From Martelella lutilitoris (lineage in GTDB: Bacteria > Pseudomonadota > Alphaproteobacteria > Rhizobiales > Rhizobiaceae): a stretch of DNA of 64,000 nt. Shown piece by piece: positions 1 to 64,000 of the stretch; position 1 is the first letter of the stretch, and every line of letters begins with the position of its first letter. A model generated the notes under the pieces. The model did no database searches. It was not told where the DNA came from and worked only from the letters and a program-made list of their open reading frames with translations. The stretch lies in contig NZ_CP066786.1 in assembly GCF_016598595.1 (NCBI RefSeq), positions 1,139,501-1,203,500 of the forward strand. Direction: 5' to 3'. A program made the translations under genes and the position numbers.

Positions 1-824
1 CCGATCCGGCCCCGATGCAGTACATCGCGCCGTTCGCCGGCTGCGCCATCGGCGAATATTTCCGCGACAATGGCATGCACGCCCTGATCGCCTATGACGA
101 CCTTTCCAAGCAGGCCGTCGCCTATCGTCAGATGTCGCTGCTGCTGCGCCGCCCGCCGGGCCGTGAAGCCTATCCGGGCGACGTTTTCTACCTGCACTCG
201 CGTCTTCTCGAGCGCGCCGCCAAGCTTTCGGAAGAGCGCGGCGCCGGCTCGCTGACGGCGCTCCCGGTCATCGAGACCCAGGGCAACGACGTTTCGGCGT
301 TCATCCCGACCAATGTGATCTCGATCACCGACGGCCAGATCTTCCTTGAAACCGACCTGTTCTACCAGGGTATTCGTCCGGCCGTGAACGTCGGCCTGTC
401 GGTGTCGCGCGTCGGTTCGTCGGCGCAGATCAAGGCGATGAAGCAGGTTGCTGGCTCGATCAAGGGCGAGCTTGCCCAGTATCGTGAAATGGCTGCCTTC
501 GCCCAGTTCGGTTCCGACCTCGATGCTGCGACCCAGCGTCTTCTGAACCGTGGCGCGCGTCTGACCGAGCTCCTGAAGCAGCAGCAGTTCTCGCCGCTGA
601 AGACGGAAGAGCAGGTGGTCGTGATCTTTGCCGGCGTGAACGGCTATCTCGACAAGCTGCCGGTCAGCGATGTCAGCAAGTTCGAACAGGGACTGCTGTC
701 CTACATGCGCGGCGAGGCGAGCGACGTTCTCGATGGCATCCGGACGGAAAAGGCGCTGAGCGACGATCTGAAGGGCAAGCTGAAGGCGGCAATCGACGCT
801 TTCGCGAAGAACTTCTCCAAGTAA
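1..824 (+). CDS. atpA: F1F0 ATP synthase subunit alpha, C-terminal part (5' truncated by window edge)
   Basis: Non-catalytic nucleotide-binding subunit of the F1 head, which alternates with beta in the cytoplasmic hexamer of ATP synthase. About 274 codons are visible, roughly the C-terminal half of a subunit that is usually near 510 residues; the reading frame is open from base 3 and the Walker A part lies outside the window. Recognisable alpha features are the [11 protein letters not shown] and [10 protein letters not shown] stretch, the [14 protein letters not shown] segment and the [10 protein letters not shown] motif followed by the helical C-terminal domain. The stop is 30 bases before atpG, so it is the upstream visible gene of an atpA-atpG-atpD-atpC operon. 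Identity is secure; only the start is missing. Confidence 0.97.
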
Positions 825-854
825 CCAGGTAATCTTAGCGGGGATTTATAACCC

Positions 855-1733
855 ATGGCTTCATTGAAAGATCTGAAGCTTCGCATTGCCTCGGTGAAGG
901 CGACGCAGAAGATCACCAAGGCGATGCAGATGGTCGCCGCGGCGAAGCTGCGTCGCGCGCAGGAGGCCGCCGAAAATGCGCGGCCTTACTCCGAACGCAT
1001 GGCCACCGTCATGGCCGACCTGACGGCGGCCGTCGGCGAGGGCGAGGAAGTGCCGAAGCTGATGAGCGGGACCGGCAAGGATGATGTTCATCTCCTGGTG
1101 GTCTGCACGGCTGAACGCGGCCTTTGCGGCGGCTTCAACGCTCAGATCGCGCGCCACGCCCGCCTTGCCGCCCGTGATCTGATTTCCAAGGGCAAGACCG
1201 TCAAGATATTCTGCGTCGGCCGCAAGGGCTATGATGCGCTGCGCCGCGAATTCGCCGACCTGATCGTTGAGCGGAAAGAGTTGCGCGATGTCCGCAAGAT
1301 CGGCTTCGACAATGCCGAGGATGTTGCCAACCGCGTGATGGAGATGTTCGACGAGGGCGCTTTCGACGTTTGCACCCTGTTTTATTCGGAATTCAAATCG
1401 GTGATCTCGCAGGTGCCGACCGGCCTTCAGCTTATTCCGGCTTCGGCGCCGGAAGGCGCGGAAGAGCGCTCTGAGTCCGCGCTTTACGATTACGAGCCGA
1501 ATGCGGAAACCATCCTGTCCGAGATCGTGCCGCTCAACATCCGCGTCCAGGTTTTCCGCGCGCTGCTGGAAAATGCCGCCGGCGAAATGGGCGCGAAGAT
1601 GACCGCGATGGACAATGCGACGCGCAACGCCGGTGAGATGATCGACAAGCTGACGCTTTCCTACAACCGTCAGCGTCAGGAAAAGATCACCACGGAACTG
1701 ATTGAAATTATTTCCGGCGCGGAAGCGCTGTAA
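855..1733 (+). CDS. atpG: F1F0 ATP synthase subunit gamma
   Basis: Central rotor shaft of ATP synthase, coupling proton flow through F0 to catalysis in the alpha/beta head. The protein has 292 residues, normal for the family. The N-terminal helix carries the typical [16 protein letters not shown] and AAKLRRAQ sequence, and the C-terminal helix has [11 protein letters not shown] followed by LSYNRQRQ and the terminal [12 protein letters not shown]. These N- and C-terminal coiled-coil strands form the rotating shaft. It lies between atpA and atpD in the standard order, 23 bases before atpD. An ATG start is preceded by a weak GGGGATTT leader. Nothing unusual is visible. Confidence 0.97.
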
Positions 1734-1741
1734 GAGCTTGA

Positions 1742-3193
<1,452 letters not shown>

Positions 3194-3202
3194 TCCTCAG
3201 GC

Positions 3203-3224
3203 GGGCGGCGCCGAGGCGCCGCCC
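3203..3224 (+). other. Intercistronic GC hairpin between atpD and atpC
   Basis: Perfect inverted repeat GGGCGGCGCC/GGCGCCGCCC with a two-base centre, ten bases after the atpD stop. No T-run follows, so it is not a classical intrinsic terminator. Such structures can stabilise upstream mRNA or mark processing sites, which would help give a high beta to epsilon ratio; that role is inference. Confidence 0.6.
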
Positions 3225-3266
3225 ATCGGTTCCCGGTGATTTTGCAAGACAAGAGATTGGAACGTC

Positions 3267-3671
3267 ATGGCTGACACGATGATTTTCGAGCTGGTGACCC
3301 CTGAGAAGCTGCTGGCCTCCGCCGAAACGGATGCCGTCGTCATTCCCGCCGCGGAAGGCGAGATGACGGTGATGCCGGATCACGCGCCGACCATGACGAC
3401 GGTTCGTCCCGGCATGGTGAAGTTCAAGAATCACGATGGAAAGGAATTCCAGTTCCTGGTCTTCCACGGCTTCGCCGATATCCAGGGCAATGCCTGCACG
3501 CTTCTGGCCGAAACGGCCGTGCCGATCGGCGAGGCGTCGGATGCCATCGAGCATCGCATCAAGTCGCTGCGCAAGGAACTCGACGATGCAAGCCATCGCG
3601 AGCACAAGAGCGCGATCGAGCAGATGATGAACGAGTTGACGCACCTGAACGAGACGGTGTTCCCGGGCTGA
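3267..3671 (+). CDS. atpC: F1F0 ATP synthase subunit epsilon
   Basis: Small F1 stalk subunit that contacts gamma and the c-ring and inhibits ATP hydrolysis. The 134-residue product shows the N-terminal beta-sandwich sequence FELVTPEKLL, the conserved VVIPAAEGEMTVMPDHAP segment and the HGFADI stretch, followed by a helical C-terminal region that is mostly charged. It is the last gene of the operon: the hairpin after atpD separates it from the beta gene by 73 bases and a strong terminator follows. The ATG has an upstream AAGAGATTGG that serves as a weak ribosome-binding site. Length and position are standard. Confidence 0.96.
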   Translation: MADTMIFELVTPEKLLASAETDAVVIPAAEGEMTVMPDHAPTMTTVRPGMVKFKNHDGKEFQFLVFHGFADIQGNACTLLAETAVPIGEASDAIEHRIKSLRKELDDASHREHKSAIEQMMNELTHLNETVFPG

Positions 3672-3702
3672 TCCCGCACTGAATTCCTTGTGAAATCGTA
3701 TG

Positions 3703-3730
3703 AGCCGCAGCTTTTTCGCTGCGGCTTTTC
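3703..3730 (+). terminator. Intrinsic terminator of the atp operon
   Basis: Stem AGCCGCAGC/GCTGCGGCT (3703-3711 with 3718-3726), six-base loop TTTTTC, then TTTT. It lies about 30 bases after the atpC stop and before the next promoter region, as expected for the operon end. Confidence 0.85.
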
Positions 3731-3861
3731 GCGTTTTCTGGCTATTGTCTTGATCGGGGGCGTTCACCAAAGCGTAAATCCGGCGTGTAGATCGTAGTGT
3801 GGCGGTGAAGCAAAACATAAGAAGAGCCTCGCTAAATGCGACGCCAGGGTGCGGATTGTGA

Positions 3862-5418
3862 ATGTCAAACGTAAAAGACAAGCTGCGCAGTGATATAGTC
3901 GTCGTTCTATTGATCGCCGTACCCGTCATGGGCTTTCTGATCTCTATCGATTCATTCGAACGGCTGAGCGATTTTTCCCGCTCGCACGAGAGTTGGGAAC
4001 TCGACGAGTTCTTTACTGCCTTCATGGTTTCAAGCATCGGGCTTCTAGTCCTGCTGGTCCGCCGCACGCGCTCATTGCGCAAGGAGATTGCGAGCCGGCA
4101 TGAGGCCGAGCGTCTGGCGCTGGCCCTGGCCCGCCAGGACCCGTTGACGGGTATCGCCAACCGCCGATATTTCGAGGAAGAGTGCGAGCGGCGGTTGACG
4201 CGGGCACGCCGTCAGTCCGACCGCTTCGCCCTGCTGTTCATCGATTTCGACCGGTTCAAGCAGATCAACGATAACCTTGGCCATGACGCGGGAGACCGAT
4301 TGCTTCAGGTCGTCTCCGACCGGCTGAAGAAGGCCGTTCGTCCTGACGATTTTCTCGGTCGACTTGGCGGCGACGAGTTTGCTGTCCTCATGCATGACGG
4401 CGGCGGCGCGGATACCGCCGAGCACGTGGCAATACGGCTGCTGGCGGAGGTGTCTCGTCCGGTCCTGCTGCTCGGGCGCGAGATCACGCCTTCGGTCAGT
4501 ATCGGTATTGCATCTTATCCGAAGGACGGTACGACCCGCGACACCTTGCTGAAGAGGGCCGATACGGCGATGTACCGGGCCAAGGAGGAGGGGCGTCGAC
4601 GTATCGTATCCTTCAGCGACGACATGGATCGCGGGTCGGGGGCCGAGTATATGCTCGAGCTCGATCTTGCCGATGCGCTTTCGTCGGGTCAGATCGTGCC
4701 CTATTACCAGCTGATCAGCAGTTGCCATGCCGGCGATGTCGTTCTTGTCGAGGTGCTGGCGCGCTGGAAACACCCGAAGCTCGGAGTGCTGAGCGCCGGC
4801 GACTTCATTCCCCATGCCGAGGCAGCGGGGCTGATCCCGCAATTGTTCGAGACGGTGTTGACTGAGGCCTGCAAGGATGCGCGCCAATGGCCGGCTTCAA
4901 CGGCGATCGCGGTCAATGTGACGCCACAGCAACTATGCGATCCCGGCTTTGCCAAAGGCGTTCTCGACATCCTAAGCCGGAATCAATTCCCGCCCTCCCG
5001 TCTGGAGCTGGAGGTGACCGAGGATGCGCTGGTGGTCGATCTCGACACCACGCGCAACAATATCCTGCGTCTCAAGGCGGAAGGCATCCGTGTGGCGCTT
5101 GATGATTTCGGTACGGGCTATTCCAGCCTGCGCCAGCTTCGCGAACTGCCCTTTGACCGGATCAAGATCGATCGCAGCTTCATCTCCGGCGTCGGAACCG
5201 ATCCGCAAAGCGACGAGATTGTCGCCTCGACCATCAAGCTGTGTCGGGCGCTCGGCCTGAAGACGGTCGCTGAGGGGATCGAGGACAAAGCGCAGATGGA
5301 CTGGATCTGCGACCACGGTGCGGATGCCGTGCAAGGCTATTTCAACGCCATGCCGGTCTCGGCTGAGGAACTTCCGGAGGTCCTGAAGACCTATCCGGAC
5401 GGCCGGCCGCGATATTAG
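3862..5418 (+). CDS. Membrane GGDEF-EAL protein (cyclic-di-GMP synthesis/breakdown)
   Basis: A 518-residue inner-membrane signalling protein with two predicted membrane helices (about residues 11-29 and 51-67) and a short loop between them, then a GGDEF domain and an EAL domain. GGDEF is intact at 169-173 and an RxxD product-inhibition site (RPDD, 160-163) lies five residues upstream. The EAL signature reads EVLAR at 297-301; other expected phosphodiesterase residues are seen (AVNVTPQQ, ELEVTE, DDFGTGYSS at 414-422, IKIDRSFI, AEGIED, QGYF). Both activities therefore look possible, and which dominates cannot be told from sequence. It is a single gene after the atp terminator. The downstream WD40 gene converges on it. 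Confidence 0.92.
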   Translation: MSNVKDKLRSDIVVVLLIAVPVMGFLISIDSFERLSDFSRSHESWELDEFFTAFMVSSIGLLVLLVRRTRSLRKEIASRHEAERLALALARQDPLTGIANRRYFEEECERRLTRARRQSDRFALLFIDFDRFKQINDNLGHDAGDRLLQVVSDRLKKAVRPDDFLGRLGGDEFAVLMHDGGGADTAEHVAIRLLAEVSRPVLLLGREITPSVSIGIASYPKDGTTRDTLLKRADTAMYRAKEEGRRRIVSFSDDMDRGSGAEYMLELDLADALSSGQIVPYYQLISSCHAGDVVLVEVLARWKHPKLGVLSAGDFIPHAEAAGLIPQLFETVLTEACKDARQWPASTAIAVNVTPQQLCDPGFAKGVLDILSRNQFPPSRLELEVTEDALVVDLDTTRNNILRLKAEGIRVALDDFGTGYSSLRQLRELPFDRIKIDRSFISGVGTDPQSDEIVASTIKLCRALGLKTVAEGIEDKAQMDWICDHGADAVQGYFNAMPVSAEELPEVLKTYPDGRPRY

Positions 5419-5472
5419 AGCGTTTCAGAAGTAGGCGTTCCCGAGAGGCTTGCGGACGACCGTTCCGGGGAA

Positions 5473-6459
5473 CTAGCCCGAAATCGTGACGATCCCGCAA
5501 TCTCCGGCTTCTGAGGCAAAGGCCAGGCGCTCGCCCGCTTCGTCCCAGGAGAGCGACGTGATCGCCCCCTTGCCCTGGCGGCGCAGGAGCGCTTCCTTCT
5601 GGTCGGAAAGGCGCACGGCCATGATCATGCCGTCGATGAAGCCGATGGCGAGCATTTCCTCCGAAGGGTGGAAGGCGACCTGGGTGACCAGGATATTGGC
5701 GCGGGTGCCGAGTTCGAGCGGCGCCTTGCCCATCGGCCCGTCCTTTCCGGAAAACGGCCAGACGATGGCGGCCGGCGCGCCGGAGGTTGCAAGCCACTTG
5801 CCTTTCGGCGACCAGGACCAGGATTTCACCTTGGCCGGATAGCCGCTCATGCGCATGTGGCGCGCTTCGGCCGACAGCTTGCCGTCCAGCTTCCATCCAT
5901 GCAGCGCATTTTCCTGCATGGCGGTGACCAGAAAGCGCCCGTCGGGCGAAAAGGTGATGCCGACATGGGCGCCCTTCCATTCCAGATCGACCGGAGGGGC
6001 GGAGCCTGCAACCCAGTGCAGCGAGGCGCCGTTATAACGTGCGGCCGCGATCCTGAGGCCCTTGGGGGCGAACGTGACCGCCTCGACGCTGCGCTCCTCG
6101 GGAAAGAGATGCGACGCGCCGCTGGCAATCACCCGCGTCTCCTTGCCCACGGCATAGGCGACGGCGCCGTGCGGGCCGCCGGCGACGACGGAAATCCACT
6201 TGCGCGGCACGCTTGCCAGTTCCTCGAAGGAGCCGTCTTTTGCAAGGCGGAGCACGCGGCCATCCTCGCCGCCGGTGATCAGCGTCTGGCTGAAGGGATC
6301 GCGCACGCAGGTGAGGAGGCCGTCATGGGCCTCCGTCACCTTCTCGCCGTCGTCGAGCCGGTGAATCCGGCCTCCGGCCGTGGCAAAAAATGGAATTCCG
6401 CCGAGAAAGGCGGCGGCGATGACGTGGTCGTCGATGTCGACGGGCGCAACGCTCGGCAT
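5473..6459 (-). CDS. WD40-repeat protein co-encoded with a CobW GTPase
   Basis: A 328-residue protein made of repeated beta-propeller blades; blade-like segments include LLTCVRDPFSQTLITGGEDG, GITFSPDGRFLVTAMQ, SWSWSPKGKWLATSG, VAFHPSEEMLAIGFIDG and SLSWDEAGERLAFASE. WD40 propellers are non-enzymatic interaction platforms. No signal peptide or membrane segment is visible, so it is probably cytoplasmic. The start codon overlaps the stop of the upstream CobW-type GTPase by one base (TGATG), which indicates translational coupling and a shared role, plausibly in metal delivery. The exact partner is not visible from sequence. Confidence 0.85.
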   Translation of the reverse strand: MPSVAPVDIDDHVIAAAFLGGIPFFATAGGRIHRLDDGEKVTEAHDGLLTCVRDPFSQTLITGGEDGRVLRLAKDGSFEELASVPRKWISVVAGGPHGAVAYAVGKETRVIASGASHLFPEERSVEAVTFAPKGLRIAAARYNGASLHWVAGSAPPVDLEWKGAHVGITFSPDGRFLVTAMQENALHGWKLDGKLSAEARHMRMSGYPAKVKSWSWSPKGKWLATSGAPAAIVWPFSGKDGPMGKAPLELGTRANILVTQVAFHPSEEMLAIGFIDGMIMAVRLSDQKEALLRRQGKGAITSLSWDEAGERLAFASEAGDCGIVTISG

Positions 6460-7544
6460 CAGCTGCGGACCTCGCAGGCCCGGAAGCTCTTCTCGAGCTT
6501 TTCGCGGTCAAGGTCGCGTCCGATGAAGACGAGCCGGCTTTCGCGCGCTTCGCCATCCTTCCAGGCGCGCTGGTGATCGCCCTCGATGATCATGTGGACG
6601 CCCTGGACCACATAGCGATCGTCGTCCTTGTTGAAGGCGAGGATGCCCTTAAGGCGCAGGATGTTCGGTCCCTGGTTCTGGGTGACGGACTGGATCCATG
6701 GGAAGAACCGGTTCGGGTCGAGCTCGCCACCGCGCAATGACACCGACTGCACCGTCACGTCGTGATGGTCGGACAGCCCGTGGTGGTGGTGGTGCTCGTG
6801 ATCATGATCATGATCATGATCATGATCATGATCGTGGTGATGATGGTCGTGGTCGCAATCGGGACCGCAGACATGGTCATCATGATCGTGATCGAGGAAG
6901 TGCGGGTCGTCCTCCAGAACATGTTTCAGATCGAACGCGTTCTGGTTGAGGATGCGTTCGAGTTCGATGGCCGAACGCTCCGTCCTGAAGATCCTGGCGG
7001 CCGGATTGATGGCGCGCACCAGGCCTTCGACATCGGCCAGTTCCTCCGCGCTGACCAGGTCGGTCTTGTTCAGGAGCACGATATCGGCGAATGCGATCTG
7101 GTCCTCGGCCTCGCGGCTGTCCTTCAGGCGCAGCGGCAGGTGCTTGGCGTCGACCAGGGTGATGACGGCATCGAGCGCCGTCTTGGCCCGGACGTCGTCG
7201 TCCATGAAGAAGGTTTGGGCGACGGGAACCGGATCGGCAAGGCCTGTGGTCTCGACGATGATGCCATCGAAACGCGGGCGCCGCATCAGGCCCTCGACGA
7301 CCCGGATCAGGTCGCCGCGCACCGTGCAGCACACGCAGCCATTGTTCATTTCGTAGATCTCCTCGTCGGATTCCACGATCAGGTCATTGTCAATGCCGAT
7401 CTCGCCGAATTCGTTGACGATGACCGCGTATTGCTTGCCGTGGTTTTCGGAGAGAATCCGGTTGAGCAGGGTGGTCTTGCCCGATCCCAGGTAGCCCGTC
7501 AGCACGGTCACCGGAATGGGCGGAGCTGCTTGCGTGTCAGTCAT
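6459..7544 (-). CDS. CobW/COG0523-family metal-binding GTPase with His-rich linker
   Basis: A 361-residue P-loop GTPase of the COG0523 metallochaperone group. The Walker A loop GYLGSGKT is at 17-24, the metal-binding CxCC motif (CVCC) at 70-73, and ETTGLADP, NKTDLV and the C-terminal CobW domain follow. Between the GTPase and C-terminal domains lies a long His/Asp-rich run including repeated HD pairs and a CGPDCDHDHHHH segment, typical of zinc-handling members. I start at 7544 (MTDTQAA) because AAAGGA sits seven bases upstream and similarity begins there; a longer upstream extension has no support. Zinc specificity is inferred from the linker. I saw no clear Zur box in the intergenic region. 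Confidence 0.9.
   Translation of the reverse strand: MTDTQAAPPIPVTVLTGYLGSGKTTLLNRILSENHGKQYAVIVNEFGEIGIDNDLIVESDEEIYEMNNGCVCCTVRGDLIRVVEGLMRRPRFDGIIVETTGLADPVPVAQTFFMDDDVRAKTALDAVITLVDAKHLPLRLKDSREAEDQIAFADIVLLNKTDLVSAEELADVEGLVRAINPAARIFRTERSAIELERILNQNAFDLKHVLEDDPHFLDHDHDDHVCGPDCDHDHHHHDHDHDHDHDHDHEHHHHHGLSDHHDVTVQSVSLRGGELDPNRFFPWIQSVTQNQGPNILRLKGILAFNKDDDRYVVQGVHMIIEGDHQRAWKDGEARESRLVFIGRDLDREKLEKSFRACEVRS
6801..6833. repeat. In-frame hexanucleotide repeat (ATCATG)n inside the CobW gene
   Basis: Five and a half tandem ATCATG units that encode alternating His-Asp residues in the metal-binding linker. Repeat-number change would lengthen or shorten the linker two residues at a time without a frameshift. 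Confidence 0.85.
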
Positions 7545-7702
7545 GATCGTTCCTTTGAAGGATTTTCCGACTATATAAGGGTGATGGCGCCTGGCAGCAA
7601 GGCGGAGCGATGCCTGGCTTGCTTGCGAAAAGTCAGGCTCCACAGCGGTTTTCCGGGAAAATTAAACCGATTTTTGCTTTTATGTTGAATTCTTCGCGGT
7701 TT

Positions 7703-7724
7703 TTGAATTAAATTTTTAAATCAA
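7703..7724. promoter_or_regulatory. AT-rich dyad upstream of the LacI-family gene (possible operator)
   Basis: Imperfect 22-base inverted repeat, TTGAATTAAAT facing TTTTAAATCAA, located 41 bases before the GTG start at 7765. Position and symmetry suit autoregulation by the LacI-type protein; this is inference from symmetry only. Confidence 0.4.
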
Positions 7725-7764
7725 GACACGCAGCGCGAGGCCTTCATTCACCGGGAGAAAAGCC

Positions 7765-8805
7765 GTGGCCCAGAAAGTCAAACTTTCCACAATCGCCGAA
7801 TCTCTGGGGATTTCGACGGCCACCGTATCGCTGGCGCTCCGCGACAGCCCGCTTGTCGCCACCGCCACGCGCGAGCGGATCAAGGAACAGGCGCGTGCAC
7901 TCGGCTATATCTACAATCGCCGGGCGGCCAGCCTCCGGACATCGCGTTCGGGTATCATCGGCGTCGTCGTTCACGATATCATGAACCCGTTCTACGGCGA
8001 GATCCTCAAGGCCATCGAAAGCGAGCTCGATCGCAACCAGCACACCTTCATTCTCTCCAACCACTACGACTCGGTCGAAAAGCAGCGCAATTTCATCGAG
8101 ACGCTGCTGCAGCTCGGCGGCGACGGCGTGATCATGTCGCCGGCGATCGGCACGCCGCCGGCCGATGTGCAACTGGCCGAGGACAACGGCATGCCGGCCA
8201 TTTTCGTCGCTCGCACCATGGAGGAGCTGGACCTGCCGACCTATCGCGGCGACGACAGCTACGGCATCGCGCTTGCCACCAACCACCTGATCGGACTCGG
8301 CCACCGCTGCATCGCCATGATCGGCGGCACGGACCAGACCTCGACCGGACGCGACCGCTATGCGGGCTACGTCAACGCGCTGAAGAAGGCCAATATCCCG
8401 GTCGATCCGGGCCTGCGCATTCCGGGACCGCGCACCAAGCAGGGCGGGTTCGAGGCGGCGGTGCATTTTCTGTCGCTGCCGCAAAAGCCGACGGCGGCGG
8501 TCTGCTGGAACGATCTGGTGGCGATCGGCCTGATGAACGGCATTTCGCGCGCGGGGTTGACGCCGGGCGCCGATATTTCCGTTACCGGTTATGACGATCT
8601 CGAGGAGGCCTCGATCTCCACGCCGTCGCTCACCACCGTCTGGAACGGTCAGGCCGAGGTCGGCAGGCTGGCGGCGCGGGCGCTGCTCGACAGGCTTGCC
8701 GGCTCCAACGCGCCGAACGGCATGCATCTTATCAAGCCGGAAATGCGCATCCGCCAGTCGACGGGCCCTTACCGCGAAACCGCCGAGAGCTATCTTGCGC
8801 TGTAG
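7765..8805 (+). CDS. LacI-family transcriptional regulator
   Basis: A 346-residue repressor-type regulator. The N-terminal helix-turn-helix and hinge are plain (KLSTIAESLGISTATVSLALRD, then YIYNRRAASLRTSRSG), followed by the periplasmic-binding-protein-like effector domain with GIIGVVVHDIMNPFYGEIL and the C-terminal VTGYDDLEEASISTPSLTTV segment. A GTG start is chosen because GGGAGA lies about seven bases upstream and the helix-turn-helix begins directly after. It is followed after 57 bases by a 2-hydroxyacid dehydrogenase on the same strand, so it probably controls that gene and itself in response to a small organic acid or sugar. The effector is unknown. Confidence 0.92.
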   Translation: MAQKVKLSTIAESLGISTATVSLALRDSPLVATATRERIKEQARALGYIYNRRAASLRTSRSGIIGVVVHDIMNPFYGEILKAIESELDRNQHTFILSNHYDSVEKQRNFIETLLQLGGDGVIMSPAIGTPPADVQLAEDNGMPAIFVARTMEELDLPTYRGDDSYGIALATNHLIGLGHRCIAMIGGTDQTSTGRDRYAGYVNALKKANIPVDPGLRIPGPRTKQGGFEAAVHFLSLPQKPTAAVCWNDLVAIGLMNGISRAGLTPGADISVTGYDDLEEASISTPSLTTVWNGQAEVGRLAARALLDRLAGSNAPNGMHLIKPEMRIRQSTGPYRETAESYLAL

Positions 8806-8862
8806 CGCTCTGCTACATGCTTCTATGTCCATTTCAGAACCAGAACATTTTCGGGAGGCCCC

Positions 8863-9822
8863 ATGCCCAAAGAAACCGTCATGCTGTCGCAGAACCTCAA
8901 TCCCTTCGTGCAGGGCGTGCTGAAGGACGATTACGAACTGGTGACCATGCCCGAGGGCGGGCCGGGCGCGCTGGGCGAAAAGGCCGCCGACATCCGGGCC
9001 GTCGTCGCCTTTGGCGGGTTCTCCGCCGAACAGATGGATGCGCTGCCCAATCTCGAGATCATCGCCTGCCCGGGCGTGGGCTATGACGGCATCGACACGA
9101 CCCATGCCGCGGAACGCGGAATCGTTGTCACCCATACGCCGAATGTCCTGAATGACGAGGTTGCCGATACCGCTGTGGCGCTTCTTCTGAATGCCGTCCG
9201 GCGTCTCTACGCGGCAGAACGGTTCTTGCGCGAGGGCCGCTGGGAGAGCGAGGGCAATTTCCCGCTCTCGCCATTTTCGGTGAAGGGGCGCAAGGTCGGG
9301 CTCTATGGTCTCGGCCGGATCGGGCTCGAGATCGCAAGCCGGCTTGAACCGTTCAAGGTCGAGATCTCCTATCACACCCGCAGCCCGAAAAAGGGCGTCG
9401 ACTATGCCTATCATCCGACGCTTGCCTCGCTTGCGGAAGCCGTCGACACGCTGATCTGCATCGTTCCGAAGACGCCGGAGACGCACAAGGCGGTCAATGC
9501 CGAAATCCTGTCGGCGCTCGGCCCCGATGGCATTCTGGTCAATGTCGGGCGCGGCTGGAGCGTCGACGAGGACGCGCTGATCGCCGCCCTCAAGGCCGGC
9601 ACGCTCGGCGGCGCGGGCCTCGATGTCTTTTATGATGAGCCGCATGTGCCCGAGACGCTTCGGGGTTTCGACAATGTCAGCCTGCTGCCGCATGTGGCTT
9701 CCGCTTCCGTGCCGACGCGCCAGGGTATGGCGCAGCTTGTAGCCGACAACCTGAATGGCTGGTTTGCCGAAGGGCGGCCGGTCACGCCCGTGCCCGAGAC
9801 GCCGGTTCCGCCGAAAGCCTGA
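8863..9822 (+). CDS. D-isomer-specific 2-hydroxyacid dehydrogenase
   Basis: A 319-residue NAD(P)-dependent dehydrogenase of the D-2-hydroxyacid family, which interconverts 2-oxo acids (for example glyoxylate, hydroxypyruvate or 2-ketogluconate) and their D-hydroxy forms. The Rossmann motif GLGRIGLEIASRL is central; the catalytic Arg lies in NVGRGWSVDEDALI, the Glu in LDVFYDEPHVPETL and the His in LLPHVASASV. No mitochondrial or export signal is present. GGGAGG precedes the ATG. The upstream LacI-type gene is a likely regulator. The substrate cannot be fixed; the family resembles glyoxylate/hydroxypyruvate or gluconate reductases. Confidence 0.9.
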   Translation: MPKETVMLSQNLNPFVQGVLKDDYELVTMPEGGPGALGEKAADIRAVVAFGGFSAEQMDALPNLEIIACPGVGYDGIDTTHAAERGIVVTHTPNVLNDEVADTAVALLLNAVRRLYAAERFLREGRWESEGNFPLSPFSVKGRKVGLYGLGRIGLEIASRLEPFKVEISYHTRSPKKGVDYAYHPTLASLAEAVDTLICIVPKTPETHKAVNAEILSALGPDGILVNVGRGWSVDEDALIAALKAGTLGGAGLDVFYDEPHVPETLRGFDNVSLLPHVASASVPTRQGMAQLVADNLNGWFAEGRPVTPVPETPVPPKA

Positions 9823-9824
9823 CG

Positions 9825-10280
9825 TCAGGACCGCTGCCTTCTGGTTTCGATGACCTTTCGCATAAGGCCTACAAATTGCGCGCCCTCTTCCGCCGTAAGG
9901 CCGGAGAGGGCGTCTTCGTTCTCGGCCGTGGCTGCGGCGACGGCCGGCGCGCGCAGGGCGCGGGCGCGTTCCGTCAGCCTTATGCGCTGAACGCGGCCGT
10001 CCTCAAGGTCCCTTTCCCGCTTGATCAATCCGTCACGCTCCATGCGCGACAGCGTGTTGGCCATGGTCGCCTGCTCGATATCAAGCCGCTCCACCAGTTC
10101 TTTCTGCGTCAGCCCGTCATGGTCCCAAAGTTCCAGAAGAGCGGGAAAGGTGCCCGTGGTCAGCCCGAGCGGCCGGATGCGGGCCGCAAGCCCGCGCTCG
10201 AAAAGGCGCGCCATATGGTTGGCGAGATAGCCGGCGGAATCGTCTTTTGAAAAGGTCATGATGTTCGATAACACTTGCAT
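9825..10280 (-). CDS. MarR-family transcriptional regulator
   Basis: A 151-residue winged-helix regulator: the helix-turn-helix lies in LTQKELVERLDIEQATMANTLSRME and the wing in RDGLIKRERDLEDGRVQRIRLTERAR. It is divergent from a small membrane-protein gene, and the 55-base gap between them holds two perfect dyads that look like its operators. The first ATG (10280) lies inside the upstream dyad and has no Shine-Dalgarno sequence; an in-frame ATG at 10259 also lacks one, so the start is uncertain and the transcript may be leaderless. Autorepression is strongly suggested. The ligand is unknown. Confidence 0.9.
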   Translation of the reverse strand: MQVLSNIMTFSKDDSAGYLANHMARLFERGLAARIRPLGLTTGTFPALLELWDHDGLTQKELVERLDIEQATMANTLSRMERDGLIKRERDLEDGRVQRIRLTERARALRAPAVAAATAENEDALSGLTAEEGAQFVGLMRKVIETRRQRS

Positions 10281-10294
10281 AGCTTGCTATGCAA
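10275..10294. promoter_or_regulatory. Perfect 20-base dyad, probable MarR operator 1
   Basis: TTGCATAGC-TT-GCTATGCAA, a perfect inverted repeat with a two-base centre that covers the annotated MarR start codon. It shares the core ATAGCTTGCTAT with the second dyad. Confidence 0.7.
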
Positions 10295-10295
10295 C

Positions 10296-10317
10296 TATAT
10301 ATAGCTTGCTATATATA
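10296..10317. promoter_or_regulatory. Perfect 22-base dyad, probable MarR operator 2
   Basis: TATATATAGC-TT-GCTATATATA, perfect inverted repeat. Its centre is exactly 22 bases, about two helical turns, from the centre of the first dyad, so two dimers could bind the same face of the DNA. It ends 18 bases before the divergent membrane-protein gene. Confidence 0.7.
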
Positions 10318-10334
10318 ATTAATGGAGCACTGAC

Positions 10335-10769
10335 ATGCTGAAGACACTGCATCCCGTTGCCGGCGCTCTGGCGCTGGCGCTCATCATCGCATTCTGGCTT
10401 TCGACCGTTCTTGCGGAAATGCTCGCGGGGCCGGCGCTCGTCACGCTGGTCAAGACATCGATCCCCTGGGGCTTTCTGTTGCTTGTGCCGCTCCTGGCGC
10501 TCGCGGGGTTTTCCGGCTTTCGCCTGGCGCGGCCAATGCGCGGGCCGCTTGTGGCGGCAAAGCGCCGGCGCATGCCGATCATCGCCATCAACGGCATTGT
10601 CGTGCTGATCCCGTGCGCCCTGTTCCTCGCCTCAAAGGCGCAGGCAGGCGCGTTTGACGCGTCCTTCTACGTCGTGCAGGCGCTCGAGCTCGTCTTCGGC
10701 GCGATCAACATCACGCTGATGGGCATGAACATGCGCGACGGGCGGCGGATGACGGCAAAGCGTCGCTGA
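10335..10769 (+). CDS. Small four-helix membrane protein, divergent from MarR regulator
   Basis: A 144-residue protein of unknown function with about four hydrophobic segments (near residues 5-27, 42-63, 82-101 and 111-130) separated by basic loops such as RLARPMRG and KRRRMP, predicting an inner-membrane protein. AATGGAGC lies before the ATG. It is transcribed away from the MarR gene across two perfect dyads, so it is probably the main target of that regulator. I do not recognise a named family with confidence. Confidence 0.75.
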   Translation: MLKTLHPVAGALALALIIAFWLSTVLAEMLAGPALVTLVKTSIPWGFLLLVPLLALAGFSGFRLARPMRGPLVAAKRRRMPIIAINGIVVLIPCALFLASKAQAGAFDASFYVVQALELVFGAINITLMGMNMRDGRRMTAKRR

Positions 10770-10810
10770 CCGCGCTCCGCATTATCGACCGTCGCCGTCC
10801 GGGCCGAGCG

Positions 10811-11569
10811 TCAGATCCGGCCGGCGGCGGTGGCATAGGCCCGAACGGCATCGCCGAAAGCCGCAAACAGCCTGCGCGACGTCTCGTCTGTCTTCGCCCA
10901 GTATTCCGGATGCCACTGGACGCCGACGGCGAAATTCCTCGCGCCGATGACCGAGACGGCCTCCACCGTGCCGTCGGGCGCGATGGCCTCGACGGCAAGA
11001 CCAGGGGCGACATCGCCGATCGCCTGGCGGTGCAGCGAATTCACCTGAACCTCGCCGGGACCAAGAATATCGGCAAGGCAGGTGCCTTCCTTCACATGCA
11101 CCGGCTGACGGATGACGAAGAGGGCATCGCGGTCGCCTTCGGGCGGCTGGCGGTGGTCGATGCGTCCTTCAAGCTCGTGCACCTCGCTCACCAGCGTGCC
11201 GCCAAGCGCGACATTGAGCTCCTGGATGCCGCGGCAGATGCACAGAAGCGGCATGCCGCGCTCGATCGCGCGGCGGATCATCGGAAGGGTGGTGGCATCC
11301 CGGCCGGGGTCGAAGGGGCCGTCGCGTTCCTCTTCTGTCTTGCCGTAGAGCGCCGGCGCCACATTGGAGCGGGAGCCGGTGATCATCACTCCGTCGACGC
11401 GGTCGAGCATGGCGTCGATATCCTGCGCGTCGCCCAGTGCGGGAATGATGAAGCTCATCGCGCCCGCGACATCCAGCGCCGCGCCGACATATTGCTGCTG
11501 CGCGGCATGCCAGGTGGTCTCGCGGAAAAAACAGGTATCGGCGGGAACGGCGACGATCGGTTTTGACAT
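10811..11569 (-). CDS. Gamma-glutamyl-gamma-aminobutyrate hydrolase family protein (class I glutamine amidotransferase-like)
   Basis: A 252-residue cytoplasmic hydrolase of the peptidase C26 family; PuuD, the best-known member, cleaves gamma-glutamyl-GABA in putrescine breakdown. The nucleophile Cys112 lies in CICRGIQELNV and the catalytic His220 and Glu222 in VQWHPEYW. GRIDHRQP and VNSLHRQAI are further family motifs. I start at 11569 (MSKPIVAV) because GGAGCC sits just upstream; a 67-residue longer form is without support. No putrescine genes are adjacent, so the natural substrate is uncertain. It is divergent from the TakP-like gene across about 275 bases. Confidence 0.88.
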   Translation of the reverse strand: MSKPIVAVPADTCFFRETTWHAAQQQYVGAALDVAGAMSFIIPALGDAQDIDAMLDRVDGVMITGSRSNVAPALYGKTEEERDGPFDPGRDATTLPMIRRAIERGMPLLCICRGIQELNVALGGTLVSEVHELEGRIDHRQPPEGDRDALFVIRQPVHVKEGTCLADILGPGEVQVNSLHRQAIGDVAPGLAVEAIAPDGTVEAVSVIGARNFAVGVQWHPEYWAKTDETSRRLFAAFGDAVRAYATAAGRI

Positions 11570-11760
11570 GGTGGCTCCGCTGGCGGTTTTTTCGAAGTGA
11601 TGTCGCCTTGTCGGAGGTCTGTCAAACGAATCCGCGCTGCACGTCCATGGCAAATTCTGATCGGGCGATAACGGCCCGTGATCGCGGACTATTAGACATT
11701 GGTCGTATCGGGCCGGAATTCGGGGCAGAAAAGTCTCCTTCGCCTGCAGGCGAGAGTTGA

Positions 11761-12963
<1,203 letters not shown>

Positions 12964-12991
12964 TCCGGGCAGGTCCTGGCGTATAAGGGAC

Positions 12992-13022
12992 AACCCGGAA
13001 GCGACTGCTTCCGGGTTTTTTG
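12992..13022 (+). terminator. Intrinsic terminator after TakP-like gene
   Basis: Stem AACCCGGAAGC/GCTTCCGGGTT with loop GACT followed by TTTTT; 29 bases after the stop of the binding-protein gene. Confidence 0.88.
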
Positions 13023-13086
13023 CTGACAAAGCCAAAGGGGAGCAGGCTGCTGCCTCCATCGGCCTTCCCCTTCTTTGCCAAGAAGA

Positions 13087-13118
13087 AAAACCCCGAAAGC
13101 GGCTGCTTTCGGGGTTTT
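13087..13118 (-). terminator. Intrinsic terminator after TRAP permease gene (probably works both ways)
   Basis: Perfect stem AAAACCCCGAAAGC/GCTTTCGGGGTTTT around GGCT. T-runs lie on both sides, so it can stop transcripts from either direction. It lies 25 bases beyond the stop of the large TRAP permease. Confidence 0.82.
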
Positions 13119-13142
13119 CGCTGTTTTGCCTGCGCCGATACC

Positions 13143-14921
13143 TCAGTTGAAGTTCAGGCTCGGCGGGTCGTCGAGATTGAGGCTATCGCCGCCCGAGCCG
13201 CCGTCCGAGGGACTGTCCCCGAAGTTCGGCAGGGCAAAGGGATCATCGCCGTTGCCGTCACCGCCGCCGAAGTCGAGGTTGAACGGATCGTCGACGCTGC
13301 CGCCGAAGGAGGGCATCTCGATCGTCACCGAATCGGGATCGACGGTCACGACCTCGTCCTTATAGTGGGTGACGAGCTTCGGGAAGAAGATCACCGCCAG
13401 GATGGCGAGGAACTGGATGACGATATAGGGGATGATGCCCTTGTAGATCTGCAGCGTGCGTACGCCCTGCATGATCCTGCCCGTGCCCTTGTCGGTCCAT
13501 TCCCCGGCCGGCGTCACCGAGCGCAGGTAGAACAGCGAAAAGCCGAAGGGCGGCGTCAGGAACGAGGTCTGAAGGTTGAGACCCAGAATGATGCCGAACC
13601 AGATCAGGTCGATGCCCAGCGCCTCGGCCGGCGCCACCAGAAGCGGCACCATGATGAAGGCGATTTCGAAGAAATCGAGGAAGCAGCCAAGGATGAAGAC
13701 GATGATGGTGACGACGATCAGGAAGCCGTATTCGCCACCCGGCAGGCCCGTCAGCAGTTCCTCGATCCAGACATTGCCGTTGATGCCGTAGAAGGTGAGG
13801 CTGAAGACGCGCGCGCCCATCAGGATCATCATCACGAAGGCGGAGAGCTTGGTCGTGCTGTCGAGCGCCTTCCTGAGCGATTTCAGATCAAGCCGCCCCT
13901 TGGCGAGCGCCAGGATGAGCGCGCCGGTGGCGCCCATGGCGCCCCCTTCCGTCGGCGTTGCGATGCCGAGGAAGATCGTGCCGAGCACGAGAAAGATCAG
14001 CGCCAGCGGCGGAACCAGGACGATGATCACCTGCTGGCTGAGCCGCGACAGGAGATTGAGCTTCATCCGGTCGTTGGCGATCGCCACCAGATAGACGACG
14101 ACGACGCCGAAGACCATGGCCGCCACCAGCCGCCAGGCATCGCCGAGCCCGGTGAACAGGACATGGTAGCCGAGGAAATAGAGCGCGACGGCGACGGCGA
14201 TCATGACGAACAGGGAAATCACGCCGCTGCCCAGCGTGCGGGCTGCGGCCGGCATAGCGGGGGCCGCCTTGGGGCGGATCATCGTCACCACGAACACGTA
14301 GAGACAGTAGGCGGCGATCACCAGCAGCGACGGATAGAGCGCGCCGACATACATGTCGCCGACCGAGCGGCCAAGCTGATCGGCCATGACGATGAGGACG
14401 AGCGAGGGCGGGACGATCTGCGCCAGCGTGCCCGACGCGGCGATGGTGCCGGTGGCGAACGATCGGTCATAGCTGTAGCGCAGCATGACAGGCAGCGAGA
14501 TCAGGCCCATGGCCATGACCGATGCGGCGACAACGCCCGTGGTGGCCCCGAGCAGCGCGCCGACGAGGACGACGGCATAGGCAACGCCGCCGCGCACGGG
14601 ACCGAACAATTGGCCGATCGTGTCCAGCAGGTCCTCGGCCATGCGCGAACGTTCGAGGATGATGCCCATGAAGGTGAAGAAGGGCACTGCCAGGAGCGTC
14701 TCGTTCGACATGATGCCGCCGAAGAAACGGTCTGGATGGGACTGAAGGAGTGGCCAGAACAGCGTGATCTCGGGCGAGATCGACGAGAATTCGACCCCGA
14801 GCACGAAAAACGCCAGGCCGCCCGCGGCAAGCGTGAAGGCGACGGGATAGCCCAGAAGCAGCATCGCCATCACGGAGATGAACATGATGGGCGCGAGGTT
14901 GTGCGCGATCAGGTCAGTCAT
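13143..14921 (-). CDS. TRAP transporter large permease (DctM family) with Gly/Asp-rich C-terminal tail
   Basis: A 592-residue multi-helix inner-membrane protein, the ion-coupled translocation subunit of a TRAP system. Typical DctM sequences are LLLGYPVAFTLAAGGLAFF near the N-terminus, FFTFMGIILERSRMAEDLLD, GATTGVVAASVMAMGLI and PPSLVLIVMADQLG. It is longer than the common 430-residue DctM; the extra length is additional helices mid-protein and a soluble tail of about 50 residues rich in Gly, Asp, Ser and Asn (for example NLDFGGGDGNGDD) after the last helix. Its start overlaps the stop of the small permease gene by eight bases. It pairs with the TakP-like binding protein encoded convergently. 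Confidence 0.92.
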   Translation of the reverse strand: MTDLIAHNLAPIMFISVMAMLLLGYPVAFTLAAGGLAFFVLGVEFSSISPEITLFWPLLQSHPDRFFGGIMSNETLLAVPFFTFMGIILERSRMAEDLLDTIGQLFGPVRGGVAYAVVLVGALLGATTGVVAASVMAMGLISLPVMLRYSYDRSFATGTIAASGTLAQIVPPSLVLIVMADQLGRSVGDMYVGALYPSLLVIAAYCLYVFVVTMIRPKAAPAMPAAARTLGSGVISLFVMIAVAVALYFLGYHVLFTGLGDAWRLVAAMVFGVVVVYLVAIANDRMKLNLLSRLSQQVIIVLVPPLALIFLVLGTIFLGIATPTEGGAMGATGALILALAKGRLDLKSLRKALDSTTKLSAFVMMILMGARVFSLTFYGINGNVWIEELLTGLPGGEYGFLIVVTIIVFILGCFLDFFEIAFIMVPLLVAPAEALGIDLIWFGIILGLNLQTSFLTPPFGFSLFYLRSVTPAGEWTDKGTGRIMQGVRTLQIYKGIIPYIVIQFLAILAVIFFPKLVTHYKDEVVTVDPDSVTIEMPSFGGSVDDPFNLDFGGGDGNGDDPFALPNFGDSPSDGGSGGDSLNLDDPPSLNFN

Positions 14922-15492
14922 TCGGCCTGTCCTCTGTCATCATGTGGGCGGCGTTGCCGGCGTCCGAATAGAGATGATCGTTCTCCTTGAGATGTCCGGA
15001 AATGACCGCGGCGCGCTTGATGATTTCCGAAAAGGCCTGCAGCAGCAGCAGGATGAAGCCGATCAGGATAAAGGACTTCGCGGGCCAGAGGATCAGCCCG
15101 CCGGCATTGGTCGAATGCTCGCCGCTCTCGAAGGAGCGCCAGAACCACGGCCAGGCGAGATAGATCATCATCCCGGCAAAGGGCACGAGGAAGATCGTGT
15201 GCAGGATGAGGTCGATCCAGTCGCGGGTGCGCTTGCTCCACGAAGACGAGAGAATGTCGATCCGGATGTGCTCGTTCTTCAACAGCGCATAGGCGGCCGC
15301 CAGCATGAAGACGGCGCCGTAAAGATACCATTGCAGTTCCAGCATGGCGTTGGACGAAAGCGAGAAGAGCTTTCGGCTCACCGCATTGCCGGCGCTGACG
15401 AGGACTGCCACGAGGAGCAGCCAGGACACCGAATGTCCGATGAATTCATTCAGCCTGTCGATGGTTCGGCTTATTGTTATCAGTGGTTTCAT
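14914..15492 (-). CDS. TRAP transporter small permease (DctQ family)
   Basis: A 192-residue protein with four membrane helices; the motif LELQWYLYGAVFMLAAAYALL and NEHIRIDIL are typical of DctQ. It stabilises the large permease and bridges to the binding protein. I place the start at the ATG at 15492 because TTGGAGGCCCCA gives a good ribosome-binding site there; a TTG four codons upstream is inside that site. It overlaps the large permease gene by eight bases, so the two are translated together. The upstream 287 bases, shared with the divergent oxidase subunit gene, hold no other gene. Confidence 0.9.
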   Translation of the reverse strand: MKPLITISRTIDRLNEFIGHSVSWLLLVAVLVSAGNAVSRKLFSLSSNAMLELQWYLYGAVFMLAAAYALLKNEHIRIDILSSSWSKRTRDWIDLILHTIFLVPFAGMMIYLAWPWFWRSFESGEHSTNAGGLILWPAKSFILIGFILLLLQAFSEIIKRAAVISGHLKENDHLYSDAGNAAHMMTEDRPND

Positions 15493-15779
15493 TGGGGCCT
15501 CCAAACCGTCCGACTTCCTTAATGGAAGTTGTCAAGGCCACGCAACATGCCTTTGGTACAATATGGGATGAAAAACGCCGCCATTTTGTATTTTTTGTCC
15601 GTCCCGGCCGGAGATGCGGACATGATATTTGCCTGGCGGTTCCCCGCCCCGGCGCTGTCGTCGCGCGATTGTTGCCCCGGGCGCGTCGGATGTGGTAATC
15701 GGGAAGCGGATTATGGGACATTGTCCGGAACAGGACTGTTGCCGAAAGGCCGGCAGCGACGGGCTGACAGGAGGGATTG

Positions 15780-16004
15780 ATGCAGAATGTTGAAACGGGC
15801 GCGACGCAACCCGCTGACGAAGTGGATTATGCGGAGCATGCCAACACCTACAAGCTGTTCCTCAACGGAACCAAATACGGCACGGTTCACCTCGTGGCGC
15901 TTCTGGTGGCGATGGCGGCCGGCCTGCTTGGCCCGTTCGGTTTCATCGGCAGCTTGATCATTTTCATTCTCATCAGCGCCATCGGCATCTATATTCTCCG
16001 CTGA
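15780..16004 (+). CDS. aa3-type cytochrome c oxidase subunit IV
   Basis: A 74-residue protein with one C-terminal membrane hairpin region and a hydrophilic N-terminus. The sequence EHANTYKLFLNGTKYGTVHLVALLV is characteristic of the small bacterial aa3 oxidase subunit IV family, an accessory subunit of the terminal oxidase in the inner membrane. The ATG at 15780 has AGGAGGGA immediately upstream. It stands apart from any catalytic oxidase genes and just upstream of the pnt operon, an arrangement I associate with rhizobial genomes. It could be co-transcribed with pnt, since only 98 bases separate them. Confidence 0.88.
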   Translation: MQNVETGATQPADEVDYAEHANTYKLFLNGTKYGTVHLVALLVAMAAGLLGPFGFIGSLIIFILISAIGIYILR

Positions 16005-16102
16005 GCGTCCGTCCGGGCGTATCCGTTCCTAGAAACGCGGCATGACAGACGCAGTGCTGCGCTCCCTTGTTGCGCGTTTCGATCTGTCTTTGGGAGACAA
16101 GT

Positions 16103-17254
16103 TTGAGCAAGACACTATTTGTGCCGAAAGAGACGGCCCTCGCGGAGACGCGTGTGGCGGCCTCGCCCGACACGGTCAAGAAGCTGAAGGCGCTCGGCCT
16201 CGATATCGTCATAGAAACCGGTGCGGGGTTTGCTTCCGGCATCGACGACGATGCCTTCCGGGAAGCCGGCGCCGAAATCGCCGGTTCCGACGCCGCAGCC
16301 AACGCCGATGTAATCTTCAGGGTCCGCCGGCCGGAGCCTCATGAATACGAAACCTATAAGAGCGGCGCGATCGTCGTCGCCATGATGGACCCTTACGGCA
16401 ATGAAGAGGCGCTTGCCGCCATGGCCGGAAAGGGGATTTCCGCCATTGCCATGGAACTGATGCCGCGCATCACCCGCGCGCAGTCGATGGACGTGCTGTC
16501 CTCGCAGGCAAACCTTGCCGGTTATCAGGCCGTCATCGAGGCGGCGGCCGTGTTCGACCGCGCCATGCCGATGATGATGACGGCGGCGGGCACGGTGCCG
16601 GCCGCGCGCGTCTTCGTCATGGGTGCCGGCGTTGCCGGTCTCCAGGCCATCGCGACCGCGCGCCGGCTTGGCGCCGTGGTTTCGGCAACCGATGTCCGTC
16701 CCGCCGCCAAGGAGCAGGTCGCCTCGCTCGGCGCGAAATTCATCGCCGTCGAGGATGACGAGTTCAAGGCGGCAGAGACCGCCGGCGGCTATGCCAAGGA
16801 AATGTCGGACGCATACAAGGCCAAGCAGGCCGATCTCGTCGCCGCCCACATCGCCAAGCAGGACGTGGTCATCACCACCGCGCTGATTCCCGGCCGTCCC
16901 GCGCCGCGGCTCGTCACCCGCGAGATGCTGTCGGCGATGAAGCTCGGTTCGGTCGCCGTCGATCTCGCCGTCGAGCGCGGCGGCAATATCGAGGGCGCGG
17001 AAGCCGGCAAGGTCGCCACGGTCGAAGGCGTTTCCGTCATCGGCCTCCTCAATCTGCCCGGCCGGATCGCGGCATCCGCTTCGCTGCTTTACGCCAAGAA
17101 CCTGCTCACTTTCTTCCAGACACTGGTCGACAAGGAGAGCGGCGCAATCAACATCAACCGGGAGGACGAGCTCGTCGCCGCGACGCTTCTGACGCATGAA
17201 GGCGCGGTCGTTCATCCGAAATTCGGCGGCACGGCCGCCGGGGGAGAGGCCTGA
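16103..17254 (+). CDS. pntAA: NAD(P) transhydrogenase subunit alpha, part 1
   Basis: Cytoplasmic NAD(H)-binding domain (dI) of the proton-translocating transhydrogenase, which makes NADPH from NADH using the proton gradient. The 383-residue product starts SKTLFVPKETALAETRVAASPD and carries the nucleotide-binding motif GAGVAGLQAIATARRLGAVVSATDVR. I choose a TTG start at 16103 because GGGAGA lies five bases upstream and family similarity begins right there; no ATG fits. The stop overlaps the next start (TGATG), indicating coupled translation. The alpha chain is split into two genes here, as in Rhodospirillum rubrum and most alphaproteobacteria. Confidence 0.94.
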   Translation: MSKTLFVPKETALAETRVAASPDTVKKLKALGLDIVIETGAGFASGIDDDAFREAGAEIAGSDAAANADVIFRVRRPEPHEYETYKSGAIVVAMMDPYGNEEALAAMAGKGISAIAMELMPRITRAQSMDVLSSQANLAGYQAVIEAAAVFDRAMPMMMTAAGTVPAARVFVMGAGVAGLQAIATARRLGAVVSATDVRPAAKEQVASLGAKFIAVEDDEFKAAETAGGYAKEMSDAYKAKQADLVAAHIAKQDVVITTALIPGRPAPRLVTREMLSAMKLGSVAVDLAVERGGNIEGAEAGKVATVEGVSVIGLLNLPGRIAASASLLYAKNLLTFFQTLVDKESGAININREDELVAATLLTHEGAVVHPKFGGTAAGGEA

Positions 17255-17667
17255 TGGCTTTTGAAGATGTCACCACCTCCATCAACGAGGCGATCACCTC
17301 GCTGGAGCAGGCCAAGACCGCGCTCGGCAATTTCGAGGACGGCTCGCTGGCAGCCCTTGCTCATGGCGCGACGGGCGGGGCGATCGATCCCTTCGTGTTC
17401 CAGCTGGCGATCTTCGTGCTCGCCGTCTTTGTCGGCTATTACGTCGTCTGGTCGGTCACGCCGGCGCTGCATACGCCGCTGATGGCGGTCACCAACGCCA
17501 TTTCCTCGGTCATCGTCGTCGGCGCGCTTCTGGCGGTCGGCCTCTCGGCGAGCGGCCTTGCGACCGGCTTCGGCTTCGTGGCGCTCATTCTCGTCGCCAT
17601 CAATATTTTCGGCGGATTTCTTGTCACCCAGCGCATGCTGGCGATGTACAAGAAAAAGGACAAGTAA
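17254..17667 (+). CDS. pntAB: NAD(P) transhydrogenase subunit alpha, part 2
   Basis: Membrane part of the split alpha chain, 137 residues. Hydrophobic segments such as FQLAIFVLAVFVGYYVVW, the conserved TPLMAVTNAISSVIVVGALLAVG region and GFVALILVAINIFGGFLVTQRML form four helices of the proton channel (dII), and the C-terminus is the typical basic MYKKKDK. It begins within the pntAA stop codon and ends 12 bases before pntB. All parts expected of the family are present. Confidence 0.95.
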   Translation: MAFEDVTTSINEAITSLEQAKTALGNFEDGSLAALAHGATGGAIDPFVFQLAIFVLAVFVGYYVVWSVTPALHTPLMAVTNAISSVIVVGALLAVGLSASGLATGFGFVALILVAINIFGGFLVTQRMLAMYKKKDK

Positions 17668-17679
17668 GGCGGTCGAAAC

Positions 17680-19077
17680 ATGTCAGTCAATTTTGCAGCC
17701 TTGCTGTTCCTCGTATCAGCGGTTCTCTTCATTCTCGCGCTGCGCGGTCTGTCGCATCCCTCGACCAGCCGCAAGGGCAATATCTACGGCATGGTCGGTA
17801 TGGCGATCGCCATTGGCACGACCCTGCTTCTGGCCAAGCCCGGCTTTTCGGCGCTGGTCTTCATCGTGCTGGCGCTGGCGATCGGCGGCGGCATCGGCGC
17901 CTATATCGCCCGCACCATTCCGATGACGGCAATGCCGCAGCTCGTGGCCGGGTTCCACTCACTCGTCGGCCTTGCCGCCGTTCTGGTGGCCGCCGCCGCG
18001 CTCTATTCGCCGGAAAGCTTCAATATCGGCGTTCCCGATGATATCCATCTTCGGGCCCTGATCGAGTTGGCGATCGGCGCCGCGATCGGCGCGATCACAT
18101 TTACCGGGTCGATCATCGCGTTCCTGAAGCTCGATGGCCGCATGTCCGGCAAGCCGATCATGCTGCCCGGCCGTCATGCGATCAACATCGCGCTTCTGGT
18201 GGCGCTCGTCGTCTTCGTCGTCTCGCTTTCGGCAACGGCGAGCCCGATCCATTTCTGGCTGATCGTCATCATTGCCCTGGTGCTCGGCGTTCTCATCATC
18301 GTCCCCATCGGCGGCGCAGACATGCCAGTCGTAGTCTCGATGTTGAACTCCTATTCGGGCTGGGCGGCCGCCGGCATCGGCTTCACGCTCGGCAACATGG
18401 CGCTGATCGTCACCGGCGCGCTTGTGGGTTCCTCGGGTGCGATCCTCTCTTACATCATGTGCAAGGGCATGAACCGCTCGTTCATCTCGGTCATTCTCGG
18501 CGGCTTCGGCGGCGAGACGGCGTCTTCGGGCGGCGGCGACCAGGTCGAGCGCAATGTGAAGACCGGCTCCGCCGACGATGCCGCCTTCCTGATGGAGAAC
18601 GCCTCCAAGGTGATCATCGTGCCCGGCTACGGCATGGCGGTTGCCCAGGCCCAGCACGCGCTCAGGGAACTGGCCGATCTGCTGAAGGAGAAGGGCGTCG
18701 AGGTCAAATACGCCATTCATCCGGTGGCCGGCCGCATGCCGGGTCATATGAACGTGCTGCTCGCCGAGGCCAATGTGCCCTATGACGAGGTGTTCGAGCT
18801 GGAAGACATCAACTCCGAATTCGCCCAGGCCGATGTCGCCTATGTGATCGGCGCGAACGATGTCACCAATCCGGCTGCCCGCGACGACAAGACCTCGCCG
18901 ATCTACGGCATGCCTATCCTCGACGTCGACAAGGCCAAGACCTGCCTCTTCGTCAAGCGCTCGCTCGGCTCCGGCTATGCCGGCATCGACAACGAGCTGT
19001 TCTACAAGGACGGCACGATGATGCTGCTCGGCGACGCCAAGAAGATGACCGAAGACATCGTCAAGGCGATGGACTGA
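17680..19077 (+). CDS. pntB: NAD(P) transhydrogenase subunit beta
   Basis: A 465-residue protein with about eight membrane helices (the rest of the proton channel) and a cytoplasmic C-terminal NADP(H)-binding domain. Landmarks are GADMPVVVSMLNSYSGWAAA in the membrane part and VIIVPGYGMAVAQAQHAL, HPVAGRMPGHMNVLLAEA and IGANDVTNPAARDD in the nucleotide-binding domain. It closes the three-gene operon and is followed by a terminator. Length and motif order are normal. Confidence 0.96.
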   Translation: MSVNFAALLFLVSAVLFILALRGLSHPSTSRKGNIYGMVGMAIAIGTTLLLAKPGFSALVFIVLALAIGGGIGAYIARTIPMTAMPQLVAGFHSLVGLAAVLVAAAALYSPESFNIGVPDDIHLRALIELAIGAAIGAITFTGSIIAFLKLDGRMSGKPIMLPGRHAINIALLVALVVFVVSLSATASPIHFWLIVIIALVLGVLIIVPIGGADMPVVVSMLNSYSGWAAAGIGFTLGNMALIVTGALVGSSGAILSYIMCKGMNRSFISVILGGFGGETASSGGGDQVERNVKTGSADDAAFLMENASKVIIVPGYGMAVAQAQHALRELADLLKEKGVEVKYAIHPVAGRMPGHMNVLLAEANVPYDEVFELEDINSEFAQADVAYVIGANDVTNPAARDDKTSPIYGMPILDVDKAKTCLFVKRSLGSGYAGIDNELFYKDGTMMLLGDAKKMTEDIVKAMD

Positions 19078-19100
19078 TCGCTCCCGCGCATCCATCCTGA

Positions 19101-19136
19101 CGCCCCGATCTTGCAGAAGACCGGGGCGTTTCGTTT
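19101..19136 (+). terminator. Intrinsic terminator of the pnt operon
   Basis: Stem CGCCCCG/CGGGGCG (19101-19107 with 19122-19128), 14-base loop, then TTTCGTTTT; 23 bases after pntB. Confidence 0.75.
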
Positions 19137-19214
19137 TCGTGGGCGGCCTTGTTGGCGGAACCTCCGCATGCTGTCCGGCGTTCAACCCTGACGATTGATC
19201 ATGAGGAAACTGCC

Positions 19215-20012
19215 GTGAAGCTTGTCCGCCCGCTCTTTGTGTTTCCGCTCATTGTTGCCGCCGGCCTTTCGACGATGAGCATGGACATGCCTGAAAACCC
19301 GCCGGTTCCGGAGCAGCGTCCGGACGATCTCGAACCGGCCGCGGGGCAGGAGGAGCGCGCGCAGCCCGCGAAACCGGCATCGGAAAATACCGGAGAGGAC
19401 GCCGAGGTCTCGGAAACGGTCGCGCCCGAAGACCCTGCGCCACCGATTGAAGATGACGGTGAGTTTGCCCGCTGCACCGCGGCGCTCACGGCGCTGGGCG
19501 TCGAATACGAGGTTCTGGAGACGATTGATGATCCCGGCCAGTGCGGGGTGGGGCGACCGCTCAGCGTCACCATGGCGGCCGACGGCGTGCCGCTGCAGCC
19601 TGCCGGCACAATGCGCTGCAAGACCGCGCTGGCGCTGGCAAGCTGGCTTACCGCCTATGTCGCGCCCTCGGCCGAGATCGCCTTCGGCGCGGGCACGAAA
19701 CTGACGGAAGTCCGCCAGGCTTCAACCTATGTCTGCCGCAACCGCAACAGTCGGTCGGACGGCAAGATTTCCGAACACGCCAGGGGCAACGCCGTCGATA
19801 TCCGCTCGCTCTCCTTTTCGAACGGCAAGACCATAGACATGGTGCCGCGCAGGAAGGATGGCAGCCTCACCGGCGCGTTCCAGCGCACCGCAAGCGCCTC
19901 GGCCTGCCTGTTCTTTTCGACCGTCCTGTCCCCCGGCAGCGACGCGACCCATCAGGACCACATGCATCTCGACGTAATCGAGCGCAGCCGGGGCTACCGC
20001 TATTGCCGCTGA
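19215..20012 (+). CDS. Extensin-like family protein (probable exported cell-wall protein)
   Basis: A 265-residue protein with an N-terminal hydrophobic signal (VRPLFVFPLIVAAGLSTMS), a long Pro/Glu-rich linker, and a C-terminal extensin-like domain of about 170 residues. Recognisable parts are CGVGRPLSV, MRCKTALALASWL, the YVCRNRN motif, the SEHARGNAVDI motif and HQDHMHLDV near the end. The His and Asp residues in the last two resemble metal-binding D-Ala-D-Ala carboxypeptidase-like (peptidase M15) folds, so a peptidoglycan role in the periplasm is plausible. The GTG start at 19215 has GAGGA eight bases upstream. The opposite-strand gene downstream ends only four bases away. Confidence 0.82.
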   Translation: MKLVRPLFVFPLIVAAGLSTMSMDMPENPPVPEQRPDDLEPAAGQEERAQPAKPASENTGEDAEVSETVAPEDPAPPIEDDGEFARCTAALTALGVEYEVLETIDDPGQCGVGRPLSVTMAADGVPLQPAGTMRCKTALALASWLTAYVAPSAEIAFGAGTKLTEVRQASTYVCRNRNSRSDGKISEHARGNAVDIRSLSFSNGKTIDMVPRRKDGSLTGAFQRTASASACLFFSTVLSPGSDATHQDHMHLDVIERSRGYRYCR

Positions 20013-20015
20013 CGC

Positions 20016-20378
20016 TTACTGTTCCAGCCAGGTGACGGCGGCGTCTTGCTGTTCGGGCTCGAATACCTTCACGTCCGCGTGGAAAAGCATGCCGAACATC
20101 TGCACGGCCTGCGTGAAGCCGCGATTGCTGCTGACGATGGCGATGCTCTTGAAGGCCAGCGGTTCCGAGCGGCGGAAGGGTTGGCCGCCCATCGCCGACC
20201 CGATATCGGAGCCCGCGAAATCGCTGGCGGTGACCAGAAGCAGCCGCAGCCCGTCATGGCTGGAACTGTGTTCTTCAAGCGCCGGCAGCAGCACATTTTG
20301 ATAATCGCTCGCGCTCAGCGCATTGTGTATCGTGAAGCCGATGATGTTTTCCGGCAGGTCTTCGATCTTCTCGAGCAT
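20016..20378 (-). CDS. SpoIIAA/STAS-like protein
   Basis: A 120-residue cytoplasmic protein resembling the SpoIIAA-like family (DUF3478): it begins MLEKIEDLPENIIGFTIHNALSA-type sequence, followed by alternating strands and helices including LRLLLVTASDF and SIAIVSSNRGF, and ends with a Trp-Leu pair typical of the group. Members adopt a STAS-like fold and are of unsettled function; the Ser phosphorylation site of true anti-anti-sigma factors is not evident here. It is monocistronic and convergent with the extensin-like gene, with no room for a separate terminator. Confidence 0.72.
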   Translation of the reverse strand: MLEKIEDLPENIIGFTIHNALSASDYQNVLLPALEEHSSSHDGLRLLLVTASDFAGSDIGSAMGGQPFRRSEPLAFKSIAIVSSNRGFTQAVQMFGMLFHADVKVFEPEQQDAAVTWLEQ

Positions 20379-20560
20379 ATAAGGCCTCCATTTTGCGCCT
20401 TTTTAGCGCGGTCGGCGCGGCAAGGCCAGTGAAAGAAGCTGTGACCGCCGGCGAAGAACCGTTCGGCCATTGCGGCATAAAACATGAGTGGATTAGTCAT
20501 ATTTATACTTTACCTTTTTAATCAGGTTTTATAGGGTTTCACCGTCATCAACGGAACGGC

Positions 20561-20980
20561 ATGGCCGGGAGGGCGAAATTGGCGAAGAAGAACAAGCGTA
20601 AACAGGCGAAAAACCCGCCGAACAGCGGTGTGCAGGACGTGACCCGCGTCGCCGAGGCGCCTGAGGGGCTCAACGGCCGCAGCTTTCTCTATGTCGGCGG
20701 GCGCGACTGTCAGGTCGCCCATTTGCGCGCGGTGGCGGACGATTTCGGCGCCGAACTGATCCATCATGACGGCGGCCTGCGCGAGGCGGTCTCGCGTATC
20801 GACAGGGTGCTGCCCTCGGTCGACTGCGTCTTCTGTCCGATCGACTGTATCAGCCATGATGCCTGCGTGCGCGTCAAGAGCGGCTGCAAGAAATTCAAGA
20901 AGGCCTTCATCCCGTTGCGCAACGGCTCCAAGTCCTCGCTGGAACGCGCGCTGCAGACCATGAGCGAGCGCAATTCATGA
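20561..20980 (+). CDS. DUF2325-family Cys-rich protein
   Basis: A 139-residue protein. After a very basic N-terminus (AKLAKKNKRKQAKN) it has the DUF2325 core: FLYVGGRDCQVAHLRAVADDFGAELIHHDGG, then CVFCPIDCISHDACVRVKSGCKKFKKAFIPL. Five closely spaced cysteines suggest metal or redox binding, and the fold is predicted Rossmann-like. Function is unknown. It lies alone between the SpoIIAA-like gene and a small monooxygenase-like gene. The ATG has GGTTTCACCG upstream and no clear Shine-Dalgarno sequence; a TTG at 20579 (GAGGGCGAAA upstream) is an alternative start. Confidence 0.72.
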   Translation: MAGRAKLAKKNKRKQAKNPPNSGVQDVTRVAEAPEGLNGRSFLYVGGRDCQVAHLRAVADDFGAELIHHDGGLREAVSRIDRVLPSVDCVFCPIDCISHDACVRVKSGCKKFKKAFIPLRNGSKSSLERALQTMSERNS

Positions 20981-21221
20981 TAGGCGGGATGTATGAGGGC
21001 AGGGCGGTCGGCCTGATCGGGCTGCATGCGTGGCCTGGCTGCAGGTGTGCGACGATCGGCGGCATAAGCCTTGCGGTGCCCGGCGAAGCCGCCATTCTCC
21101 CATTCACCCCTCGAGACTCCACAAGACCGCTTTCCGGCGGGAAATGCCGGGCCGAGGTGATTGACCTCGCCTGCCGGCGCAACCATTTCTTATCAGTACG
21201 ACAAACCGCCTGAGGTGCCCC

Positions 21222-21536
21222 ATGTATGTCGCGATGAACCGGTTCAAGATTGCCATTGGATCCGAGGATGAATTCGAAGCCGTATGGAAAGGGCGCGATT
21301 CGCGGCTTTCAGAGCTTCCTGGTTTCATCTCCTTCCATCTTCTCAAGAGCAAGACGTTTGAGGATGAAGGCTACACGCTTTATGCTTCCCATACTCTGTG
21401 GGAGAATGAGGAAGCCTTTACGGCGTGGACGAAGTCCGAGCAGTTCCGCGATGCCCACAAGAACGCGGGCGAACGCAAGGTGAATTATCTGGGCCACCCG
21501 CAATTTGAGGGGTTCAACAGCGTCGAGGGAGCGTGA
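21222..21536 (+). CDS. Antibiotic-biosynthesis-monooxygenase (ABM) domain protein
   Basis: A 104-residue small ferredoxin-like alpha/beta-barrel protein of the ABM family, which includes IsdG-type heme oxygenases and quinol monooxygenases. Visible features are the opening strand MYVAMNRFKI, the LPGFISFHLLKS strand and the YTLYASHTLWENEEAFTAWTKSEQFRDAH helix. Heme-binding Asn/His residues cannot be assigned with confidence, so heme degradation is only one option. The stop is directly followed by the ATG of a VOC-family gene, making a two-gene unit. A short dyad, CGAGGT-GATTG-ACCTCG, lies 53 bases upstream (21153-21169) and could be an operator. Confidence 0.75.
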   Translation: MYVAMNRFKIAIGSEDEFEAVWKGRDSRLSELPGFISFHLLKSKTFEDEGYTLYASHTLWENEEAFTAWTKSEQFRDAHKNAGERKVNYLGHPQFEGFNSVEGA

Positions 21537-21908
21537 ATGGCCGATCCTGCCGACATTGCCGTATTGCCGGTCCTGCCGTCGCTCGATCTCGCCGAGACCA
21601 AGGCGTTCTACACGGAAAAGCTCGGCCTCTCCGAAGTCGTGCACGAGGATGGGACCTATCTCATCCTGAGACGTCCGGGCATGGAGCTGCATTTCTGGCT
21701 GACGGACGACCGCGGACTTTGCGAAAACACCTCGATCTATATCCGCGGCGGCGGGATTGATGCGCTTTACGCCGAGTTCTCGATGCGCGGCATCGTGCAT
21801 GAGCGCGGCTATGAGGTGCGCGAATGGAACATGAAGGAATTCTACGTTTACGATCCGCACGGCAATCTGCTGCGGTTCGGGCGCATTCCGGGCGAGGAAG
21901 CGGAATAG
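21537..21908 (+). CDS. VOC (glyoxalase/bleomycin-resistance-like) protein
   Basis: A 123-residue vicinal-oxygen-chelate fold protein. The pattern VLPSLDLAETKAFYTEKLGL at the N-terminus and EFYVYDPHGNLLRFGR near the C-terminus is that of the bleomycin-resistance-like branch: two beta-alpha-beta-beta-beta units that bind and sequester or convert small molecules as dimers. It begins immediately after the stop of the ABM gene (TGAATG), so the two are co-translated. The substrate is unknown; metal ligands are not all identifiable, so a binding rather than enzymatic role is possible. Confidence 0.8.
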   Translation: MADPADIAVLPVLPSLDLAETKAFYTEKLGLSEVVHEDGTYLILRRPGMELHFWLTDDRGLCENTSIYIRGGGIDALYAEFSMRGIVHERGYEVREWNMKEFYVYDPHGNLLRFGRIPGEEAE

Positions 21909-21910
21909 CT

Positions 21911-22279
21911 TCAGCCCTTGCGCGCGGGCATCAGGGCGGCAAGGGCGACCAGCAGCCAGCTTGCAATCACCGATGTGCCGCCGATGGGGGCGGCCATGGG
22001 GAAGAAGCCGAAACCCAGATAGGCGCGCGCCACGAGGTCTCCGGCAAACATCACCGTCCCGAAAACCATCAGAATACCAGCGGCAAGAGCGGCTGCCGTG
22101 CGCATGCAAAGCAGCGCAAGGCCGATCAGCGCCGGGCCGTTGGCAAGGCAGACGAGGGCTGCGGAAAGCAGCACCGCGCTGTCGCCATGATAGGAGGCTG
22201 CCGCGAGCATGATGCCGGCAGCGCCCGTGAGGCCGGCGAAGAACAGCAATATCCGGGCGGGGAGCGTCAGGACGGTCAT
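21911..22279 (-). CDS. DUF423 family inner-membrane protein
   Basis: A 122-residue hydrophobic protein with four predicted helices. The C-terminal sequence GFFPMAAPIGGTSVIASWLLVALAAL is diagnostic of DUF423 (YwdK/YgdD-like) proteins. Function is unknown in the family. It starts four bases after the stop of the truncated hemoglobin gene on the same strand, so the two probably form an operon. The opposite-strand VOC gene ends two bases away. Confidence 0.82.
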   Translation of the reverse strand: MTVLTLPARILLFFAGLTGAAGIMLAAASYHGDSAVLLSAALVCLANGPALIGLALLCMRTAAALAAGILMVFGTVMFAGDLVARAYLGFGFFPMAAPIGGTSVIASWLLVALAALMPARKG

Positions 22280-22283
22280 GGGC

Positions 22284-22676
22284 TCAGGCCTTGTTCTGCA
22301 TGTGGTAGGCGAGCTTTTCCACCGGCGGCAGGATGATCGCCCTCAGCTTCATGTCGGGCACGGTTTCTTCCAGCGCGCGGCGGAAGCACAAGAGCCACTC
22401 GTCACGCTCTTCCGGCCCGATCGGCGCCGGCATGTGGCGCATCCTCAGCCGGGGGTGGCCGTGTTTTTCCACATAGACCGGCGGTCCGCCGAGATAGCCC
22501 GTCAGATAGTCGCGGAACTTTGCCTCCGAGCCGGAAAGATCCTCGGGGTGGATCGCCCGGCAATGGGCCGCTTCCGGGAGCGTGTCCATCAGTTCATAGA
22601 AGCGGTGCGTCAGGCGCTCGACCGTGTCGGCCCCGCCAATGGCCTCGTAGAGGCTGATCGTTTCCTTTGCGTCCAT
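22284..22676 (-). CDS. Group II truncated hemoglobin
   Basis: A 130-residue 2-on-2 globin, binding heme and oxygen or nitric oxide in the cytoplasm. Group II features are IGGADTVERLTHRFYELMD at the N-terminus, the FRDYLTGYLGGPPVYVEKHGHPRLRMRH segment containing the proximal His, then PIGPEERDEWLLCF with the conserved Trp. Likely roles are oxygen handling or nitrosative-stress defence. It is upstream of and nearly contiguous with the DUF423 gene. The start ATG is preceded by AAGCGATGG-type sequence without a strong Shine-Dalgarno signal. Confidence 0.9.
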   Translation of the reverse strand: MDAKETISLYEAIGGADTVERLTHRFYELMDTLPEAAHCRAIHPEDLSGSEAKFRDYLTGYLGGPPVYVEKHGHPRLRMRHMPAPIGPEERDEWLLCFRRALEETVPDMKLRAIILPPVEKLAYHMQNKA

Positions 22677-22721
22677 CGCTTCATGCCCGGATCGTTGCTT
22701 CGTCTCTCCGATGTAACCATT

Positions 22722-23486
22722 TCAGGCAGGGATGCAATGCAGCGAAACGCCTTTTTCCGTCAGCACCGCGCGCTGCGCCTCGTCCAGTTCGTCGCCGGTC
22801 AGCACGGCCGAGAAGGTCTCGAGACCGGTCAGGAAATGCAGGCCCGGGCGGCCGAATTTGGTATGGTCGGCCAGAAGCACGCGCCGCTCCGCGCCCCTGA
22901 CGATCAGCCGCTTGGTCTGGACCACTTCCGGATCCTGGTGAAAGGCCTCGCCCTCATAGATGGCCGAGGCCGAGATGAAGCCTATATCGGCGCGAAGCCC
23001 GCGCAGCGCGTCCTCGGTCAGGAGGCCGAAAAAGCCGTTGAACTTTCGGCTGTACTGGCCGCCGAGCGCCATCAGCTCGATGCCCGCGACGCCGGCCAGT
23101 TCAGATATCACACTCAGATTGTTAGATATCACAGTCAACGGCAGGCGCTGGGACAGGTGGGCTGCGAGATTGGCCGCGGTCGATGAATCGTCGATCATCA
23201 GCGTCATGCCCGGCTCAATGAATGCGGCGGCGGCCGCCGCGATCCGGGCTTTCTCGCCTGCGGCGATTTTCTGGCGATAGCGGAAATCGGCCTGGAACAT
23301 GGCCGAGGATTGGACGGAAGCGCCGCCGCGCATCTTGCGCAGCTGACCGGACGCTTCCAGCTCATCGAGGTCGCGGTGCACCGTCATCTTGGAAACCCGG
23401 AAGCGCTGGCTCAATTCCTCCACGCTGGCCGTGCCGCGTTCCATCAGCAGCGCCATCATCGCCGCGCGTCTTTCGTCCGCCTTCAA
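22722..23486 (-). CDS. DeoR-family transcriptional regulator
   Basis: A 254-residue repressor-type regulator of sugar metabolism. The N-terminal helix-turn-helix reads TASVEELSQRFRVSKMTVHRDLDELE and the C-terminal sugar-phosphate sensor (phosphosugar-isomerase-like) shows DDSSTAANLAAHL, VISNNLSVISEL, GGQYSRKFNGFFG and LLADHTKFGR. I choose TTG at 23486 because GAGGGAGA lies about six bases upstream; a start 22 codons earlier would add an unlikely hydrophobic extension. It is divergent from the fructose-bisphosphate aldolase gene across a very AT-rich 247-base region, so a sugar phosphate of glycolysis or its transporter neighbours is a reasonable effector. Confidence 0.9.
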   Translation of the reverse strand: MKADERRAAMMALLMERGTASVEELSQRFRVSKMTVHRDLDELEASGQLRKMRGGASVQSSAMFQADFRYRQKIAAGEKARIAAAAAAFIEPGMTLMIDDSSTAANLAAHLSQRLPLTVISNNLSVISELAGVAGIELMALGGQYSRKFNGFFGLLTEDALRGLRADIGFISASAIYEGEAFHQDPEVVQTKRLIVRGAERRVLLADHTKFGRPGLHFLTGLETFSAVLTGDELDEAQRAVLTEKGVSLHCIPA

Positions 23487-23518
23487 GGCATTCTCCCTCG
23501 CCGTATGTGTCCGAATAA

Positions 23519-23533
23519 TTGATATAACATCAA
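23519..23533. promoter_or_regulatory. Small dyad in the deoR-fba divergent region
   Basis: TTGAT-ATAAC-ATCAA, perfect 5-base arms, 33 bases upstream of the DeoR-type start in an AT-rich stretch. Possible repressor site; based on symmetry and position only. Confidence 0.35.
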
Positions 23534-23733
23534 GATGGGTGGTATATATCACATATAGAAACGATTAAAATAACAAATATAATGATATTTATAAAATAAT
23601 CTTGTGATTTCGCATTCCCGCATTATCATTGACTCACAATAAGGCCATGCGCCGATGGCGCGGCTTGACGCTTGGCAATCACATTCAAGCCTGCGTCGGC
23701 TATGGCGTTGGTCAGGCAACAGGAGAATTTGTT

Positions 23734-24798
23734 ATGGCCCGGGTTACCTTGAGACAATTGCTCGATCATGCCGCCGAACACGGCTATGGCGTGCCCGCCT
23801 ATAATATCAACAATATGGAGCAGGGGCTGGCGATCATGGCGGCCGCCCAGAAGACGTCCTCGCCGGTGATCATTCAGGCAAGCCGCGGCGCGCGCGCCTA
23901 CGCCAACGACCTGATCCTGGCGAAGTTGATTGACGGGCTGGCCGAACTCTACCCCGACATTCCGCTCGTCATGCATCTCGACCACGGCAATTCCGAACCG
24001 ACCTGCATGACGGCGATCCAGTATGGCTTCACCTCGGTGATGATGGACGGATCGCTGAAGGCCGACGGCAAGACCCCGGCCGACTACGACTACAATGCCG
24101 GCGTGACGAGACGCGTCTGCGACTTCTCGCACTGGGCCGGCGTGTCGGTGGAAGGCGAGATCGGCGTTCTCGGTTCGCTGGAAACGGGCGAGGGCGAGAA
24201 GGAAGACGGCCACGGCTTCGAGGGCAAGCTTGGCCATGACCAGCTTCTGACCGATCCTGACCAGGCCGTCCAGTTCGTCAAGGATACGCAGGTCGATGCG
24301 CTTGCCGTTGCCATGGGCACCAGCCATGGCGCCTACAAGTTCACCCGAAAGCCCGATGGCGAGGTTCTGGCGATGAACGTGATCGAGGAGATCCACCGCC
24401 GCCTGCCGGATACGCACCTCGTCATGCACGGCTCGTCCTCCGTGCCGGAAGAACTGCAGGAAATCATCAACAAATATGGCGGCGAGATGAAGCCGACCTG
24501 GGGCGTGCCGGTGGAGGAGATCCAGCGCGGCATCAAGCACGGGGTGCGCAAGGTCAATATCGACACCGACAACCGCATGGCCATGACCGGCGCGATCCGC
24601 AAGGTCTTTGCCGAAAACCCGTCGGAGTTCGACCCGCGCAAATATCTCAAACCCGCCATGGAAGCGATGACCAAGCTCTGCATCGAGCGCTTCGAGGCCT
24701 TCGGCACGGCCGGTCACGCCGAAAAGATCAAGCCGATCCCGCTGTCGGACATGGCCAAGCGCTATGCCGACGGTTCGCTGGCGCCGAAGATCGGCTGA
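23734..24798 (+). CDS. fba: Fructose-bisphosphate aldolase, class II
   Basis: Zinc-dependent aldolase cleaving fructose 1,6-bisphosphate (also used on sedoheptulose 1,7-bisphosphate) in glycolysis and pentose interconversion. 354 residues, close to the Calvin-cycle subtype. Visible are [12 protein letters not shown], the HLDHGNSEP metal-binding segment, VEGEIGVLG, the MGTSHGAYK loop, [10 protein letters not shown] and [15 protein letters not shown]. The ATG at 23734 has AGGAG eight bases upstream; similarity starts there, so a longer in-frame extension is not used. It is divergent from the DeoR gene and convergent with a sugar ABC transporter. Confidence 0.94.
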
Positions 24799-24820
24799 TC
24801 AGAGGTCGAAGAATGCCAAC

Positions 24821-24847
24821 AAGCCGCTGCCTTTGGCGGCGGTTTCA
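24821..24847 (+). terminator. Weak terminator-like hairpin after fba
   Basis: AAGCCGCTGCC/GGCGGCGGTTT with a TTT loop and two G-U pairs, 22 bases after the fba stop, followed by only a short T-run. Likely the transcript end. Confidence 0.5.
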
Positions 24848-24881
24848 GTGTGTTGACGAACCTTCCACCGATACGGACGTC

Positions 24882-25026
24882 ATCCTCGGGCTTGTCCCGA
24901 GGATCTAACCAACCCTCCTTACGAGCGGAGCGGATGGTTGATGACATTCTGTTTTCAAAACGCATTTTGATCGCATGCGCCTGTCGCGCTGAAACGTGCT
25001 TAGATGCTCGGGACAAGCCCGAGCAT
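24882..25026. repeat. Pair of inverted REP-like palindromes
   Basis: This 325-base gap between fba and the sugar permease gene holds no gene. It contains ATCCTCGGG-CTTGT-CCCGAGGAT (24882-24904) and, in inverted orientation about 100 bases on, ATGCTCGGG-ACAAG-CCCGAGCAT (25004-25026). The same core occurs again at 58160-58297, so it is a dispersed repeat family, of the kind common in rhizobial intergenic DNA. Confidence 0.8.
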
Positions 25027-25123
25027 GACGGCAATGCGGGGAGTTGGGATTGTCGCCAGTCTGACGCCGCCGCCCGTCACGACGGTCTGTCGTCTCCAAG
25101 CCCAGGCATGGCAAGACTTGCCC

Positions 25124-25942
25124 TCAGTGGATCCCCTTGGTCAGCCCCTGCACAAAATAGCGGTTCAGAAACAGAATCACGATCACGATCGGGATGGTGG
25201 AGAAGTGCGCCAGCGCGCCGAGCGTGCCCCAGGTGATGTCCTTGGTGCCGTAGGCGGACAGAAGCGCGACCGAGAGCGGCTTTGATTCCAGCCGGGTCAG
25301 GAACATCGGGTAGAGGAAATCATTCCAGGAAAACATCAGGCAGAACAGCACGCAGGCGATGATGCCGGCGCGAACGGCGGGCAGCGCCACCTTGAAGAAG
25401 GCGCCGAACTGGCTGCAGCCATCAGTCAGCGCGGCTTCCTCCAGCTCCGGCGGCAGGCCTCGAAAATAGGAAAACATCAGCCAGGTGACGAAGGCGGAGT
25501 TGAGCATGGAGTTGATCAGCACCACCGACATCCAGCTTCCGAGCAGGCCGATATCGCGCATCATCAGATAAAACGGAATGAGGGCCGCGACCGAGGGGAT
25601 CATCCGGATCGCCATCAGGAAATAGGCAATGCCCATGGCATAGCGGCTTTTCGAGCGCGCCAGCGCATAGCCCGCCGGCACGCCGAGCGCCAGCGACAGG
25701 ATCACCGAACCGGCGGCGATCAGCACGCTTGAACGCAAGAGGCTCCAGACATCGAACAGCCGGAAGATTGTCCGGAACTGATCGAGCGTCGGCGAGAAGC
25801 CGAAGGTCGGCGGGATCGAGAAGATCGCGCTGGAGGGCTTGTAGGCCGTGGTTGCAAGCCACAGGAAGGGAGCCAGAAAGAATACCAGCATGATGACGAG
25901 AAAGGCGCGGCGACCCGCCTGAAACCAGTATTTTGCCGTCAT
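25124..25942 (-). CDS. Sugar ABC transporter permease (MalG type)
   Basis: A 272-residue inner-membrane permease with six predicted helices. The carbohydrate-type EAA loop reads LPPELEEAALTDGCSQFGAFFKVALPAVR, the site that contacts the ATPase. Opening sequence FLVIMLVFFLAPFLWLATTAYKP is typical of MalG-like subunits. It overlaps the upstream MalF-type gene by four bases. No ATP-binding gene lies in this cluster, so a shared ATPase from elsewhere is needed. The cluster order is binding protein, MalF-type, MalG-type. Confidence 0.92.
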   Translation of the reverse strand: MTAKYWFQAGRRAFLVIMLVFFLAPFLWLATTAYKPSSAIFSIPPTFGFSPTLDQFRTIFRLFDVWSLLRSSVLIAAGSVILSLALGVPAGYALARSKSRYAMGIAYFLMAIRMIPSVAALIPFYLMMRDIGLLGSWMSVVLINSMLNSAFVTWLMFSYFRGLPPELEEAALTDGCSQFGAFFKVALPAVRAGIIACVLFCLMFSWNDFLYPMFLTRLESKPLSVALLSAYGTKDITWGTLGALAHFSTIPIVIVILFLNRYFVQGLTKGIH

Positions 25943-26910
25943 TTTCCGTTCGCCTTCCTGTCCGCGTGGCGGATCATCATCACGAAAGCCGCTGCGATGA
26001 CAGCGATGATCAAGAGGGTGAGGTTGGCGATCGCCGAGGCGCGGCCGATGTTGAAGAATTCAAGCCCCTGCTTCACAGCGTGCAGCATCAGCGTGTTGGT
26101 GGCATTGCCCGGCCCGCCGCCGGTTGCCACATAGACCGTGTCGAACACCCGGAAGGCATCGACGGTCCGCAAGATCAGCGCCAGCAGCACGGCCGGCAGC
26201 ATCAGCGGGATGACGATGATCCTGAGCTTCTGCGCGCCCGTGGCGCCGTCAACGGAGGCGGCCTCGAGGATGTCGGACGGCAGGGCCTTCAGGCCTGCGA
26301 GCAGGATCAGCGCTACAAGCGGTGTCCATTCCCACACATCGATGAAGATCAGTGTCGCAAGCGCGGCATGCTGGTCGGCGAGCAGCCCGCGCGGGTCCGT
26401 CAGGCCCCATTCGGCAAGAAAATAGCCGATCATGCCGTAATCGGCGGCGAGCAGGCCCTTGAAAATCAGGCCGACAACCAGCGGCGTGATGGTGACGGGT
26501 ATCAGGATCAGCGCCAGCGCGAGCCGGTTGAACCGGTCATCGCGCCAGAGCGCCAGCGCCAGCAGGAAGCCGAGCAGGAGTTCGAAGAACACCGCGCCGA
26601 GGGTGAAGATCGCGGTGTTGATCAGCGCCTGCCGGCTTACCGGATCGGTGATGATCTCGACATAATTGTCGAGACCGGCGAATTTCGTCCGCTGCGGGCG
26701 GATCAGATTGTAGTCGTAAAGGCTGTACCAGATGCCCTGCGCCAGCGGCCAGATGCCGACCACAAGCACATAGGCGACCACGGGAACGGCCATGATGACG
26801 AGAAACAGCTTTCGCCGCGCGGCAAAGGGCATGCCCTTGGGTTCGACCAGTTCGATGCCCGGATGATCTGCGATCGCACTCACGCGCGTAACCTCGGTTT
26901 TGCTATCCAT
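25939..26910 (-). CDS. Sugar ABC transporter permease (MalF type)
   Basis: A 323-residue inner-membrane permease with about six helices following a hydrophilic N-terminal arm of about 30 residues. The EAA loop is visible as LPSDILEAASVDGATGAQKLRIIVIPLMLPA. VVGIWPLAQGIWYSLYDYNL is typical of the MalF-like N-terminal region. It lies 56 bases downstream of the binding-protein gene and overlaps the second permease gene, so the three form one transcript. Substrate is unknown beyond a sugar or sugar alcohol. Confidence 0.92.
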   Translation of the reverse strand: MDSKTEVTRVSAIADHPGIELVEPKGMPFAARRKLFLVIMAVPVVAYVLVVGIWPLAQGIWYSLYDYNLIRPQRTKFAGLDNYVEIITDPVSRQALINTAIFTLGAVFFELLLGFLLALALWRDDRFNRLALALILIPVTITPLVVGLIFKGLLAADYGMIGYFLAEWGLTDPRGLLADQHAALATLIFIDVWEWTPLVALILLAGLKALPSDILEAASVDGATGAQKLRIIVIPLMLPAVLLALILRTVDAFRVFDTVYVATGGGPGNATNTLMLHAVKQGLEFFNIGRASAIANLTLLIIAVIAAAFVMMIRHADRKANGK

Positions 26911-26966
26911 GCGAGAGCCGGACCGCCCGGACGCTGACGGGCGGTCCGCTGATGCAAGCGCTGTTC

Positions 26967-28247
26967 TCAGAACAGCTCTTCGGCCTGCGCCTGTGCGGCG
27001 TCGAGCGCTTCCTTCGGATCGGCATCGCCGACCAGCACGGAATTGACCGCCGTGCCGAGGAAATCCTGGATCTGCGGATATTCCGGAATGCGCGGACGGT
27101 AATCATAATTGCCGTTCTCGAAAGTTTCGGCAAGCACCGGCAGGAACGGGAATTTTTCCAACAGGTCGGGATCAGTCATCTCGCTCTTGCGCAGGAAGCT
27201 GCCGGCGCCCATGAGATTGAATTCCTTGTGGATTTCAGGGCTTGTCAGCCATTTGATGAAGGCCCAGGCGGCCTCCTGTTCTTCCGGGGAAACGTCGGCA
27301 TTGATCGCCATGCCCCAGCCGCCAATGCCGTAGCTTGGCGCCATGTCGCCCGAATGCGGCGCGGTGGTGATGGCGACATCGTCAACGACCTTGGAAATCT
27401 CCGGATTGTAATAGCCGGGCGCGCCGACAGACCATGTCTGCATCAGCGCCGCGACGCCCTGGCGGAAGCTTTCCTCGCGGCCGCCCCAGTCATAGCCGGC
27501 AGCGCCGGGCGGCGCCGCCTTGCGGAACAGATCGCGATAGACCTTGAGGCTTTCCACATTGGCATCGGAATTGAGCGTCGGCATGCCGTCCCCGCCCATG
27601 ATCGCGCCGCCCATTTCGCTGTTATACTGCATCCAGTCCTGGGCGCTGGCCGGGCCCTTCTGGCCGTTGGCAACGAAGCCGTAGAGGCCGGCATCCGGGT
27701 CGGTCAGCTTTTCGGCGGCGGCGACGAATTCTTCCATGGTCGTCGGCGCTTCAAGGCCGGCCTCATCCAGGCGGGTCTTGTTATAGGCCAGCACATTGGC
27801 ATAACCGGCGAAGGGGAAGGCGACCTGCTGGCCTTCGTAATTGCCGAGACCCATCATCAGGTTGGGATAGATATCATCGACATCGATCTCCTCGGCATCG
27901 CGTTCGATCAGGTCGGAAAGTTCGACCGAATAGCCGTTTTCGGCATATTCTCCGGCCCAGACGATGTCCATGGTGACGAGGTCGTAGCCTTCGGTATCGC
28001 CGATATAATCGGCGGTGGTCTTGGTCAGAAGCGAGCCGTAGTCGAGAATGTCGACCTTGACGGTGGCGCCGGTCTCTTCCTCGAATTTCGGCGCCAGTTC
28101 GGCGATCACCGGCGCGAACTGGTCGTTCTGCGAGGCGATGGTGAGCGTGATGCCCGAAAAGGGCTTGTCCTGCGCAAGGGCGGTGGACCCCATCAGGCAG
28201 GCGAGAAGCCCCGCTGTCGCAAGCTTTGCGGCGTCTGCGTTTTTCAT
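26967..28247 (-). CDS. Sugar ABC transporter substrate-binding protein
   Basis: A 426-residue periplasmic binding protein of the family 1 carbohydrate group. The signal peptide is MKNADAAKLATAGLLACLMG, ending near TALAQ. The mature protein has ITLTIASQNDQFAPVIAELAPKFEEETG, ATVKVDILDYGSL and the aromatic-rich VAFPFAGYANVLAYNKTRLDEAG region that commonly forms the sugar site. ATG at 28247 is preceded by AAAGGGGAAC; an eight-residue longer form has no ribosome-binding site. First gene of a three-gene operon reading leftward. Confidence 0.92.
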   Translation of the reverse strand: MKNADAAKLATAGLLACLMGSTALAQDKPFSGITLTIASQNDQFAPVIAELAPKFEEETGATVKVDILDYGSLLTKTTADYIGDTEGYDLVTMDIVWAGEYAENGYSVELSDLIERDAEEIDVDDIYPNLMMGLGNYEGQQVAFPFAGYANVLAYNKTRLDEAGLEAPTTMEEFVAAAEKLTDPDAGLYGFVANGQKGPASAQDWMQYNSEMGGAIMGGDGMPTLNSDANVESLKVYRDLFRKAAPPGAAGYDWGGREESFRQGVAALMQTWSVGAPGYYNPEISKVVDDVAITTAPHSGDMAPSYGIGGWGMAINADVSPEEQEAAWAFIKWLTSPEIHKEFNLMGAGSFLRKSEMTDPDLLEKFPFLPVLAETFENGNYDYRPRIPEYPQIQDFLGTAVNSVLVGDADPKEALDAAQAQAEELF

Positions 28248-28329
28248 ATTGTTCCCCTTTGTGTCATGCATCTGTTGTTGGAATGAATGTCATGATCGAT
28301 AAACACTATACATCAAACAAAAACGCACT

Positions 28330-28345
28330 CAAGCGCACTTGACAA
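28330..28345. promoter_or_regulatory. Dyad overlapping a TTGACA box between two divergent operons
   Basis: TCAAG-CGCA-CTTGA (28330-28343) overlaps TTGACA at 28340-28345 in an A-rich 207-base region between the sugar transporter and the FAD oxidoreductase operons. A matching -10 is not clear, so this is a tentative promoter/operator. Confidence 0.35.
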
Positions 28346-28454
28346 AAAAAGAATTCAAGTAAAAAATCACAAAAAAGAACATTATCGCCCAAAAATCAGA
28401 CAAATCCGGCCTGTTTTGCCTGAAAATTGAGCAAACGCCTGATCGGGAACCAGA

Positions 28455-29909
28455 ATGCAGTGCCTGACCGACTTTTCGACGCCCTTGTCCGGCGACCTTG
28501 AGCAACGCCTCGAACAGCTTGCCGCACGCGCGGCCTGGGAGATGGACTGTATCGAGGCCGTAGCGCCGGTATGGCTGAAAAAGCCAGAGAAAGAGGCGCG
28601 TTACAATGCCGTGATCGTCGGGGCCGGGCTGAACGGGCTCTCGGCCGCCTTCGCGCTGAGGCGTCGCGGCATCGAGGGCATTCTCGTCATCGATCAGGCC
28701 GAGGCCGGGCGCGAGGGGCCGTGGGTCACGTCCGCGCGGATGAAGACGCTGCGCTCGCCGAAGACGCTGGCCGGTCCCGATTTCGGCATTCCGAGCCTCA
28801 GTCCGCGCGCATGGTACGAAGCGGTTTACGGCGCCGAAACCTTTGCCGGGCTCGAGAAGATCGGCCGCGAGGACTGGATGCGCTACATGCTCTGGTTCCG
28901 CCAGGCGAGCGGCGTGACGGTTCATAACGAAACCCGGCTTGAGGCCGTGGCCGAAGCCGAAGAGGGCGTGCGGCTGACGATTTCGGGCAATGCGGGGCTT
29001 CCCGGCGAGATCACCTGCCGCCGGCTGATCATGGCCAATGGCATGGATGGCTGCGGCGGGCCTTACGTGCCGGAGAATGTTGCCGCACTTCCCAAGGTGT
29101 TCTGGACGCATAGCGGCGAAGAGGCCGATGACAGTCATCTTCAGGGCAAGGATGTGATCGTTCTCGGCTCGGCCACCTCCAGCTTCGACTGGGCCGTGAC
29201 CGCGCTGGAGGCGGGCGCGCGCCGCGTCACCATGGTCGCCCGCGCAAAGGAACTTGCCTGCACCGAGGTGCTCGCATGGACCAATTTCCCCGGCTATCTC
29301 GGCACCTTCGCTGAACTGCCGGATGATGAGAAATGGCGCTTCTCGCGGCACTATTATGATCTGAAGGTGCCGCCGACGCAGGACCAATATGACCGCGCCA
29401 CGTCCTATCCGAATTTCACGATGGAGCTTGGCAGCGGCGTAAATGCGCTTGCCGTCGAGGATGGTCGCATCCGCGCCGAGACGAAGAATGGCACGCTGAT
29501 GGCCGATCATATTCTGCTGGGCACTGGCTACAGCGTCGATTTTTCCATGCGGCCGGAGCTTCTCCCCCTTGAGGGGCGTTTTGCCCATTGGCGCGACCGT
29601 TTCATACCGCCTGAAGGCGAGGATTGCCCGCCGGTCTTGCAGGCGCCCTATCTTGGGCGCACATTCGAACTGACGCCGATGGATGCGGCGCGCGACCGGT
29701 GGATCTCGCGCATCCACATGTTCAATGGCGGCGCGGTGCCGAGCCTCGGGCCCGTTTCAAACGGCATCACCGGGGTCAAATACGGCATCGCCCGCATCGC
29801 CGACGGCATGACGCGGGCCTTTTTCCTGGAAGACGCCGCGCGCTTCCGGGAAGAGCTTGCCGGCTATCGCGAACAGCATTTCAATCCGCGCGGAAAGGTC
29901 TCGGCCTGA
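28455..29909 (+). CDS. FAD-dependent oxidoreductase / flavin monooxygenase-like protein
   Basis: A 484-residue two-dinucleotide-domain flavoprotein. The FAD-binding motif GAGLNGLSAAFALRRRG is near residue 54 and a second Rossmann motif, VIVLGSATSSFDWAVTALEAGA, near residue 230 would bind NAD(P)H; GTGYSVDFS follows near the C-terminus. This resembles flavin-containing monooxygenase-type enzymes, though the FMO fingerprint is not complete. It opens a four-gene run (this gene, questin-oxidase-like, two amidohydrolases) with short spacings, suggesting an oxidative first step in a ring-degrading pathway. Substrate unknown. Confidence 0.8.
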   Translation: MQCLTDFSTPLSGDLEQRLEQLAARAAWEMDCIEAVAPVWLKKPEKEARYNAVIVGAGLNGLSAAFALRRRGIEGILVIDQAEAGREGPWVTSARMKTLRSPKTLAGPDFGIPSLSPRAWYEAVYGAETFAGLEKIGREDWMRYMLWFRQASGVTVHNETRLEAVAEAEEGVRLTISGNAGLPGEITCRRLIMANGMDGCGGPYVPENVAALPKVFWTHSGEEADDSHLQGKDVIVLGSATSSFDWAVTALEAGARRVTMVARAKELACTEVLAWTNFPGYLGTFAELPDDEKWRFSRHYYDLKVPPTQDQYDRATSYPNFTMELGSGVNALAVEDGRIRAETKNGTLMADHILLGTGYSVDFSMRPELLPLEGRFAHWRDRFIPPEGEDCPPVLQAPYLGRTFELTPMDAARDRWISRIHMFNGGAVPSLGPVSNGITGVKYGIARIADGMTRAFFLEDAARFREELAGYREQHFNPRGKVSA

Positions 29910-29928
29910 TAGGGCCGGGGAGGACAAC

Positions 29929-30960
29929 ATGACGACACCGCTGACACTCGATGCCGTGCTGGCCAAGGCCCAGACGCGCAGTTTCGAATTTCCCTACATG
30001 CTCGCCAATCACGTGCCGATGGTGCTGATCGCGCTCGACCGGCTCGGCGCCACGCCCGAGCGGCTCGATGAATGGTACGAGACCTATCGCGACGCCCATG
30101 CCGTGCCGCCGATCGCCGCCCCCGTCGCGCCGATCAATCCCGGAAACTGGCAGGAAGCGCTCGGCGAACGCGCCCGCGAGGCGGATTATCGCGGCTTCTT
30201 TGTCGGCGAGGTGCAGCGGCTCGGCATCGACAAGGCAATCCGTGCCTATCTGCCGGCGATGACGCAGGGGGTTGCCGGAAGCGCCACGCATCCGCTGATG
30301 CGGCTTGCCTATGGCGTGTTGAAGAATGATGCGCGCGAGGTCGGCCACGCGCTCGGCTATTGGGCGGCGACCTATCTGCCGCTGCCGGGGCCGGGCAGGT
30401 TCGAAGCCGACACGGATGATCCGGCGGAGGTGTTGGCCGGGATCGCCGAGATCGAGGGCATCCGCGATTACGAGACGGAGACCGATCTGCTCTGGCATAA
30501 TATCCGTGCCGTTGGCGCGCTTCCGGGGTTTGCCCCGGTGATCGATCGGCTGCGATTTCACGATAACACGGTGCGGCGGATGACCGAGGTGTCGCTTGTT
30601 GCCTTCGCCTTCACGCTGGATTTCTCCGCGCTCCACGCCGTCACCGGCATGCACTGGATGCGCCTTGTCACCCCGCATGTGGATGAGGACAAGGTCGAGC
30701 CGCTCTACCGCGCCTTCTGGCAGGTGATCGCGGCGCTTGTGCCGAAGATCGGCTTTCCGGTCTTCCCCACGGCCGATGAGGTGCAGGCCATGCGCGAACG
30801 CGATGCCCCCGAATGGCCGGAGATCAAGGCGGCTGCCATCGCCTCCTATGACGAACACGACGTCAGCTTGACCTTCTCGGCATCGGAAGAGCAGAAAGCA
30901 TGGGGCGGCGACCGGCTCTACCGCGTTGCCGCCGCCCGCCGACTTCGCCTGATCGACTGA
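29929..30960 (+). CDS. Questin-oxidase-like family protein
   Basis: A 343-residue protein matching the questin oxidase-like (AflY/DUF4243) family: FEFPYMLANHVPMVLIALDRLGA at the N-terminus, a central THPLMRLAYGVLKND motif, a second NVRRM-type HDNTVRRMTEVSLVAF and an H-rich VTGMHWMRLVTPH segment. Fungal members act in Baeyer-Villiger-type ring cleavage; bacterial members are largely uncharacterised. The ATG at 29929 has GGGGAGGAC directly upstream. It sits between a flavin oxidoreductase and two deaminase-type amidohydrolases, so a role in oxidative ring opening of a cyclic substrate is an inference from context. Confidence 0.75.
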   Translation: MTTPLTLDAVLAKAQTRSFEFPYMLANHVPMVLIALDRLGATPERLDEWYETYRDAHAVPPIAAPVAPINPGNWQEALGERAREADYRGFFVGEVQRLGIDKAIRAYLPAMTQGVAGSATHPLMRLAYGVLKNDAREVGHALGYWAATYLPLPGPGRFEADTDDPAEVLAGIAEIEGIRDYETETDLLWHNIRAVGALPGFAPVIDRLRFHDNTVRRMTEVSLVAFAFTLDFSALHAVTGMHWMRLVTPHVDEDKVEPLYRAFWQVIAALVPKIGFPVFPTADEVQAMRERDAPEWPEIKAAAIASYDEHDVSLTFSASEEQKAWGGDRLYRVAAARRLRLID

Positions 30961-30969
30961 GGAAAGCCC

Positions 30970-32160
30970 TTGCCTGCACATGTCGTCGTTGAGAATATCC
31001 GCAATCACCGGGGTGAGCGCGTCACGCTCCTGGTCCGGGAGGGGCTTGTTTCCGGATTTGCGCCGGAAGGGGCGGTTGACGTTCCCGATGCGGCCGAGCG
31101 CTTCGACGGCGGCGGGAAGATGATCCTGCCGGGGCTTGTCGATGGGCATATCCATCTCGACAAGACGCTGATCGGATTGCCCTTCATTCCGCATATTCCC
31201 GGCGATACGGTCGCCAAGCGTATTGCCGCCGAGCGCGAGCTGCGCCGCACGGTGGCGCTTCCGGTGACGGCGCGCGGCGGGGCGCTGATCGAGAAGATCG
31301 CCGCACTGGGAACGGTCGCCGTCAGAAGCCATGTCGATATCGACACCGAGACCGGGCTGAAAGGGCTCGAACAGGTGCTGTCGCTGCGAGAAAGCCATGG
31401 TTATCTGATCGACATCGAGATCGTCGCCTTTCCCCAATCCGGCATTATTCGTGATCCGGGCACGGCAGAGCTGCTGCACGAGGCTGTTGCGGCTGGTGCT
31501 GACCTTGTCGGCGGGCTGGATCCGGCGGGCATCGACAATGATATCGAGGGTCATCTCAATGCCGTCTTTGCCATTGCCGAGAGGCACAATGTCGGCGTCG
31601 ACCTGCATCTTCATGATGGCGGCGCGCTTGGCGCTTTCGAACTGCGCCGGATTGCCGAGCGCACGATCGCGCTGTCGCTTCAGGGCCGGGTGGCCGTCAG
31701 TCATGCCTTCTGCCTTGGTGAGCTGGATGATGCGGATTTCGGCAGGACGGCGGCGCTTCTGGCGCGCGCCGAGATCTCGATCATGACCAATGGGCCGGGC
31801 CCGGTGCCGATGCCGCCGGTCAGGCGACTGGCCGAAGCAGGCGTCCGGGTCTTCGCCGGCTCCGACAATATCCGCGATGCCTGGTCACCTTTCGGCAATG
31901 GCGATCTGATCGAACGCGCCGGCATCATCTGCGACCGGCAGGGTTTCCGCGCCGACGATGACCTGGAGCGGGCCTTTGCGCTGGTAACGCAAGCCTCCGG
32001 CGCCGTGCTCGGTCGAGGAGAGCCGCTCTCCCCCGGCGCGCCTGCCGATTTCATTCTGCTCGAATGCGGCAGCATCGCCGAGACGCTGGCCGAGCGTCCC
32101 GTGAGCCGCGCCGTGTTCAAGGCCGGGCGCAAGGTTGCCGAAGCCGGGCGGCTGGTGTGA
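30970..32160 (+). CDS. Cytosine-deaminase-like amidohydrolase
   Basis: A 396-residue metal-dependent hydrolase of the cytosine/isoguanine deaminase branch. Metal ligands are seen in DGHIHLDKT, HVDIDT, VDLHLHDGG, SHAFCLGEL and GSDNIRDAWSPFG. At the place where cytosine deaminase has the catalytic Glu (HxxE), this protein has Asp (HLHD), so its chemistry may differ. TTG is used as start because AGGAAA lies just upstream and no ATG fits. It follows the questin-oxidase-like gene by nine bases and precedes a paralogous amidohydrolase. Probably removes an amino group or opens a ring of a heterocycle. Confidence 0.85.
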   Translation: MPAHVVVENIRNHRGERVTLLVREGLVSGFAPEGAVDVPDAAERFDGGGKMILPGLVDGHIHLDKTLIGLPFIPHIPGDTVAKRIAAERELRRTVALPVTARGGALIEKIAALGTVAVRSHVDIDTETGLKGLEQVLSLRESHGYLIDIEIVAFPQSGIIRDPGTAELLHEAVAAGADLVGGLDPAGIDNDIEGHLNAVFAIAERHNVGVDLHLHDGGALGAFELRRIAERTIALSLQGRVAVSHAFCLGELDDADFGRTAALLARAEISIMTNGPGPVPMPPVRRLAEAGVRVFAGSDNIRDAWSPFGNGDLIERAGIICDRQGFRADDDLERAFALVTQASGAVLGRGEPLSPGAPADFILLECGSIAETLAERPVSRAVFKAGRKVAEAGRLV

Positions 32161-32164
32161 TCTG

Positions 32165-33403
32165 ATGGCTGAGATCGACTTTCTTATCCGCAACGCCCGA
32201 CTTTCTGGGCGGAACCTGCCGGTCGATATCGCCTTTGCCGGTGACCGCATCGCATCTGTTGCAAACGGCATCACCTGCGATGCGCCCTCTTTCGATGCAG
32301 GCGGCAAGCTTGCCACGCCGGGGCTCGCCGAGACCCATATCCACCTCGACAAGGCCGGAATCATCGGCCGTTGCGCGCTCTGCGAGGGCACGCTTGCCGA
32401 AGCCGTGCGCGAAACCGCGAAGGCCAAGGCGGCCTTTACCGAGGCGGATGTCTACGCCCGCGCGGCAACGGTCGTCGAGCAGGCGATATCGCATGGCACG
32501 ACCCTGATGCGCACCTTCGTCGAGATCGATCCGCGCGCGGGTTTCCGCTCCTTCGAGGCGATCAAGGCGATCCGGCGCGATTATGCCGATGCGATCGAGA
32601 TCATCATCTGCGCCTTCGCCCAGGAAGGGCTGACGAACGACCCGGGCACGGAGGAAATGCTGGCCGAGGCGCTGGCGAACGGCGCCGGTCAGGTCGGCGG
32701 CTGCCCCTATACCGATGCCGATCCGGCGGTCCATGTGACGAAGATCTTCGACCTTGCCGAGCGCTTCGGCGTCAACGTCGATTTCCACGTCGATTTCGAC
32801 CTGAAGCCGGAAGGCTCCAATCTCGGCGCCATCATCGCCGAGACGAAACGGCGCGGCTATCAGGGGCGCGTCTCCATCGGCCACGTCACCAAGTTGTCCG
32901 CGCTTGAACCGGACGCCTTTGCCGAAGCGCTTGCGGCACTTGCCGAAGCGGGCATCGCGCTGACCGTGCTGCCGGCGACCGATCTTTACCTCAATGGCCG
33001 CGAATTCACGCATCTGGTGCCGCGCGGCATGACGCCCGGCCACAGGCTGATTGCGGCAGGCGGCATCGCCACGCTTTCCACCAATAATGTGCTGAACCCG
33101 TTCACCCCTTTCGGCGATGCCTCGCTGATGCGCATGGCCAACCTCTACGCCAACATCGCCCAGCTCGGCACGCCGGACGATCTTGCAACCGTCTACGACA
33201 TGATGTCCGGGCAGGCGGAGCGCCTGCTGGGACGAGAGCCCGCCGCCATCGTGGAAGGCGGTCCGGCGACGGTGGTGCTGTTTGATGCGGAAAACCCGGC
33301 CGAGGCCGTGGCGAGGGTGGCGCCGGCCCTTTGCGGCTGGCGAAATGGGAAAAGGACCTTCGAGCGCCCGCCAGCCCGGATTTTATGTTCGCCGGGCCGA
33401 TGA
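32165..33403 (+). CDS. Amidohydrolase, cytosine-deaminase-like with altered active-site residues
   Basis: A 412-residue paralogue of the preceding enzyme. ETHIHLDKA and IGHVTKLSAL keep the metal-binding histidines, but the usual HxxE motif reads HVDF and the ligand Asp of the SDxxxD region is Asn (STNNVLNPFTPFG). Two residues that usually coordinate or catalyse are thus replaced, so it may act on a different substrate, use another residue or serve as a partner. The ATG at 32165 lies four bases after the upstream stop. Last gene of the run beginning at 28455. Confidence 0.8.
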   Translation: MAEIDFLIRNARLSGRNLPVDIAFAGDRIASVANGITCDAPSFDAGGKLATPGLAETHIHLDKAGIIGRCALCEGTLAEAVRETAKAKAAFTEADVYARAATVVEQAISHGTTLMRTFVEIDPRAGFRSFEAIKAIRRDYADAIEIIICAFAQEGLTNDPGTEEMLAEALANGAGQVGGCPYTDADPAVHVTKIFDLAERFGVNVDFHVDFDLKPEGSNLGAIIAETKRRGYQGRVSIGHVTKLSALEPDAFAEALAALAEAGIALTVLPATDLYLNGREFTHLVPRGMTPGHRLIAAGGIATLSTNNVLNPFTPFGDASLMRMANLYANIAQLGTPDDLATVYDMMSGQAERLLGREPAAIVEGGPATVVLFDAENPAEAVARVAPALCGWRNGKRTFERPPARILCSPGR

Positions 33404-33430
33404 AATAAGACGGTGTGGCCGTGTCGGCAC

Positions 33431-33487
33431 GCAAATTGCATTAAGCCATCTTGGGAGACCGTTTTGTGCATGTGAAAGGCAATTTGC
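33431..33487. promoter_or_regulatory. Two facing GCAA-N-TTGC palindromes upstream of LysR gene (shared motif AAATTGCAT)
   Basis: GCAAATTGC at 33431-33439 (within AAATTGCAT, 33433-33441) and its inverse GCAATTTGC at 33479-33487, centres 48 bases apart; the second abuts the LysR start codon. Same 9-mer AAATTGCAT recurs at 34566 and 49356. Likely binding sites for the adjacent regulator. Confidence 0.55.
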
Positions 33488-34486
33488 ATGATCACGGATC
33501 AGAACGGCACGATTGATGTCCGATTTTTACGCACGACCTTCCTTCTGTTGAGCGAACAGAATGTCTCGCGCGTCGCAGCCAGGCTCGGCCAGAGTCAGCC
33601 TTCCGTCAGCGCGGTGCTGAAGCGCGCGCGCCAGGTTTTCGATGATCCGCTTCTGGTCAGGAGCGGGCAGGGCATGGCCGTGACGGAGCGGGGAGAGACG
33701 GTGCGGACCTCGCTTGGCCGCATCCTGGCGGAACTCAGCGAGACCATCAGTCCGGAAGAGGTCTTCGATCCCGCCACCACCGCGTTTGCCATGCGGATTT
33801 CGGCGATGAGCTGTTTCAACGGCTTTCTCATTCCGCCGATTGCCGAGAGGCTCCGCAACGAAGCGCCGGTGGCCTCGATCGATTTCTTCGCGCCTGCCGA
33901 AAGCGACGACCTGACCGAGCAACTGAGTTCCGGCGCTTCCGATCTTCTCGTTGCCAACTGGCCGGCGCCGCATGAAAGCCTGCGCTCCAGCACGATCTTC
34001 GATTGCGAGACTGCCTGCATCATGCGGGCGGACCATCCCTTGGCCGGGCGGTGCAGCCTGTCGCTGGAGGACTATCTCGAGCAGCCGCATCTTTCGCTCG
34101 GTTCCGTCGTCCGGCCGGCCTTCAGTCCCATCGGCGGGCGGTTGAAACAGCTTGGCGTCAACCGCCGGGTGGCGCTCTCCGTGCCCGAATACGCGCTGGT
34201 GCCGCCGGTCGTCGCCCGCACGGACCTGATCTTCACCACGGCCCGGCCCTATGCGGAATTCGTCGTCAGTCGTTACCCGGACTACGGTCTCCGCGTGGTT
34301 CCCGCGCCGCCCGAGTTCGGCAATATGCGGCTTTATCTTCTCTGGCATGAGCGCGCGCACAAGAGTCCGGCCAATCGCTGGGTGCGCAACCTTATCCGGG
34401 ACGTTTCGAGGCGCTACGGCGCTGATCTCGAAGCGCGGCCGACGCCTGCCGCCATGGCCGGTCTTGCCGAGCTCGCGGCGGTATAA
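33488..34486 (+). CDS. LysR-family transcriptional regulator (paralogue of 49432 gene)
   Basis: A 332-residue LysR-type activator. The helix-turn-helix is VSRVAARLGQSQPSVSAVLKRARQVFDDPLLVRSG and the effector domain has DLLVANWPAPHESL and LLWHERAHKSPANRWVR. The ATG has AAAGG eight bases upstream. The protein is clearly related along its whole length to the regulator at 49432-50433. It lies between the deaminase run and a creatininase/ABC operon that begins at 34666 after a 179-base gap containing AAATTGCAT, so it probably controls that operon and itself. The effector is unknown. Confidence 0.92.
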   Translation: MITDQNGTIDVRFLRTTFLLLSEQNVSRVAARLGQSQPSVSAVLKRARQVFDDPLLVRSGQGMAVTERGETVRTSLGRILAELSETISPEEVFDPATTAFAMRISAMSCFNGFLIPPIAERLRNEAPVASIDFFAPAESDDLTEQLSSGASDLLVANWPAPHESLRSSTIFDCETACIMRADHPLAGRCSLSLEDYLEQPHLSLGSVVRPAFSPIGGRLKQLGVNRRVALSVPEYALVPPVVARTDLIFTTARPYAEFVVSRYPDYGLRVVPAPPEFGNMRLYLLWHERAHKSPANRWVRNLIRDVSRRYGADLEARPTPAAMAGLAELAAV

Positions 34487-34565
34487 GCCGGGGCCTATAC
34501 CGCATATAAGCGCCAGCGGAATTGCCGAACGTCAAATGCCATGATCATAATGTAGGCACAAATCG

Positions 34566-34574
34566 AAATTGCAT
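34566..34574. promoter_or_regulatory. AAATTGCAT motif upstream of the creatininase/ABC operon
   Basis: Copy of the 9-mer seen upstream of both LysR genes, about 92 bases before the creatininase-family start at 34666. No complete -35/-10 pair is obvious beside it. Confidence 0.45.
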
Positions 34575-34665
34575 AAAACTTAGTCCGGTTTATCTGCCGT
34601 GCCGAGCCTCGTCGCTCGCGCCGCCGGCGAAGCTTTGCCGAGACGATGGATGGAAGGAAGGCCAA

Positions 34666-35481
34666 ATGCCGCTCAAATCGCACTGGTGGTGGGATCACAC
34701 CACCAAGGACTTCACCGATATGGACATGTCGGAATTCGTGGCGATCCTGCCGGTGGCAGCCGTCGAGCAGCATGGCCCGCACCTCCCCGTTCGCGTCGAC
34801 AGCGCCATCAATGCCGGGATCATCAATCGCGCCGTCGAGATCATGCCGGACGACATGAAGGTTCTGGTCCTGCCGATGCAGGCGGTTGGCAAGTCGGTCG
34901 AGCATCTGGAGTATCCGGGCACGCTGACGCTGTCCTACGAGACGCTCGCCCGCCTCTGGTTCGAGATCGGCGAGAGCGTGGCGCGCGCCGGCTGCAAGAA
35001 GATCATCTTCGCCAATTCCCATGGCGGCCAGCCGCAGGTGATGGAAATCGTCTGCCGCGAACTCAGGATCAAATGCGGCATGTTCGCCGTCTCCTCATGG
35101 GTTTCAGCAGGTGCCAGCCAGGCTGATCTCTATAGCGAGCACGAGCTGAGGCATGGCATCCATGGCGGTGAATCCGAAACCTCGACCATGCTGCATCTCC
35201 ATCCCGATCTGGTCGACATGCAATATGCCGAGGATTTCCAGCCCATGTCGGTGGAGATGGAACGCGGCAATCAGGTGCTGACGGCGGAAGGCCGGATCGG
35301 CTTTGGCTGGCAGACCCAGGACCTGCACCCCTCCGGCGCCTGCGGCAACGCCGCAGCTGCCGACGCTGAGCGCGGCAGGATCCATGTCGAGCGCTCCGCT
35401 CAGAGCCTCGTAGCGCTTGCAGAAGAGGTTCTCGCCTTCCCGATGGAGCGGCTGACCCAGAAGACCATGTTCAAGGACTGA
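34666..35481 (+). CDS. Creatininase-family amidohydrolase (operon A)
   Basis: A 271-residue metal-dependent amidohydrolase of the creatininase family, which hydrolyses cyclic or formyl amides. Conserved metal-binding segments are VEQHGPHLPVRVDSA, ANSHGGQPQ and HGGESETS. No signal sequence is present. The ATG at 34666 with AAGGAAG upstream is the natural start; the 48 codons before it do not resemble the family. It heads an operon with a CocE-type hydrolase, an ABC ATPase, a binding protein and a fused permease. A paralogue lies at 57265. Confidence 0.9.
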   Translation: MPLKSHWWWDHTTKDFTDMDMSEFVAILPVAAVEQHGPHLPVRVDSAINAGIINRAVEIMPDDMKVLVLPMQAVGKSVEHLEYPGTLTLSYETLARLWFEIGESVARAGCKKIIFANSHGGQPQVMEIVCRELRIKCGMFAVSSWVSAGASQADLYSEHELRHGIHGGESETSTMLHLHPDLVDMQYAEDFQPMSVEMERGNQVLTAEGRIGFGWQTQDLHPSGACGNAAAADAERGRIHVERSAQSLVALAEEVLAFPMERLTQKTMFKD

Positions 35482-35485
35482 ACCT

Positions 35486-37096
35486 TTGCTCGCCCGAAAC
35501 CCGACATCAGCTGTTTCAAAGCGCGTCGAGCACCTCCCCCTGAAAGACGGCGTGGTGCTTGCCGCGGATGTCTATCGTCCGGCGGGCGAGGGGGACTGGC
35601 CAGTGCTGTTGATGCGCCAGCCCTATGGTAAGGCAATCGCCTCCACCGTCGTCCTCGCCCATCCCTCCTGGTATGCCCGCCACGGCTACCTCGTGGTGGT
35701 GCAGGACGTGCGAGGCATGGGCGCGTCGGAAGGCGATTTCGATTGTCTGCGCCAGGAATTGAGCGATGGCGCGGAAACGGTCGACTGGGCGCGGGGCCTT
35801 GAGGGCGCCAACGGCAAGATCGGGCTCTACGGCTTTTCCTATCAGGCGATCACGCAATATCTGGCGCTTGCCGGCGGTGCCAGGGTGGATGCCATGGCGC
35901 CGGCCATGGGGTCCTTCGCACCGGAGAAGGACTGGGCCTATGAGGGCGGCGCGCCGCGTTATGCCGGCATGGTCGGCTGGGCGAAGCAGATGGCGCTTCT
36001 CAAGGCGGCCCATGACGGCGACCGCGAGACCCATGCCGCGCTCTCAGTGCTGGGCGGCCTTGATGAAACCGCGCGCTACCTGATGGACCGGCCCGACCTC
36101 TCCCATCTCAAACGCTGGATGGACAATGACGCAGCGGACTGGGATCAGGTTTCACCCGCACGTCTCCTGCGGGAGGTCTCTCTCGACATTCCGGTGCTGC
36201 ATACCGGCGGTTGGTACGATTTCATGCTGGAAGGTACGCTTGCCGCCGACAGGGCCTTCCGCAATGCCTCGTCCGAAACCACGCATCTTGCCATCGGACC
36301 CTGGACGCATATCCCGTGGAACGGGGCGAGCGGTTCGGTTCGGATGCCGGAGGCCGAGGCCTTTTCGGTCGATCGGGCCAATGTCGCGTTTTTCGATTTC
36401 TATCTGAAAGGCAAGGGCGACTCGCCGCCAGCTCTCACAGTGTTCGATCTGGGCGAGCGCGCCTGGAGGACGTTTCGCCGGTTGCCCGCCACGACCGAGA
36501 AGACGATGGCGCTCTGCTCCGGCGGGCTTGCCGCCACCCTTGCCAATGACGGCAGGCTTGGCGATGAGCCCGGCGATGGCGAGGATGTGCTCGTCAGCGA
36601 TCCCTTCCGCCCGGCGCCGCTTGTCGGCGGCCATGTCGGCGAACCGTCGGGCTTCGTCGACCGGGCTCCGGCCGACGATCGTTCCGATGTCGCCGTCTAT
36701 ACCACAGCGCCTTTTGCGCAACCCTTCACCGTTTGCGGGCCTGTCAGGGCCGACATCACCATATCGACGGAAGCACCGGTCTTCGATCTCGTTGCCACGC
36801 TCTCTCTGGTATCCCCCACAGGAGGCGCAAATGTGATCCAGACCGGCATAGCCCGGACGAAAAACACGGGTGCGCCGGTGAGCGTCGGTTTGCGCGCGGC
36901 CTATGTCACAGCGCCGGCGGGCTTCAGCCTCCGCCTGTCGCTGCAGGCCGCCGCCTGGCCCGCCTTTTCTCTCCATGCACAAGACCCGGCATCTGCCGAT
37001 GGGATGAACGCTCAGCCGCTGACGCTGGCGATCCGTCACGCGGCCAGCCGTCTCGTGCTTTCCGTTCTGAATGAGGACACCGCAAATGGCGCCTAA
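35486..37096 (+). CDS. CocE/NonD-family serine hydrolase
   Basis: A 536-residue alpha/beta-hydrolase of the X-Pro dipeptidyl-peptidase (S15)/CocE group, which cleaves esters or amides. The nucleophile Ser118 lies in LYGFSYQAITQYLALAG; the lid and C-terminal jelly-roll domain are present, with the probable catalytic His in AIGPWTHIPW. No signal peptide, so probably cytoplasmic. The start is TTG with AAGGA seven bases upstream, inside the end of the previous gene. It overlaps the following ATPase gene by 11 bases. Substrate is unknown; an acyl or peptidyl amide brought in by the adjacent transporter fits. Confidence 0.85.
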   Translation: MLARNPTSAVSKRVEHLPLKDGVVLAADVYRPAGEGDWPVLLMRQPYGKAIASTVVLAHPSWYARHGYLVVVQDVRGMGASEGDFDCLRQELSDGAETVDWARGLEGANGKIGLYGFSYQAITQYLALAGGARVDAMAPAMGSFAPEKDWAYEGGAPRYAGMVGWAKQMALLKAAHDGDRETHAALSVLGGLDETARYLMDRPDLSHLKRWMDNDAADWDQVSPARLLREVSLDIPVLHTGGWYDFMLEGTLAADRAFRNASSETTHLAIGPWTHIPWNGASGSVRMPEAEAFSVDRANVAFFDFYLKGKGDSPPALTVFDLGERAWRTFRRLPATTEKTMALCSGGLAATLANDGRLGDEPGDGEDVLVSDPFRPAPLVGGHVGEPSGFVDRAPADDRSDVAVYTTAPFAQPFTVCGPVRADITISTEAPVFDLVATLSLVSPTGGANVIQTGIARTKNTGAPVSVGLRAAYVTAPAGFSLRLSLQAAAWPAFSLHAQDPASADGMNAQPLTLAIRHAASRLVLSVLNEDTANGA

Positions 37097-38111
37097 GCCC
37101 TATCTCACCCTCGACAATGTTTCGGCGACCTATGGCGATACCACAGCCGTTTCAGGCCTGACCATCGAAGTGCCCAAGGGCGAGCTCCTCTCGCTGCTCG
37201 GCCCGTCGGGCTGCGGCAAGACGACGACGCTCCGGATGATTGCGGGCTTCGTTGAACCGTCGGGCGGCCGCATCATCCTCAATGACAAGGACATCAGCCA
37301 CAAGCCGGTGCACAAGCGCAATATCGGCGTCGTCTTCCAGTCCTATGCGCTGTTTCCGCATCTGACCGTGATCGACAATGTCGGATTCGGCCTCAGGATG
37401 CGCAACGCCTCGCGCGCCGAGTGGCGGGAAAGGGCGGCGAAGACGCTGGAAACCGTCGGCCTCAGCCCTTATGCCGATCGCTATCCCGGCCAGCTTTCCG
37501 GCGGCCAGCAGCAGCGCGTTGCCCTTGCCCGCGCGCTGGTGATCGAGCCGGATGTGCTGCTTCTGGACGAACCGCTCTCCAACCTCGACGCCAATTTGCG
37601 CGCCGATATGCGCAACGAGATCCGTTCGCTGCAGCAGCGTCTCGGCATCACCACCATTTTCGTCACCCATGACCAGTCCGAGGCGCTTTCCATGTCGGAT
37701 CGCGTGGCGGTGATGAGCAAGGGCGTGATGAGCGAGATCGGCACGCCTCTTGCCCTTTGCGACCAGCCCAAAAGCCCGTTTACCGCAACTTTCCTCGGCC
37801 ACCGCACGGTGATCGAGGGCAAGGTGGAAAACGGCGTGTTTTCCGCCCCCGGCATCACTTGCGCCGGTGCGCCGGCAAAGGCCACCAAACTGGTGCTGCG
37901 CGCCTCGCGGCTGCGCTTCGGCCAGGAAAGTTCCCCGCTTTCGGTTTCAGGAACGCTCGTCAATGCAGCCTATCTTGGCGAGACCTATGAGGCCGATATC
38001 CAGGCTGCCTGCGGCATGATCCGGCTCGTCGTTCCCTCCGACACGCCGCCGCCGCCGGTCGGCACTGCATGCCAGGTCACCGCCGAACCGGGCGGGACCA
38101 CCTTTATCTGA
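37086..38111 (+). CDS. ABC transporter ATP-binding protein (polyamine/PotA type)
   Basis: A 341-residue ATPase with Walker A GPSGCGKTT, signature LSGGQQQR, Walker B LLLDEPLSNLD and the H-loop THDQSEALSMSDR, followed by a C-terminal TOBE-like domain. The best match by pattern is the spermidine/putrescine or thiamine-type ATPase group. It follows the CocE gene with overlap and precedes the cognate binding protein and permease. It is paralogous to the ATPase at 54177. Confidence 0.92.
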   Translation: MAPKPYLTLDNVSATYGDTTAVSGLTIEVPKGELLSLLGPSGCGKTTTLRMIAGFVEPSGGRIILNDKDISHKPVHKRNIGVVFQSYALFPHLTVIDNVGFGLRMRNASRAEWRERAAKTLETVGLSPYADRYPGQLSGGQQQRVALARALVIEPDVLLLDEPLSNLDANLRADMRNEIRSLQQRLGITTIFVTHDQSEALSMSDRVAVMSKGVMSEIGTPLALCDQPKSPFTATFLGHRTVIEGKVENGVFSAPGITCAGAPAKATKLVLRASRLRFGQESSPLSVSGTLVNAAYLGETYEADIQAACGMIRLVVPSDTPPPPVGTACQVTAEPGGTTFI

Positions 38112-38141
38112 CAAAAACATAAAACCAGGAGAACAGCTGTC

Positions 38142-39194
38142 ATGAACATCAAGAGACGTTCCTTCAACAAACTCATTCTGGGCGGGGCCGCCACGCTTGC
38201 CGCTCCGTATTCCTTCGTCCGCGCGCAGACGCCGGACCCGAAGCCGGGTGATGAACTCGTCGTCGGCATCTGGGGCGGCACCCAGGAAAAGATCGTCAAG
38301 CAGTATATCGAGCCGGTTCTGGTCGACAAATACGGCTGCAAAATCTCCTATGTTCTCGGCGGCACCGTCGAGCGCCGCGCCCGCGCCTATGCCGAACGTG
38401 GCCGTCCGAGCTTCGACGTCCTCTACCTCAACATCTTCGAAAGCCGTCAGGCGGTGAAGGACGGCGTCACCCAGCCGGCAACCGATGCGGTCGAAAACGC
38501 CCAGTATCTCTACCCGATCGCCCGCAAAGGCGGCTACGGCGTAGCCATCAACCCCTGCACCATCGTCTATAACAAGACCAAGGCCTCCGCGCCGATCACG
38601 TCCTGGAAGGACATGTGGAAGCCGGAATGGCAGGGCCGCATCGCCTGGCCGAACGGTCTCGGCGCCGAGGGCATTTCCGCGCTGATGATGTCGACGCTTT
38701 CCTGGTTCGGCGACCAGACCAAGATGGCGCCGGAAGGCTTCGACAAGGTCAAGGAACTGAAGCCCTTCGCCGCCATCCAGGGCAGCCAGGCGCAACTCTT
38801 CGACATGTTCGATCAGGACATCGCCGATCTGTCGGTCGAGTTCGGCAGCTTCTGCGAGAAGTATATCGAGGAGCGGAACCCCGACTTCGCGCTCGCCGAT
38901 CCGGAAGAAGGCAAGGCGCTTGCCATGAACGTTGCCTGCATCACCGAGGGCACGCGTAACCAGAAGCTGGCGGAAGAATGGGTCAACCTGCACCTGTCGC
39001 CGGAAGTCATGCAGGCCTATGCCAAGGAGATCTACTACTCCCCGACGGTCACCAATGCCGATATCCCGGCTGACATCCAGAGCAAGCTGATCATGCCTGA
39101 CCAGATCGACACGCTCGTCGACTTCGACTGGGATTACATCAATGGCAACCGCAACAAATGGCAGTCCATCTACGACCGGGAGATTGCCGGATGA
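38142..39194 (+). CDS. ABC transporter substrate-binding protein (PotD-like), Tat-exported
   Basis: A 350-residue periplasmic binding protein of the spermidine/putrescine family. A twin-arginine signal is present (KRRSFNKLILGG). The mature part has ELVVGIWGGTQEKIVKQYIEP, YVLGGTVERRARAYAERGRP and FDWDYINGNRNKWQSIYDRE at the C-terminus. It is clearly paralogous to the binding protein at 50600 (shared VVG-WGG and VLGGT blocks). The stop overlaps the permease start (ATGA). GGAGAAC precedes the ATG. Ligand is probably an amine or nitrogenous small molecule. Confidence 0.9.
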   Translation: MNIKRRSFNKLILGGAATLAAPYSFVRAQTPDPKPGDELVVGIWGGTQEKIVKQYIEPVLVDKYGCKISYVLGGTVERRARAYAERGRPSFDVLYLNIFESRQAVKDGVTQPATDAVENAQYLYPIARKGGYGVAINPCTIVYNKTKASAPITSWKDMWKPEWQGRIAWPNGLGAEGISALMMSTLSWFGDQTKMAPEGFDKVKELKPFAAIQGSQAQLFDMFDQDIADLSVEFGSFCEKYIEERNPDFALADPEEGKALAMNVACITEGTRNQKLAEEWVNLHLSPEVMQAYAKEIYYSPTVTNADIPADIQSKLIMPDQIDTLVDFDWDYINGNRNKWQSIYDREIAG

Positions 39195-40879
39195 GGAAAT
39201 GGCTTGGACCGGCGCTTTCAGCGCCGGTCACCATCTGGCTCCTGATCGCTTTTGCCGCGCCGCTCGTCGCGGTGGTATTCCTGTCCCTGCATGAATATTC
39301 CGATCCCTTCGGACCGCTGATCCAGTCGCCCTCGCTGCAGCAGTTCATCGATATCGCCTCCGACAGTTTCTACTATCGGGTGGTGTTCGAGACGATCTGG
39401 CTGTCGGTCGCGGTCACCATCGTCTCGGCGCTCCTTGGCTACCCTGTGGCCTACTGGCTGGCGCGCATGCCGGGCAAATACCGCGCCTTTGCCTTTGCCA
39501 TCGTTCTCATTCCGCTTTTGACCAATGTGGTCGTGCGCTCGCTCGGCATTATCCTGTTGCTTTCACCGGAGGGGCTGATCAATATCGTCACCGGCTGGTT
39601 CGGCATTCCGGCGGTCAAGACCATGCTGTTCAACCACGGCGCGGTGATCGTGGCGCTCACCCAGGTGTTCATGCCCTTCATGGTGCTGGCGCTCTACGAC
39701 AATCTGCAGAACACGTCGCCGCGCGTGCATGAGGCAGCTCAAAGCCTCGGCGCCTCGCCCGCAATCCGCTTTCTGACGGTTGATTTGCCGCTGTCCCTGC
39801 CGGGGCTCAAATCCGGCATGATCGTGGTCTTTCTGATGTCCTCGACATCCTATGTTTCCGCCACCATGCTGGGCGGCAAGAAGGTCTGGACCACCGGCAT
39901 GCTGGTGCTGCAGGAAGCCATGCACAATCTCAACACGTCGCTTGCCGCAGCGCTGGCGCTGGTGATGACCGTCACCGGCCTGCTGTTTGCCGTGCTGGCA
40001 ACGCTTGCGCTCAACCGGCTGATGACCTGGCGTTACGGCGGCAGGAGCCGGCCGATCGCGCTGCCGCGCTTTGTCGAGCCGGTCGTCAATGTCGCCGGTC
40101 CCATCGTCTCCTGGCTGCTGTTTGCCGCCTCCGTCGTGCTGCTGCTGCTGCCGCTCGGCCTCGTCTTCGTCCAAAGCTTCAACGATGTGGAACTGGCCAC
40201 CGCCGCCGGCTTCCGCGGCTTCACGCTGCGCTGGTATCACGAGGTCTTCGTTTCCGGCTATTACACGGATTCCTTCATTGTCTCGGTCAAGGTGGCGCTG
40301 GCGGCTCTTGCCGTGTCGCTGATCATTGCGGTACCGGCCGCCTTTGCGCTGGCGCGCTTTCCCTTCCGGGGTCGCTCGGCGCTGCTCGCCTTCTGGCTTC
40401 TGCCGCTGACGTTGCCGCATGTGGCGCTCGGCGTCGGCATGCTGAAACTGCTGCAGATCTATGTGGCCGTCCCTGCCTTCATCGGCCTTGTGGCGATCCA
40501 TGTCGTGGTCATCCTGCCCTTTGCCATCACGCTTCTGACGGCCTCGGTGATCGGCCTGGACGAGGCGCAGGAAGAGGCGGCGGCAAGCCTCGGGGCGAAT
40601 GCGTGGAAACGCTTCCTGCTGGTGATCGTGCCGGGGCTGATGCCCGGCCTCTTCGCCACCTCGATCGTCGGCTTCCTCCTAAGCTTCGACGAGGTGACGG
40701 TGACGAGCTTCCTGACCACGGCGCGGCTGACGACACTGCCGGTGCGCCTCTATGCCGAAGCCTCCTTCGAACTGAGGCCGACCGCGCATGCGCTCTCCTC
40801 CGTGCTGATCCTGCTCACCATCGTGCTGCTCGCCGTCGTCGGCCGTTTCGTCCGGCTGGACAGGCTTTATGCGCGGTAA
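39191..40879 (+). CDS. Fused ABC permease (PotB-PotC type in one chain)
   Basis: A 562-residue inner-membrane protein that joins two complete permease domains. The first EAA-like loop is VHEAAQSLGASPAIRFLTVDLPLSLPG and the second LDEAQEEAAASLGANAWKRFLLVIVPGLMPG; about 12 helices are predicted. Polyamine-type transporters usually encode these as two proteins, as the paralogous system at 51704-53343 does. It starts at 39191 where ATG overlaps the previous stop. Last gene of operon A. Downstream lies a repeat-rich gap. Confidence 0.92.
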   Translation: MRKWLGPALSAPVTIWLLIAFAAPLVAVVFLSLHEYSDPFGPLIQSPSLQQFIDIASDSFYYRVVFETIWLSVAVTIVSALLGYPVAYWLARMPGKYRAFAFAIVLIPLLTNVVVRSLGIILLLSPEGLINIVTGWFGIPAVKTMLFNHGAVIVALTQVFMPFMVLALYDNLQNTSPRVHEAAQSLGASPAIRFLTVDLPLSLPGLKSGMIVVFLMSSTSYVSATMLGGKKVWTTGMLVLQEAMHNLNTSLAAALALVMTVTGLLFAVLATLALNRLMTWRYGGRSRPIALPRFVEPVVNVAGPIVSWLLFAASVVLLLLPLGLVFVQSFNDVELATAAGFRGFTLRWYHEVFVSGYYTDSFIVSVKVALAALAVSLIIAVPAAFALARFPFRGRSALLAFWLLPLTLPHVALGVGMLKLLQIYVAVPAFIGLVAIHVVVILPFAITLLTASVIGLDEAQEEAAASLGANAWKRFLLVIVPGLMPGLFATSIVGFLLSFDEVTVTSFLTTARLTTLPVRLYAEASFELRPTAHALSSVLILLTIVLLAVVGRFVRLDRLYAR

Positions 40880-40899
40880 CGGGCGGGCCAAGAGTAATC

Positions 40900-41100
40900 T
40901 CCCCCCTTGAGGGGAGTATCTCATACGGCGCAGCCGCTTGCTCCCAATACTCTCTCCCGCTTGCGGGAGAGATGCCCCGAAAGGGGCAGTGAGGGTGATG
41001 CAGCATTTCCAAATGCGAGGCGTTCGCGGGGATGGATTCCCCCCTCACTGTCGCTTTCGCGACATCTCTCCCCTCCGGGGCGAGAAGATAGGGGGCTATG
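40900..41100. repeat. Mosaic of intergenic palindromes
   Basis: No gene lies between 40880 and 41176. The gap contains TCTCTCCCGC-TT-GCGGGAGAGA (40951-40972), GCCCC-GAAA-GGGGC (40974-40987) and further G/C palindromes, some in inverted order (CCCTCACTGTCGC, CTCTCCCCTCCGGGGCGAG). This resembles the mosaic intergenic elements of rhizobial genomes and may act as a terminator for operon A. Confidence 0.7.
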
Positions 41101-41176
41101 CGACGAAATTTATACGATAGCCCTGCCCATGATGGGGAGATTGTGGGCTGCGAGCCATGAACAGTCTGCCCGCACC

Positions 41177-42079
41177 TCAATCCGCCATTTCCCGCATCAC
41201 GGTCCGGATATTCTCCACGAACACGCTGGCGATGGCGGAGATGTTGCGCCGCCCGCCGATCAGCATCAATTGCTGGGTATCGGACTGGAACTCTCGCACC
41301 GGCACATAGACGAGCCGGCCCATGCGGCTTTCGAATGCAATATCGAAGGGCGTGAGGAAGGTGAGGTAGCCCTCGCTCATGGCGAGATGCCGCATCATCT
41401 CGATCGAATTGGCCTCCACGGCGAACGACATCTGCAGATTGGCGCGGGAGAAGACCTGTTCGATATGCGGGCGGATCGCCGTGGACGGGTCGGCGCCGGC
41501 AACCGGATAGCCGACGCATTCGGACAGGCGCACGCTGGTGGAACGCGCCAGCGGATGATCCGGCGCGACCGCGATGCCCAGTCGTCCGATCGCGATTTCG
41601 AGCACGCTGATATCGGTATCCGATGGGAAATCGAATCCCAGACCCATATCGGCCTCGCCGGCGCGCACCGCATTGCGGATATCGTCGCCCGTCGTCATCA
41701 GCATCATCCGAACGCTGACGCCCGGATTGGCGCGCTGGAAACGGCCGACAGCGCGCGGCAGGAGGTTGGCGGCCAGTCCGCTCATCAGCGCGATCGTCAC
41801 CACGCCGCGGCGCAAACCCTTCAGGTCCTCCATCATCGCCTCGGCGCGGTTCATGCCCTTCAGCGTGTCGCGCACATGGCCGATGAGGATTTCGCCGGCC
41901 GCCGTAAGCGTCAGGCGCCTGCGGCTGCGGTCGAAGAGCTGGGTGTCCAGCGCTTCCTCCAGCGCCGCGATCTGGCGGGAGATGGCGGAGGCCGAGACAT
42001 TCAGCCGTTCGGCGGTCTTGCGCACCGAGCCGGTGCGCGCGACCTCGTCGAGATAGTTGAGCAGGCGGCCATGGAGCAT
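41177..42079 (-). CDS. LysR-family transcriptional regulator
   Basis: A 300-residue LysR-type regulator. The helix-turn-helix is GSVRKTAERLNVSASAISRQIAALEEALDTQLFDRSRRRLTLT; the effector-binding domain has DPSTAIRPHIEQVF and MSEGYLTFLTPFDIAFESRMGR. It is not close to the two LysR paralogues. The ATG at 42079 has AAAGGAA upstream and a perfect 19-base dyad lies 14 bases before it. It is divergent from the cupin-isochorismatase operon and very probably regulates it. Confidence 0.92.
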   Translation of the reverse strand: MLHGRLLNYLDEVARTGSVRKTAERLNVSASAISRQIAALEEALDTQLFDRSRRRLTLTAAGEILIGHVRDTLKGMNRAEAMMEDLKGLRRGVVTIALMSGLAANLLPRAVGRFQRANPGVSVRMMLMTTGDDIRNAVRAGEADMGLGFDFPSDTDISVLEIAIGRLGIAVAPDHPLARSTSVRLSECVGYPVAGADPSTAIRPHIEQVFSRANLQMSFAVEANSIEMMRHLAMSEGYLTFLTPFDIAFESRMGRLVYVPVREFQSDTQQLMLIGGRRNISAIASVFVENIRTVMREMAD

Positions 42080-42092
42080 GGGGCATTTCCTT

Positions 42093-42111
42093 TGTTGCCT
42101 TTCAGGCAACA
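42093..42111. promoter_or_regulatory. LysR-box-like dyad upstream of divergent LysR and cupin operon
   Basis: TGTTGCC-TTTCA-GGCAACA, perfect 7-base arms; its inner TGCC...GGCA fits the T-N11-A LysR box. Located 14 bases from the LysR start, as expected of an autoregulatory site. Confidence 0.65.
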
Positions 42112-42337
42112 TCATATGCGAAAATAAATGCTTTTAAAGCGACAAGAACTGGATCACCATCACGTCAGTGCTGAAGGCGTTCACGGCCACCGCAAAGCGT
42201 TTTTTTCCCCAGCTGTCGCGGCGGTTTCGGCCTTCGGTTCCGGCATGAGCGGTTCTCCAGAGGTCTCCCACCACCTTGAAATGCTCCGCGCCGCTCATGC
42301 CGGCTCTTATTGTCAGACAGGATTTCCAGAGGGTCCC

Positions 42338-42766
42338 ATGCTCACCTACGCATTCGAACAGGTCGAAAAGGCCGAGGTCTTCAAGATTGCGCCGACCGAT
42401 ACCAATTATTTCGCGATCCTCTTCGACCCGAAGAAGGACGGGATCGACAATATCTTCGTCATCGAGATCTTTACCGTCGGCGGCGCCACGCCGCCGAACG
42501 AGCACAGCCACGCCCATGAATTCTTCTACGTGATCGAGGGCGAGGGCATCGCCTCCAGCGACGGCGAAGAGATGCCGATCAGGAAAGGCGACGCGCTGAT
42601 GCTTCGCCCGGGTTCTGAGCATGTGGTCAAGAACACCGGCTCTTCCAAGCTCTACACGCTGACCGTGATGACGCCGAACCAGGATTTTGCCGAGCTGATC
42701 CGCTCCGGCGAGCGCGTGTCGCTTGACGCAGAAGACTTGAAGGTGCTCGCCGGGAAGGCGGCCTGA
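42338..42766 (+). CDS. Cupin-domain protein
   Basis: A 142-residue single-domain cupin. Metal-binding pattern HSHAHEFFYVIEGEG followed by KGDALMLRPGSEHVVKNTG gives the two cupin motifs with His, His, Glu and His ligands. The ATG at 42338 has GAGGG upstream; an extended 70-codon N-terminus is not supported. It overlaps the isochorismatase-type gene by ATGA and heads a run of catabolic genes up to 46825. Such cupins can be dioxygenases, isomerases or sensors; the role is unclear. Confidence 0.85.
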   Translation: MLTYAFEQVEKAEVFKIAPTDTNYFAILFDPKKDGIDNIFVIEIFTVGGATPPNEHSHAHEFFYVIEGEGIASSDGEEMPIRKGDALMLRPGSEHVVKNTGSSKLYTLTVMTPNQDFAELIRSGERVSLDAEDLKVLAGKAA

Positions 42767-43551
42767 TGCGGAAAGACGCCGATACCCTGCCGCTCGGCCC
42801 TTCGCGGCTGAACCGGTGGCAGGTTTCAAAAGGTCGGGTCGACATGATCCGGCCGCAGCCGGAACCGCGTCCGCTTGCCGTGAAGGACCGGGACCGGGAG
42901 ATCGTCTTCGACCTGAACCGCACCGCCATCATCGTCGTCGACATGCAGAATGACTTCTGCCACCCCGAAGGCTGGCTTGCCGGCATCGGTGTTGACGTGA
43001 CGCCCGCCCGCGCGCCGATAAGGCCGTTGCAGCGCCTGCTGCCGGACCTGCGGTCTGCCGACGTGCCGGTGATCTGGCTCAACTGGGGCAACCGGCCGGA
43101 CAAGGCCAACCTGCCACCGTCCACCCTCCACGTTTACAAGCCCACGGGGCGGGAGACCGGCATCGGCGATCCGTTGCCCAATGGCGCCAAGGTGCTGGAA
43201 AAGGGAAGCTGGGCCGCAACCGTCGTCGATGAGCTGGAGATTGCGGAGACCGACATTTCCGTCGACAAGTTCCGCATGTCCGGCTTTCAGGATACCGAAC
43301 TCGACAGCGTGTTGCGCAGTCTCGGCGTCACCACCGTGCTTTTTGCCGGCGTCAATGCCGACCAGTGCGTGCTCTGCACTTTGCAGGATGCGAGCTTCCT
43401 CGGCTATGACTGCATTCTGGTCGAGGATTGCTCGGCAACCACCTCGCCGCAATTCTGCATGGACGCCACCCTCTACAACACACGCCAGTGCTTCGGCTTC
43501 GTCTGTTCCGCAGACGATATCGTCGCCGGCCTTTCACGAGCAGACGCATGA
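42766..43551 (+). CDS. Isochorismatase-family cysteine hydrolase
   Basis: A 261-residue amidase-type hydrolase with catalytic Asp59 (VVDMQNDF), Lys146 (VLEKGSWA) and Cys201 (NADQCVL). Family members cleave carbamoyl, biuret, N-carbamoylsarcosine, peroxyureidoacrylate or nicotinamide groups. It is translationally coupled to the cupin (start within its stop) and to the AtzH-like gene (ATGA). With AtzH, amidase and oxamate-hydrolase-like genes next door, a ureide or carbamoyl amide is a likely substrate. It resembles RutB- and biuret-hydrolase-type enzymes in pattern but cannot be assigned more closely. Confidence 0.88.
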   Translation: MRKDADTLPLGPSRLNRWQVSKGRVDMIRPQPEPRPLAVKDRDREIVFDLNRTAIIVVDMQNDFCHPEGWLAGIGVDVTPARAPIRPLQRLLPDLRSADVPVIWLNWGNRPDKANLPPSTLHVYKPTGRETGIGDPLPNGAKVLEKGSWAATVVDELEIAETDISVDKFRMSGFQDTELDSVLRSLGVTTVLFAGVNADQCVLCTLQDASFLGYDCILVEDCSATTSPQFCMDATLYNTRQCFGFVCSADDIVAGLSRADA

Positions 43552-43961
43552 CACAGCAAGACAAGGACGAAGCCGTTCAGCCCGTCAACCTTACCGACGT
43601 TCTGGAAGAGGTCACCAGGCTTTGCGACCTTTACGAAAAGGCGCTGATGGACAACGATCTCGATACGCTGGACGCGCTGTTCTGGGATAGCGAGAACACG
43701 CTGCGCTACGGCGTTGGCGAGAACCTCTACGGCATTTCCGAAATCCGCGATTTCCGCAAGGGCCGCTCGGGCGGTTCGCCGCAGCGCGACGTCGTCCGCC
43801 GCCAGATCACCACCTTCGGCCGGGATTGCGCGGTCTGCGACCTCGAGTTCCAGCGGCCGGGGGCGGCCGTTCGCGGACGCCAGAGCCAGACATGGATCCG
43901 CACGGCCAACGGCTGGAAGGTCGCCGCCGCCCATGTGTCGCTGATGGGCAATTCACATTAA
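43548..43961 (+). CDS. AtzH/HpxZ-like (DUF3225) protein
   Basis: A 137-residue SnoaL/NTF2-like fold protein of the AtzH-like family. The pattern LYEKALMDNDLDTLDALFWDSENTLRYGVGENLYG and RRQITTFGRDCAVCDLEFQRPG is typical; in known operons AtzH/HpxZ accompanies an amidase-signature enzyme that cleaves 1-carboxybiuret or a purine-derived ureide. The ATG at 43548 overlaps the previous stop. The AtzG/HpxX small subunit usually found next to the amidase is not present in this window. It is a small structural or accessory protein rather than a clear enzyme. Confidence 0.8.
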   Translation: MTQQDKDEAVQPVNLTDVLEEVTRLCDLYEKALMDNDLDTLDALFWDSENTLRYGVGENLYGISEIRDFRKGRSGGSPQRDVVRRQITTFGRDCAVCDLEFQRPGAAVRGRQSQTWIRTANGWKVAAAHVSLMGNSH

Positions 43962-44073
43962 AATCGATTAGCCGGCCTGCGTCGCGCCCTGTCGTCGTTC
44001 AGCTTCGCGTTGCGTTTTCAACGACCTGCGTGCATGCTCCGGCTATCGATCCTCAAGTTTTCAGGCCTGATCC

Positions 44074-45231
44074 ATGACGCAATCCATCGGTCCCTTTGTC
44101 GAACGTTTCGAACCTCCGATCACCGCCGAGGCGCCGGTTTCCGACCTGCTTTCGGGCCTCACCGTTGCGGTGAAGGACAATTTCGACATCGAAGGTACGG
44201 TCACCGGCGGCGGCAATCCGGAATGGGCCGAAGATCAGGCCCCGGCAGCCAGCAATGCCGCAGCGGTCCAGACCCTTCTCGACAATGGCGCCGCCCTTGC
44301 CGGCAAGGTGCATATGGATGAGCTTGCCTATAGCCTGATGGGGATGAATGCCCGTTTCGGCACGCCGGAAAACCCGGCGGCGCCCTCGCGCGTCCCGGGC
44401 GGTTCCTCTTCCGGCTCGGCCTCTGCCGTCGCGTCCGGCCTTGCCGATATCGGGCTCGGGTCGGACACGGGCGGTTCTGTGCGCCTGCCTGCCTCATTCT
44501 GCGGGCTGTTCGGCTGGCGGCCGACCCACGGGCTGGTGCCGAGCGACGGCCTTTTGCCGCTTGCCGAAAGCTACGATGTGCCGGGCTTCCTCACCCGCGA
44601 TCTCGAGACGCTCGAGACGCTTGGCGAGATCTTTGCGGGAGAGCAGGAAGTCGATGCGGATGTCCGGCTGGTCTACCCCACCGATGTCTGGCGCCTGTGC
44701 GAGGATGAGGCGGCCGCGGTGCTGAAGGCGGCGCTGCCGAGGGGCGACCGCAATGACAGTGCGCTTCTGGCGGGCGGGGACCTGAAGGCCCTGCTGCCGG
44801 TCTTCCGCACGCACCAGGGTTACGAGATCTGGCAGCATTTCGGCGCCTGGATCGAAAAGCGTGAGCCGGACTTCGGTCCCGGCATCCGCGAGCGTTTCGC
44901 CATGGCGGCGAAGATCACGTCGGAGGAATTCGAGGAAGCCAGGGCCAAGCGCGAGGCCTTCCGCGCGCATCTGGCGCGCGTGCTGCAGCCGGGCACCATC
45001 ATGGTCTATCCGACCTCGCCGGGGCCTGCGCCGCTTCTGACCGCCGGCAACGACATTGTCGAAACCTTCCGCAACCGTGCGCTTGCCATGCTGGCAATCG
45101 CAGGCCATGGCGGCCTGCCGCAATTGTCCATCCCGATCGCCGCAAGCCAGGGCTCGCCACTCGGGCTTTCGCTGGTTGCCGCACCCGGCAGCGACCTGTT
45201 GCTGATCGAAACGGCGAAACGCTTTATCTGA
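44074..45231 (+). CDS. Amidase-signature family hydrolase
   Basis: A 385-residue amidase with the Ser-cisSer-Lys triad: Lys34 in VAVKDNFD, Ser111 in PGGSSSGSA and nucleophile Ser135 in GSDTGGSVRLPA. It is shorter than AtzE or typical 450-500 residue amidases and resembles compact AMI1-like enzymes. It follows the AtzH-like gene by 112 bases and precedes the gamma-glutamyltransferase-family gene by 7. Position between AtzH- and HpxW-like genes suggests hydrolysis of an oxalurate- or biuret-like amide. Substrate is inferred only. Confidence 0.88.
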   Translation: MTQSIGPFVERFEPPITAEAPVSDLLSGLTVAVKDNFDIEGTVTGGGNPEWAEDQAPAASNAAAVQTLLDNGAALAGKVHMDELAYSLMGMNARFGTPENPAAPSRVPGGSSSGSASAVASGLADIGLGSDTGGSVRLPASFCGLFGWRPTHGLVPSDGLLPLAESYDVPGFLTRDLETLETLGEIFAGEQEVDADVRLVYPTDVWRLCEDEAAAVLKAALPRGDRNDSALLAGGDLKALLPVFRTHQGYEIWQHFGAWIEKREPDFGPGIRERFAMAAKITSEEFEEARAKREAFRAHLARVLQPGTIMVYPTSPGPAPLLTAGNDIVETFRNRALAMLAIAGHGGLPQLSIPIAASQGSPLGLSLVAAPGSDLLLIETAKRFI

Positions 45232-45238
45232 GGGTATC

Positions 45239-46825
45239 ATGCTTCATTCCGCGACGGGCTTCGACGGAGCCTTCACCGCGCCGCATCGCGCTGCGGCGCT
45301 TGCCGGCCGCGACATCCTGCGTGCCGGCGGCACGGCGATGGAGGCGATGGTTGCCGCCGCCGCGACAATCGCCGTCACCTATCCGCATATGAACGGGATC
45401 GGCGGCGATGGCTTCTGGCTGATCCACAGGCCGGGGGAGGCCGTCACCGGCATTTCCGCCTGCGGGCAGGCCGCGGGTCTCGCGACGCCCGAATGGTATG
45501 CGGGCCATGGTTTCGAGACGGCGATGCCGACGCGCGGGGCCCTTGCAGCCCTCACCGTGCCGGGCACGATCGGCGGTTGGGAAAGGGCGCTGTCGCTGGT
45601 GGCGGACGAAAAACGCCTGCCGCTCGAAGACCTGCTCTCATCCGCAATCCACTATGCCGAAAACGGCATCGCGGTCACCGGAAACCAGGCCGCGTGCACG
45701 GCGGAGAAGCTTGACGGATTGCGCGATGTGCCCGGCTTTGCCGAGACCTTCCTGCTGGACGGCGCGTCGCCCAAGGCGGGCGACAGGCTCTGCCAGAAAC
45801 CGCTTGGCGCGACGTTGCGCAAGCTCGTGGCGGAAGGATTATCGTCCTATTATACCGGCGACCTCGCCCGCACCCATGCTGCATTCCTGGAGGAGACCGG
45901 ATCGCCGCTGCGCCTTCAGGACTTTGCCGCTTACGAGGCGCGCATCATCGACCCGCTCCATGTCGAGACATCGCATGGCCGGCTGATGAACATGATCCCG
46001 CCCACACAAGGTATCGCCTCGCTGATGATCCTGGCGCTGTTCGATCGGCTGGGCATTGCCGAGGGCGAGGGGTTCGATCATCTCCACGGTCTGATCGAAT
46101 CCACCAAGCAGGCCTTCATCCAACGCAATGAAGGGCTGGGCGATCCGGATTTCATGGCCGAACCCGCCCAAGCCTGGCTCGCCGAGGACCGCCTCGACGC
46201 GCTGGCCGCGAAGATCGACATGAAAGCGGCGCTGCCCTGGCCTTACGAGCCGGCAGAGGGTGACACGATCTGGATGGGGGCAGCGGACCGTTTCGGCAAT
46301 GTCGTCTCCTTCATCCAGAGCGTCTACTGGGAGTTCGGTTCGGGCCTGACCTGCCCCGAAACCGGCGTGTTCTTCCAGAACCGCGGCGCGGGCTTCTCGC
46401 TGTCTCCGCGTCCCAACCAGCTTGCGCCGGGAAAACGCCCCTTCCACACGCTGAACCCCGCGCTTGCGCACCTGAAGGATGGCCGCGTGATGGCCTATGG
46501 CACGATGGGCGGCGAGGGCCAGCCGCAGACACAGGCCGCCGTGTTCTCCCGCCATGTGCAGTTCGGCCAGGATCTGCAGGCCGCCATTACCGCGCCGCGC
46601 TGGTTGCTCGGCCGCACCTGGGGGGAGGAGACCACGACGCTGAAGCTCGAGGACCGGTTTGATCCGGCACTCGTGGCCGCATTGAAAGAGGCCGGCCACG
46701 ATGTCGAGATGCTGCCTGCCTACAGCGATGCCGCCGGTCACGCAGGCGCCGTCGTGCTGCACGAAAACGGGTTGATGGAAGCCGCCGCCGATCCGCGCGC
46801 CGATGGTCTGGCTCTTGTGGATTGA
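45239..46825 (+). CDS. Gamma-glutamyltransferase-family protein, oxamate amidohydrolase (HpxW)-like
   Basis: A 528-residue N-terminal-nucleophile hydrolase. It shows HRAAALAGRDILRAGGTAMEA and NGIGGDGFW as in GGT, and the self-processing nucleophile Thr343 in GDTIWMGAADRFGNVVS, so the chain should cleave into large and small subunits. No signal peptide is present, unlike periplasmic GGT. The size and context fit oxamate amidohydrolase HpxW from purine degradation better than glutathione hydrolase. It starts 7 bases after the amidase with GAGGGT upstream of ATG. It is convergent with the DenD-like gene. Confidence 0.85.
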   Translation: MLHSATGFDGAFTAPHRAAALAGRDILRAGGTAMEAMVAAAATIAVTYPHMNGIGGDGFWLIHRPGEAVTGISACGQAAGLATPEWYAGHGFETAMPTRGALAALTVPGTIGGWERALSLVADEKRLPLEDLLSSAIHYAENGIAVTGNQAACTAEKLDGLRDVPGFAETFLLDGASPKAGDRLCQKPLGATLRKLVAEGLSSYYTGDLARTHAAFLEETGSPLRLQDFAAYEARIIDPLHVETSHGRLMNMIPPTQGIASLMILALFDRLGIAEGEGFDHLHGLIESTKQAFIQRNEGLGDPDFMAEPAQAWLAEDRLDALAAKIDMKAALPWPYEPAEGDTIWMGAADRFGNVVSFIQSVYWEFGSGLTCPETGVFFQNRGAGFSLSPRPNQLAPGKRPFHTLNPALAHLKDGRVMAYGTMGGEGQPQTQAAVFSRHVQFGQDLQAAITAPRWLLGRTWGEETTTLKLEDRFDPALVAALKEAGHDVEMLPAYSDAAGHAGAVVLHENGLMEAAADPRADGLALVD

Positions 46826-46831
46826 CCTCTC

Positions 46832-47794
46832 TCAGGCCGGAAAGCGTTTGCGCAGAAAACCATCGATGAAATCCGCGGGCTTTTCCTCCAGCAGTGGAAA
46901 TCCAAGGTTTCGGGCTGTCTCGGCTGTAAAACAGGCGGGAAAATCCTGCGGCCGGTAAACCGGCGGATCCGTACGGTCGATCAGCGACAAGATGTCGTCT
47001 CCCGCCCGGTCCGCGAGCGCGGCAAGCAGTCCCCCGACCGTCAGCGAGACGCCGGGCATCGCCAGCGCCCGCGCATCCGCGAGGATCCGGCCCTCGATAT
47101 TTGCCGCATAAATGAGCTGAGCGACCGCCGTTTCCGGCGAGGCCAGCCAATGGCGCACATCGTCGGAAGCAGGCAGAAGCGCGCGGCGTCCTTCCAGCGG
47201 TTCGCGGATGATGTTGGAAAAGAAACCGGAATTGCCATGGGTGGCTTCGCCGGGCCTCACCGCAATTGTCGGCAGGCGCAGGCAGATGCCGTCGACAAAG
47301 CCCATGCGCGAATAATCGGCAATGATGGCCTCGCTCATCAGCTTCTGCGTGCCGTAGGAACTGTCCGGCCGGGGCTGAGCCGCATCATCGATGAGGGCCG
47401 GGAAGGGGGCGCCATAGACGCCGATCGACGAGGCATGGACAAGGCGCGGGCGATAATCATCGCCCGCAAGACGGATCGCCTCGAGGGTTGCCCGCACCGT
47501 ATCGAAATTGATGTGGTAGCCGATGGCAAAATTGCTGTCGGCCTGGCCCATGGCGGTGGCGGCCACGTGAAAGATCACGTCCGGACGGGCGGCTATCACC
47601 TCTCCGATCGTCTCGAGAACCGCCGCATCCCCCGTCACCCATTGCGTGGCATCCCCTTCGATCTCGCTCTTGCGGATATCGGAGAGAATGAGCGCGTCAA
47701 GGCTTTCAGTGCCGAGCGCGCCGCGCGCAATCAGCGTTTCGGCGAGCGCGCGGCCGATCATGCCGGAAGCGCCGATAATGGCGACGGAGGCCAT
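46832..47794 (-). CDS. NAD-dependent epimerase/dehydrogenase, D-erythronate dehydrogenase (DenD)-like
   Basis: A 320-residue extended short-chain dehydrogenase. GASGMIGRAL is the NAD loop, HASSIGVYGAPFP the active-site Ser region and Tyr147/Lys151 in SSYGTQKLMSE the catalytic pair. RLPTIAVRPG and SGFFSNIIREPLEG follow the DenD pattern closely. Known DenD oxidises D-erythronate to 2-oxotetronate; the partner kinase and decarboxylase genes are not in this window. It shares the strand and probably the transcript with the amidohydrolase at 47809 (14-base gap). Confidence 0.82.
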   Translation of the reverse strand: MASVAIIGASGMIGRALAETLIARGALGTESLDALILSDIRKSEIEGDATQWVTGDAAVLETIGEVIAARPDVIFHVAATAMGQADSNFAIGYHINFDTVRATLEAIRLAGDDYRPRLVHASSIGVYGAPFPALIDDAAQPRPDSSYGTQKLMSEAIIADYSRMGFVDGICLRLPTIAVRPGEATHGNSGFFSNIIREPLEGRRALLPASDDVRHWLASPETAVAQLIYAANIEGRILADARALAMPGVSLTVGGLLAALADRAGDDILSLIDRTDPPVYRPQDFPACFTAETARNLGFPLLEEKPADFIDGFLRKRFPA

Positions 47795-47808
47795 GGACTA
47801 TTCCCTTC

Positions 47809-49314
47809 CTACACTTTCACACGCGGATAAAGGCCGATTTCGCGTGTTGTCGCCGTGTCGTACATCCGGTCGAGATAGGGCCGGACTTCGGCCGCACCCT
47901 TGCTCATTTCCGGGCAGTGGTCACGTTCGAACTTTGCAGCCGCCTCGGCGATCTCGCCGCGCAGATCGTTCTCGTTGACGGTCGTGAGCTTGCGATCCTC
48001 CATCACCAGCTTGCCGCCGACGATCGAATGGGTGACGACATCGGAATTGACCGAGAAGGCGATCTTCTTGATCGGGTCATGCAGCGGCATGAAGCCCCAG
48101 TCGGTCTTGTCCATCAGGATGACGTCGGCGAGCATGCCTTCCTCCAGCGTGCCGACCTCTTTTTCCATAAGGCTGGATCGGGCGGCAGACGTGGTTGCCA
48201 TGTCATAGACCTCATGCGCCGAGATCCAGTCATTGTAGTCGAATGTGCCGATCTTGTGCAGGCCGGCGGCCGCTTTGAAGGCCACGAAGATATCGGCGGT
48301 ATCGGCCGACGCCACGCCGTCGCAGCCGAGCGCGACATTGACGCCGGCATTCATCATCCGCCGCACAGGCGAGACGCCGGAGCCGAGCTTCAGGTTGGCA
48401 AGCGGGTTATGCGTCGTCGAGCAGCGGGCCTCGCCCATCATCGCGATGTCGTCATCGGTCAGCCAGATCGCGTGGTTCATGGTCAGGCGATGGGTCATCA
48501 GGCCCATGTCCTTCAGGAACTGAACCAGCGTGCGGCCGTATTTCTCCGCGCCGGTCACGGCCTGGGTCTTGGTTTCCAGCACATGGCAATGGACCGGCAG
48601 GTCGCGCGCTTCGGAAAGGCTCGCCACTTCCTGCAACAGCTTCTTCGAGCAGCGCTGCGGGCCGCAGGGGCCGAGAATGATGCGGATATTGTCCTTGCCG
48701 TGCCACTTGCCGGACAATTCCTCGAACAGTTCGATCTGCGCCTTCCAGTCGGGCGCGGGCATGGCATCGAGCCGCGCCTTCATTTCCGCCGGCACAAGAT
48801 CGCCGACAAAGGGCAGGCTGTTGCAATAGCTCTCGTCCCACATCGAGGCCGTGATCCAGCCGCGCAGCCCCGCATCGCGGAAGGCACTCGCCGTGGCGTC
48901 GACGGCTTCCGGCGTACCGGAAATGTTGATCACATCGTCCTGCAGCGTGGTGACGCCCGAGCGCAGCGAGATGATCGCGACCAGCATGGCGCGCAGATAA
49001 TGCTCGCGCCATGTCATCGCCGGCGAGCCGAAGGGCGGATAGACCTCCGACAGCCAGATTTCGAGCGGCAGGTTATCATAGCGGCCCATCTCGAAGCCTT
49101 CGTTGGAATGCATGTGCGCATCGATGAAGCCCGGCATGACCAGCTTGTCGGACGCATCGATCACCTGCAGATCCTGAAAACCGGCGGCGCGTGCCGAAAG
49201 ATCACCGCCTTTGCCTATTATCCGGTCACCATCGATCAGCACATCGCCGCGCGCAAAGCTGTGCGCGGCGGTTTTCTGTTTGATGACGAGGCCGTTCTTG
49301 ATCAGGATTGCCAT
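47809..49314 (-). CDS. Amidohydrolase, ATZ/TRZ-like (deaminase/chlorohydrolase family)
   Basis: A 501-residue metal-dependent hydrolase of the atrazine/8-oxoguanine deaminase group. Metal and catalytic residues lie in GFIDAHMHSNEG, VHCHVLETKTQ, NHAIWLTDDD and ALGCDGVASADT. Start ATG has GGAGTAAGGC just upstream. It is divergent from the LysR gene at 49432, with AAATTGCAT in the 117-base gap between them, and followed by the DenD-like gene. It probably deaminates a nitrogen heterocycle such as a purine or triazine derivative. Confidence 0.88.
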   Translation of the reverse strand: MAILIKNGLVIKQKTAAHSFARGDVLIDGDRIIGKGGDLSARAAGFQDLQVIDASDKLVMPGFIDAHMHSNEGFEMGRYDNLPLEIWLSEVYPPFGSPAMTWREHYLRAMLVAIISLRSGVTTLQDDVINISGTPEAVDATASAFRDAGLRGWITASMWDESYCNSLPFVGDLVPAEMKARLDAMPAPDWKAQIELFEELSGKWHGKDNIRIILGPCGPQRCSKKLLQEVASLSEARDLPVHCHVLETKTQAVTGAEKYGRTLVQFLKDMGLMTHRLTMNHAIWLTDDDIAMMGEARCSTTHNPLANLKLGSGVSPVRRMMNAGVNVALGCDGVASADTADIFVAFKAAAGLHKIGTFDYNDWISAHEVYDMATTSAARSSLMEKEVGTLEEGMLADVILMDKTDWGFMPLHDPIKKIAFSVNSDVVTHSIVGGKLVMEDRKLTTVNENDLRGEIAEAAAKFERDHCPEMSKGAAEVRPYLDRMYDTATTREIGLYPRVKV

Positions 49315-49355
49315 GCCTTACTCCGTTTGGCCGCTGCTTTGTTCGGGCGGCATGA

Positions 49356-49364
49356 AAATTGCAT
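49356..49364. promoter_or_regulatory. AAATTGCAT motif between divergent amidohydrolase and LysR genes
   Basis: Third copy of the 9-mer, within GAAAATTGCATAATTG, 42 bases from the amidohydrolase start and 68-86 bases from the LysR start, as expected of a regulator site in a divergent promoter. Confidence 0.45.
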
Positions 49365-49431
49365 AATTGTCTATCGGGGATGACGTTAAGCCGACCGGGG
49401 CGCCTGTGGTGGGGGCGAACCGGCGAGCCTT

Positions 49432-50433
49432 GTGAAAGGAATCCATGTTTTGGCCACACCAGCCGGAGACCACGGACTTGACCTGCGCCTGATGCGCATT
49501 CTCGACGTGCTGCTCGACGAGTGCAGCGTTTCGAAGACCGCTACGATCCTTGGACAGAGCCAGCCTTCCGTTTCGCTTGCTCTCAAGCGGTTGCGTGAAA
49601 TTCTCGGCGATCCGCTGCTGGTGCGCTCGGGCGTGAAGCTGATCCCGACGGAAAAGGGCATCGCGATCCGCGCCCAGGTGTCCAACATCCTGCGCGAGAT
49701 CGATGCGCTCGCCGTCTCCGAGGATACGTTCGATCCGGCGAGCTACAATCGCCGCTTCCGCGTTTACGCCGCCAATTGCCTCGGCACTTTCTTCATGCCG
49801 CGCATCGGCGAACTGGTGCGCCGCGAGGCGCCCAACATGCCGCTCGATTTTTGCACAATCCCTGAGGAATCCCGGATATTTACCGAGCTTGAGGAGGGCA
49901 AGCTCGATCTGGTGATCGGCAACTGGCCGCTGCCGCGCGATTACCTGCGTTTTGCGCCCTTGCTTGAGACCGATATCGTTCTCGTGATGCGCAACGAACA
50001 TCCGCTCGCCGGTCGTTCGCGCATCGATCTTCAGGAATATCTGAACCTCGACCATCTTTCGCCGACGCCGCATACGAGTCCGGCCATCAGTCCCATCGAC
50101 GGACAGCTTGCCCAGCTTGATGCCAAGCGCGAGATTGCCATGTCGGTCGCCGAATTCACGCTGGTGCCGCACATGCTGGCGCGCACCGATCTGGTGTTCA
50201 CCAGCAGCCGCCCCTTTGCCGAGCAGATGGCGGAGTCGGGCGACTTCTCGATTGTCCGCGCGCCGGAGGAACTGGCCCGGATGAGCTTTTACACGCTGTG
50301 GCATGAACGGTCGCATCTCTCCCCCGGCAATCAGTGGTTCAGGAAATTGTTGCGCCGGGTTGCCAAAGAGATAAGCGAATTCACACCCCATCCATCAAGT
50401 GAAACTTCGCCCGAAGCCATTAGTGGGAACTAA
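49432..50433 (+). CDS. LysR-family transcriptional regulator (paralogue of 33488 gene)
   Basis: About 330 residues. The helix-turn-helix is VSKTATILGQSQPSVSLALKRLREILGDPLLVRSG, nearly the same as in the 33488 regulator (GQSQPSVS, LKR, DPLLVRSG shared); the effector domain has DLVIGNWPLPRDYL and LWHERSHLSPGNQW. The start is uncertain: GTG at 49432 or TTG at 49450 (AAAGGA nine bases upstream). It is divergent from the ATZ-type amidohydrolase and upstream of operon B, whose first gene starts 166 bases after its stop. It probably controls both. Confidence 0.9.
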   Translation: MKGIHVLATPAGDHGLDLRLMRILDVLLDECSVSKTATILGQSQPSVSLALKRLREILGDPLLVRSGVKLIPTEKGIAIRAQVSNILREIDALAVSEDTFDPASYNRRFRVYAANCLGTFFMPRIGELVRREAPNMPLDFCTIPEESRIFTELEEGKLDLVIGNWPLPRDYLRFAPLLETDIVLVMRNEHPLAGRSRIDLQEYLNLDHLSPTPHTSPAISPIDGQLAQLDAKREIAMSVAEFTLVPHMLARTDLVFTSSRPFAEQMAESGDFSIVRAPEELARMSFYTLWHERSHLSPGNQWFRKLLRRVAKEISEFTPHPSSETSPEAISGN

Positions 50434-50599
50434 TAGAGTCTATTGGGGCAAGGGGTCTTATGAAACGTCAATTCCTGCCGTTTAATTGGTTTCGAGAGAG
50501 CCGGTCTTCTGCGGACCTCTTCTTGACACACGGCAAGCGGCCGACATGTCCGCGACCCGGGTTTCAGCCAATCAGACAAACAAGGGGAATTGGAACATC

Positions 50600-51631
50600 A
50601 TGCTGAAGAAACTGACCACAGCCCTTCTTGCCGGCGCTATCGGCCTGCCCGCCGCCGGCGCCTTTGCCGCTGACGATTATTCCGGCCACACGCTCGTTGT
50701 CGGCGTCTGGGGCGGCGATATCGAACGCCTGCTGCGCGAAAACGTTGCCGAGCCGATCGAAGAGGAAACCGGCGCGTCCGTCGAATTCGTCCTTGGCGGC
50801 ACGGGCGACCGCATGGCCCGCATCTATGCGGAAAAGGACAATCCGACCATGGATGTCGCCTTCCTCAACATGTACGAGGCTCCGCAGGCGCTTTCCGATG
50901 GCATCGTGCTGCCGCCGGATCCGGAAACCGACATGTACAAGGCCATCTGGGACGGCATGAACAATGGCTGCTACGCCATGTCGCTGGTCGGCCTCGGCAT
51001 TGCCTACAACAAGAATATCGTTTCCGAAGCGCCGGAATGGGAAGACATGTGGGACCCGGAATATAACGGCATGATTGCCGTTGCCCAGTATCCGGGCTCG
51101 GAAGGCGATGGCCTGATCGGCGTTGCCGCGCGTCTCGCGGGTGCCGACGAGCATGATCCCGATGCCGCTTTCGAGAAGCTCCAGGGACTGAAGCCGATCG
51201 CCATGACCTACACCAATCTCGACGAGATCTTCGCCATGATGGATGCCGGCGAAGTGGCCATGGCCCCGATGATTTCCGGTTACGTTCTGTCGGCGCTGAA
51301 GGAGCACCCCGATATCGGCTTCTCCTTCCCGAGCGATCCCGGCCCGGTTCTGGTGCGCGACATGCTGTGCCTGGTCAAGGACAGCCCCGAGCCGGAGCTT
51401 GCAAAGATGTTCGCCGAAAAGGCCCTCGGCGTTGCAAACCAGACCGACTACGCCGAGCAGATCTTCTTCGGTCCGACCAACTCCATGGTCGAACTCTCCG
51501 AGGAAGCCTCCGCCGACGTGATCGACACACCGGAAGAGGTCGAAAGCCTGGTACAGCTTGACTGGCCCTATGTGATCGAGCAGCGCAGCGACTGGACCCA
51601 GCGCTGGAACAAGGAACTGCTCGAGCAGTAA
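50600..51631 (+). CDS. ABC transporter substrate-binding protein (PotD-like), operon B
   Basis: A 343-residue periplasmic binding protein with a Sec signal (MLKKLTTALLAGAIGLPAAG ending AFAAD). The mature part has LVVGVWGGDIERLLRE, VEFVLGGTGDRMARIYAEK, FPSDPGPVLVRDMLCLVKD and a C-terminal VIEQRSDWTQRWNKEL. It is paralogous to the 38142 protein but uses Sec, not Tat, export. ATG at 50600 follows AAGGGGAATTGG. A TTGACA box lies at 50523 without a clear -10. First gene of an eight-gene operon. Confidence 0.9.
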   Translation: MLKKLTTALLAGAIGLPAAGAFAADDYSGHTLVVGVWGGDIERLLRENVAEPIEEETGASVEFVLGGTGDRMARIYAEKDNPTMDVAFLNMYEAPQALSDGIVLPPDPETDMYKAIWDGMNNGCYAMSLVGLGIAYNKNIVSEAPEWEDMWDPEYNGMIAVAQYPGSEGDGLIGVAARLAGADEHDPDAAFEKLQGLKPIAMTYTNLDEIFAMMDAGEVAMAPMISGYVLSALKEHPDIGFSFPSDPGPVLVRDMLCLVKDSPEPELAKMFAEKALGVANQTDYAEQIFFGPTNSMVELSEEASADVIDTPEEVESLVQLDWPYVIEQRSDWTQRWNKELLEQ

Positions 51632-51703
51632 GCCCACGACCCTTGCCGCCGCGCCGCAACCGGTGCGGCGGCATTTCGGTGACGCGGCAACCCGGTGATT
51701 TTC

Positions 51704-52552
51704 ATGAACAAACGCGCGCTCTTGCTGCTGATGCCGGCACTCATCCTGTCGGGCATCGTCTTTCTGCTTCCCTTCCTGTGGCTGTTCGTCACCAGTTTCC
51801 GGGTGCAGGGGGAAGGCTCGCTGTTGATGGCGGAAGGTTTTTCGGCGGCCAATTACGCCAGGCTGGTGTCCGATACATACTTCGCCGAGGTGTTCTTCCG
51901 CACCATCTGGATGAGCGCAGCGGCAACCGCGATTTCCCTTGTCATCGCGCTGCCGATGGCGCGCCAGATCGCCGTCAGCGCCGGCCGTGCCAAAGGCCTG
52001 TTGCTCGCGCTCATTCTGGTGCCGCTCGTCTCCGGCGCGCTCTTGCCAACCCTCGGCATGCTGCATCTTCTGGGCCCGCTCGGCGTGATCAACTCCATCC
52101 TCAAGGACATCGGCCTGATTACCCGCAGCGTCAAGTTCCTCGGCACGGTGCCGGGCGTCATCATCGGCCTGGTCCAGGCCTTCCTGCCGCTGATGCTGCT
52201 GCCACTGGTCAACGCGCTTTCGCGCCTGCCGAAGGATGTCGAAGCGGCTGCCGAAACGCTGGGCGCGCCGACATTCATCGTCTGGCGGCGCGTCATCCTG
52301 CCGCTGATTGCGCCGGGCATCATTGCCGGTTCGGTGCTGGTGTTCTGCGCCTCGCTCACCTCCTTTGTCACGCCGCAGATCCTCGGCCAGGGCAAGATCG
52401 CCACCTTCGGCACCATGGCCTATCAGCAGGCCTCGCTTGTGCTGGACTGGCCGTTTGCCTCGGCAATCGCAGTGGTCATGCTGTTAATCCTCGCGCTCGG
52501 ACTTGCCATCGGCTCGTTTGCCGCGAAACTGCTCGCACGGAGGCGCGCATGA
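51704..52552 (+). CDS. ABC transporter permease (PotB type), operon B
   Basis: A 282-residue inner-membrane permease with six helices. The EAA loop is LPKDVEAAAETLGAPTFIVWRRVILPLIAPG. The start is ATG at 51704 with no strong Shine-Dalgarno sequence; GTG three codons upstream is an alternative. Its end overlaps the next permease start by ATGA, so both are made together. It matches the first half of the fused permease in operon A. Confidence 0.9.
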   Translation: MNKRALLLLMPALILSGIVFLLPFLWLFVTSFRVQGEGSLLMAEGFSAANYARLVSDTYFAEVFFRTIWMSAAATAISLVIALPMARQIAVSAGRAKGLLLALILVPLVSGALLPTLGMLHLLGPLGVINSILKDIGLITRSVKFLGTVPGVIIGLVQAFLPLMLLPLVNALSRLPKDVEAAAETLGAPTFIVWRRVILPLIAPGIIAGSVLVFCASLTSFVTPQILGQGKIATFGTMAYQQASLVLDWPFASAIAVVMLLILALGLAIGSFAAKLLARRRA

Positions 52553-53343
52553 AGACCTATGGGTTCGCCGTTTCCGCCCGCTTTGTCTGGACCATTCTCG
52601 CCTTCGCCTTTCTCCTGGCGCCGATCGCGGTTCTGGTCTTCGCCTCCTTCGACGATGCAAGCTTCTTCCGCTTTCCGCCAAAGGCCTATTCCTTGCGCTG
52701 GTATGACGCAGCCCTTGAAAGCCGGGAATACAAAAGCGCGCTGTCAGTCTCGCTTCTGGTTGCGCTGCTTGCGGGCTTCATCGCCGTTCTCTTCGGCGCC
52801 ATGGCGGCCTTTGCTCTGGTGCGCTACCGGCCCGCCGGCGGGCGGATCGTCGAGGCGATCCTGATGACGCCGCTGGTGCTGCCGCTGATCGTCTGGGCGA
52901 TCGCACTTCTGCAGATCTATTCGCGGCTTGGCATGTCCGGCACGCTGCCGGCGCTGGTGCTCGCCCATGCGGTGATCACCATGCCGTTCTCCGTGCGCAT
53001 CATGGTCTCGACTTTTGCCGATCTCGATCCGCTGCTGGAACAGGCCGCCGCCACGCTCGGCGCTTCCCCCGGCCGTGTTGTCCGGCGCATCACGCTGCCG
53101 CTTGCCATGCCGGGGCTTGTCTCATCGGCCGCCTTCTCCGTGCTGATCTCCTTCAACGACGTGATCGTCTCATCGCTGATTGCCGGCGCGCGCTGGATCA
53201 CCTTTCCGGTGCGGCTCTACGCCCAGCTCCGCAGCCAGGGCATCGATCCGATCACGCTTGCCATCGGTTCGGCGATCGTCGCCTTCATCCTTGTCGCCGC
53301 GCTGATCGGTGAATTCATGTTCAAATGGTCACGCCGTCTTTGA
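52549..53343 (+). CDS. ABC transporter permease (PotC type), operon B
   Basis: A 264-residue inner-membrane permease with six helices. The EAA loop is LDPLLEQAAATLGASPGRVVRRITLPLAMPG. Starts at ATG overlapping the upstream stop; AGGCGC precedes it. Nucleoside phosphorylase follows after 13 bases. It corresponds to the second half of the operon A permease. A larger frame exists upstream only as a shadow over the first permease gene. Confidence 0.9.
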   Translation: MKTYGFAVSARFVWTILAFAFLLAPIAVLVFASFDDASFFRFPPKAYSLRWYDAALESREYKSALSVSLLVALLAGFIAVLFGAMAAFALVRYRPAGGRIVEAILMTPLVLPLIVWAIALLQIYSRLGMSGTLPALVLAHAVITMPFSVRIMVSTFADLDPLLEQAAATLGASPGRVVRRITLPLAMPGLVSSAAFSVLISFNDVIVSSLIAGARWITFPVRLYAQLRSQGIDPITLAIGSAIVAFILVAALIGEFMFKWSRRL

Positions 53344-53356
53344 GAAAGAAAGAACA

Positions 53357-54184
53357 ATGTCCGAAGAATACCGCTATCTCAAAACCATGCCGCATTTCGT
53401 GCGCGACGGCGTGCCGCTGCTGACCGGCTTCAAACGCGACCGCATCGCTCCTTACGTAGTGCTTGCCGTCAAGGATCCGCTGGTCGTCGGCGACGGCGCG
53501 GAGGAGGATTCCCTTGCCGCAGCCCTCGACAATGCCGAGGTCTCCGCAAAGACCGGCCTCTTCACCACGGTGACGGGCACTTATGACGGCGCGCCGGTCT
53601 CCATCGTCTCCGGCGGCTCCGGTTCGCCCGAGGCGGAACTGGCGCTGATGGACCTGTTCAATTTCACCGATTGCACCACCGTCATCCGCATTGGCGGCTG
53701 CGGCGCGTGGAGCCCGAAGGTTGGCGTCGGCGATATCGTCATCTCCTCCGGCGCGGTGCGCGACGAGGGCATGACGAAAGCCCATGTGCGTGCCGAATAT
53801 CCGGCCGTTGCCGACTGGCAGGTGGTCGGCGCGATGAAGGCTGTGGCCGATGAGGTCGGCCATCCCTATCACATCGGGATCACCCGTTCGGGCGACAGCG
53901 AATATTGCGGCTGGGGCAAGCCGGGGCCGGGCGGCTATCTGCAGGAAGACCACAAGCAGATCATCGATTACTGGAGCCGCGCCGGCGTGCTCAACACGGA
54001 CCGCGAGGCGGCCGCGATCCTGACGCTCTGCAGCCTTTACGGCCGGCGCGGCGGGGCCGTCTGCTCGGTCGGCGACAATGTGGTGACCGGCGAGTTGCAC
54101 AAATCCGGCTCCGGCCAGACGGCGGCGATCACGGTCGGGCTTTCCGCGCTTGCAAGGCTTTTCCGGGAGGACGCCAATGGCTGA
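53357..54184 (+). CDS. Nucleoside phosphorylase (uridine/purine phosphorylase family)
   Basis: A 275-residue enzyme of the purine/uridine phosphorylase family, cleaving a nucleoside with phosphate into base and ribose 1-phosphate. The family core is VSGGSGSPEAELALMDL, then IRIGGCGAWSPKVGVGDIVISSGAVRDEGM, and the SVGDNVVTGEL region that normally carries the base-binding residues. ATG at 53357 lies after AAGAAAGAAC. It lies between the permease and ATPase genes, so imported nucleosides are likely substrates. It overlaps the next gene by eight bases. Which nucleoside is used cannot be read from sequence. Confidence 0.88.
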   Translation: MSEEYRYLKTMPHFVRDGVPLLTGFKRDRIAPYVVLAVKDPLVVGDGAEEDSLAAALDNAEVSAKTGLFTTVTGTYDGAPVSIVSGGSGSPEAELALMDLFNFTDCTTVIRIGGCGAWSPKVGVGDIVISSGAVRDEGMTKAHVRAEYPAVADWQVVGAMKAVADEVGHPYHIGITRSGDSEYCGWGKPGPGGYLQEDHKQIIDYWSRAGVLNTDREAAAILTLCSLYGRRGGAVCSVGDNVVTGELHKSGSGQTAAITVGLSALARLFREDANG

Positions 54185-55280
54185 GAAACGCGCACCCGAC
54201 CATCTGGTGATCCAGAAGGTGATGAAGCATTACGGCGGCGGTGGCGAGCCGGCGCTGAAAAGCGTGTCCCTCAATGTGCGCAAGGGCGAGTTTCTCGCTC
54301 TGCTCGGCCCATCCGGCTGCGGCAAGACCACGCTGTTGAAGATCATCGCCGGGCTTGAGAAGGCGACCGAGGGCCAGATGGCGCTGGCGGGCGAGGGGCT
54401 CGATGCCATCCCGACCTACAGGCGCGATATCGGCATCGTCTTCCAGTCCTATGCGCTGTTTCCGCACATGACGGTCGACGCCAATATCCGCTTTGGCCTC
54501 GACATGCGGGGCATCAAGGGGAAAGAGGCTGACCGGCGCGTGGAGGAAGCGCTCGACCTGGTCAAGCTCGACGGACTTGCCGCCCGCATGCCCAACGCGC
54601 TTTCCGGCGGTCAGCAGCAGCGCGTGGCGCTCGCCCGTGCGCTGGTCATCCGGCCGAAGCTTCTGCTTCTCGACGAGCCGCTTTCCAATCTCGATGCGGT
54701 GCTCAGAAAAAGCGTCCGCGTCGATATTCGCGAGCTGCACGAGCGCATCGGTCTGACGACGGTGATGGTGACCCATGACCAGGAGGAGGCGATGAGCATG
54801 GCCGACCGTGTCGCCGTGATGGCCAATGGCTATGTGCTTCAGCATGATACGCCGGAGACGATCCACGAGCACCCGGCCTCCGCTTTCGTGGCGACCTTCG
54901 TCGGCAGCCCGCCGGCGATCCTGTTGCCGGTGGAAAAGACAGGCGAGGGCTACGGCATTGGCGGCACGGCCTTCACCCCATCGAGCTCACTCGCCGCCGC
55001 TATCGCGATGCAAAACGGCAAGCCGGTGCTGCTGGGGCTCCGCTCCGACCGGCTCTCCTTCGCCGATGAACCAGGCCCGCTGACGATCACCGGCGAGGTC
55101 CATTCCAGCGAATATATCGGCGGCTCCTGGCTGGTGCATGTGGCGCTCGGCGAACACCGCATCGCCGTGCCGACGCGCGAGCGCCCGCCGCAATTCGGCG
55201 AGGTGGCCCATATCCGCATCGACGAGGCCGAGCCGCTGCTCTTCGATCCCGACACCGGCGCCAGGGTCGCGCAGTCATGA
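54177..55280 (+). CDS. ABC transporter ATP-binding protein (PotA type), operon B
   Basis: A 367-residue ATPase. Walker A GPSGCGKTT, signature LSGGQQQR, Walker B LLLDEPLSNLD and H-loop THDQEEAMSMADR are intact, followed by a TOBE-like C-terminal domain. The start ATG at 54177 overlaps the nucleoside phosphorylase stop. The stop overlaps the kinase start (ATGA). It energises the operon B permeases; paralogue at 37086. Confidence 0.93.
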   Translation: MAEKRAPDHLVIQKVMKHYGGGGEPALKSVSLNVRKGEFLALLGPSGCGKTTLLKIIAGLEKATEGQMALAGEGLDAIPTYRRDIGIVFQSYALFPHMTVDANIRFGLDMRGIKGKEADRRVEEALDLVKLDGLAARMPNALSGGQQQRVALARALVIRPKLLLLDEPLSNLDAVLRKSVRVDIRELHERIGLTTVMVTHDQEEAMSMADRVAVMANGYVLQHDTPETIHEHPASAFVATFVGSPPAILLPVEKTGEGYGIGGTAFTPSSSLAAAIAMQNGKPVLLGLRSDRLSFADEPGPLTITGEVHSSEYIGGSWLVHVALGEHRIAVPTRERPPQFGEVAHIRIDEAEPLLFDPDTGARVAQS

Positions 55281-56212
55281 GCGGCGCAGTCTATTGCCTC
55301 GGGCCGCTTGTGCTCGACCGGGTGCTGACCGTCGATGACCTGCCGGGCCACGACGAGAAGGCCTTCATCAAGAAAAAGGAAGAACGCGCCGGCGGTCCGC
55401 CGCTCAATTGCGCCTGGGCGCTGAGCCGGCTCGGCGAGGATGCGCGTCTGGTCTCCACGATCGGCGATGACGGCGAGGGCGCGATCCTGATGCAGTGGCT
55501 CGCCGAGCGCGACATGAGCACCGAAGCCGTCGATGTGAAGGCTGACAGCGTCACGGCCTCCGCCACCATCATCGTCGATCGCACCGGCGAGAAGGCGATC
55601 CTGATCGATCCCGTTCCCGTCGAGACGCTGGCGGTGATCGGCGACCGTGTTTCGCTGCAGGCGGACGATACGGTGATTTCGAATTTCTTCCATCCGGAAG
55701 CCGTGGCGCGCATGTTCGATCGTGCAGCGAAAGCCGGCATCGACCGGATGATTGATCTCGAGCTTCCGGAGATCGAACGCTGGGGCTGGCAGGCGATGGA
55801 AAACATCCTGCCCTTCGCCTCGGTCGTCGTCACCAACCGTCAGGTGCTTGAGGCATGGATGGCGCGCAGCGGAAATGACCGGCCGATTGCCGAAGCCGCC
55901 GAAGCGCTTGCCCGTTTCCTCTCCGGCAATGGCAGCCGCAGGGCCGTCGTCACGCTCGGCTCCGAGGGCCTGGTCGCAATCGACCGAGATACGGTTTTCC
56001 GCCTGGATGCCTTCAAGGTCACGCCGCGCAATACCACGGGGGCCGGCGATGTATTTCTCGCAGGCCTTGCCACGGCGACACGGCGCGGACGCCGGTTTGA
56101 AAAGGCGCTCGCCTTCGGCACGGCCGCTGCCGCGCATTTCCTGGAAACGGGACGGTGCGACGCCGCAGCCGCGGAAGCGCTGATGAAAGACAAGATGAAG
56201 GAAAGACTGTAG
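55277..56212 (+). CDS. PfkB-family carbohydrate kinase
   Basis: A 311-residue ribokinase-like enzyme. N-terminal GGPPLNCAWALSRLGEDARLVSTIGDDGEG and C-terminal NTTGAGDVFLAGLA with catalytic Asp258 are complete. In this operon a nucleoside phosphorylase would make ribose 1-phosphate, so a ribose- or ribose-1-phosphate kinase is a plausible role; inosine/guanosine kinase-type activity is another. The start overlaps the ATPase stop. The ADP-ribosylglycohydrolase-family gene follows after three bases. Confidence 0.9.
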   Translation: MSGAVYCLGPLVLDRVLTVDDLPGHDEKAFIKKKEERAGGPPLNCAWALSRLGEDARLVSTIGDDGEGAILMQWLAERDMSTEAVDVKADSVTASATIIVDRTGEKAILIDPVPVETLAVIGDRVSLQADDTVISNFFHPEAVARMFDRAAKAGIDRMIDLELPEIERWGWQAMENILPFASVVVTNRQVLEAWMARSGNDRPIAEAAEALARFLSGNGSRRAVVTLGSEGLVAIDRDTVFRLDAFKVTPRNTTGAGDVFLAGLATATRRGRRFEKALAFGTAAAAHFLETGRCDAAAAEALMKDKMKERL

Positions 56213-56215
56213 ACA

Positions 56216-57268
56216 ATGGCCACCAGATCGAAAGCCATCGAGGCCGTGCTCTCGGCCGCCTGCGTCGCCGATGCGCTGGGCGCTGCCACAGAATGCATGC
56301 ACCCGGACGAGATTGTCCGTATTTTTGGCGGACCGGTGACGACGTTTCGCACACCGCCGGAGAAATCCCCCTTCGCCAAAGGGCTGGCGCCGGGCCGGTT
56401 GACGGATGACGCCACGCAGATGCTGGCCATGGCAAAGCGCATCATCGGGCTTGAGCGGGCACCGGTCTCCGCCGACGCGATTGCCGGTTTCATCGACTGG
56501 TCGCATGACGAGGAAATGTTCCAGCGCTTTGCCGGGCCGACGACCCGCATTGCAGTCGAAGCCATGCGCGCCGGCGCGCCTGCCGAAGCCGTCGCCACGC
56601 CCGAGACCTATTCCTGCATGTTCGGCACCTCCAATGGCGGGGCCATGCGCGCGCCGACGGCGGGGTGTGCGGCCGCCGGCAATCTTTCCGAGGCCGTGCG
56701 CATTGCCTGCCTGATGTCGGCGCCCACCCACAACACCCAGATTGCCTATGCCGGCGCCTCCGCTGTTGCCGGCGCCATCGCCGTCGGGCTTTCGCCCGAG
56801 CGGTCGATGACGATTGTCGAGGCGGCGCTTGAAGGCGCGCGGCTTGGCGAGGTGGAAGCGCATTTGAGCGGCCGCATTGTCGGCGGCGCAGGCGTTGCCC
56901 GCCGCATCGAGATCGCGGTCGAGATCGGTATCCGCTACAAGGCGGATATCGAGGCCGCGCGCGCCGAACTGATCGAGGTGATCGGCAATGGCGTTGCCAT
57001 GTCGGAAGCCGTGCCGCATGCTTTCGGCCTTGTCGCCGCTGCCGACGGCGACCCGTGGACGGCGATCCTTGCTGCCGTCAATGGCGGCAATGACAGCGAC
57101 ACGATCGCGATGATCGCCGGTTCGGTTGCCGCCGCCTGGAATGGCGCGGCCGGCATTCCGGCTCAACTGATCGAGGAGGTTTCGCGGGTGAATGTGCTTG
57201 ATCTTGCGGGCGTTGCCGAGGGGCTTGCCACGTTCAACGAACAGGTTATTGCGGGAGAGCGGGCATGA
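56216..57268 (+). CDS. ADP-ribosylglycohydrolase-family protein
   Basis: A 350-residue all-helical DraG-like hydrolase that removes ADP-ribose or cleaves N-ribosyl bonds with two magnesium ions. Metal-binding motifs are TDD at 63-65 (in RLTDDATQML) and GGNDSDT at 290-296. Both are kept, so it should be active. In this operon with a transporter, a nucleoside phosphorylase and a PfkB kinase it may act on ribosylated small molecules rather than proteins. It overlaps the next creatininase-family gene by four bases. Confidence 0.88.
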   Translation: MATRSKAIEAVLSAACVADALGAATECMHPDEIVRIFGGPVTTFRTPPEKSPFAKGLAPGRLTDDATQMLAMAKRIIGLERAPVSADAIAGFIDWSHDEEMFQRFAGPTTRIAVEAMRAGAPAEAVATPETYSCMFGTSNGGAMRAPTAGCAAAGNLSEAVRIACLMSAPTHNTQIAYAGASAVAGAIAVGLSPERSMTIVEAALEGARLGEVEAHLSGRIVGGAGVARRIEIAVEIGIRYKADIEAARAELIEVIGNGVAMSEAVPHAFGLVAAADGDPWTAILAAVNGGNDSDTIAMIAGSVAAAWNGAAGIPAQLIEEVSRVNVLDLAGVAEGLATFNEQVIAGERA

Positions 57269-58086
57269 AGCGTTATTGGCTGGAAATGACATCGCCGGAC
57301 CATGCGGCGCTGCCGGAAAACACGGTGGCGGTTCTGCCCGTCGGCGCGACCGAGCAGCATGGACCGCACCTGCCGGTCGGCACGGATTGTCTGATCAATA
57401 GCGGCATTGTCTCGGCCGCGCTCGACAAGCTTGGAGACGATGTTCCTGCCGTCATCTTGCCGTTACAGCCGGTCGGCGCCTCGCAGGAACATCTCGATTA
57501 TGCCGGATCGCTCGCCCATCCCGCGCCCGATCTGATGCAGTCCTGGACGCGGGTGCTTGATTGCGCGGTGCGCTCCACCGGGCTGAAACGCATCCTGATC
57601 TTTAACAGCCATGGCGGCCAGGCGGGGCTGCTTACCACTGTGGCGCTCGACCAGCGCGTGCGTCACAATATCCTCGGCGCCTATGCCACCTGGTTCGATG
57701 CCGGCTATCCGGACGGGCTTTTCACCGATGACGAGATCCGCACCGGCTTTCACGGCGGCGATATCGAGACATCGCTTATGCTGGCGCTGCATCCGGACCT
57801 GGTGGTGATGGAAAATCTCGGCGATTTTCGGTCTTCCGTCGATGAAATCGAAGCGGGTACGCAGCAGCTCTCCGCCAATCCCGGCGGCGGCCGCGTCGGC
57901 GGCATCGGCTGGAAGGCGCAGGACCTCAATGTTGACGGCGTGACCGGCGATGCAAGCCGCGCAACCGCAGACAAGGGCAGGGCGCTGCTGGAACACACGG
58001 CGGCAAGCCTCGCGAGACTGATCACCGATCTGGCGAACACCCCGATGCCGTCGGACAATTGGCCGCCGGAGAAGTACCGGGCTTGA
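57265..58086 (+). CDS. Creatininase-family amidohydrolase (operon B)
   Basis: A 273-residue member of the creatininase family. Metal-binding residues lie in VGATEQHGPHLPVGTDCLI, FNSHGGQAG and HGGDIETS. It is coupled to the preceding gene (ATGA) and closes operon B; REP-like repeats follow. It is paralogous to the 34666 enzyme, which lies in the sister operon, suggesting both operons process related amide-bearing substrates. Confidence 0.9.
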   Translation: MKRYWLEMTSPDHAALPENTVAVLPVGATEQHGPHLPVGTDCLINSGIVSAALDKLGDDVPAVILPLQPVGASQEHLDYAGSLAHPAPDLMQSWTRVLDCAVRSTGLKRILIFNSHGGQAGLLTTVALDQRVRHNILGAYATWFDAGYPDGLFTDDEIRTGFHGGDIETSLMLALHPDLVVMENLGDFRSSVDEIEAGTQQLSANPGGGRVGGIGWKAQDLNVDGVTGDASRATADKGRALLEHTAASLARLITDLANTPMPSDNWPPEKYRA

Positions 58087-58159
58087 AGCGAGGGCCTACC
58101 ATTGGAAGTGTTGCCGCGGTCTCTGCTGTTCGTCGATCTCCCCCCTCTCCACGCGCGTC

Positions 58160-58297
58160 ACCCTCGGGCTTGATCCGAGGGTCCAATCATCTTGGTCGCG
58201 AGAGGCGTCTGCAGATGCCCTTGTCGGCCTCCGCAGGCCATAAGGCCCATGCTGTCATGCGGAAAGCGGCCTGGATCCTCGGGTCAAGCCCGAGGAT
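58160..58297. repeat. Pair of inverted REP-like palindromes
   Basis: ACCCTCGG-GCTTGAT-CCGAGGGT (58160-58182) and ATCCTCGGG-TCAAG-CCCGAGGAT (58275-58297) face each other in the 270-base gap before putA's end. Same family as at 24882-25026. No gene is seen between 58087 and 58356. Confidence 0.8.
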
Positions 58298-58356
58298 GAC
58301 GCGGAGGGTGAGGAGGGGTTGACTGGATTAGCGCCTTCCCCATGCCCTTTAAACCC

Positions 58357-61300
58357 TCACCCCGCCAGGAGGCTGGCATTGCCGCCCGATGCCGTGGTGT
58401 CGACGCAGAGATGGCGCTCATGCACAACGTGGGCCTTGTCCGGCATCGCGGTGATCAGCGGCAGGACGGGGCCTGAACGTTTGGCGAGCGCCGCGGCAAA
58501 GGCCCGTGCCACGTCTTCATACCCCCACCACAGGCCGCCGGAAAAGCCCTCAAGCGTGGTCAGCGTTTCCGGTTCGACATGGCCATCGACAGCAACGGCG
58601 CGGCCGCCCAGCGCCTCGACGGCAGCCTTCTGGGCTGCAGCGATCTCCTTGCCGGGACCGAGGCAGAGAAGCGGGGGACGGGTGTAGAAGGCGAGGCGGT
58701 TGAGTTCGCCGGTGACGCCGGGCATCAGTTCCTCGTCCAGTTTGACTTCGGCAAGCGCCGACAGCATGGCCGCGACCGATTTCATGTCGGCATTCGCCGC
58801 CCAGTCCTCGCCGCCCGACTGACCGGAAGCCGGCGCGAGGAATCGCGGCAGGTAGTGCGGGCCGCCTGCTTTCGGCCCCGTGCCCGAGAGCCCTTCGCCG
58901 CCAAACGGCTGCGAGCCGACGACCGCGCCGATCTGGTTGCGGTTCACATAGATATTGCCGACATGGATGCTTTCCGACACGTCCTGCACCCGGTCGTCGA
59001 TGCGGGTGTGGAGGCCGAAGGTCAGGCCGTAACCTCGGGCGTTGACCTTCTCGACAACCTTCTCCAGATCGCGCGCCTTGTAGGTGGCGACATGCAGCAC
59101 CGGGCCGAAGATCTCGCGCTCCAGATCATCGATGCCGCTGACCCTGAGCATGGTCGGCGGGATGAAGGTGCCGGTTTCGGGCGCCTTCAGCTGATGGATG
59201 ATACTGCCGGATTTTTCCTTGAGGTAGGCTGCGATGCCATCGCGCGCCTCGGCGTCGATCACCGGGCCGACATCGGTGGAGAAAGCCCAGGGGTCGCCGA
59301 CGGCAAGCTCGTCCATCGCGCCCTTGATCATCGCGATCAGATGGTCGGCCGTGTCTTCCTGAATGTAGAGGCAGCGCAGGGCCGAGCAACGCTGGCCGGC
59401 CGACTGGAAGGCGGAGGCGACGATGTCGCGCACGGCCTGTTCGGGAAGGGCCGTACTGTCGACGATCATGGCGTTGAGCCCGCCGGTTTCGGCGATCAGG
59501 GGCGTGCCGGGCTTCAGGTTCTCCGCAATCGATTTCTCGATCAGCTTGGCCGTATCGATCGAGCCGGTGAAGACGGCGCCGGCAACGCGGCTGTCGGCTG
59601 TCAGCGCCGCGCCAACGGTGGGGCCGTCGCCGGTCAGAAGCTGGAGCGCCGATTTCGGCACGCCCGCCTCATGCAGGAGCTCGACGGCCTTGTGGGCGAT
59701 CATCTGCGTCTGTTCCGCCGGTTTGCAGAGCACGCCATTGCCGGCCATCAGGGCGGCGGAAATCTGGCCGGTGAAGATTGCCAAAGGAAAATTCCACGGG
59801 CTGATGGCGGCAATGATGCCGCGCGGCGCCCGCACCGTGTTCTCGCCCTCGCGGGCATAGTAGCGCAGGAAGTCGACCGCCTCGCGCACCTCGCCGATGG
59901 CATCGGCAATGGTCTTGCCGGCTTCGCGCGCCAGAAGCGCGAACAGCACGCCGTAATTTGCCTCATAGAGATCGGCGGCCTTGCGCAGCACGGCGGCGCG
60001 CTCGGATGCCGGCGCATCCCAGACGGCGGCGTCATCGAAGGCGCGCGAAACGGTCGCCTCGTCGGCCTCCAGCACCGTGCCGATTGTCTCGCCCGTTGCC
60101 GGGTTGGCAACGGTTCTGGATGTGCCGGTCGGTTCGGAAACCGTTAGCGGCTTGCCGTCGGGAAGCGGGACGTCGCGCGCCTGTTCGATTGCGGCCAGCA
60201 CATCGTCTGCCGTCGTGTCCCAACCTTTCGCCGCCGCCCGGCCCTCGCCGAAGATATCGGCCGGCTTCTTCAGCGCCGCCGGCGGCTTAGCGGTCTCGAC
60301 GGCCTCGAACGGATCGCTGGCAACGGTCTCGGGTGAAATATTGGTGTCGACGATCTGGTGCACGAAAGAGGAATTCGCGCCGTTTTCCAGGAGGCGGCGC
60401 ACCAGATAGGCGAGCAGATCGCGATGGGCGCCGACCGGGGCGTAGATACGGCAGTGACCGCCGGTTTCCTTCTTCACGATGTCATGCAGCCGCTCGCCCA
60501 TGCCGTGAAGCCGCTGCAGCTCGAAGGGCCGGCCATCGGCGAGCTCCAGCACGGCGGCGATCGTGTGGGCATTGTGCGAGGCAAACTGCGGGAAGATGCG
60601 GTCGCCAAGCGAAAAAAGCTTCCTGACCAGGCAGAGATAGGCAAGATCGGTGGCCGCCTTGGTGGCGTAGAGCGGAAAATCCGGCATGCCGTTGACCTGG
60701 GCGAGCTTCATCTCCGTATCCCAGTAGGCGCCCTTGACCAGCCGCACATTGATCTTGCGGTCATAGCGCGTCGCCATGTCATAGAGCGCATCAAGGGCGG
60801 CATCGGCGCGCTTGCCATAAGCCTGGACGACGACGCCGAAGCCCTCCCACCCGTCCATCGCGGCATCTGCCATCACCGCTTCGATCACCTTGAAGGAGAG
60901 CGCGAGGCGGGCCTGTTCCTCCGCGTCGATATGCAGCGCGATGCCGGCGTGTTTGGCCTGAAAGGCAAGGCGCTTGACGACCGGCACCAGCTCTTCCATC
61001 ACGCGCTCTTCCTTGGCGACCTCATAGCGCGGGTGGAGGGCGGAGAGCTTGATCGAGATGCCGGGATTGTCGACGATCCTGCGGTGAACGGCCGCCTTGC
61101 CGATCGCCGTGATGGCGTCGGCGTAGTGCCGGTCATAGCGCGCGGCGTCATCGGCCGTCATCGCCGCCTCGCCGAGCATGTCGAAGGAATAGGTGAAGCC
61201 CTGCTGCATCCGGCTGTCACCGCGCTTCAGCGCCTCTTCGATGGTTTCGCCCAGAACGAACTGCCGGCCCATCTCCTTCATCGCGCGCAGGACGGCGGTG

Positions 61301-61788
61301 CGGATCACGGGCTCGCCCATGCGCCGCACAAGGCCGTGCAACGTGTTGGCAATGCCGGGGTCGTTGCGGTCATCAAGCACCTTGCCGGTCAGCATCAGCG
61401 CCCAGGTGGACGCGTTGACGAGCGATGAGGCCGCCGTGCCGAGATGATTGTTCCACTCCGACGGCGCGATCTTGTCCTCGATCAGGGCGTCGATCGTAAA
61501 CTTGTCGGGCACGCGCAGCATGGCTTCCGCCAGGCACATCAGCGCCACGCCTTCCCGCGTCGAAAGCCCGTATTCGGCCAGGAAATGCTCCATCAGCGTC
61601 GGCTTGCTCTCCGAGCGGATGCGCCGGACGAGATCGGCCGCGCGTGTGCTGATCGCCCGGCGTTCTTCCGGCGTGATGTCCGCCCTTTGGGCGAGGGCTG
61701 CCAGAAGCGGGGCGTCGGCGGCGAATTTCTGCTCGAAACCGAGCGCTGGGAAGGGGGTGTCGGCCAAGGTCTGCTCCTCGTTTTTCAT
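58357..61788 (-). CDS. putA: Bifunctional proline dehydrogenase / L-glutamate gamma-semialdehyde dehydrogenase
   Basis: A 1143-residue enzyme that oxidises proline to glutamate via P5C. The FAD-dependent proline dehydrogenase half carries RLVKGAYWDTEMK near residue 349 and FASHNAHT; the aldehyde dehydrogenase half has PWNFPLAIFTGQISAALMAGN, AETGGLNAMI and the catalytic Cys near residue 799 in AGQRCSALRC. The N-terminal ribbon-helix-helix repressor domain of enteric PutA is absent, so regulation falls to the divergent putR. The start is unsettled: ATG at 61788 lacks a Shine-Dalgarno signal, while TTG seven codons later has GAGGAG six bases upstream. Confidence 0.95.
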   Translation of the reverse strand: MKNEEQTLADTPFPALGFEQKFAADAPLLAALAQRADITPEERRAISTRAADLVRRIRSESKPTLMEHFLAEYGLSTREGVALMCLAEAMLRVPDKFTIDALIEDKIAPSEWNNHLGTAASSLVNASTWALMLTGKVLDDRNDPGIANTLHGLVRRMGEPVIRTAVLRAMKEMGRQFVLGETIEEALKRGDSRMQQGFTYSFDMLGEAAMTADDAARYDRHYADAITAIGKAAVHRRIVDNPGISIKLSALHPRYEVAKEERVMEELVPVVKRLAFQAKHAGIALHIDAEEQARLALSFKVIEAVMADAAMDGWEGFGVVVQAYGKRADAALDALYDMATRYDRKINVRLVKGAYWDTEMKLAQVNGMPDFPLYATKAATDLAYLCLVRKLFSLGDRIFPQFASHNAHTIAAVLELADGRPFELQRLHGMGERLHDIVKKETGGHCRIYAPVGAHRDLLAYLVRRLLENGANSSFVHQIVDTNISPETVASDPFEAVETAKPPAALKKPADIFGEGRAAAKGWDTTADDVLAAIEQARDVPLPDGKPLTVSEPTGTSRTVANPATGETIGTVLEADEATVSRAFDDAAVWDAPASERAAVLRKAADLYEANYGVLFALLAREAGKTIADAIGEVREAVDFLRYYAREGENTVRAPRGIIAAISPWNFPLAIFTGQISAALMAGNGVLCKPAEQTQMIAHKAVELLHEAGVPKSALQLLTGDGPTVGAALTADSRVAGAVFTGSIDTAKLIEKSIAENLKPGTPLIAETGGLNAMIVDSTALPEQAVRDIVASAFQSAGQRCSALRCLYIQEDTADHLIAMIKGAMDELAVGDPWAFSTDVGPVIDAEARDGIAAYLKEKSGSIIHQLKAPETGTFIPPTMLRVSGIDDLEREIFGPVLHVATYKARDLEKVVEKVNARGYGLTFGLHTRIDDRVQDVSESIHVGNIYVNRNQIGAVVGSQPFGGEGLSGTGPKAGGPHYLPRFLAPASGQSGGEDWAANADMKSVAAMLSALAEVKLDEELMPGVTGELNRLAFYTRPPLLCLGPGKEIAAAQKAAVEALGGRAVAVDGHVEPETLTTLEGFSGGLWWGYEDVARAFAAALAKRSGPVLPLITAMPDKAHVVHERHLCVDTTASGGNASLLAG

Positions 61789-61879
61789 CAGACTAACGTC
61801 AATTGCGTGGACGATGCGACCTGTTTTCGATATTTATTTAGTCATTCGGAACAAAAAACAATGAAAACCAGGTCAGGCG

Positions 61880-62338
61880 ATGGAAATCGATCCCATCAAC
61901 CGTAAAATCCTCGAGGAACTGGTCGTCGACGCGCGTATCTCCATGATGGATCTGGCGCGCAGGGTCGGCCTGTCGAAGACCCCCGTCGCGCTCAGGGTCC
62001 GGCAGATGGAGGATATGGGGCTGATCAAGGGCTACCGCGCCATGCTGTCGCCGATCAAGCTCGGGCTTACCCATGTCACCTATGTCACCGTGAAGGTCAG
62101 CGACACCCGGCAAAAGGCGCTGCAGCAGTTCAACGCGGCGGTCCGGCAGATCCCCGAGGTGGAGGAATGCTATCTGATCGCGGGGGGCTTCGATTACCAG
62201 ATCAAGGTTCGCTCGCGCGACATGGCGCATTTCCGGCGTATCATGGCGGAGAAGATTTCCGAGTTGCCCTTCGTCAGCTGGACGACGAGCTATGTGGCGA
62301 TGGAGGCGGTTGTCGACCAGAGCTGGGTGGCGGTCTGA
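61880..62338 (+). CDS. putR: Lrp/AsnC-family regulator of proline catabolism
   Basis: A 152-residue regulator with an N-terminal helix-turn-helix (RKILEELVVDARISMMDLARRVGLSKTPVALRVRQME) and a C-terminal RAM/ligand-binding domain (VTYVTVKVSD, VEECYLIAGGFDYQIKVRSRD). It is divergent from putA across 91 bases, the standard place for PutR in alphaproteobacteria, where it activates putA when proline is present. AGGTCAGG precedes the ATG. No specific operator motif was identified with confidence. Confidence 0.92.
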   Translation: MEIDPINRKILEELVVDARISMMDLARRVGLSKTPVALRVRQMEDMGLIKGYRAMLSPIKLGLTHVTYVTVKVSDTRQKALQQFNAAVRQIPEVEECYLIAGGFDYQIKVRSRDMAHFRRIMAEKISELPFVSWTTSYVAMEAVVDQSWVAV

Positions 62339-62356
62339 TGCCGCGCACGCCGGGCG

Positions 62357-62962
62357 TCACAGCGATGTCAGGACGCTCGTGACCGCCCAGATCACGAGGC
62401 CCACCGGGGCGAGCGCCAGCAGCGCGAAAAGTCCGTCGCGGGTCAGCATTGAAAAGGCGATCAGCGTCACCGCCACGCCGATCAGCGAAGATGAGAACGG
62501 CACGAACTCCATCAGCGGCATCACTGCGCCGAACAGCGTGCAGGCAAGCGGCAGCAGCAGCAGCAGCGGCGGCTTGAACAGAAAGGTCAACCGCTTGCGG
62601 CTGACGCGGTCGACGAAGCGGGTGAACGGCAGGATTTTCTCGAGTCCGGCATGGAGCCTCGGGGTCTTGACGGTGCGGCGGCGGATCCATCCGGGAAGCC
62701 AGATCTGCTTGTGGCCGACAAGTCTTTGCGCGGCGATCATCATGATGATGAGGCCGCAGACGGTGGAAAGCCCCGGCACGCCGCTCAATGGTGTGATCAG
62801 GATCAGCGCCGGCAGGATGAGGAGCGGAATGAAGGAGGCATGGCCGAAGGAACGCATCAGCTGTTCGACGGAGACGGTGCCGCCTCCGGTCTCTTCGACG
62901 GTGCGCTCGACGATTTCCGTCAGGGAATGGAATTCATGATCGGCCGTATCGGCTTGTTCCAA
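62357..62962 (-). CDS. exoD: ExoD-family inner-membrane protein
   Basis: A 201-residue membrane protein of the ExoD family, named for a Rhizobium exopolysaccharide and alkaline-tolerance locus. Features are GHASFIPLLILPALILITPLSGVPG and the ending AVTSVL with several helices; the middle LPGWIRRRTV is a cytoplasmic loop. A TTG start at 62962 has AGGAG upstream. The gene is convergent with putR and stands alone. The precise function is not known. Confidence 0.88.
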   Translation of the reverse strand: MEQADTADHEFHSLTEIVERTVEETGGGTVSVEQLMRSFGHASFIPLLILPALILITPLSGVPGLSTVCGLIIMMIAAQRLVGHKQIWLPGWIRRRTVKTPRLHAGLEKILPFTRFVDRVSRKRLTFLFKPPLLLLLPLACTLFGAVMPLMEFVPFSSSLIGVAVTLIAFSMLTRDGLFALLALAPVGLVIWAVTSVLTSL

Positions 62963-63111
62963 GAAAGACTCCTGCCGTAATCAAAGATGGATTTCGGTTC
63001 AAACGCCGGGGGAGGTCATCCGGTTCCCGCTCGGAGCGTCCGCGTGGACGCCATTGATTTATCATGCCGGCTGTGCCCTGTTGATGAAAACAACCATGTT
63101 GAGAGGATCCT

Positions 63112-63366
63112 ATGTCGGAAGAACGTCTTGAAAGGCTCGAAGCGCAGATTGCCGCGCATCAGGAAGTATTGATCGCGCTCGCCGCCGCCCTTCCCGAAGG
63201 CGAGAACCGCGCGGTGTTCCGCGCTGCGCTCGACGGGCTTCTGACCGTCAAGGGGCAGGAGGAGGATCCCGGCTTTGATCCCGATTCTTCCTTTGCCTTC
63301 CAGTACCGCGTGGCTGATACGATCCGCGCTATCGTTGAAGGCGCCGAGGCGCGCTCGAAGCGCTGA
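63112..63366 (+). CDS. Small conserved protein of unknown function
   Basis: An 84-residue acidic protein with a helix-forming N-terminus (EERLERLEAQIAAHQEVLIALAAAL) that could form a short coiled coil, then a loop and a C-terminal helix. No family is recognised with confidence. AGAGGA lies directly before the ATG, which supports translation. It is in the same orientation as the next small gene but 87 bases away. Confidence 0.65.
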   Translation: MSEERLERLEAQIAAHQEVLIALAAALPEGENRAVFRAALDGLLTVKGQEEDPGFDPDSSFAFQYRVADTIRAIVEGAEARSKR

Positions 63367-63453
63367 GCGAGAAAGCGGGCATGCGCCTGATTTTCGGGAA
63401 CCTTTCGCCGGTTTGCGGCGTTGGAAAAAAGGTTAAAACGGAGGATCAGGCCA

Positions 63454-63726
63454 ATGCCGAAAGCGACGCGAGATCAGCGCCCGTCCGTCAAGGACGAGGA
63501 GACCTATCAGGCCCTGCGCGATGACGGAGCCTCGAAGGAAAAGGCCGCGCGCATTGCCAACGCCCAGGCTAACAGCAGCATGAAGCCGTCGAAAAAGGGC
63601 GGAGAGGCAGACCCTTACGAGGAATGGACGCGCGATGATCTTTACGATCAGGCGCAGAAGATCGGCATTGAGGGGCGCTCGAAGATGGACAAGGGCGAAC
63701 TGATCGAGGCCCTGCGCAACCACTGA
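63454..63726 (+). CDS. Small Rho-N/SAP-like domain protein
   Basis: A 90-residue basic protein. The N-terminal SVKDEETYQALRDDGASKEKAARIANAQA repeat-like helix and the C-terminal YEEWTRDDLYDQAQKIGIEGRSKMDKGELIEALRNH resemble the Rho termination factor N-terminal (SAP-like) domain, which binds nucleic acid. ATG at 63454 has GGAGGATCAGG upstream. Function is unknown; stress-linked proteins of this type are common in Rhizobiales. Confidence 0.72.
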   Translation: MPKATRDQRPSVKDEETYQALRDDGASKEKAARIANAQANSSMKPSKKGGEADPYEEWTRDDLYDQAQKIGIEGRSKMDKGELIEALRNH

Positions 63727-63737
63727 CGGAAACCCCG

Positions 63738-64000
63738 TCAGCGCTTCGAAAACCCGCTTTCGGGCCTGGCCGTCTCTTCCGCATCCAGGAGATCGGCGAC
63801 CCGCCGGAACGAGGTGACGATGGAAAACTGCTCGTTCCGGTCAAAGGCGGAGAACTCCGCGGCGAAGCCGTCGGCAAAGAGCGACGGCGTGCCCGCAAGT
63901 GTGGTTGACCCCGCGGCCGTCAGCACGGCCTGCACCTTGCGCCGGTCGGATGAAGACCGTTTGCGCTCGATCAGTCCCTTTGCTTCGAGCTTGTCGAGAA
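63738..64000 (-). CDS. MarR-family regulator, C-terminal part (5' truncated by window edge)
   Basis: The last 86 residues or so of a winged-helix regulator are visible. The wing reads LEAKGLIERKRSSSDRRKVQAVLT, typical of MarR proteins; the start lies beyond the right edge. It is convergent with the small SAP-like gene. Nothing can be said of its target. Confidence 0.85.
   Translation of the reverse strand, partial: LDKLEAKGLIERKRSSSDRRKVQAVLTAAGSTTLAGTPSLFADGFAAEFSAFDRNEQFSIVTSFRRVADLLDAEETARPESGFSKR

Follow-up and report, generated by a model that had tools for sequence, protein, structure and literature searches.

On balance, we lean towards reading the catabolic island in the stretch analysed here (hereafter the window; 64,000 nucleotides of Martelella lutilitoris contig NZ_CP066786.1) as three independently assembled catabolic modules, M1, M2 and M3, each with a proposed route, that are stacked in Martelella (Table 1). 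Gene content, module limits, predicted folds and conserved residues are shown here; we infer all substrates and reactions of the modules, and the order of the reactions.

Gene content and limits of the modules

A first-pass annotation had described one island at 28455..58086, with a single pathway that takes up and degrades nitrogen-rich ring compounds or their ribosides. The enzyme, importer and regulator families that it named were all recovered at or near the places given, using Pfam and NCBIfam: an FAD oxidoreductase, a questin-oxidase-like protein (PF14027), three amidohydrolases, two creatininase-family proteins, CocE, cupin, isochorismatase, HpxZ, amidase, a gamma-glutamyltranspeptidase-fold protein (GGT), PNP_UDP_1, PfkB and ADP_ribosyl_GH, with two Pot-type importers and three LysR regulators. 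The NAD-epimerase is an extra member, absent from that list. In general terms, uptake and breakdown of such compounds remains the reading that fits best, and M3 indeed resembles a riboside unit; the single pathway was not supported, since M1, M2 and M3 each occur elsewhere without the other two nearby. The limits also cut M1, whose importer lies upstream and whose kinase/ATPase half is found about 410 kb away.

The ten core M3 genes occur in the same order in 12 of 13 loci, and the M1 oxygenase has the sugar importer seen in the window beside it in 15 of the 17 other genomes with strong hits (from a 297-genome sample of the order), which indicates that these genes are associated more than by chance. 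M2 and M3 have paralogues in common, namely a LysR regulator (42% identity), a creatininase-family protein (40%) and an importer ATPase (44%). The structure models were built on 32 and 24 sequences picked from lists of 120. No paper describing M1, M2 or M3 was found, by titles and abstract openings, among the matches listed, in which subscription journals are mostly uncovered.

Table 1. Genes of modules M1, M2 and M3 in the window (positions count from the first nucleotide of the window).
Module	Feature	Position	Strand	Evidence
M1	Two sugar-type ABC permeases	25124-25942, 25939-26910	-	Pfam BPD_transp_1 for 25939-26910
M1	Sugar-type solute-binding protein	26967..28271	-	Pfam SBP_bac_1, 142.8 bits
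M1	NAD(P)/FAD oxidoreductase	28455..29909	+	Pyr_redox_3, Lys_Orn_oxgnase; GAGLNG and GSATSS motifs
M1	Questin-oxidase-like protein, predicted non-haem-iron ring-cleaving dioxygenase	29932..30960	+	
M1	AH1, N-isopropylammelide-hydrolase/cytosine-deaminase-like amidohydrolase	30970..32160	+	NF004636 493.4 bits, cut-off 408
M1	AH2 amidohydrolase	32135..33403	+	Pfam Amidohydro_3
M2	LysR1	33488..34486	+	42% identical to LysR3
M2	Crn1, creatininase-family hydrolase	34522..35481	+	PF02633 226.9 bits; metal motifs
M2	CocE/NonD-type hydrolase	35486..37096	+	TIGR00976 323.5 bits, cut-off 66.3
M2	Pot-type importer	ATPase 37071-38111, binding protein 38142-39194, fused permease 39158-40879	+	Pfam
M2	LysR2 (CynR-like)	41177..42115	-	NF008416 134.7 bits, below cut-off 277
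M2	Cupin	42128..42766	+	Cupin_2
M2	Isochorismatase-family amidohydrolase (RutB/BiuH-like)	42766..43551	+	PF00857; TIGR03614 135.2 bits, below cut-off
M2	HpxZ / AtzH-like	43548..43961	+	NF033625 166.6 bits, cut-off 135; PF11533
M2	Amidase, PRK08310 type, not AtzE/HpxY	44074..45231	+	NF006169 448.9 bits, above 391
M2 in Martelella	HpxW-like Ntn hydrolase	45239..46825	+	PF01019; nucleophile Thr343
M3	NAD-epimerase, D-erythronate-dehydrogenase-like	46832..47794	-	NF043036 264.9 bits, below cut-off 325
M3	TRZ/ATZ-type amidohydrolase	47809..49314	-	Metal motifs intact
M3	LysR3	49432..50433	+	
M3	Pot-type binding protein and permeases	50600-51631; 51695-52552, 52549-53343	+	
M3	NP-I family nucleoside phosphorylase/nucleosidase	53357..54184	+	Purine-type Asp
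M3	Importer ATPase	54174..55280	+	
M3	PfkB kinase (ribokinase-like)	55277..56212	+	PF00294; TIGR02152 113.5 bits, below 299.65; GAGD
M3	ADP-ribosylglycohydrolase-family hydrolase	56216..57268	+	PF03747 158.7 bits; LTDDAT and GGNDSDT motifs
M3	Crn2, creatininase-family hydrolase	57265..58086	+	PF02633 202.8 bits; 40% identical to Crn1

Module M1 and its questin-oxidase-like protein

On its upstream side M1 takes in a sugar-type ABC importer (25124-28271, minus strand) whose ATPase is not alongside. The other half of the module (SDR, BtpA, FGGY kinase and ATPase), located elsewhere in the same genome, is 65-77% identical to Rhizobium genes. M1 likewise adjoins a sugar importer in two Rhizobium plasmids, where the permeases next to FAD-Quest are 71-79% identical to those of the window. 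The FAD oxidoreductase, 55% identical to its counterpart in locus L014, appears to be class-B flavin-monooxygenase-like. AH1 matches PDB 6nbo at 301.7 bits and its catalytic Asp is kept in 25 of 25 aligned proteins, while an Asn replaces the catalytic Asp in all 15 aligned AH2 proteins.

The predicted structure of the questin-oxidase-like protein takes the BTG13 fold (modelled as BTG13/PaD) and so resembles ring-breaking iron enzymes of fungi. The putative ligand histidines 27, 120, 235, 241 and 309 are kept in 138-140 of the 140 aligned sequences, the remainder being gaps. BTG13 has a carboxylated lysine as an iron ligand. The PaD lysine that follows the last His aligns with Ser312 of the M1 protein, in a region where the PaD alignment is weak (2.5 bits), and the distant paralogues L067 and L068 have Lys at this position; the Ser suggests that the predicted iron site of the M1 oxygenase may differ. 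Relative to BTG13 questin oxidase and PaD hydroquinone dioxygenase (7y3w-y, 8z4q-r), the M1 protein is 16-18% identical and about 100-120 residues shorter, and unlike them it is part of a bacterial catabolic gene run with a flavin oxidoreductase.

Within flanks of about 10 kb or less, the companions of the oxygenase in the 17 other loci are AH1 (13/17), a UgpC-type ATPase (12/17), the flavin enzyme (11/17), SDR (8/17), isochorismatase (8/17), BtpA (7/17), FGGY (7/17), GGT (2/17) and a clear 8-oxoguanine-deaminase-like gene (1/17); the sugar importer was not seen in these flanks at L106 and L107. The patchy presence of SDR, BtpA, FGGY and the GGT, like the missing catalytic Asp of AH2, counts against our reading. 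A gene annotated as 8-oxoguanine deaminase also lies inside M1 in Rhizobium. The questin-oxidase-like protein matched 93 plasmid records (85 Rhizobium, 7 Streptomyces and 1 Nonomuraea), and in both Rhizobium records whose gene context was examined, as well as in many genera, M1 occurs without M2 or M3.

In the proposed route, the sugar-type importer would take up a sugar-linked nitrogen heteroaromatic and the SDR, BtpA and FGGY kinase would process the sugar, while the flavin enzyme would oxygenate the ring, the iron dioxygenase would cleave it and the amidohydrolases would carry out hydrolysis. Tentatively, M1 could be an undescribed and widespread Hyphomicrobiales route for such compounds, in which a flavin monooxygenase yields a hydroquinone-like ring for cleavage by a bacterial BTG13/PaD-family enzyme that has lost its lysine ligand. 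The candidate substrate would then be a purine or pyrimidine glycoside in oxidised or hydroxylated form, compounds like vicine/convicine being one candidate on chemical reasoning alone.

Ring hydrolysis, oxygenation and ribityl handling would also fit the breakdown of a riboflavin- or lumichrome-like flavin chemically, and an old route was thought to give oxamide; this oxamide and ribityl chemistry was our reason for considering such a substrate. PMC12746152 shows Pseudomonas RF intermediates and a reconstituted lumichrome pathway made up of a P450, a TPP enzyme, a xanthine-oxidase-type enzyme, and Rieske and extradiol dioxygenases. Pfam and NCBIfam gave no family of that pathway among the scanned island proteins, and we rejected the flavin on that enzyme set, finding its breakdown by M1 hardly credible.

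Module M2 compared with the urate and atrazine systems

M2 would import and hydrolyse a small cyclic amide or ureide, with a creatininase-like ring opening followed by CocE, isochorismatase, amidase and, in Martelella, also HpxW-like hydrolysis. It may additionally finish M1 products, given that some M1 loci elsewhere have an isochorismatase or HpxW-like gene of their own. Crn1 and Crn2 both score below the creatininase equivalog TIGR04448 (73.8 and 64.6 bits, cut-off 235). The PDB entry nearest to the HpxW-like protein is 5hft, which we take to be HpxW (265 and 256 bits for the A and B chains); the match to its small chain begins at residue 343, and Thr343 sits in GDTIW. The ORFs overlapping LysR2 and LysR3 on the opposite strand gave no Pfam match.

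Klebsiella HpxWXYZ is an oxalurate/oxamate cluster, with which M2 shares an HpxZ equivalog and an HpxW-like Ntn hydrolase with a nucleophile Thr (predicted activity). Because HpxZ is above its curated cut-off and the GGT is nearest to 5hft, M2 could be a standard cluster of this type and the whole island could serve ordinary urate and ureide catabolism, an explanation that we consider unlikely. The amidase belongs to a different curated family and is not of the AtzE/HpxY type (AtzE model TIGR02715 207.4, below 425.75), no HpxX (AtzG-like) partner was recognised by eye among ORFs of at least 30 aa in the M2 gap, and M2, unlike the Klebsiella cluster, has creatininase-like and CocE proteins and a Pot-type importer joined to it. 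The PF13318 (HpxX) profile had no match in the genome, and controls likewise gave none. An ordinary urate pathway was rejected for the island because the urate and allantoate genes are located elsewhere: a separate set of urate oxidase, HIUase, OHCU decarboxylase (the genome's one hit), allantoicase and ureidoglycolate lyase lies outside the window, at 1.060-1.070 Mb of the chromosome (C1).

AtzC, AtzH and AtzE are enzymes of the atrazine pathway. AH1 resembles N-isopropylammelide isopropylaminohydrolases and the HpxZ of M2 is AtzH-like, but the AtzE model is far under its cut-off and no Atz-specific cut-off is reached save that of the AtzH-like Pfam family.

M2 genes recur in another order, or without M1 and M3 alongside, in Roseomonas, Neorhizobium and genome G273, being found together in altered order in Roseomonas and G273. 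In the 297-genome sample, four other genomes match the M2 binding protein (SBP1) strongly, and all four lack strong markers of M1 and M3; two of these four, and one of three plasmids examined, show only the importer. Outside Martelella, no HpxW-like GGT was seen at the M2 loci and only Roseomonas showed the amidase there, so that neither is a fixed part of M2.

Module M3 as a putative nucleoside unit

In M3, a purine-type nucleoside would be imported and its base split off by the NP-I enzyme, probably via hydrolysis or an altered acceptor; the ribose would pass to PfkB, and the TRZ/ATZ-type amidohydrolase and Crn2 would deaminate and open the base. The NP-I fold is present in the enzyme. Among the residues that we take as the canonical phosphate site of Udp, Arg91 is retained and Gly26, Arg30, Arg48 and Thr94 are replaced; an arginine occupies the Arg30 column in 8 of 118 relatives. 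The purine-type Asp204, presumably the catalytic Asp of purine nucleoside phosphorylase, is found in 117 of the same 118, the window protein included (118 of 120 listed relatives were counted, leaving out P0163 and P0164). A Kaistia protein is 75% identical to the M3 phosphorylase, so that further M3 genes may be present elsewhere in some Kaistia.

The ADP-ribosylglycohydrolase-family (ARH) protein has PF03747 and both acidic motifs; used as the only seed in a scan of the whole collection, it gave the 13 M3 loci. The 13th locus is a 7 kb contig with the final six genes in order, and the NAD-epimerase accompanies M3 in 7 of the 13. M3 stands without M1 or M2 genes nearby (within 15-21 kb per locus) in Pleomorphomonas, Prosthecomicrobium, Bauldia and Rhizobium. 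The TRZ/ATZ-type amidohydrolase has a 37% identical homologue with a nucleoside hydrolase and a BMP importer in S. meliloti pSymA.

An ARH-PfkB pair is also present in the E. coli yegUV operon, said in PMC10819704 to have no clear function, which counts against our reading. As in M3, yegTUV sets an ARH protein beside a sugar kinase and a transporter; beyond these, M3 has the NP-I enzyme, a deaminase-type amidohydrolase, a creatininase-family protein and a Pot-type ABC importer. Amidohydrolase-superfamily base hydrolases are known from the N2,N2-dimethylguanine hydrolase/AtzB cluster (PMC13054789), one of them from Pleomorphomonas oryzae, and other Pleomorphomonas have M3. Their CQNN residues were unrecognisable by eye in the L014 protein, and no gene of this type was found within the window.

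Linkage of the modules

Nine of the 13 Martelella genomes carry M1; the first half of M2 is linked to it in every one of them, but M3 follows in only four of the nine within the stretches examined. Decayed remnants in G004 suggest that the modules were once together there too. This adjacency would suit one continuous pathway in which a single heterocycle is imported as riboside and de-ribosylated by M3, oxidised by M1 and hydrolysed by M2. So would some M1 loci elsewhere, which hold relatives of the M2 isochorismatase and GGT genes (at L105 the GGT shares 62% identity with the window's copy). Outside Martelella, however, each of the three also occurs with neither of the others nearby, and the four other strong SBP1 genomes have no strong M1 marker; M1 is equipped with an importer and sugar enzymes of its own, and the importers and regulators of M2 and M3 are paralogous and complete. 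We regard one pathway as improbable.

By genus, co-occurrence of M1 and M3 gave P 0.0036 including Martelella, 0.027 without it, and 0.21 counting only genera with a Crn2-linked M3. The count left out 3 of 21 questin-oxidase-like genomes (G223, G087 and G212, weaker than about 1e-70) and 11 of 21 ARH genomes (weaker than about 1e-80); the G223 gene is split over two contigs, and adding its genus gives P 0.0049. Since P rises without Martelella and the five mapped g105 ARH loci hold, of M3, only the PfkB-ARH pair, we do not rely on this co-occurrence as support.

Read as three stacked modules, an opaque 30-kb list of hydrolases becomes three defined conserved units, each of which can be tested separately. 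M1 is a split gene cluster, in which some 410 kb separate the binding protein and permeases of the importer from its probable ATPase and the sugar enzymes, and would bring a recently solved iron-dioxygenase family into the bacterial catabolism of rhizobia and their relatives. M3 would put ADP-ribosylglycohydrolase-family and creatininase-family proteins, which are mostly named by analogy, into nucleoside breakdown.

Organization of the island

The island is a real, conserved set of catabolic modules, and it comprises three units, not one. M1 holds a sugar-type importer, an FAD oxidoreductase, a questin-oxidase-like protein and the amidohydrolases AH1 and AH2, while M2 runs from LysR1 through the creatininase-family Crn1, CocE and a Pot-type importer (binding protein SBP1) to a divergent LysR2, cupin, isochorismatase, HpxZ, amidase and HpxW-like GGT gene. 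M3 contains an NAD-epimerase, a TRZ/ATZ amidohydrolase, LysR3, a second Pot-type importer (SBP2), NP-I, PfkB, the ADP-ribosylglycohydrolase-family ARH and Crn2. Pfam and NCBIfam scans recovered the gene families named in the first-pass annotation, but its reading of the whole as a single pathway for nitrogen-rich ring compounds or ribosides is not supported, since outside Martelella each module is found without the others nearby.

With some start codons set by hand, the intergenic distances are 22, 9 and -26 bp from the FAD gene to AH2; 4, -26, 30 and -37 bp from Crn1 to the fused permease; -1 and -4 bp from cupin to HpxZ; 7 bp between amidase and GGT; and 63, -4, 13, -11, -4, 3 and -4 bp from SBP2 to Crn2. 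Most of the island's tight runs are separated by gaps of 84-297 bp or by a strand switch.

M1 occurs in nine of 13 Martelella genomes. Within about 40 kb per genome, it is linked to the first half of M2 in all nine, the second half of M2 is present in seven, and M3 follows directly in four. Some 5 kb of other genes separate M1 from the first half of M2 in genomes G008 and G005, and remnants of GGT, ARH and Crn2 in G004 indicate decay. In Martelella sp. HB161492, M3 lies on a scaffold of 209,724 bases and M1 on another of 406,803 bases.

The known purine (urate) route was rejected as the island's role: its genes are located outside the window, ~70-80 kb upstream. The window itself spans 1139501-1203500 of contig C1.

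Features located in this analysis
Feature	Location	Remarks
Other DeoR and class II aldolase	window 22722-24798	flank M1 importer, in place of remote-half genes
AH2	window 32135-33403	Asn replaces catalytic Asp in 15/15 aligned AH2 proteins; Asp kept in AH1
PutA-type bifunctional proline dehydrogenase/aldehyde dehydrogenase	window 58357-61788	flanks M3; likewise in loci L001, L002
FGGY kinase, BtpA, DeoR, SDR, UgpC half of M1 (locus L133)	G000:C1:750700-756100	window's genome and contig; ~410 kb from importer permeases
Urate oxidase, HIUase, OHCU decarboxylase, allantoicase, ureidoglycolate lyase, molybdopterin-domain protein	1.060-1.070 Mb	urate/allantoate set
ANL-type ligase-like ORF (by eye)	L010 2467-4026; L011 2371-3897; L013 2775-4340	inside M3, between LysR and binding protein; limited to these three loci
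PfkB-ARH pair adjoined by hydantoinase-like ORFs (by eye), isochorismatase, adenine-deaminase-like gene	L109 2126-9832	sampled genus g105
Decayed LysR2, GGT, ARH-Crn2	L035 900-2519	G004; other Martelella hold M2 and M3 here

M1 across the order

Each of the two Rhizobium plasmids examined carries a single run made up of the flavin enzyme, the questin-oxidase-like protein, AH1, a gene annotated as 8-oxoguanine deaminase and AH2; this run faces a sugar-type importer, with SDR, DeoR, BtpA, FGGY kinase and GGT farther out. The permeases upstream of M1 in the window are 71-79% identical to those of this importer. The M1 block is contiguous in five Martelella genomes and split in the window's own, where the remote FGGY-BtpA-DeoR and SDR-UgpC genes are 65-77% identical to those of Rhizobium; the ATPase missing beside the window's importer may thus be supplied by the remote UgpC.

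The questin-oxidase-like protein has matches at 1e-20 in 21 of 297 sampled genomes of the order, 18 of them strong. Among the 17 strong-match genomes besides the window's own, the sugar importer adjoins the gene in 15, AH1 is a neighbour in 13, a UgpC-type ATPase in 12 and the flavin enzyme in 11 (two further, at 33-34% identity, were left out of the count). With flanks of ~10 kb or less, counts of the rarer genes are lower bounds: SDR and isochorismatase (35-38%) each in at least eight loci, BtpA and FGGY each in at least seven, GGT in at least two and a clear 8-oxoguanine-deaminase-like gene in at least one. PMC13054789 describes N2,N2-dimethylguanine hydrolases, one from Pleomorphomonas oryzae, with follow-up in genomic context planned.

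M2, M3 and their relationship

M2 genes also cluster, rearranged relative to the window and 45-60% identical, on a plasmid of Roseomonas mucosa (Acetobacteraceae): the importer and a LysR2-like LysR together with isochorismatase, cupin, creatininase, amidase, HpxZ and CocE. G273, from a different family of the window's order, clusters HpxZ, isochorismatase, cupin, LysR2, importer, CocE and Crn1 (48-72%). Because content is kept while order is rearranged, we regard M2 as one unit. Strong SBP1 matches occur in four further genomes of the 297: two carry Crn1 and CocE, one of these with the HpxZ part too, and two the importer alone, one on an 8 kb contig. Five plasmid records carry SBP1 at ≥57%; of three examined, two have Crn1 and CocE and one the importer alone. 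No HpxW-like GGT was seen in the M2 loci examined outside Martelella. M2 is not the described HpxWXYZ set, as its amidase falls in a different curated family.

For M3, the closest named loci are those of Martelella radicis and M. lutilitoris, with ten core genes 94-99% and the NAD-epimerase 86-88% identical to the window's. Locus L009 bears the name Marinicella sp. W31, unexpected for its M3 content; for the most part its M3 genes share 77-97% identity with those of the window, and PfkB and ARH align only in several pieces.

As far as literature searches reach, M1, M2 and M3 are undescribed as catabolic modules. M2 and M3 share paralogues, with LysR, creatininase and ATPase 40-44% and binding proteins 28% identical, and this sequence relationship suggests one ancestral importer module that was adapted to two substrates.
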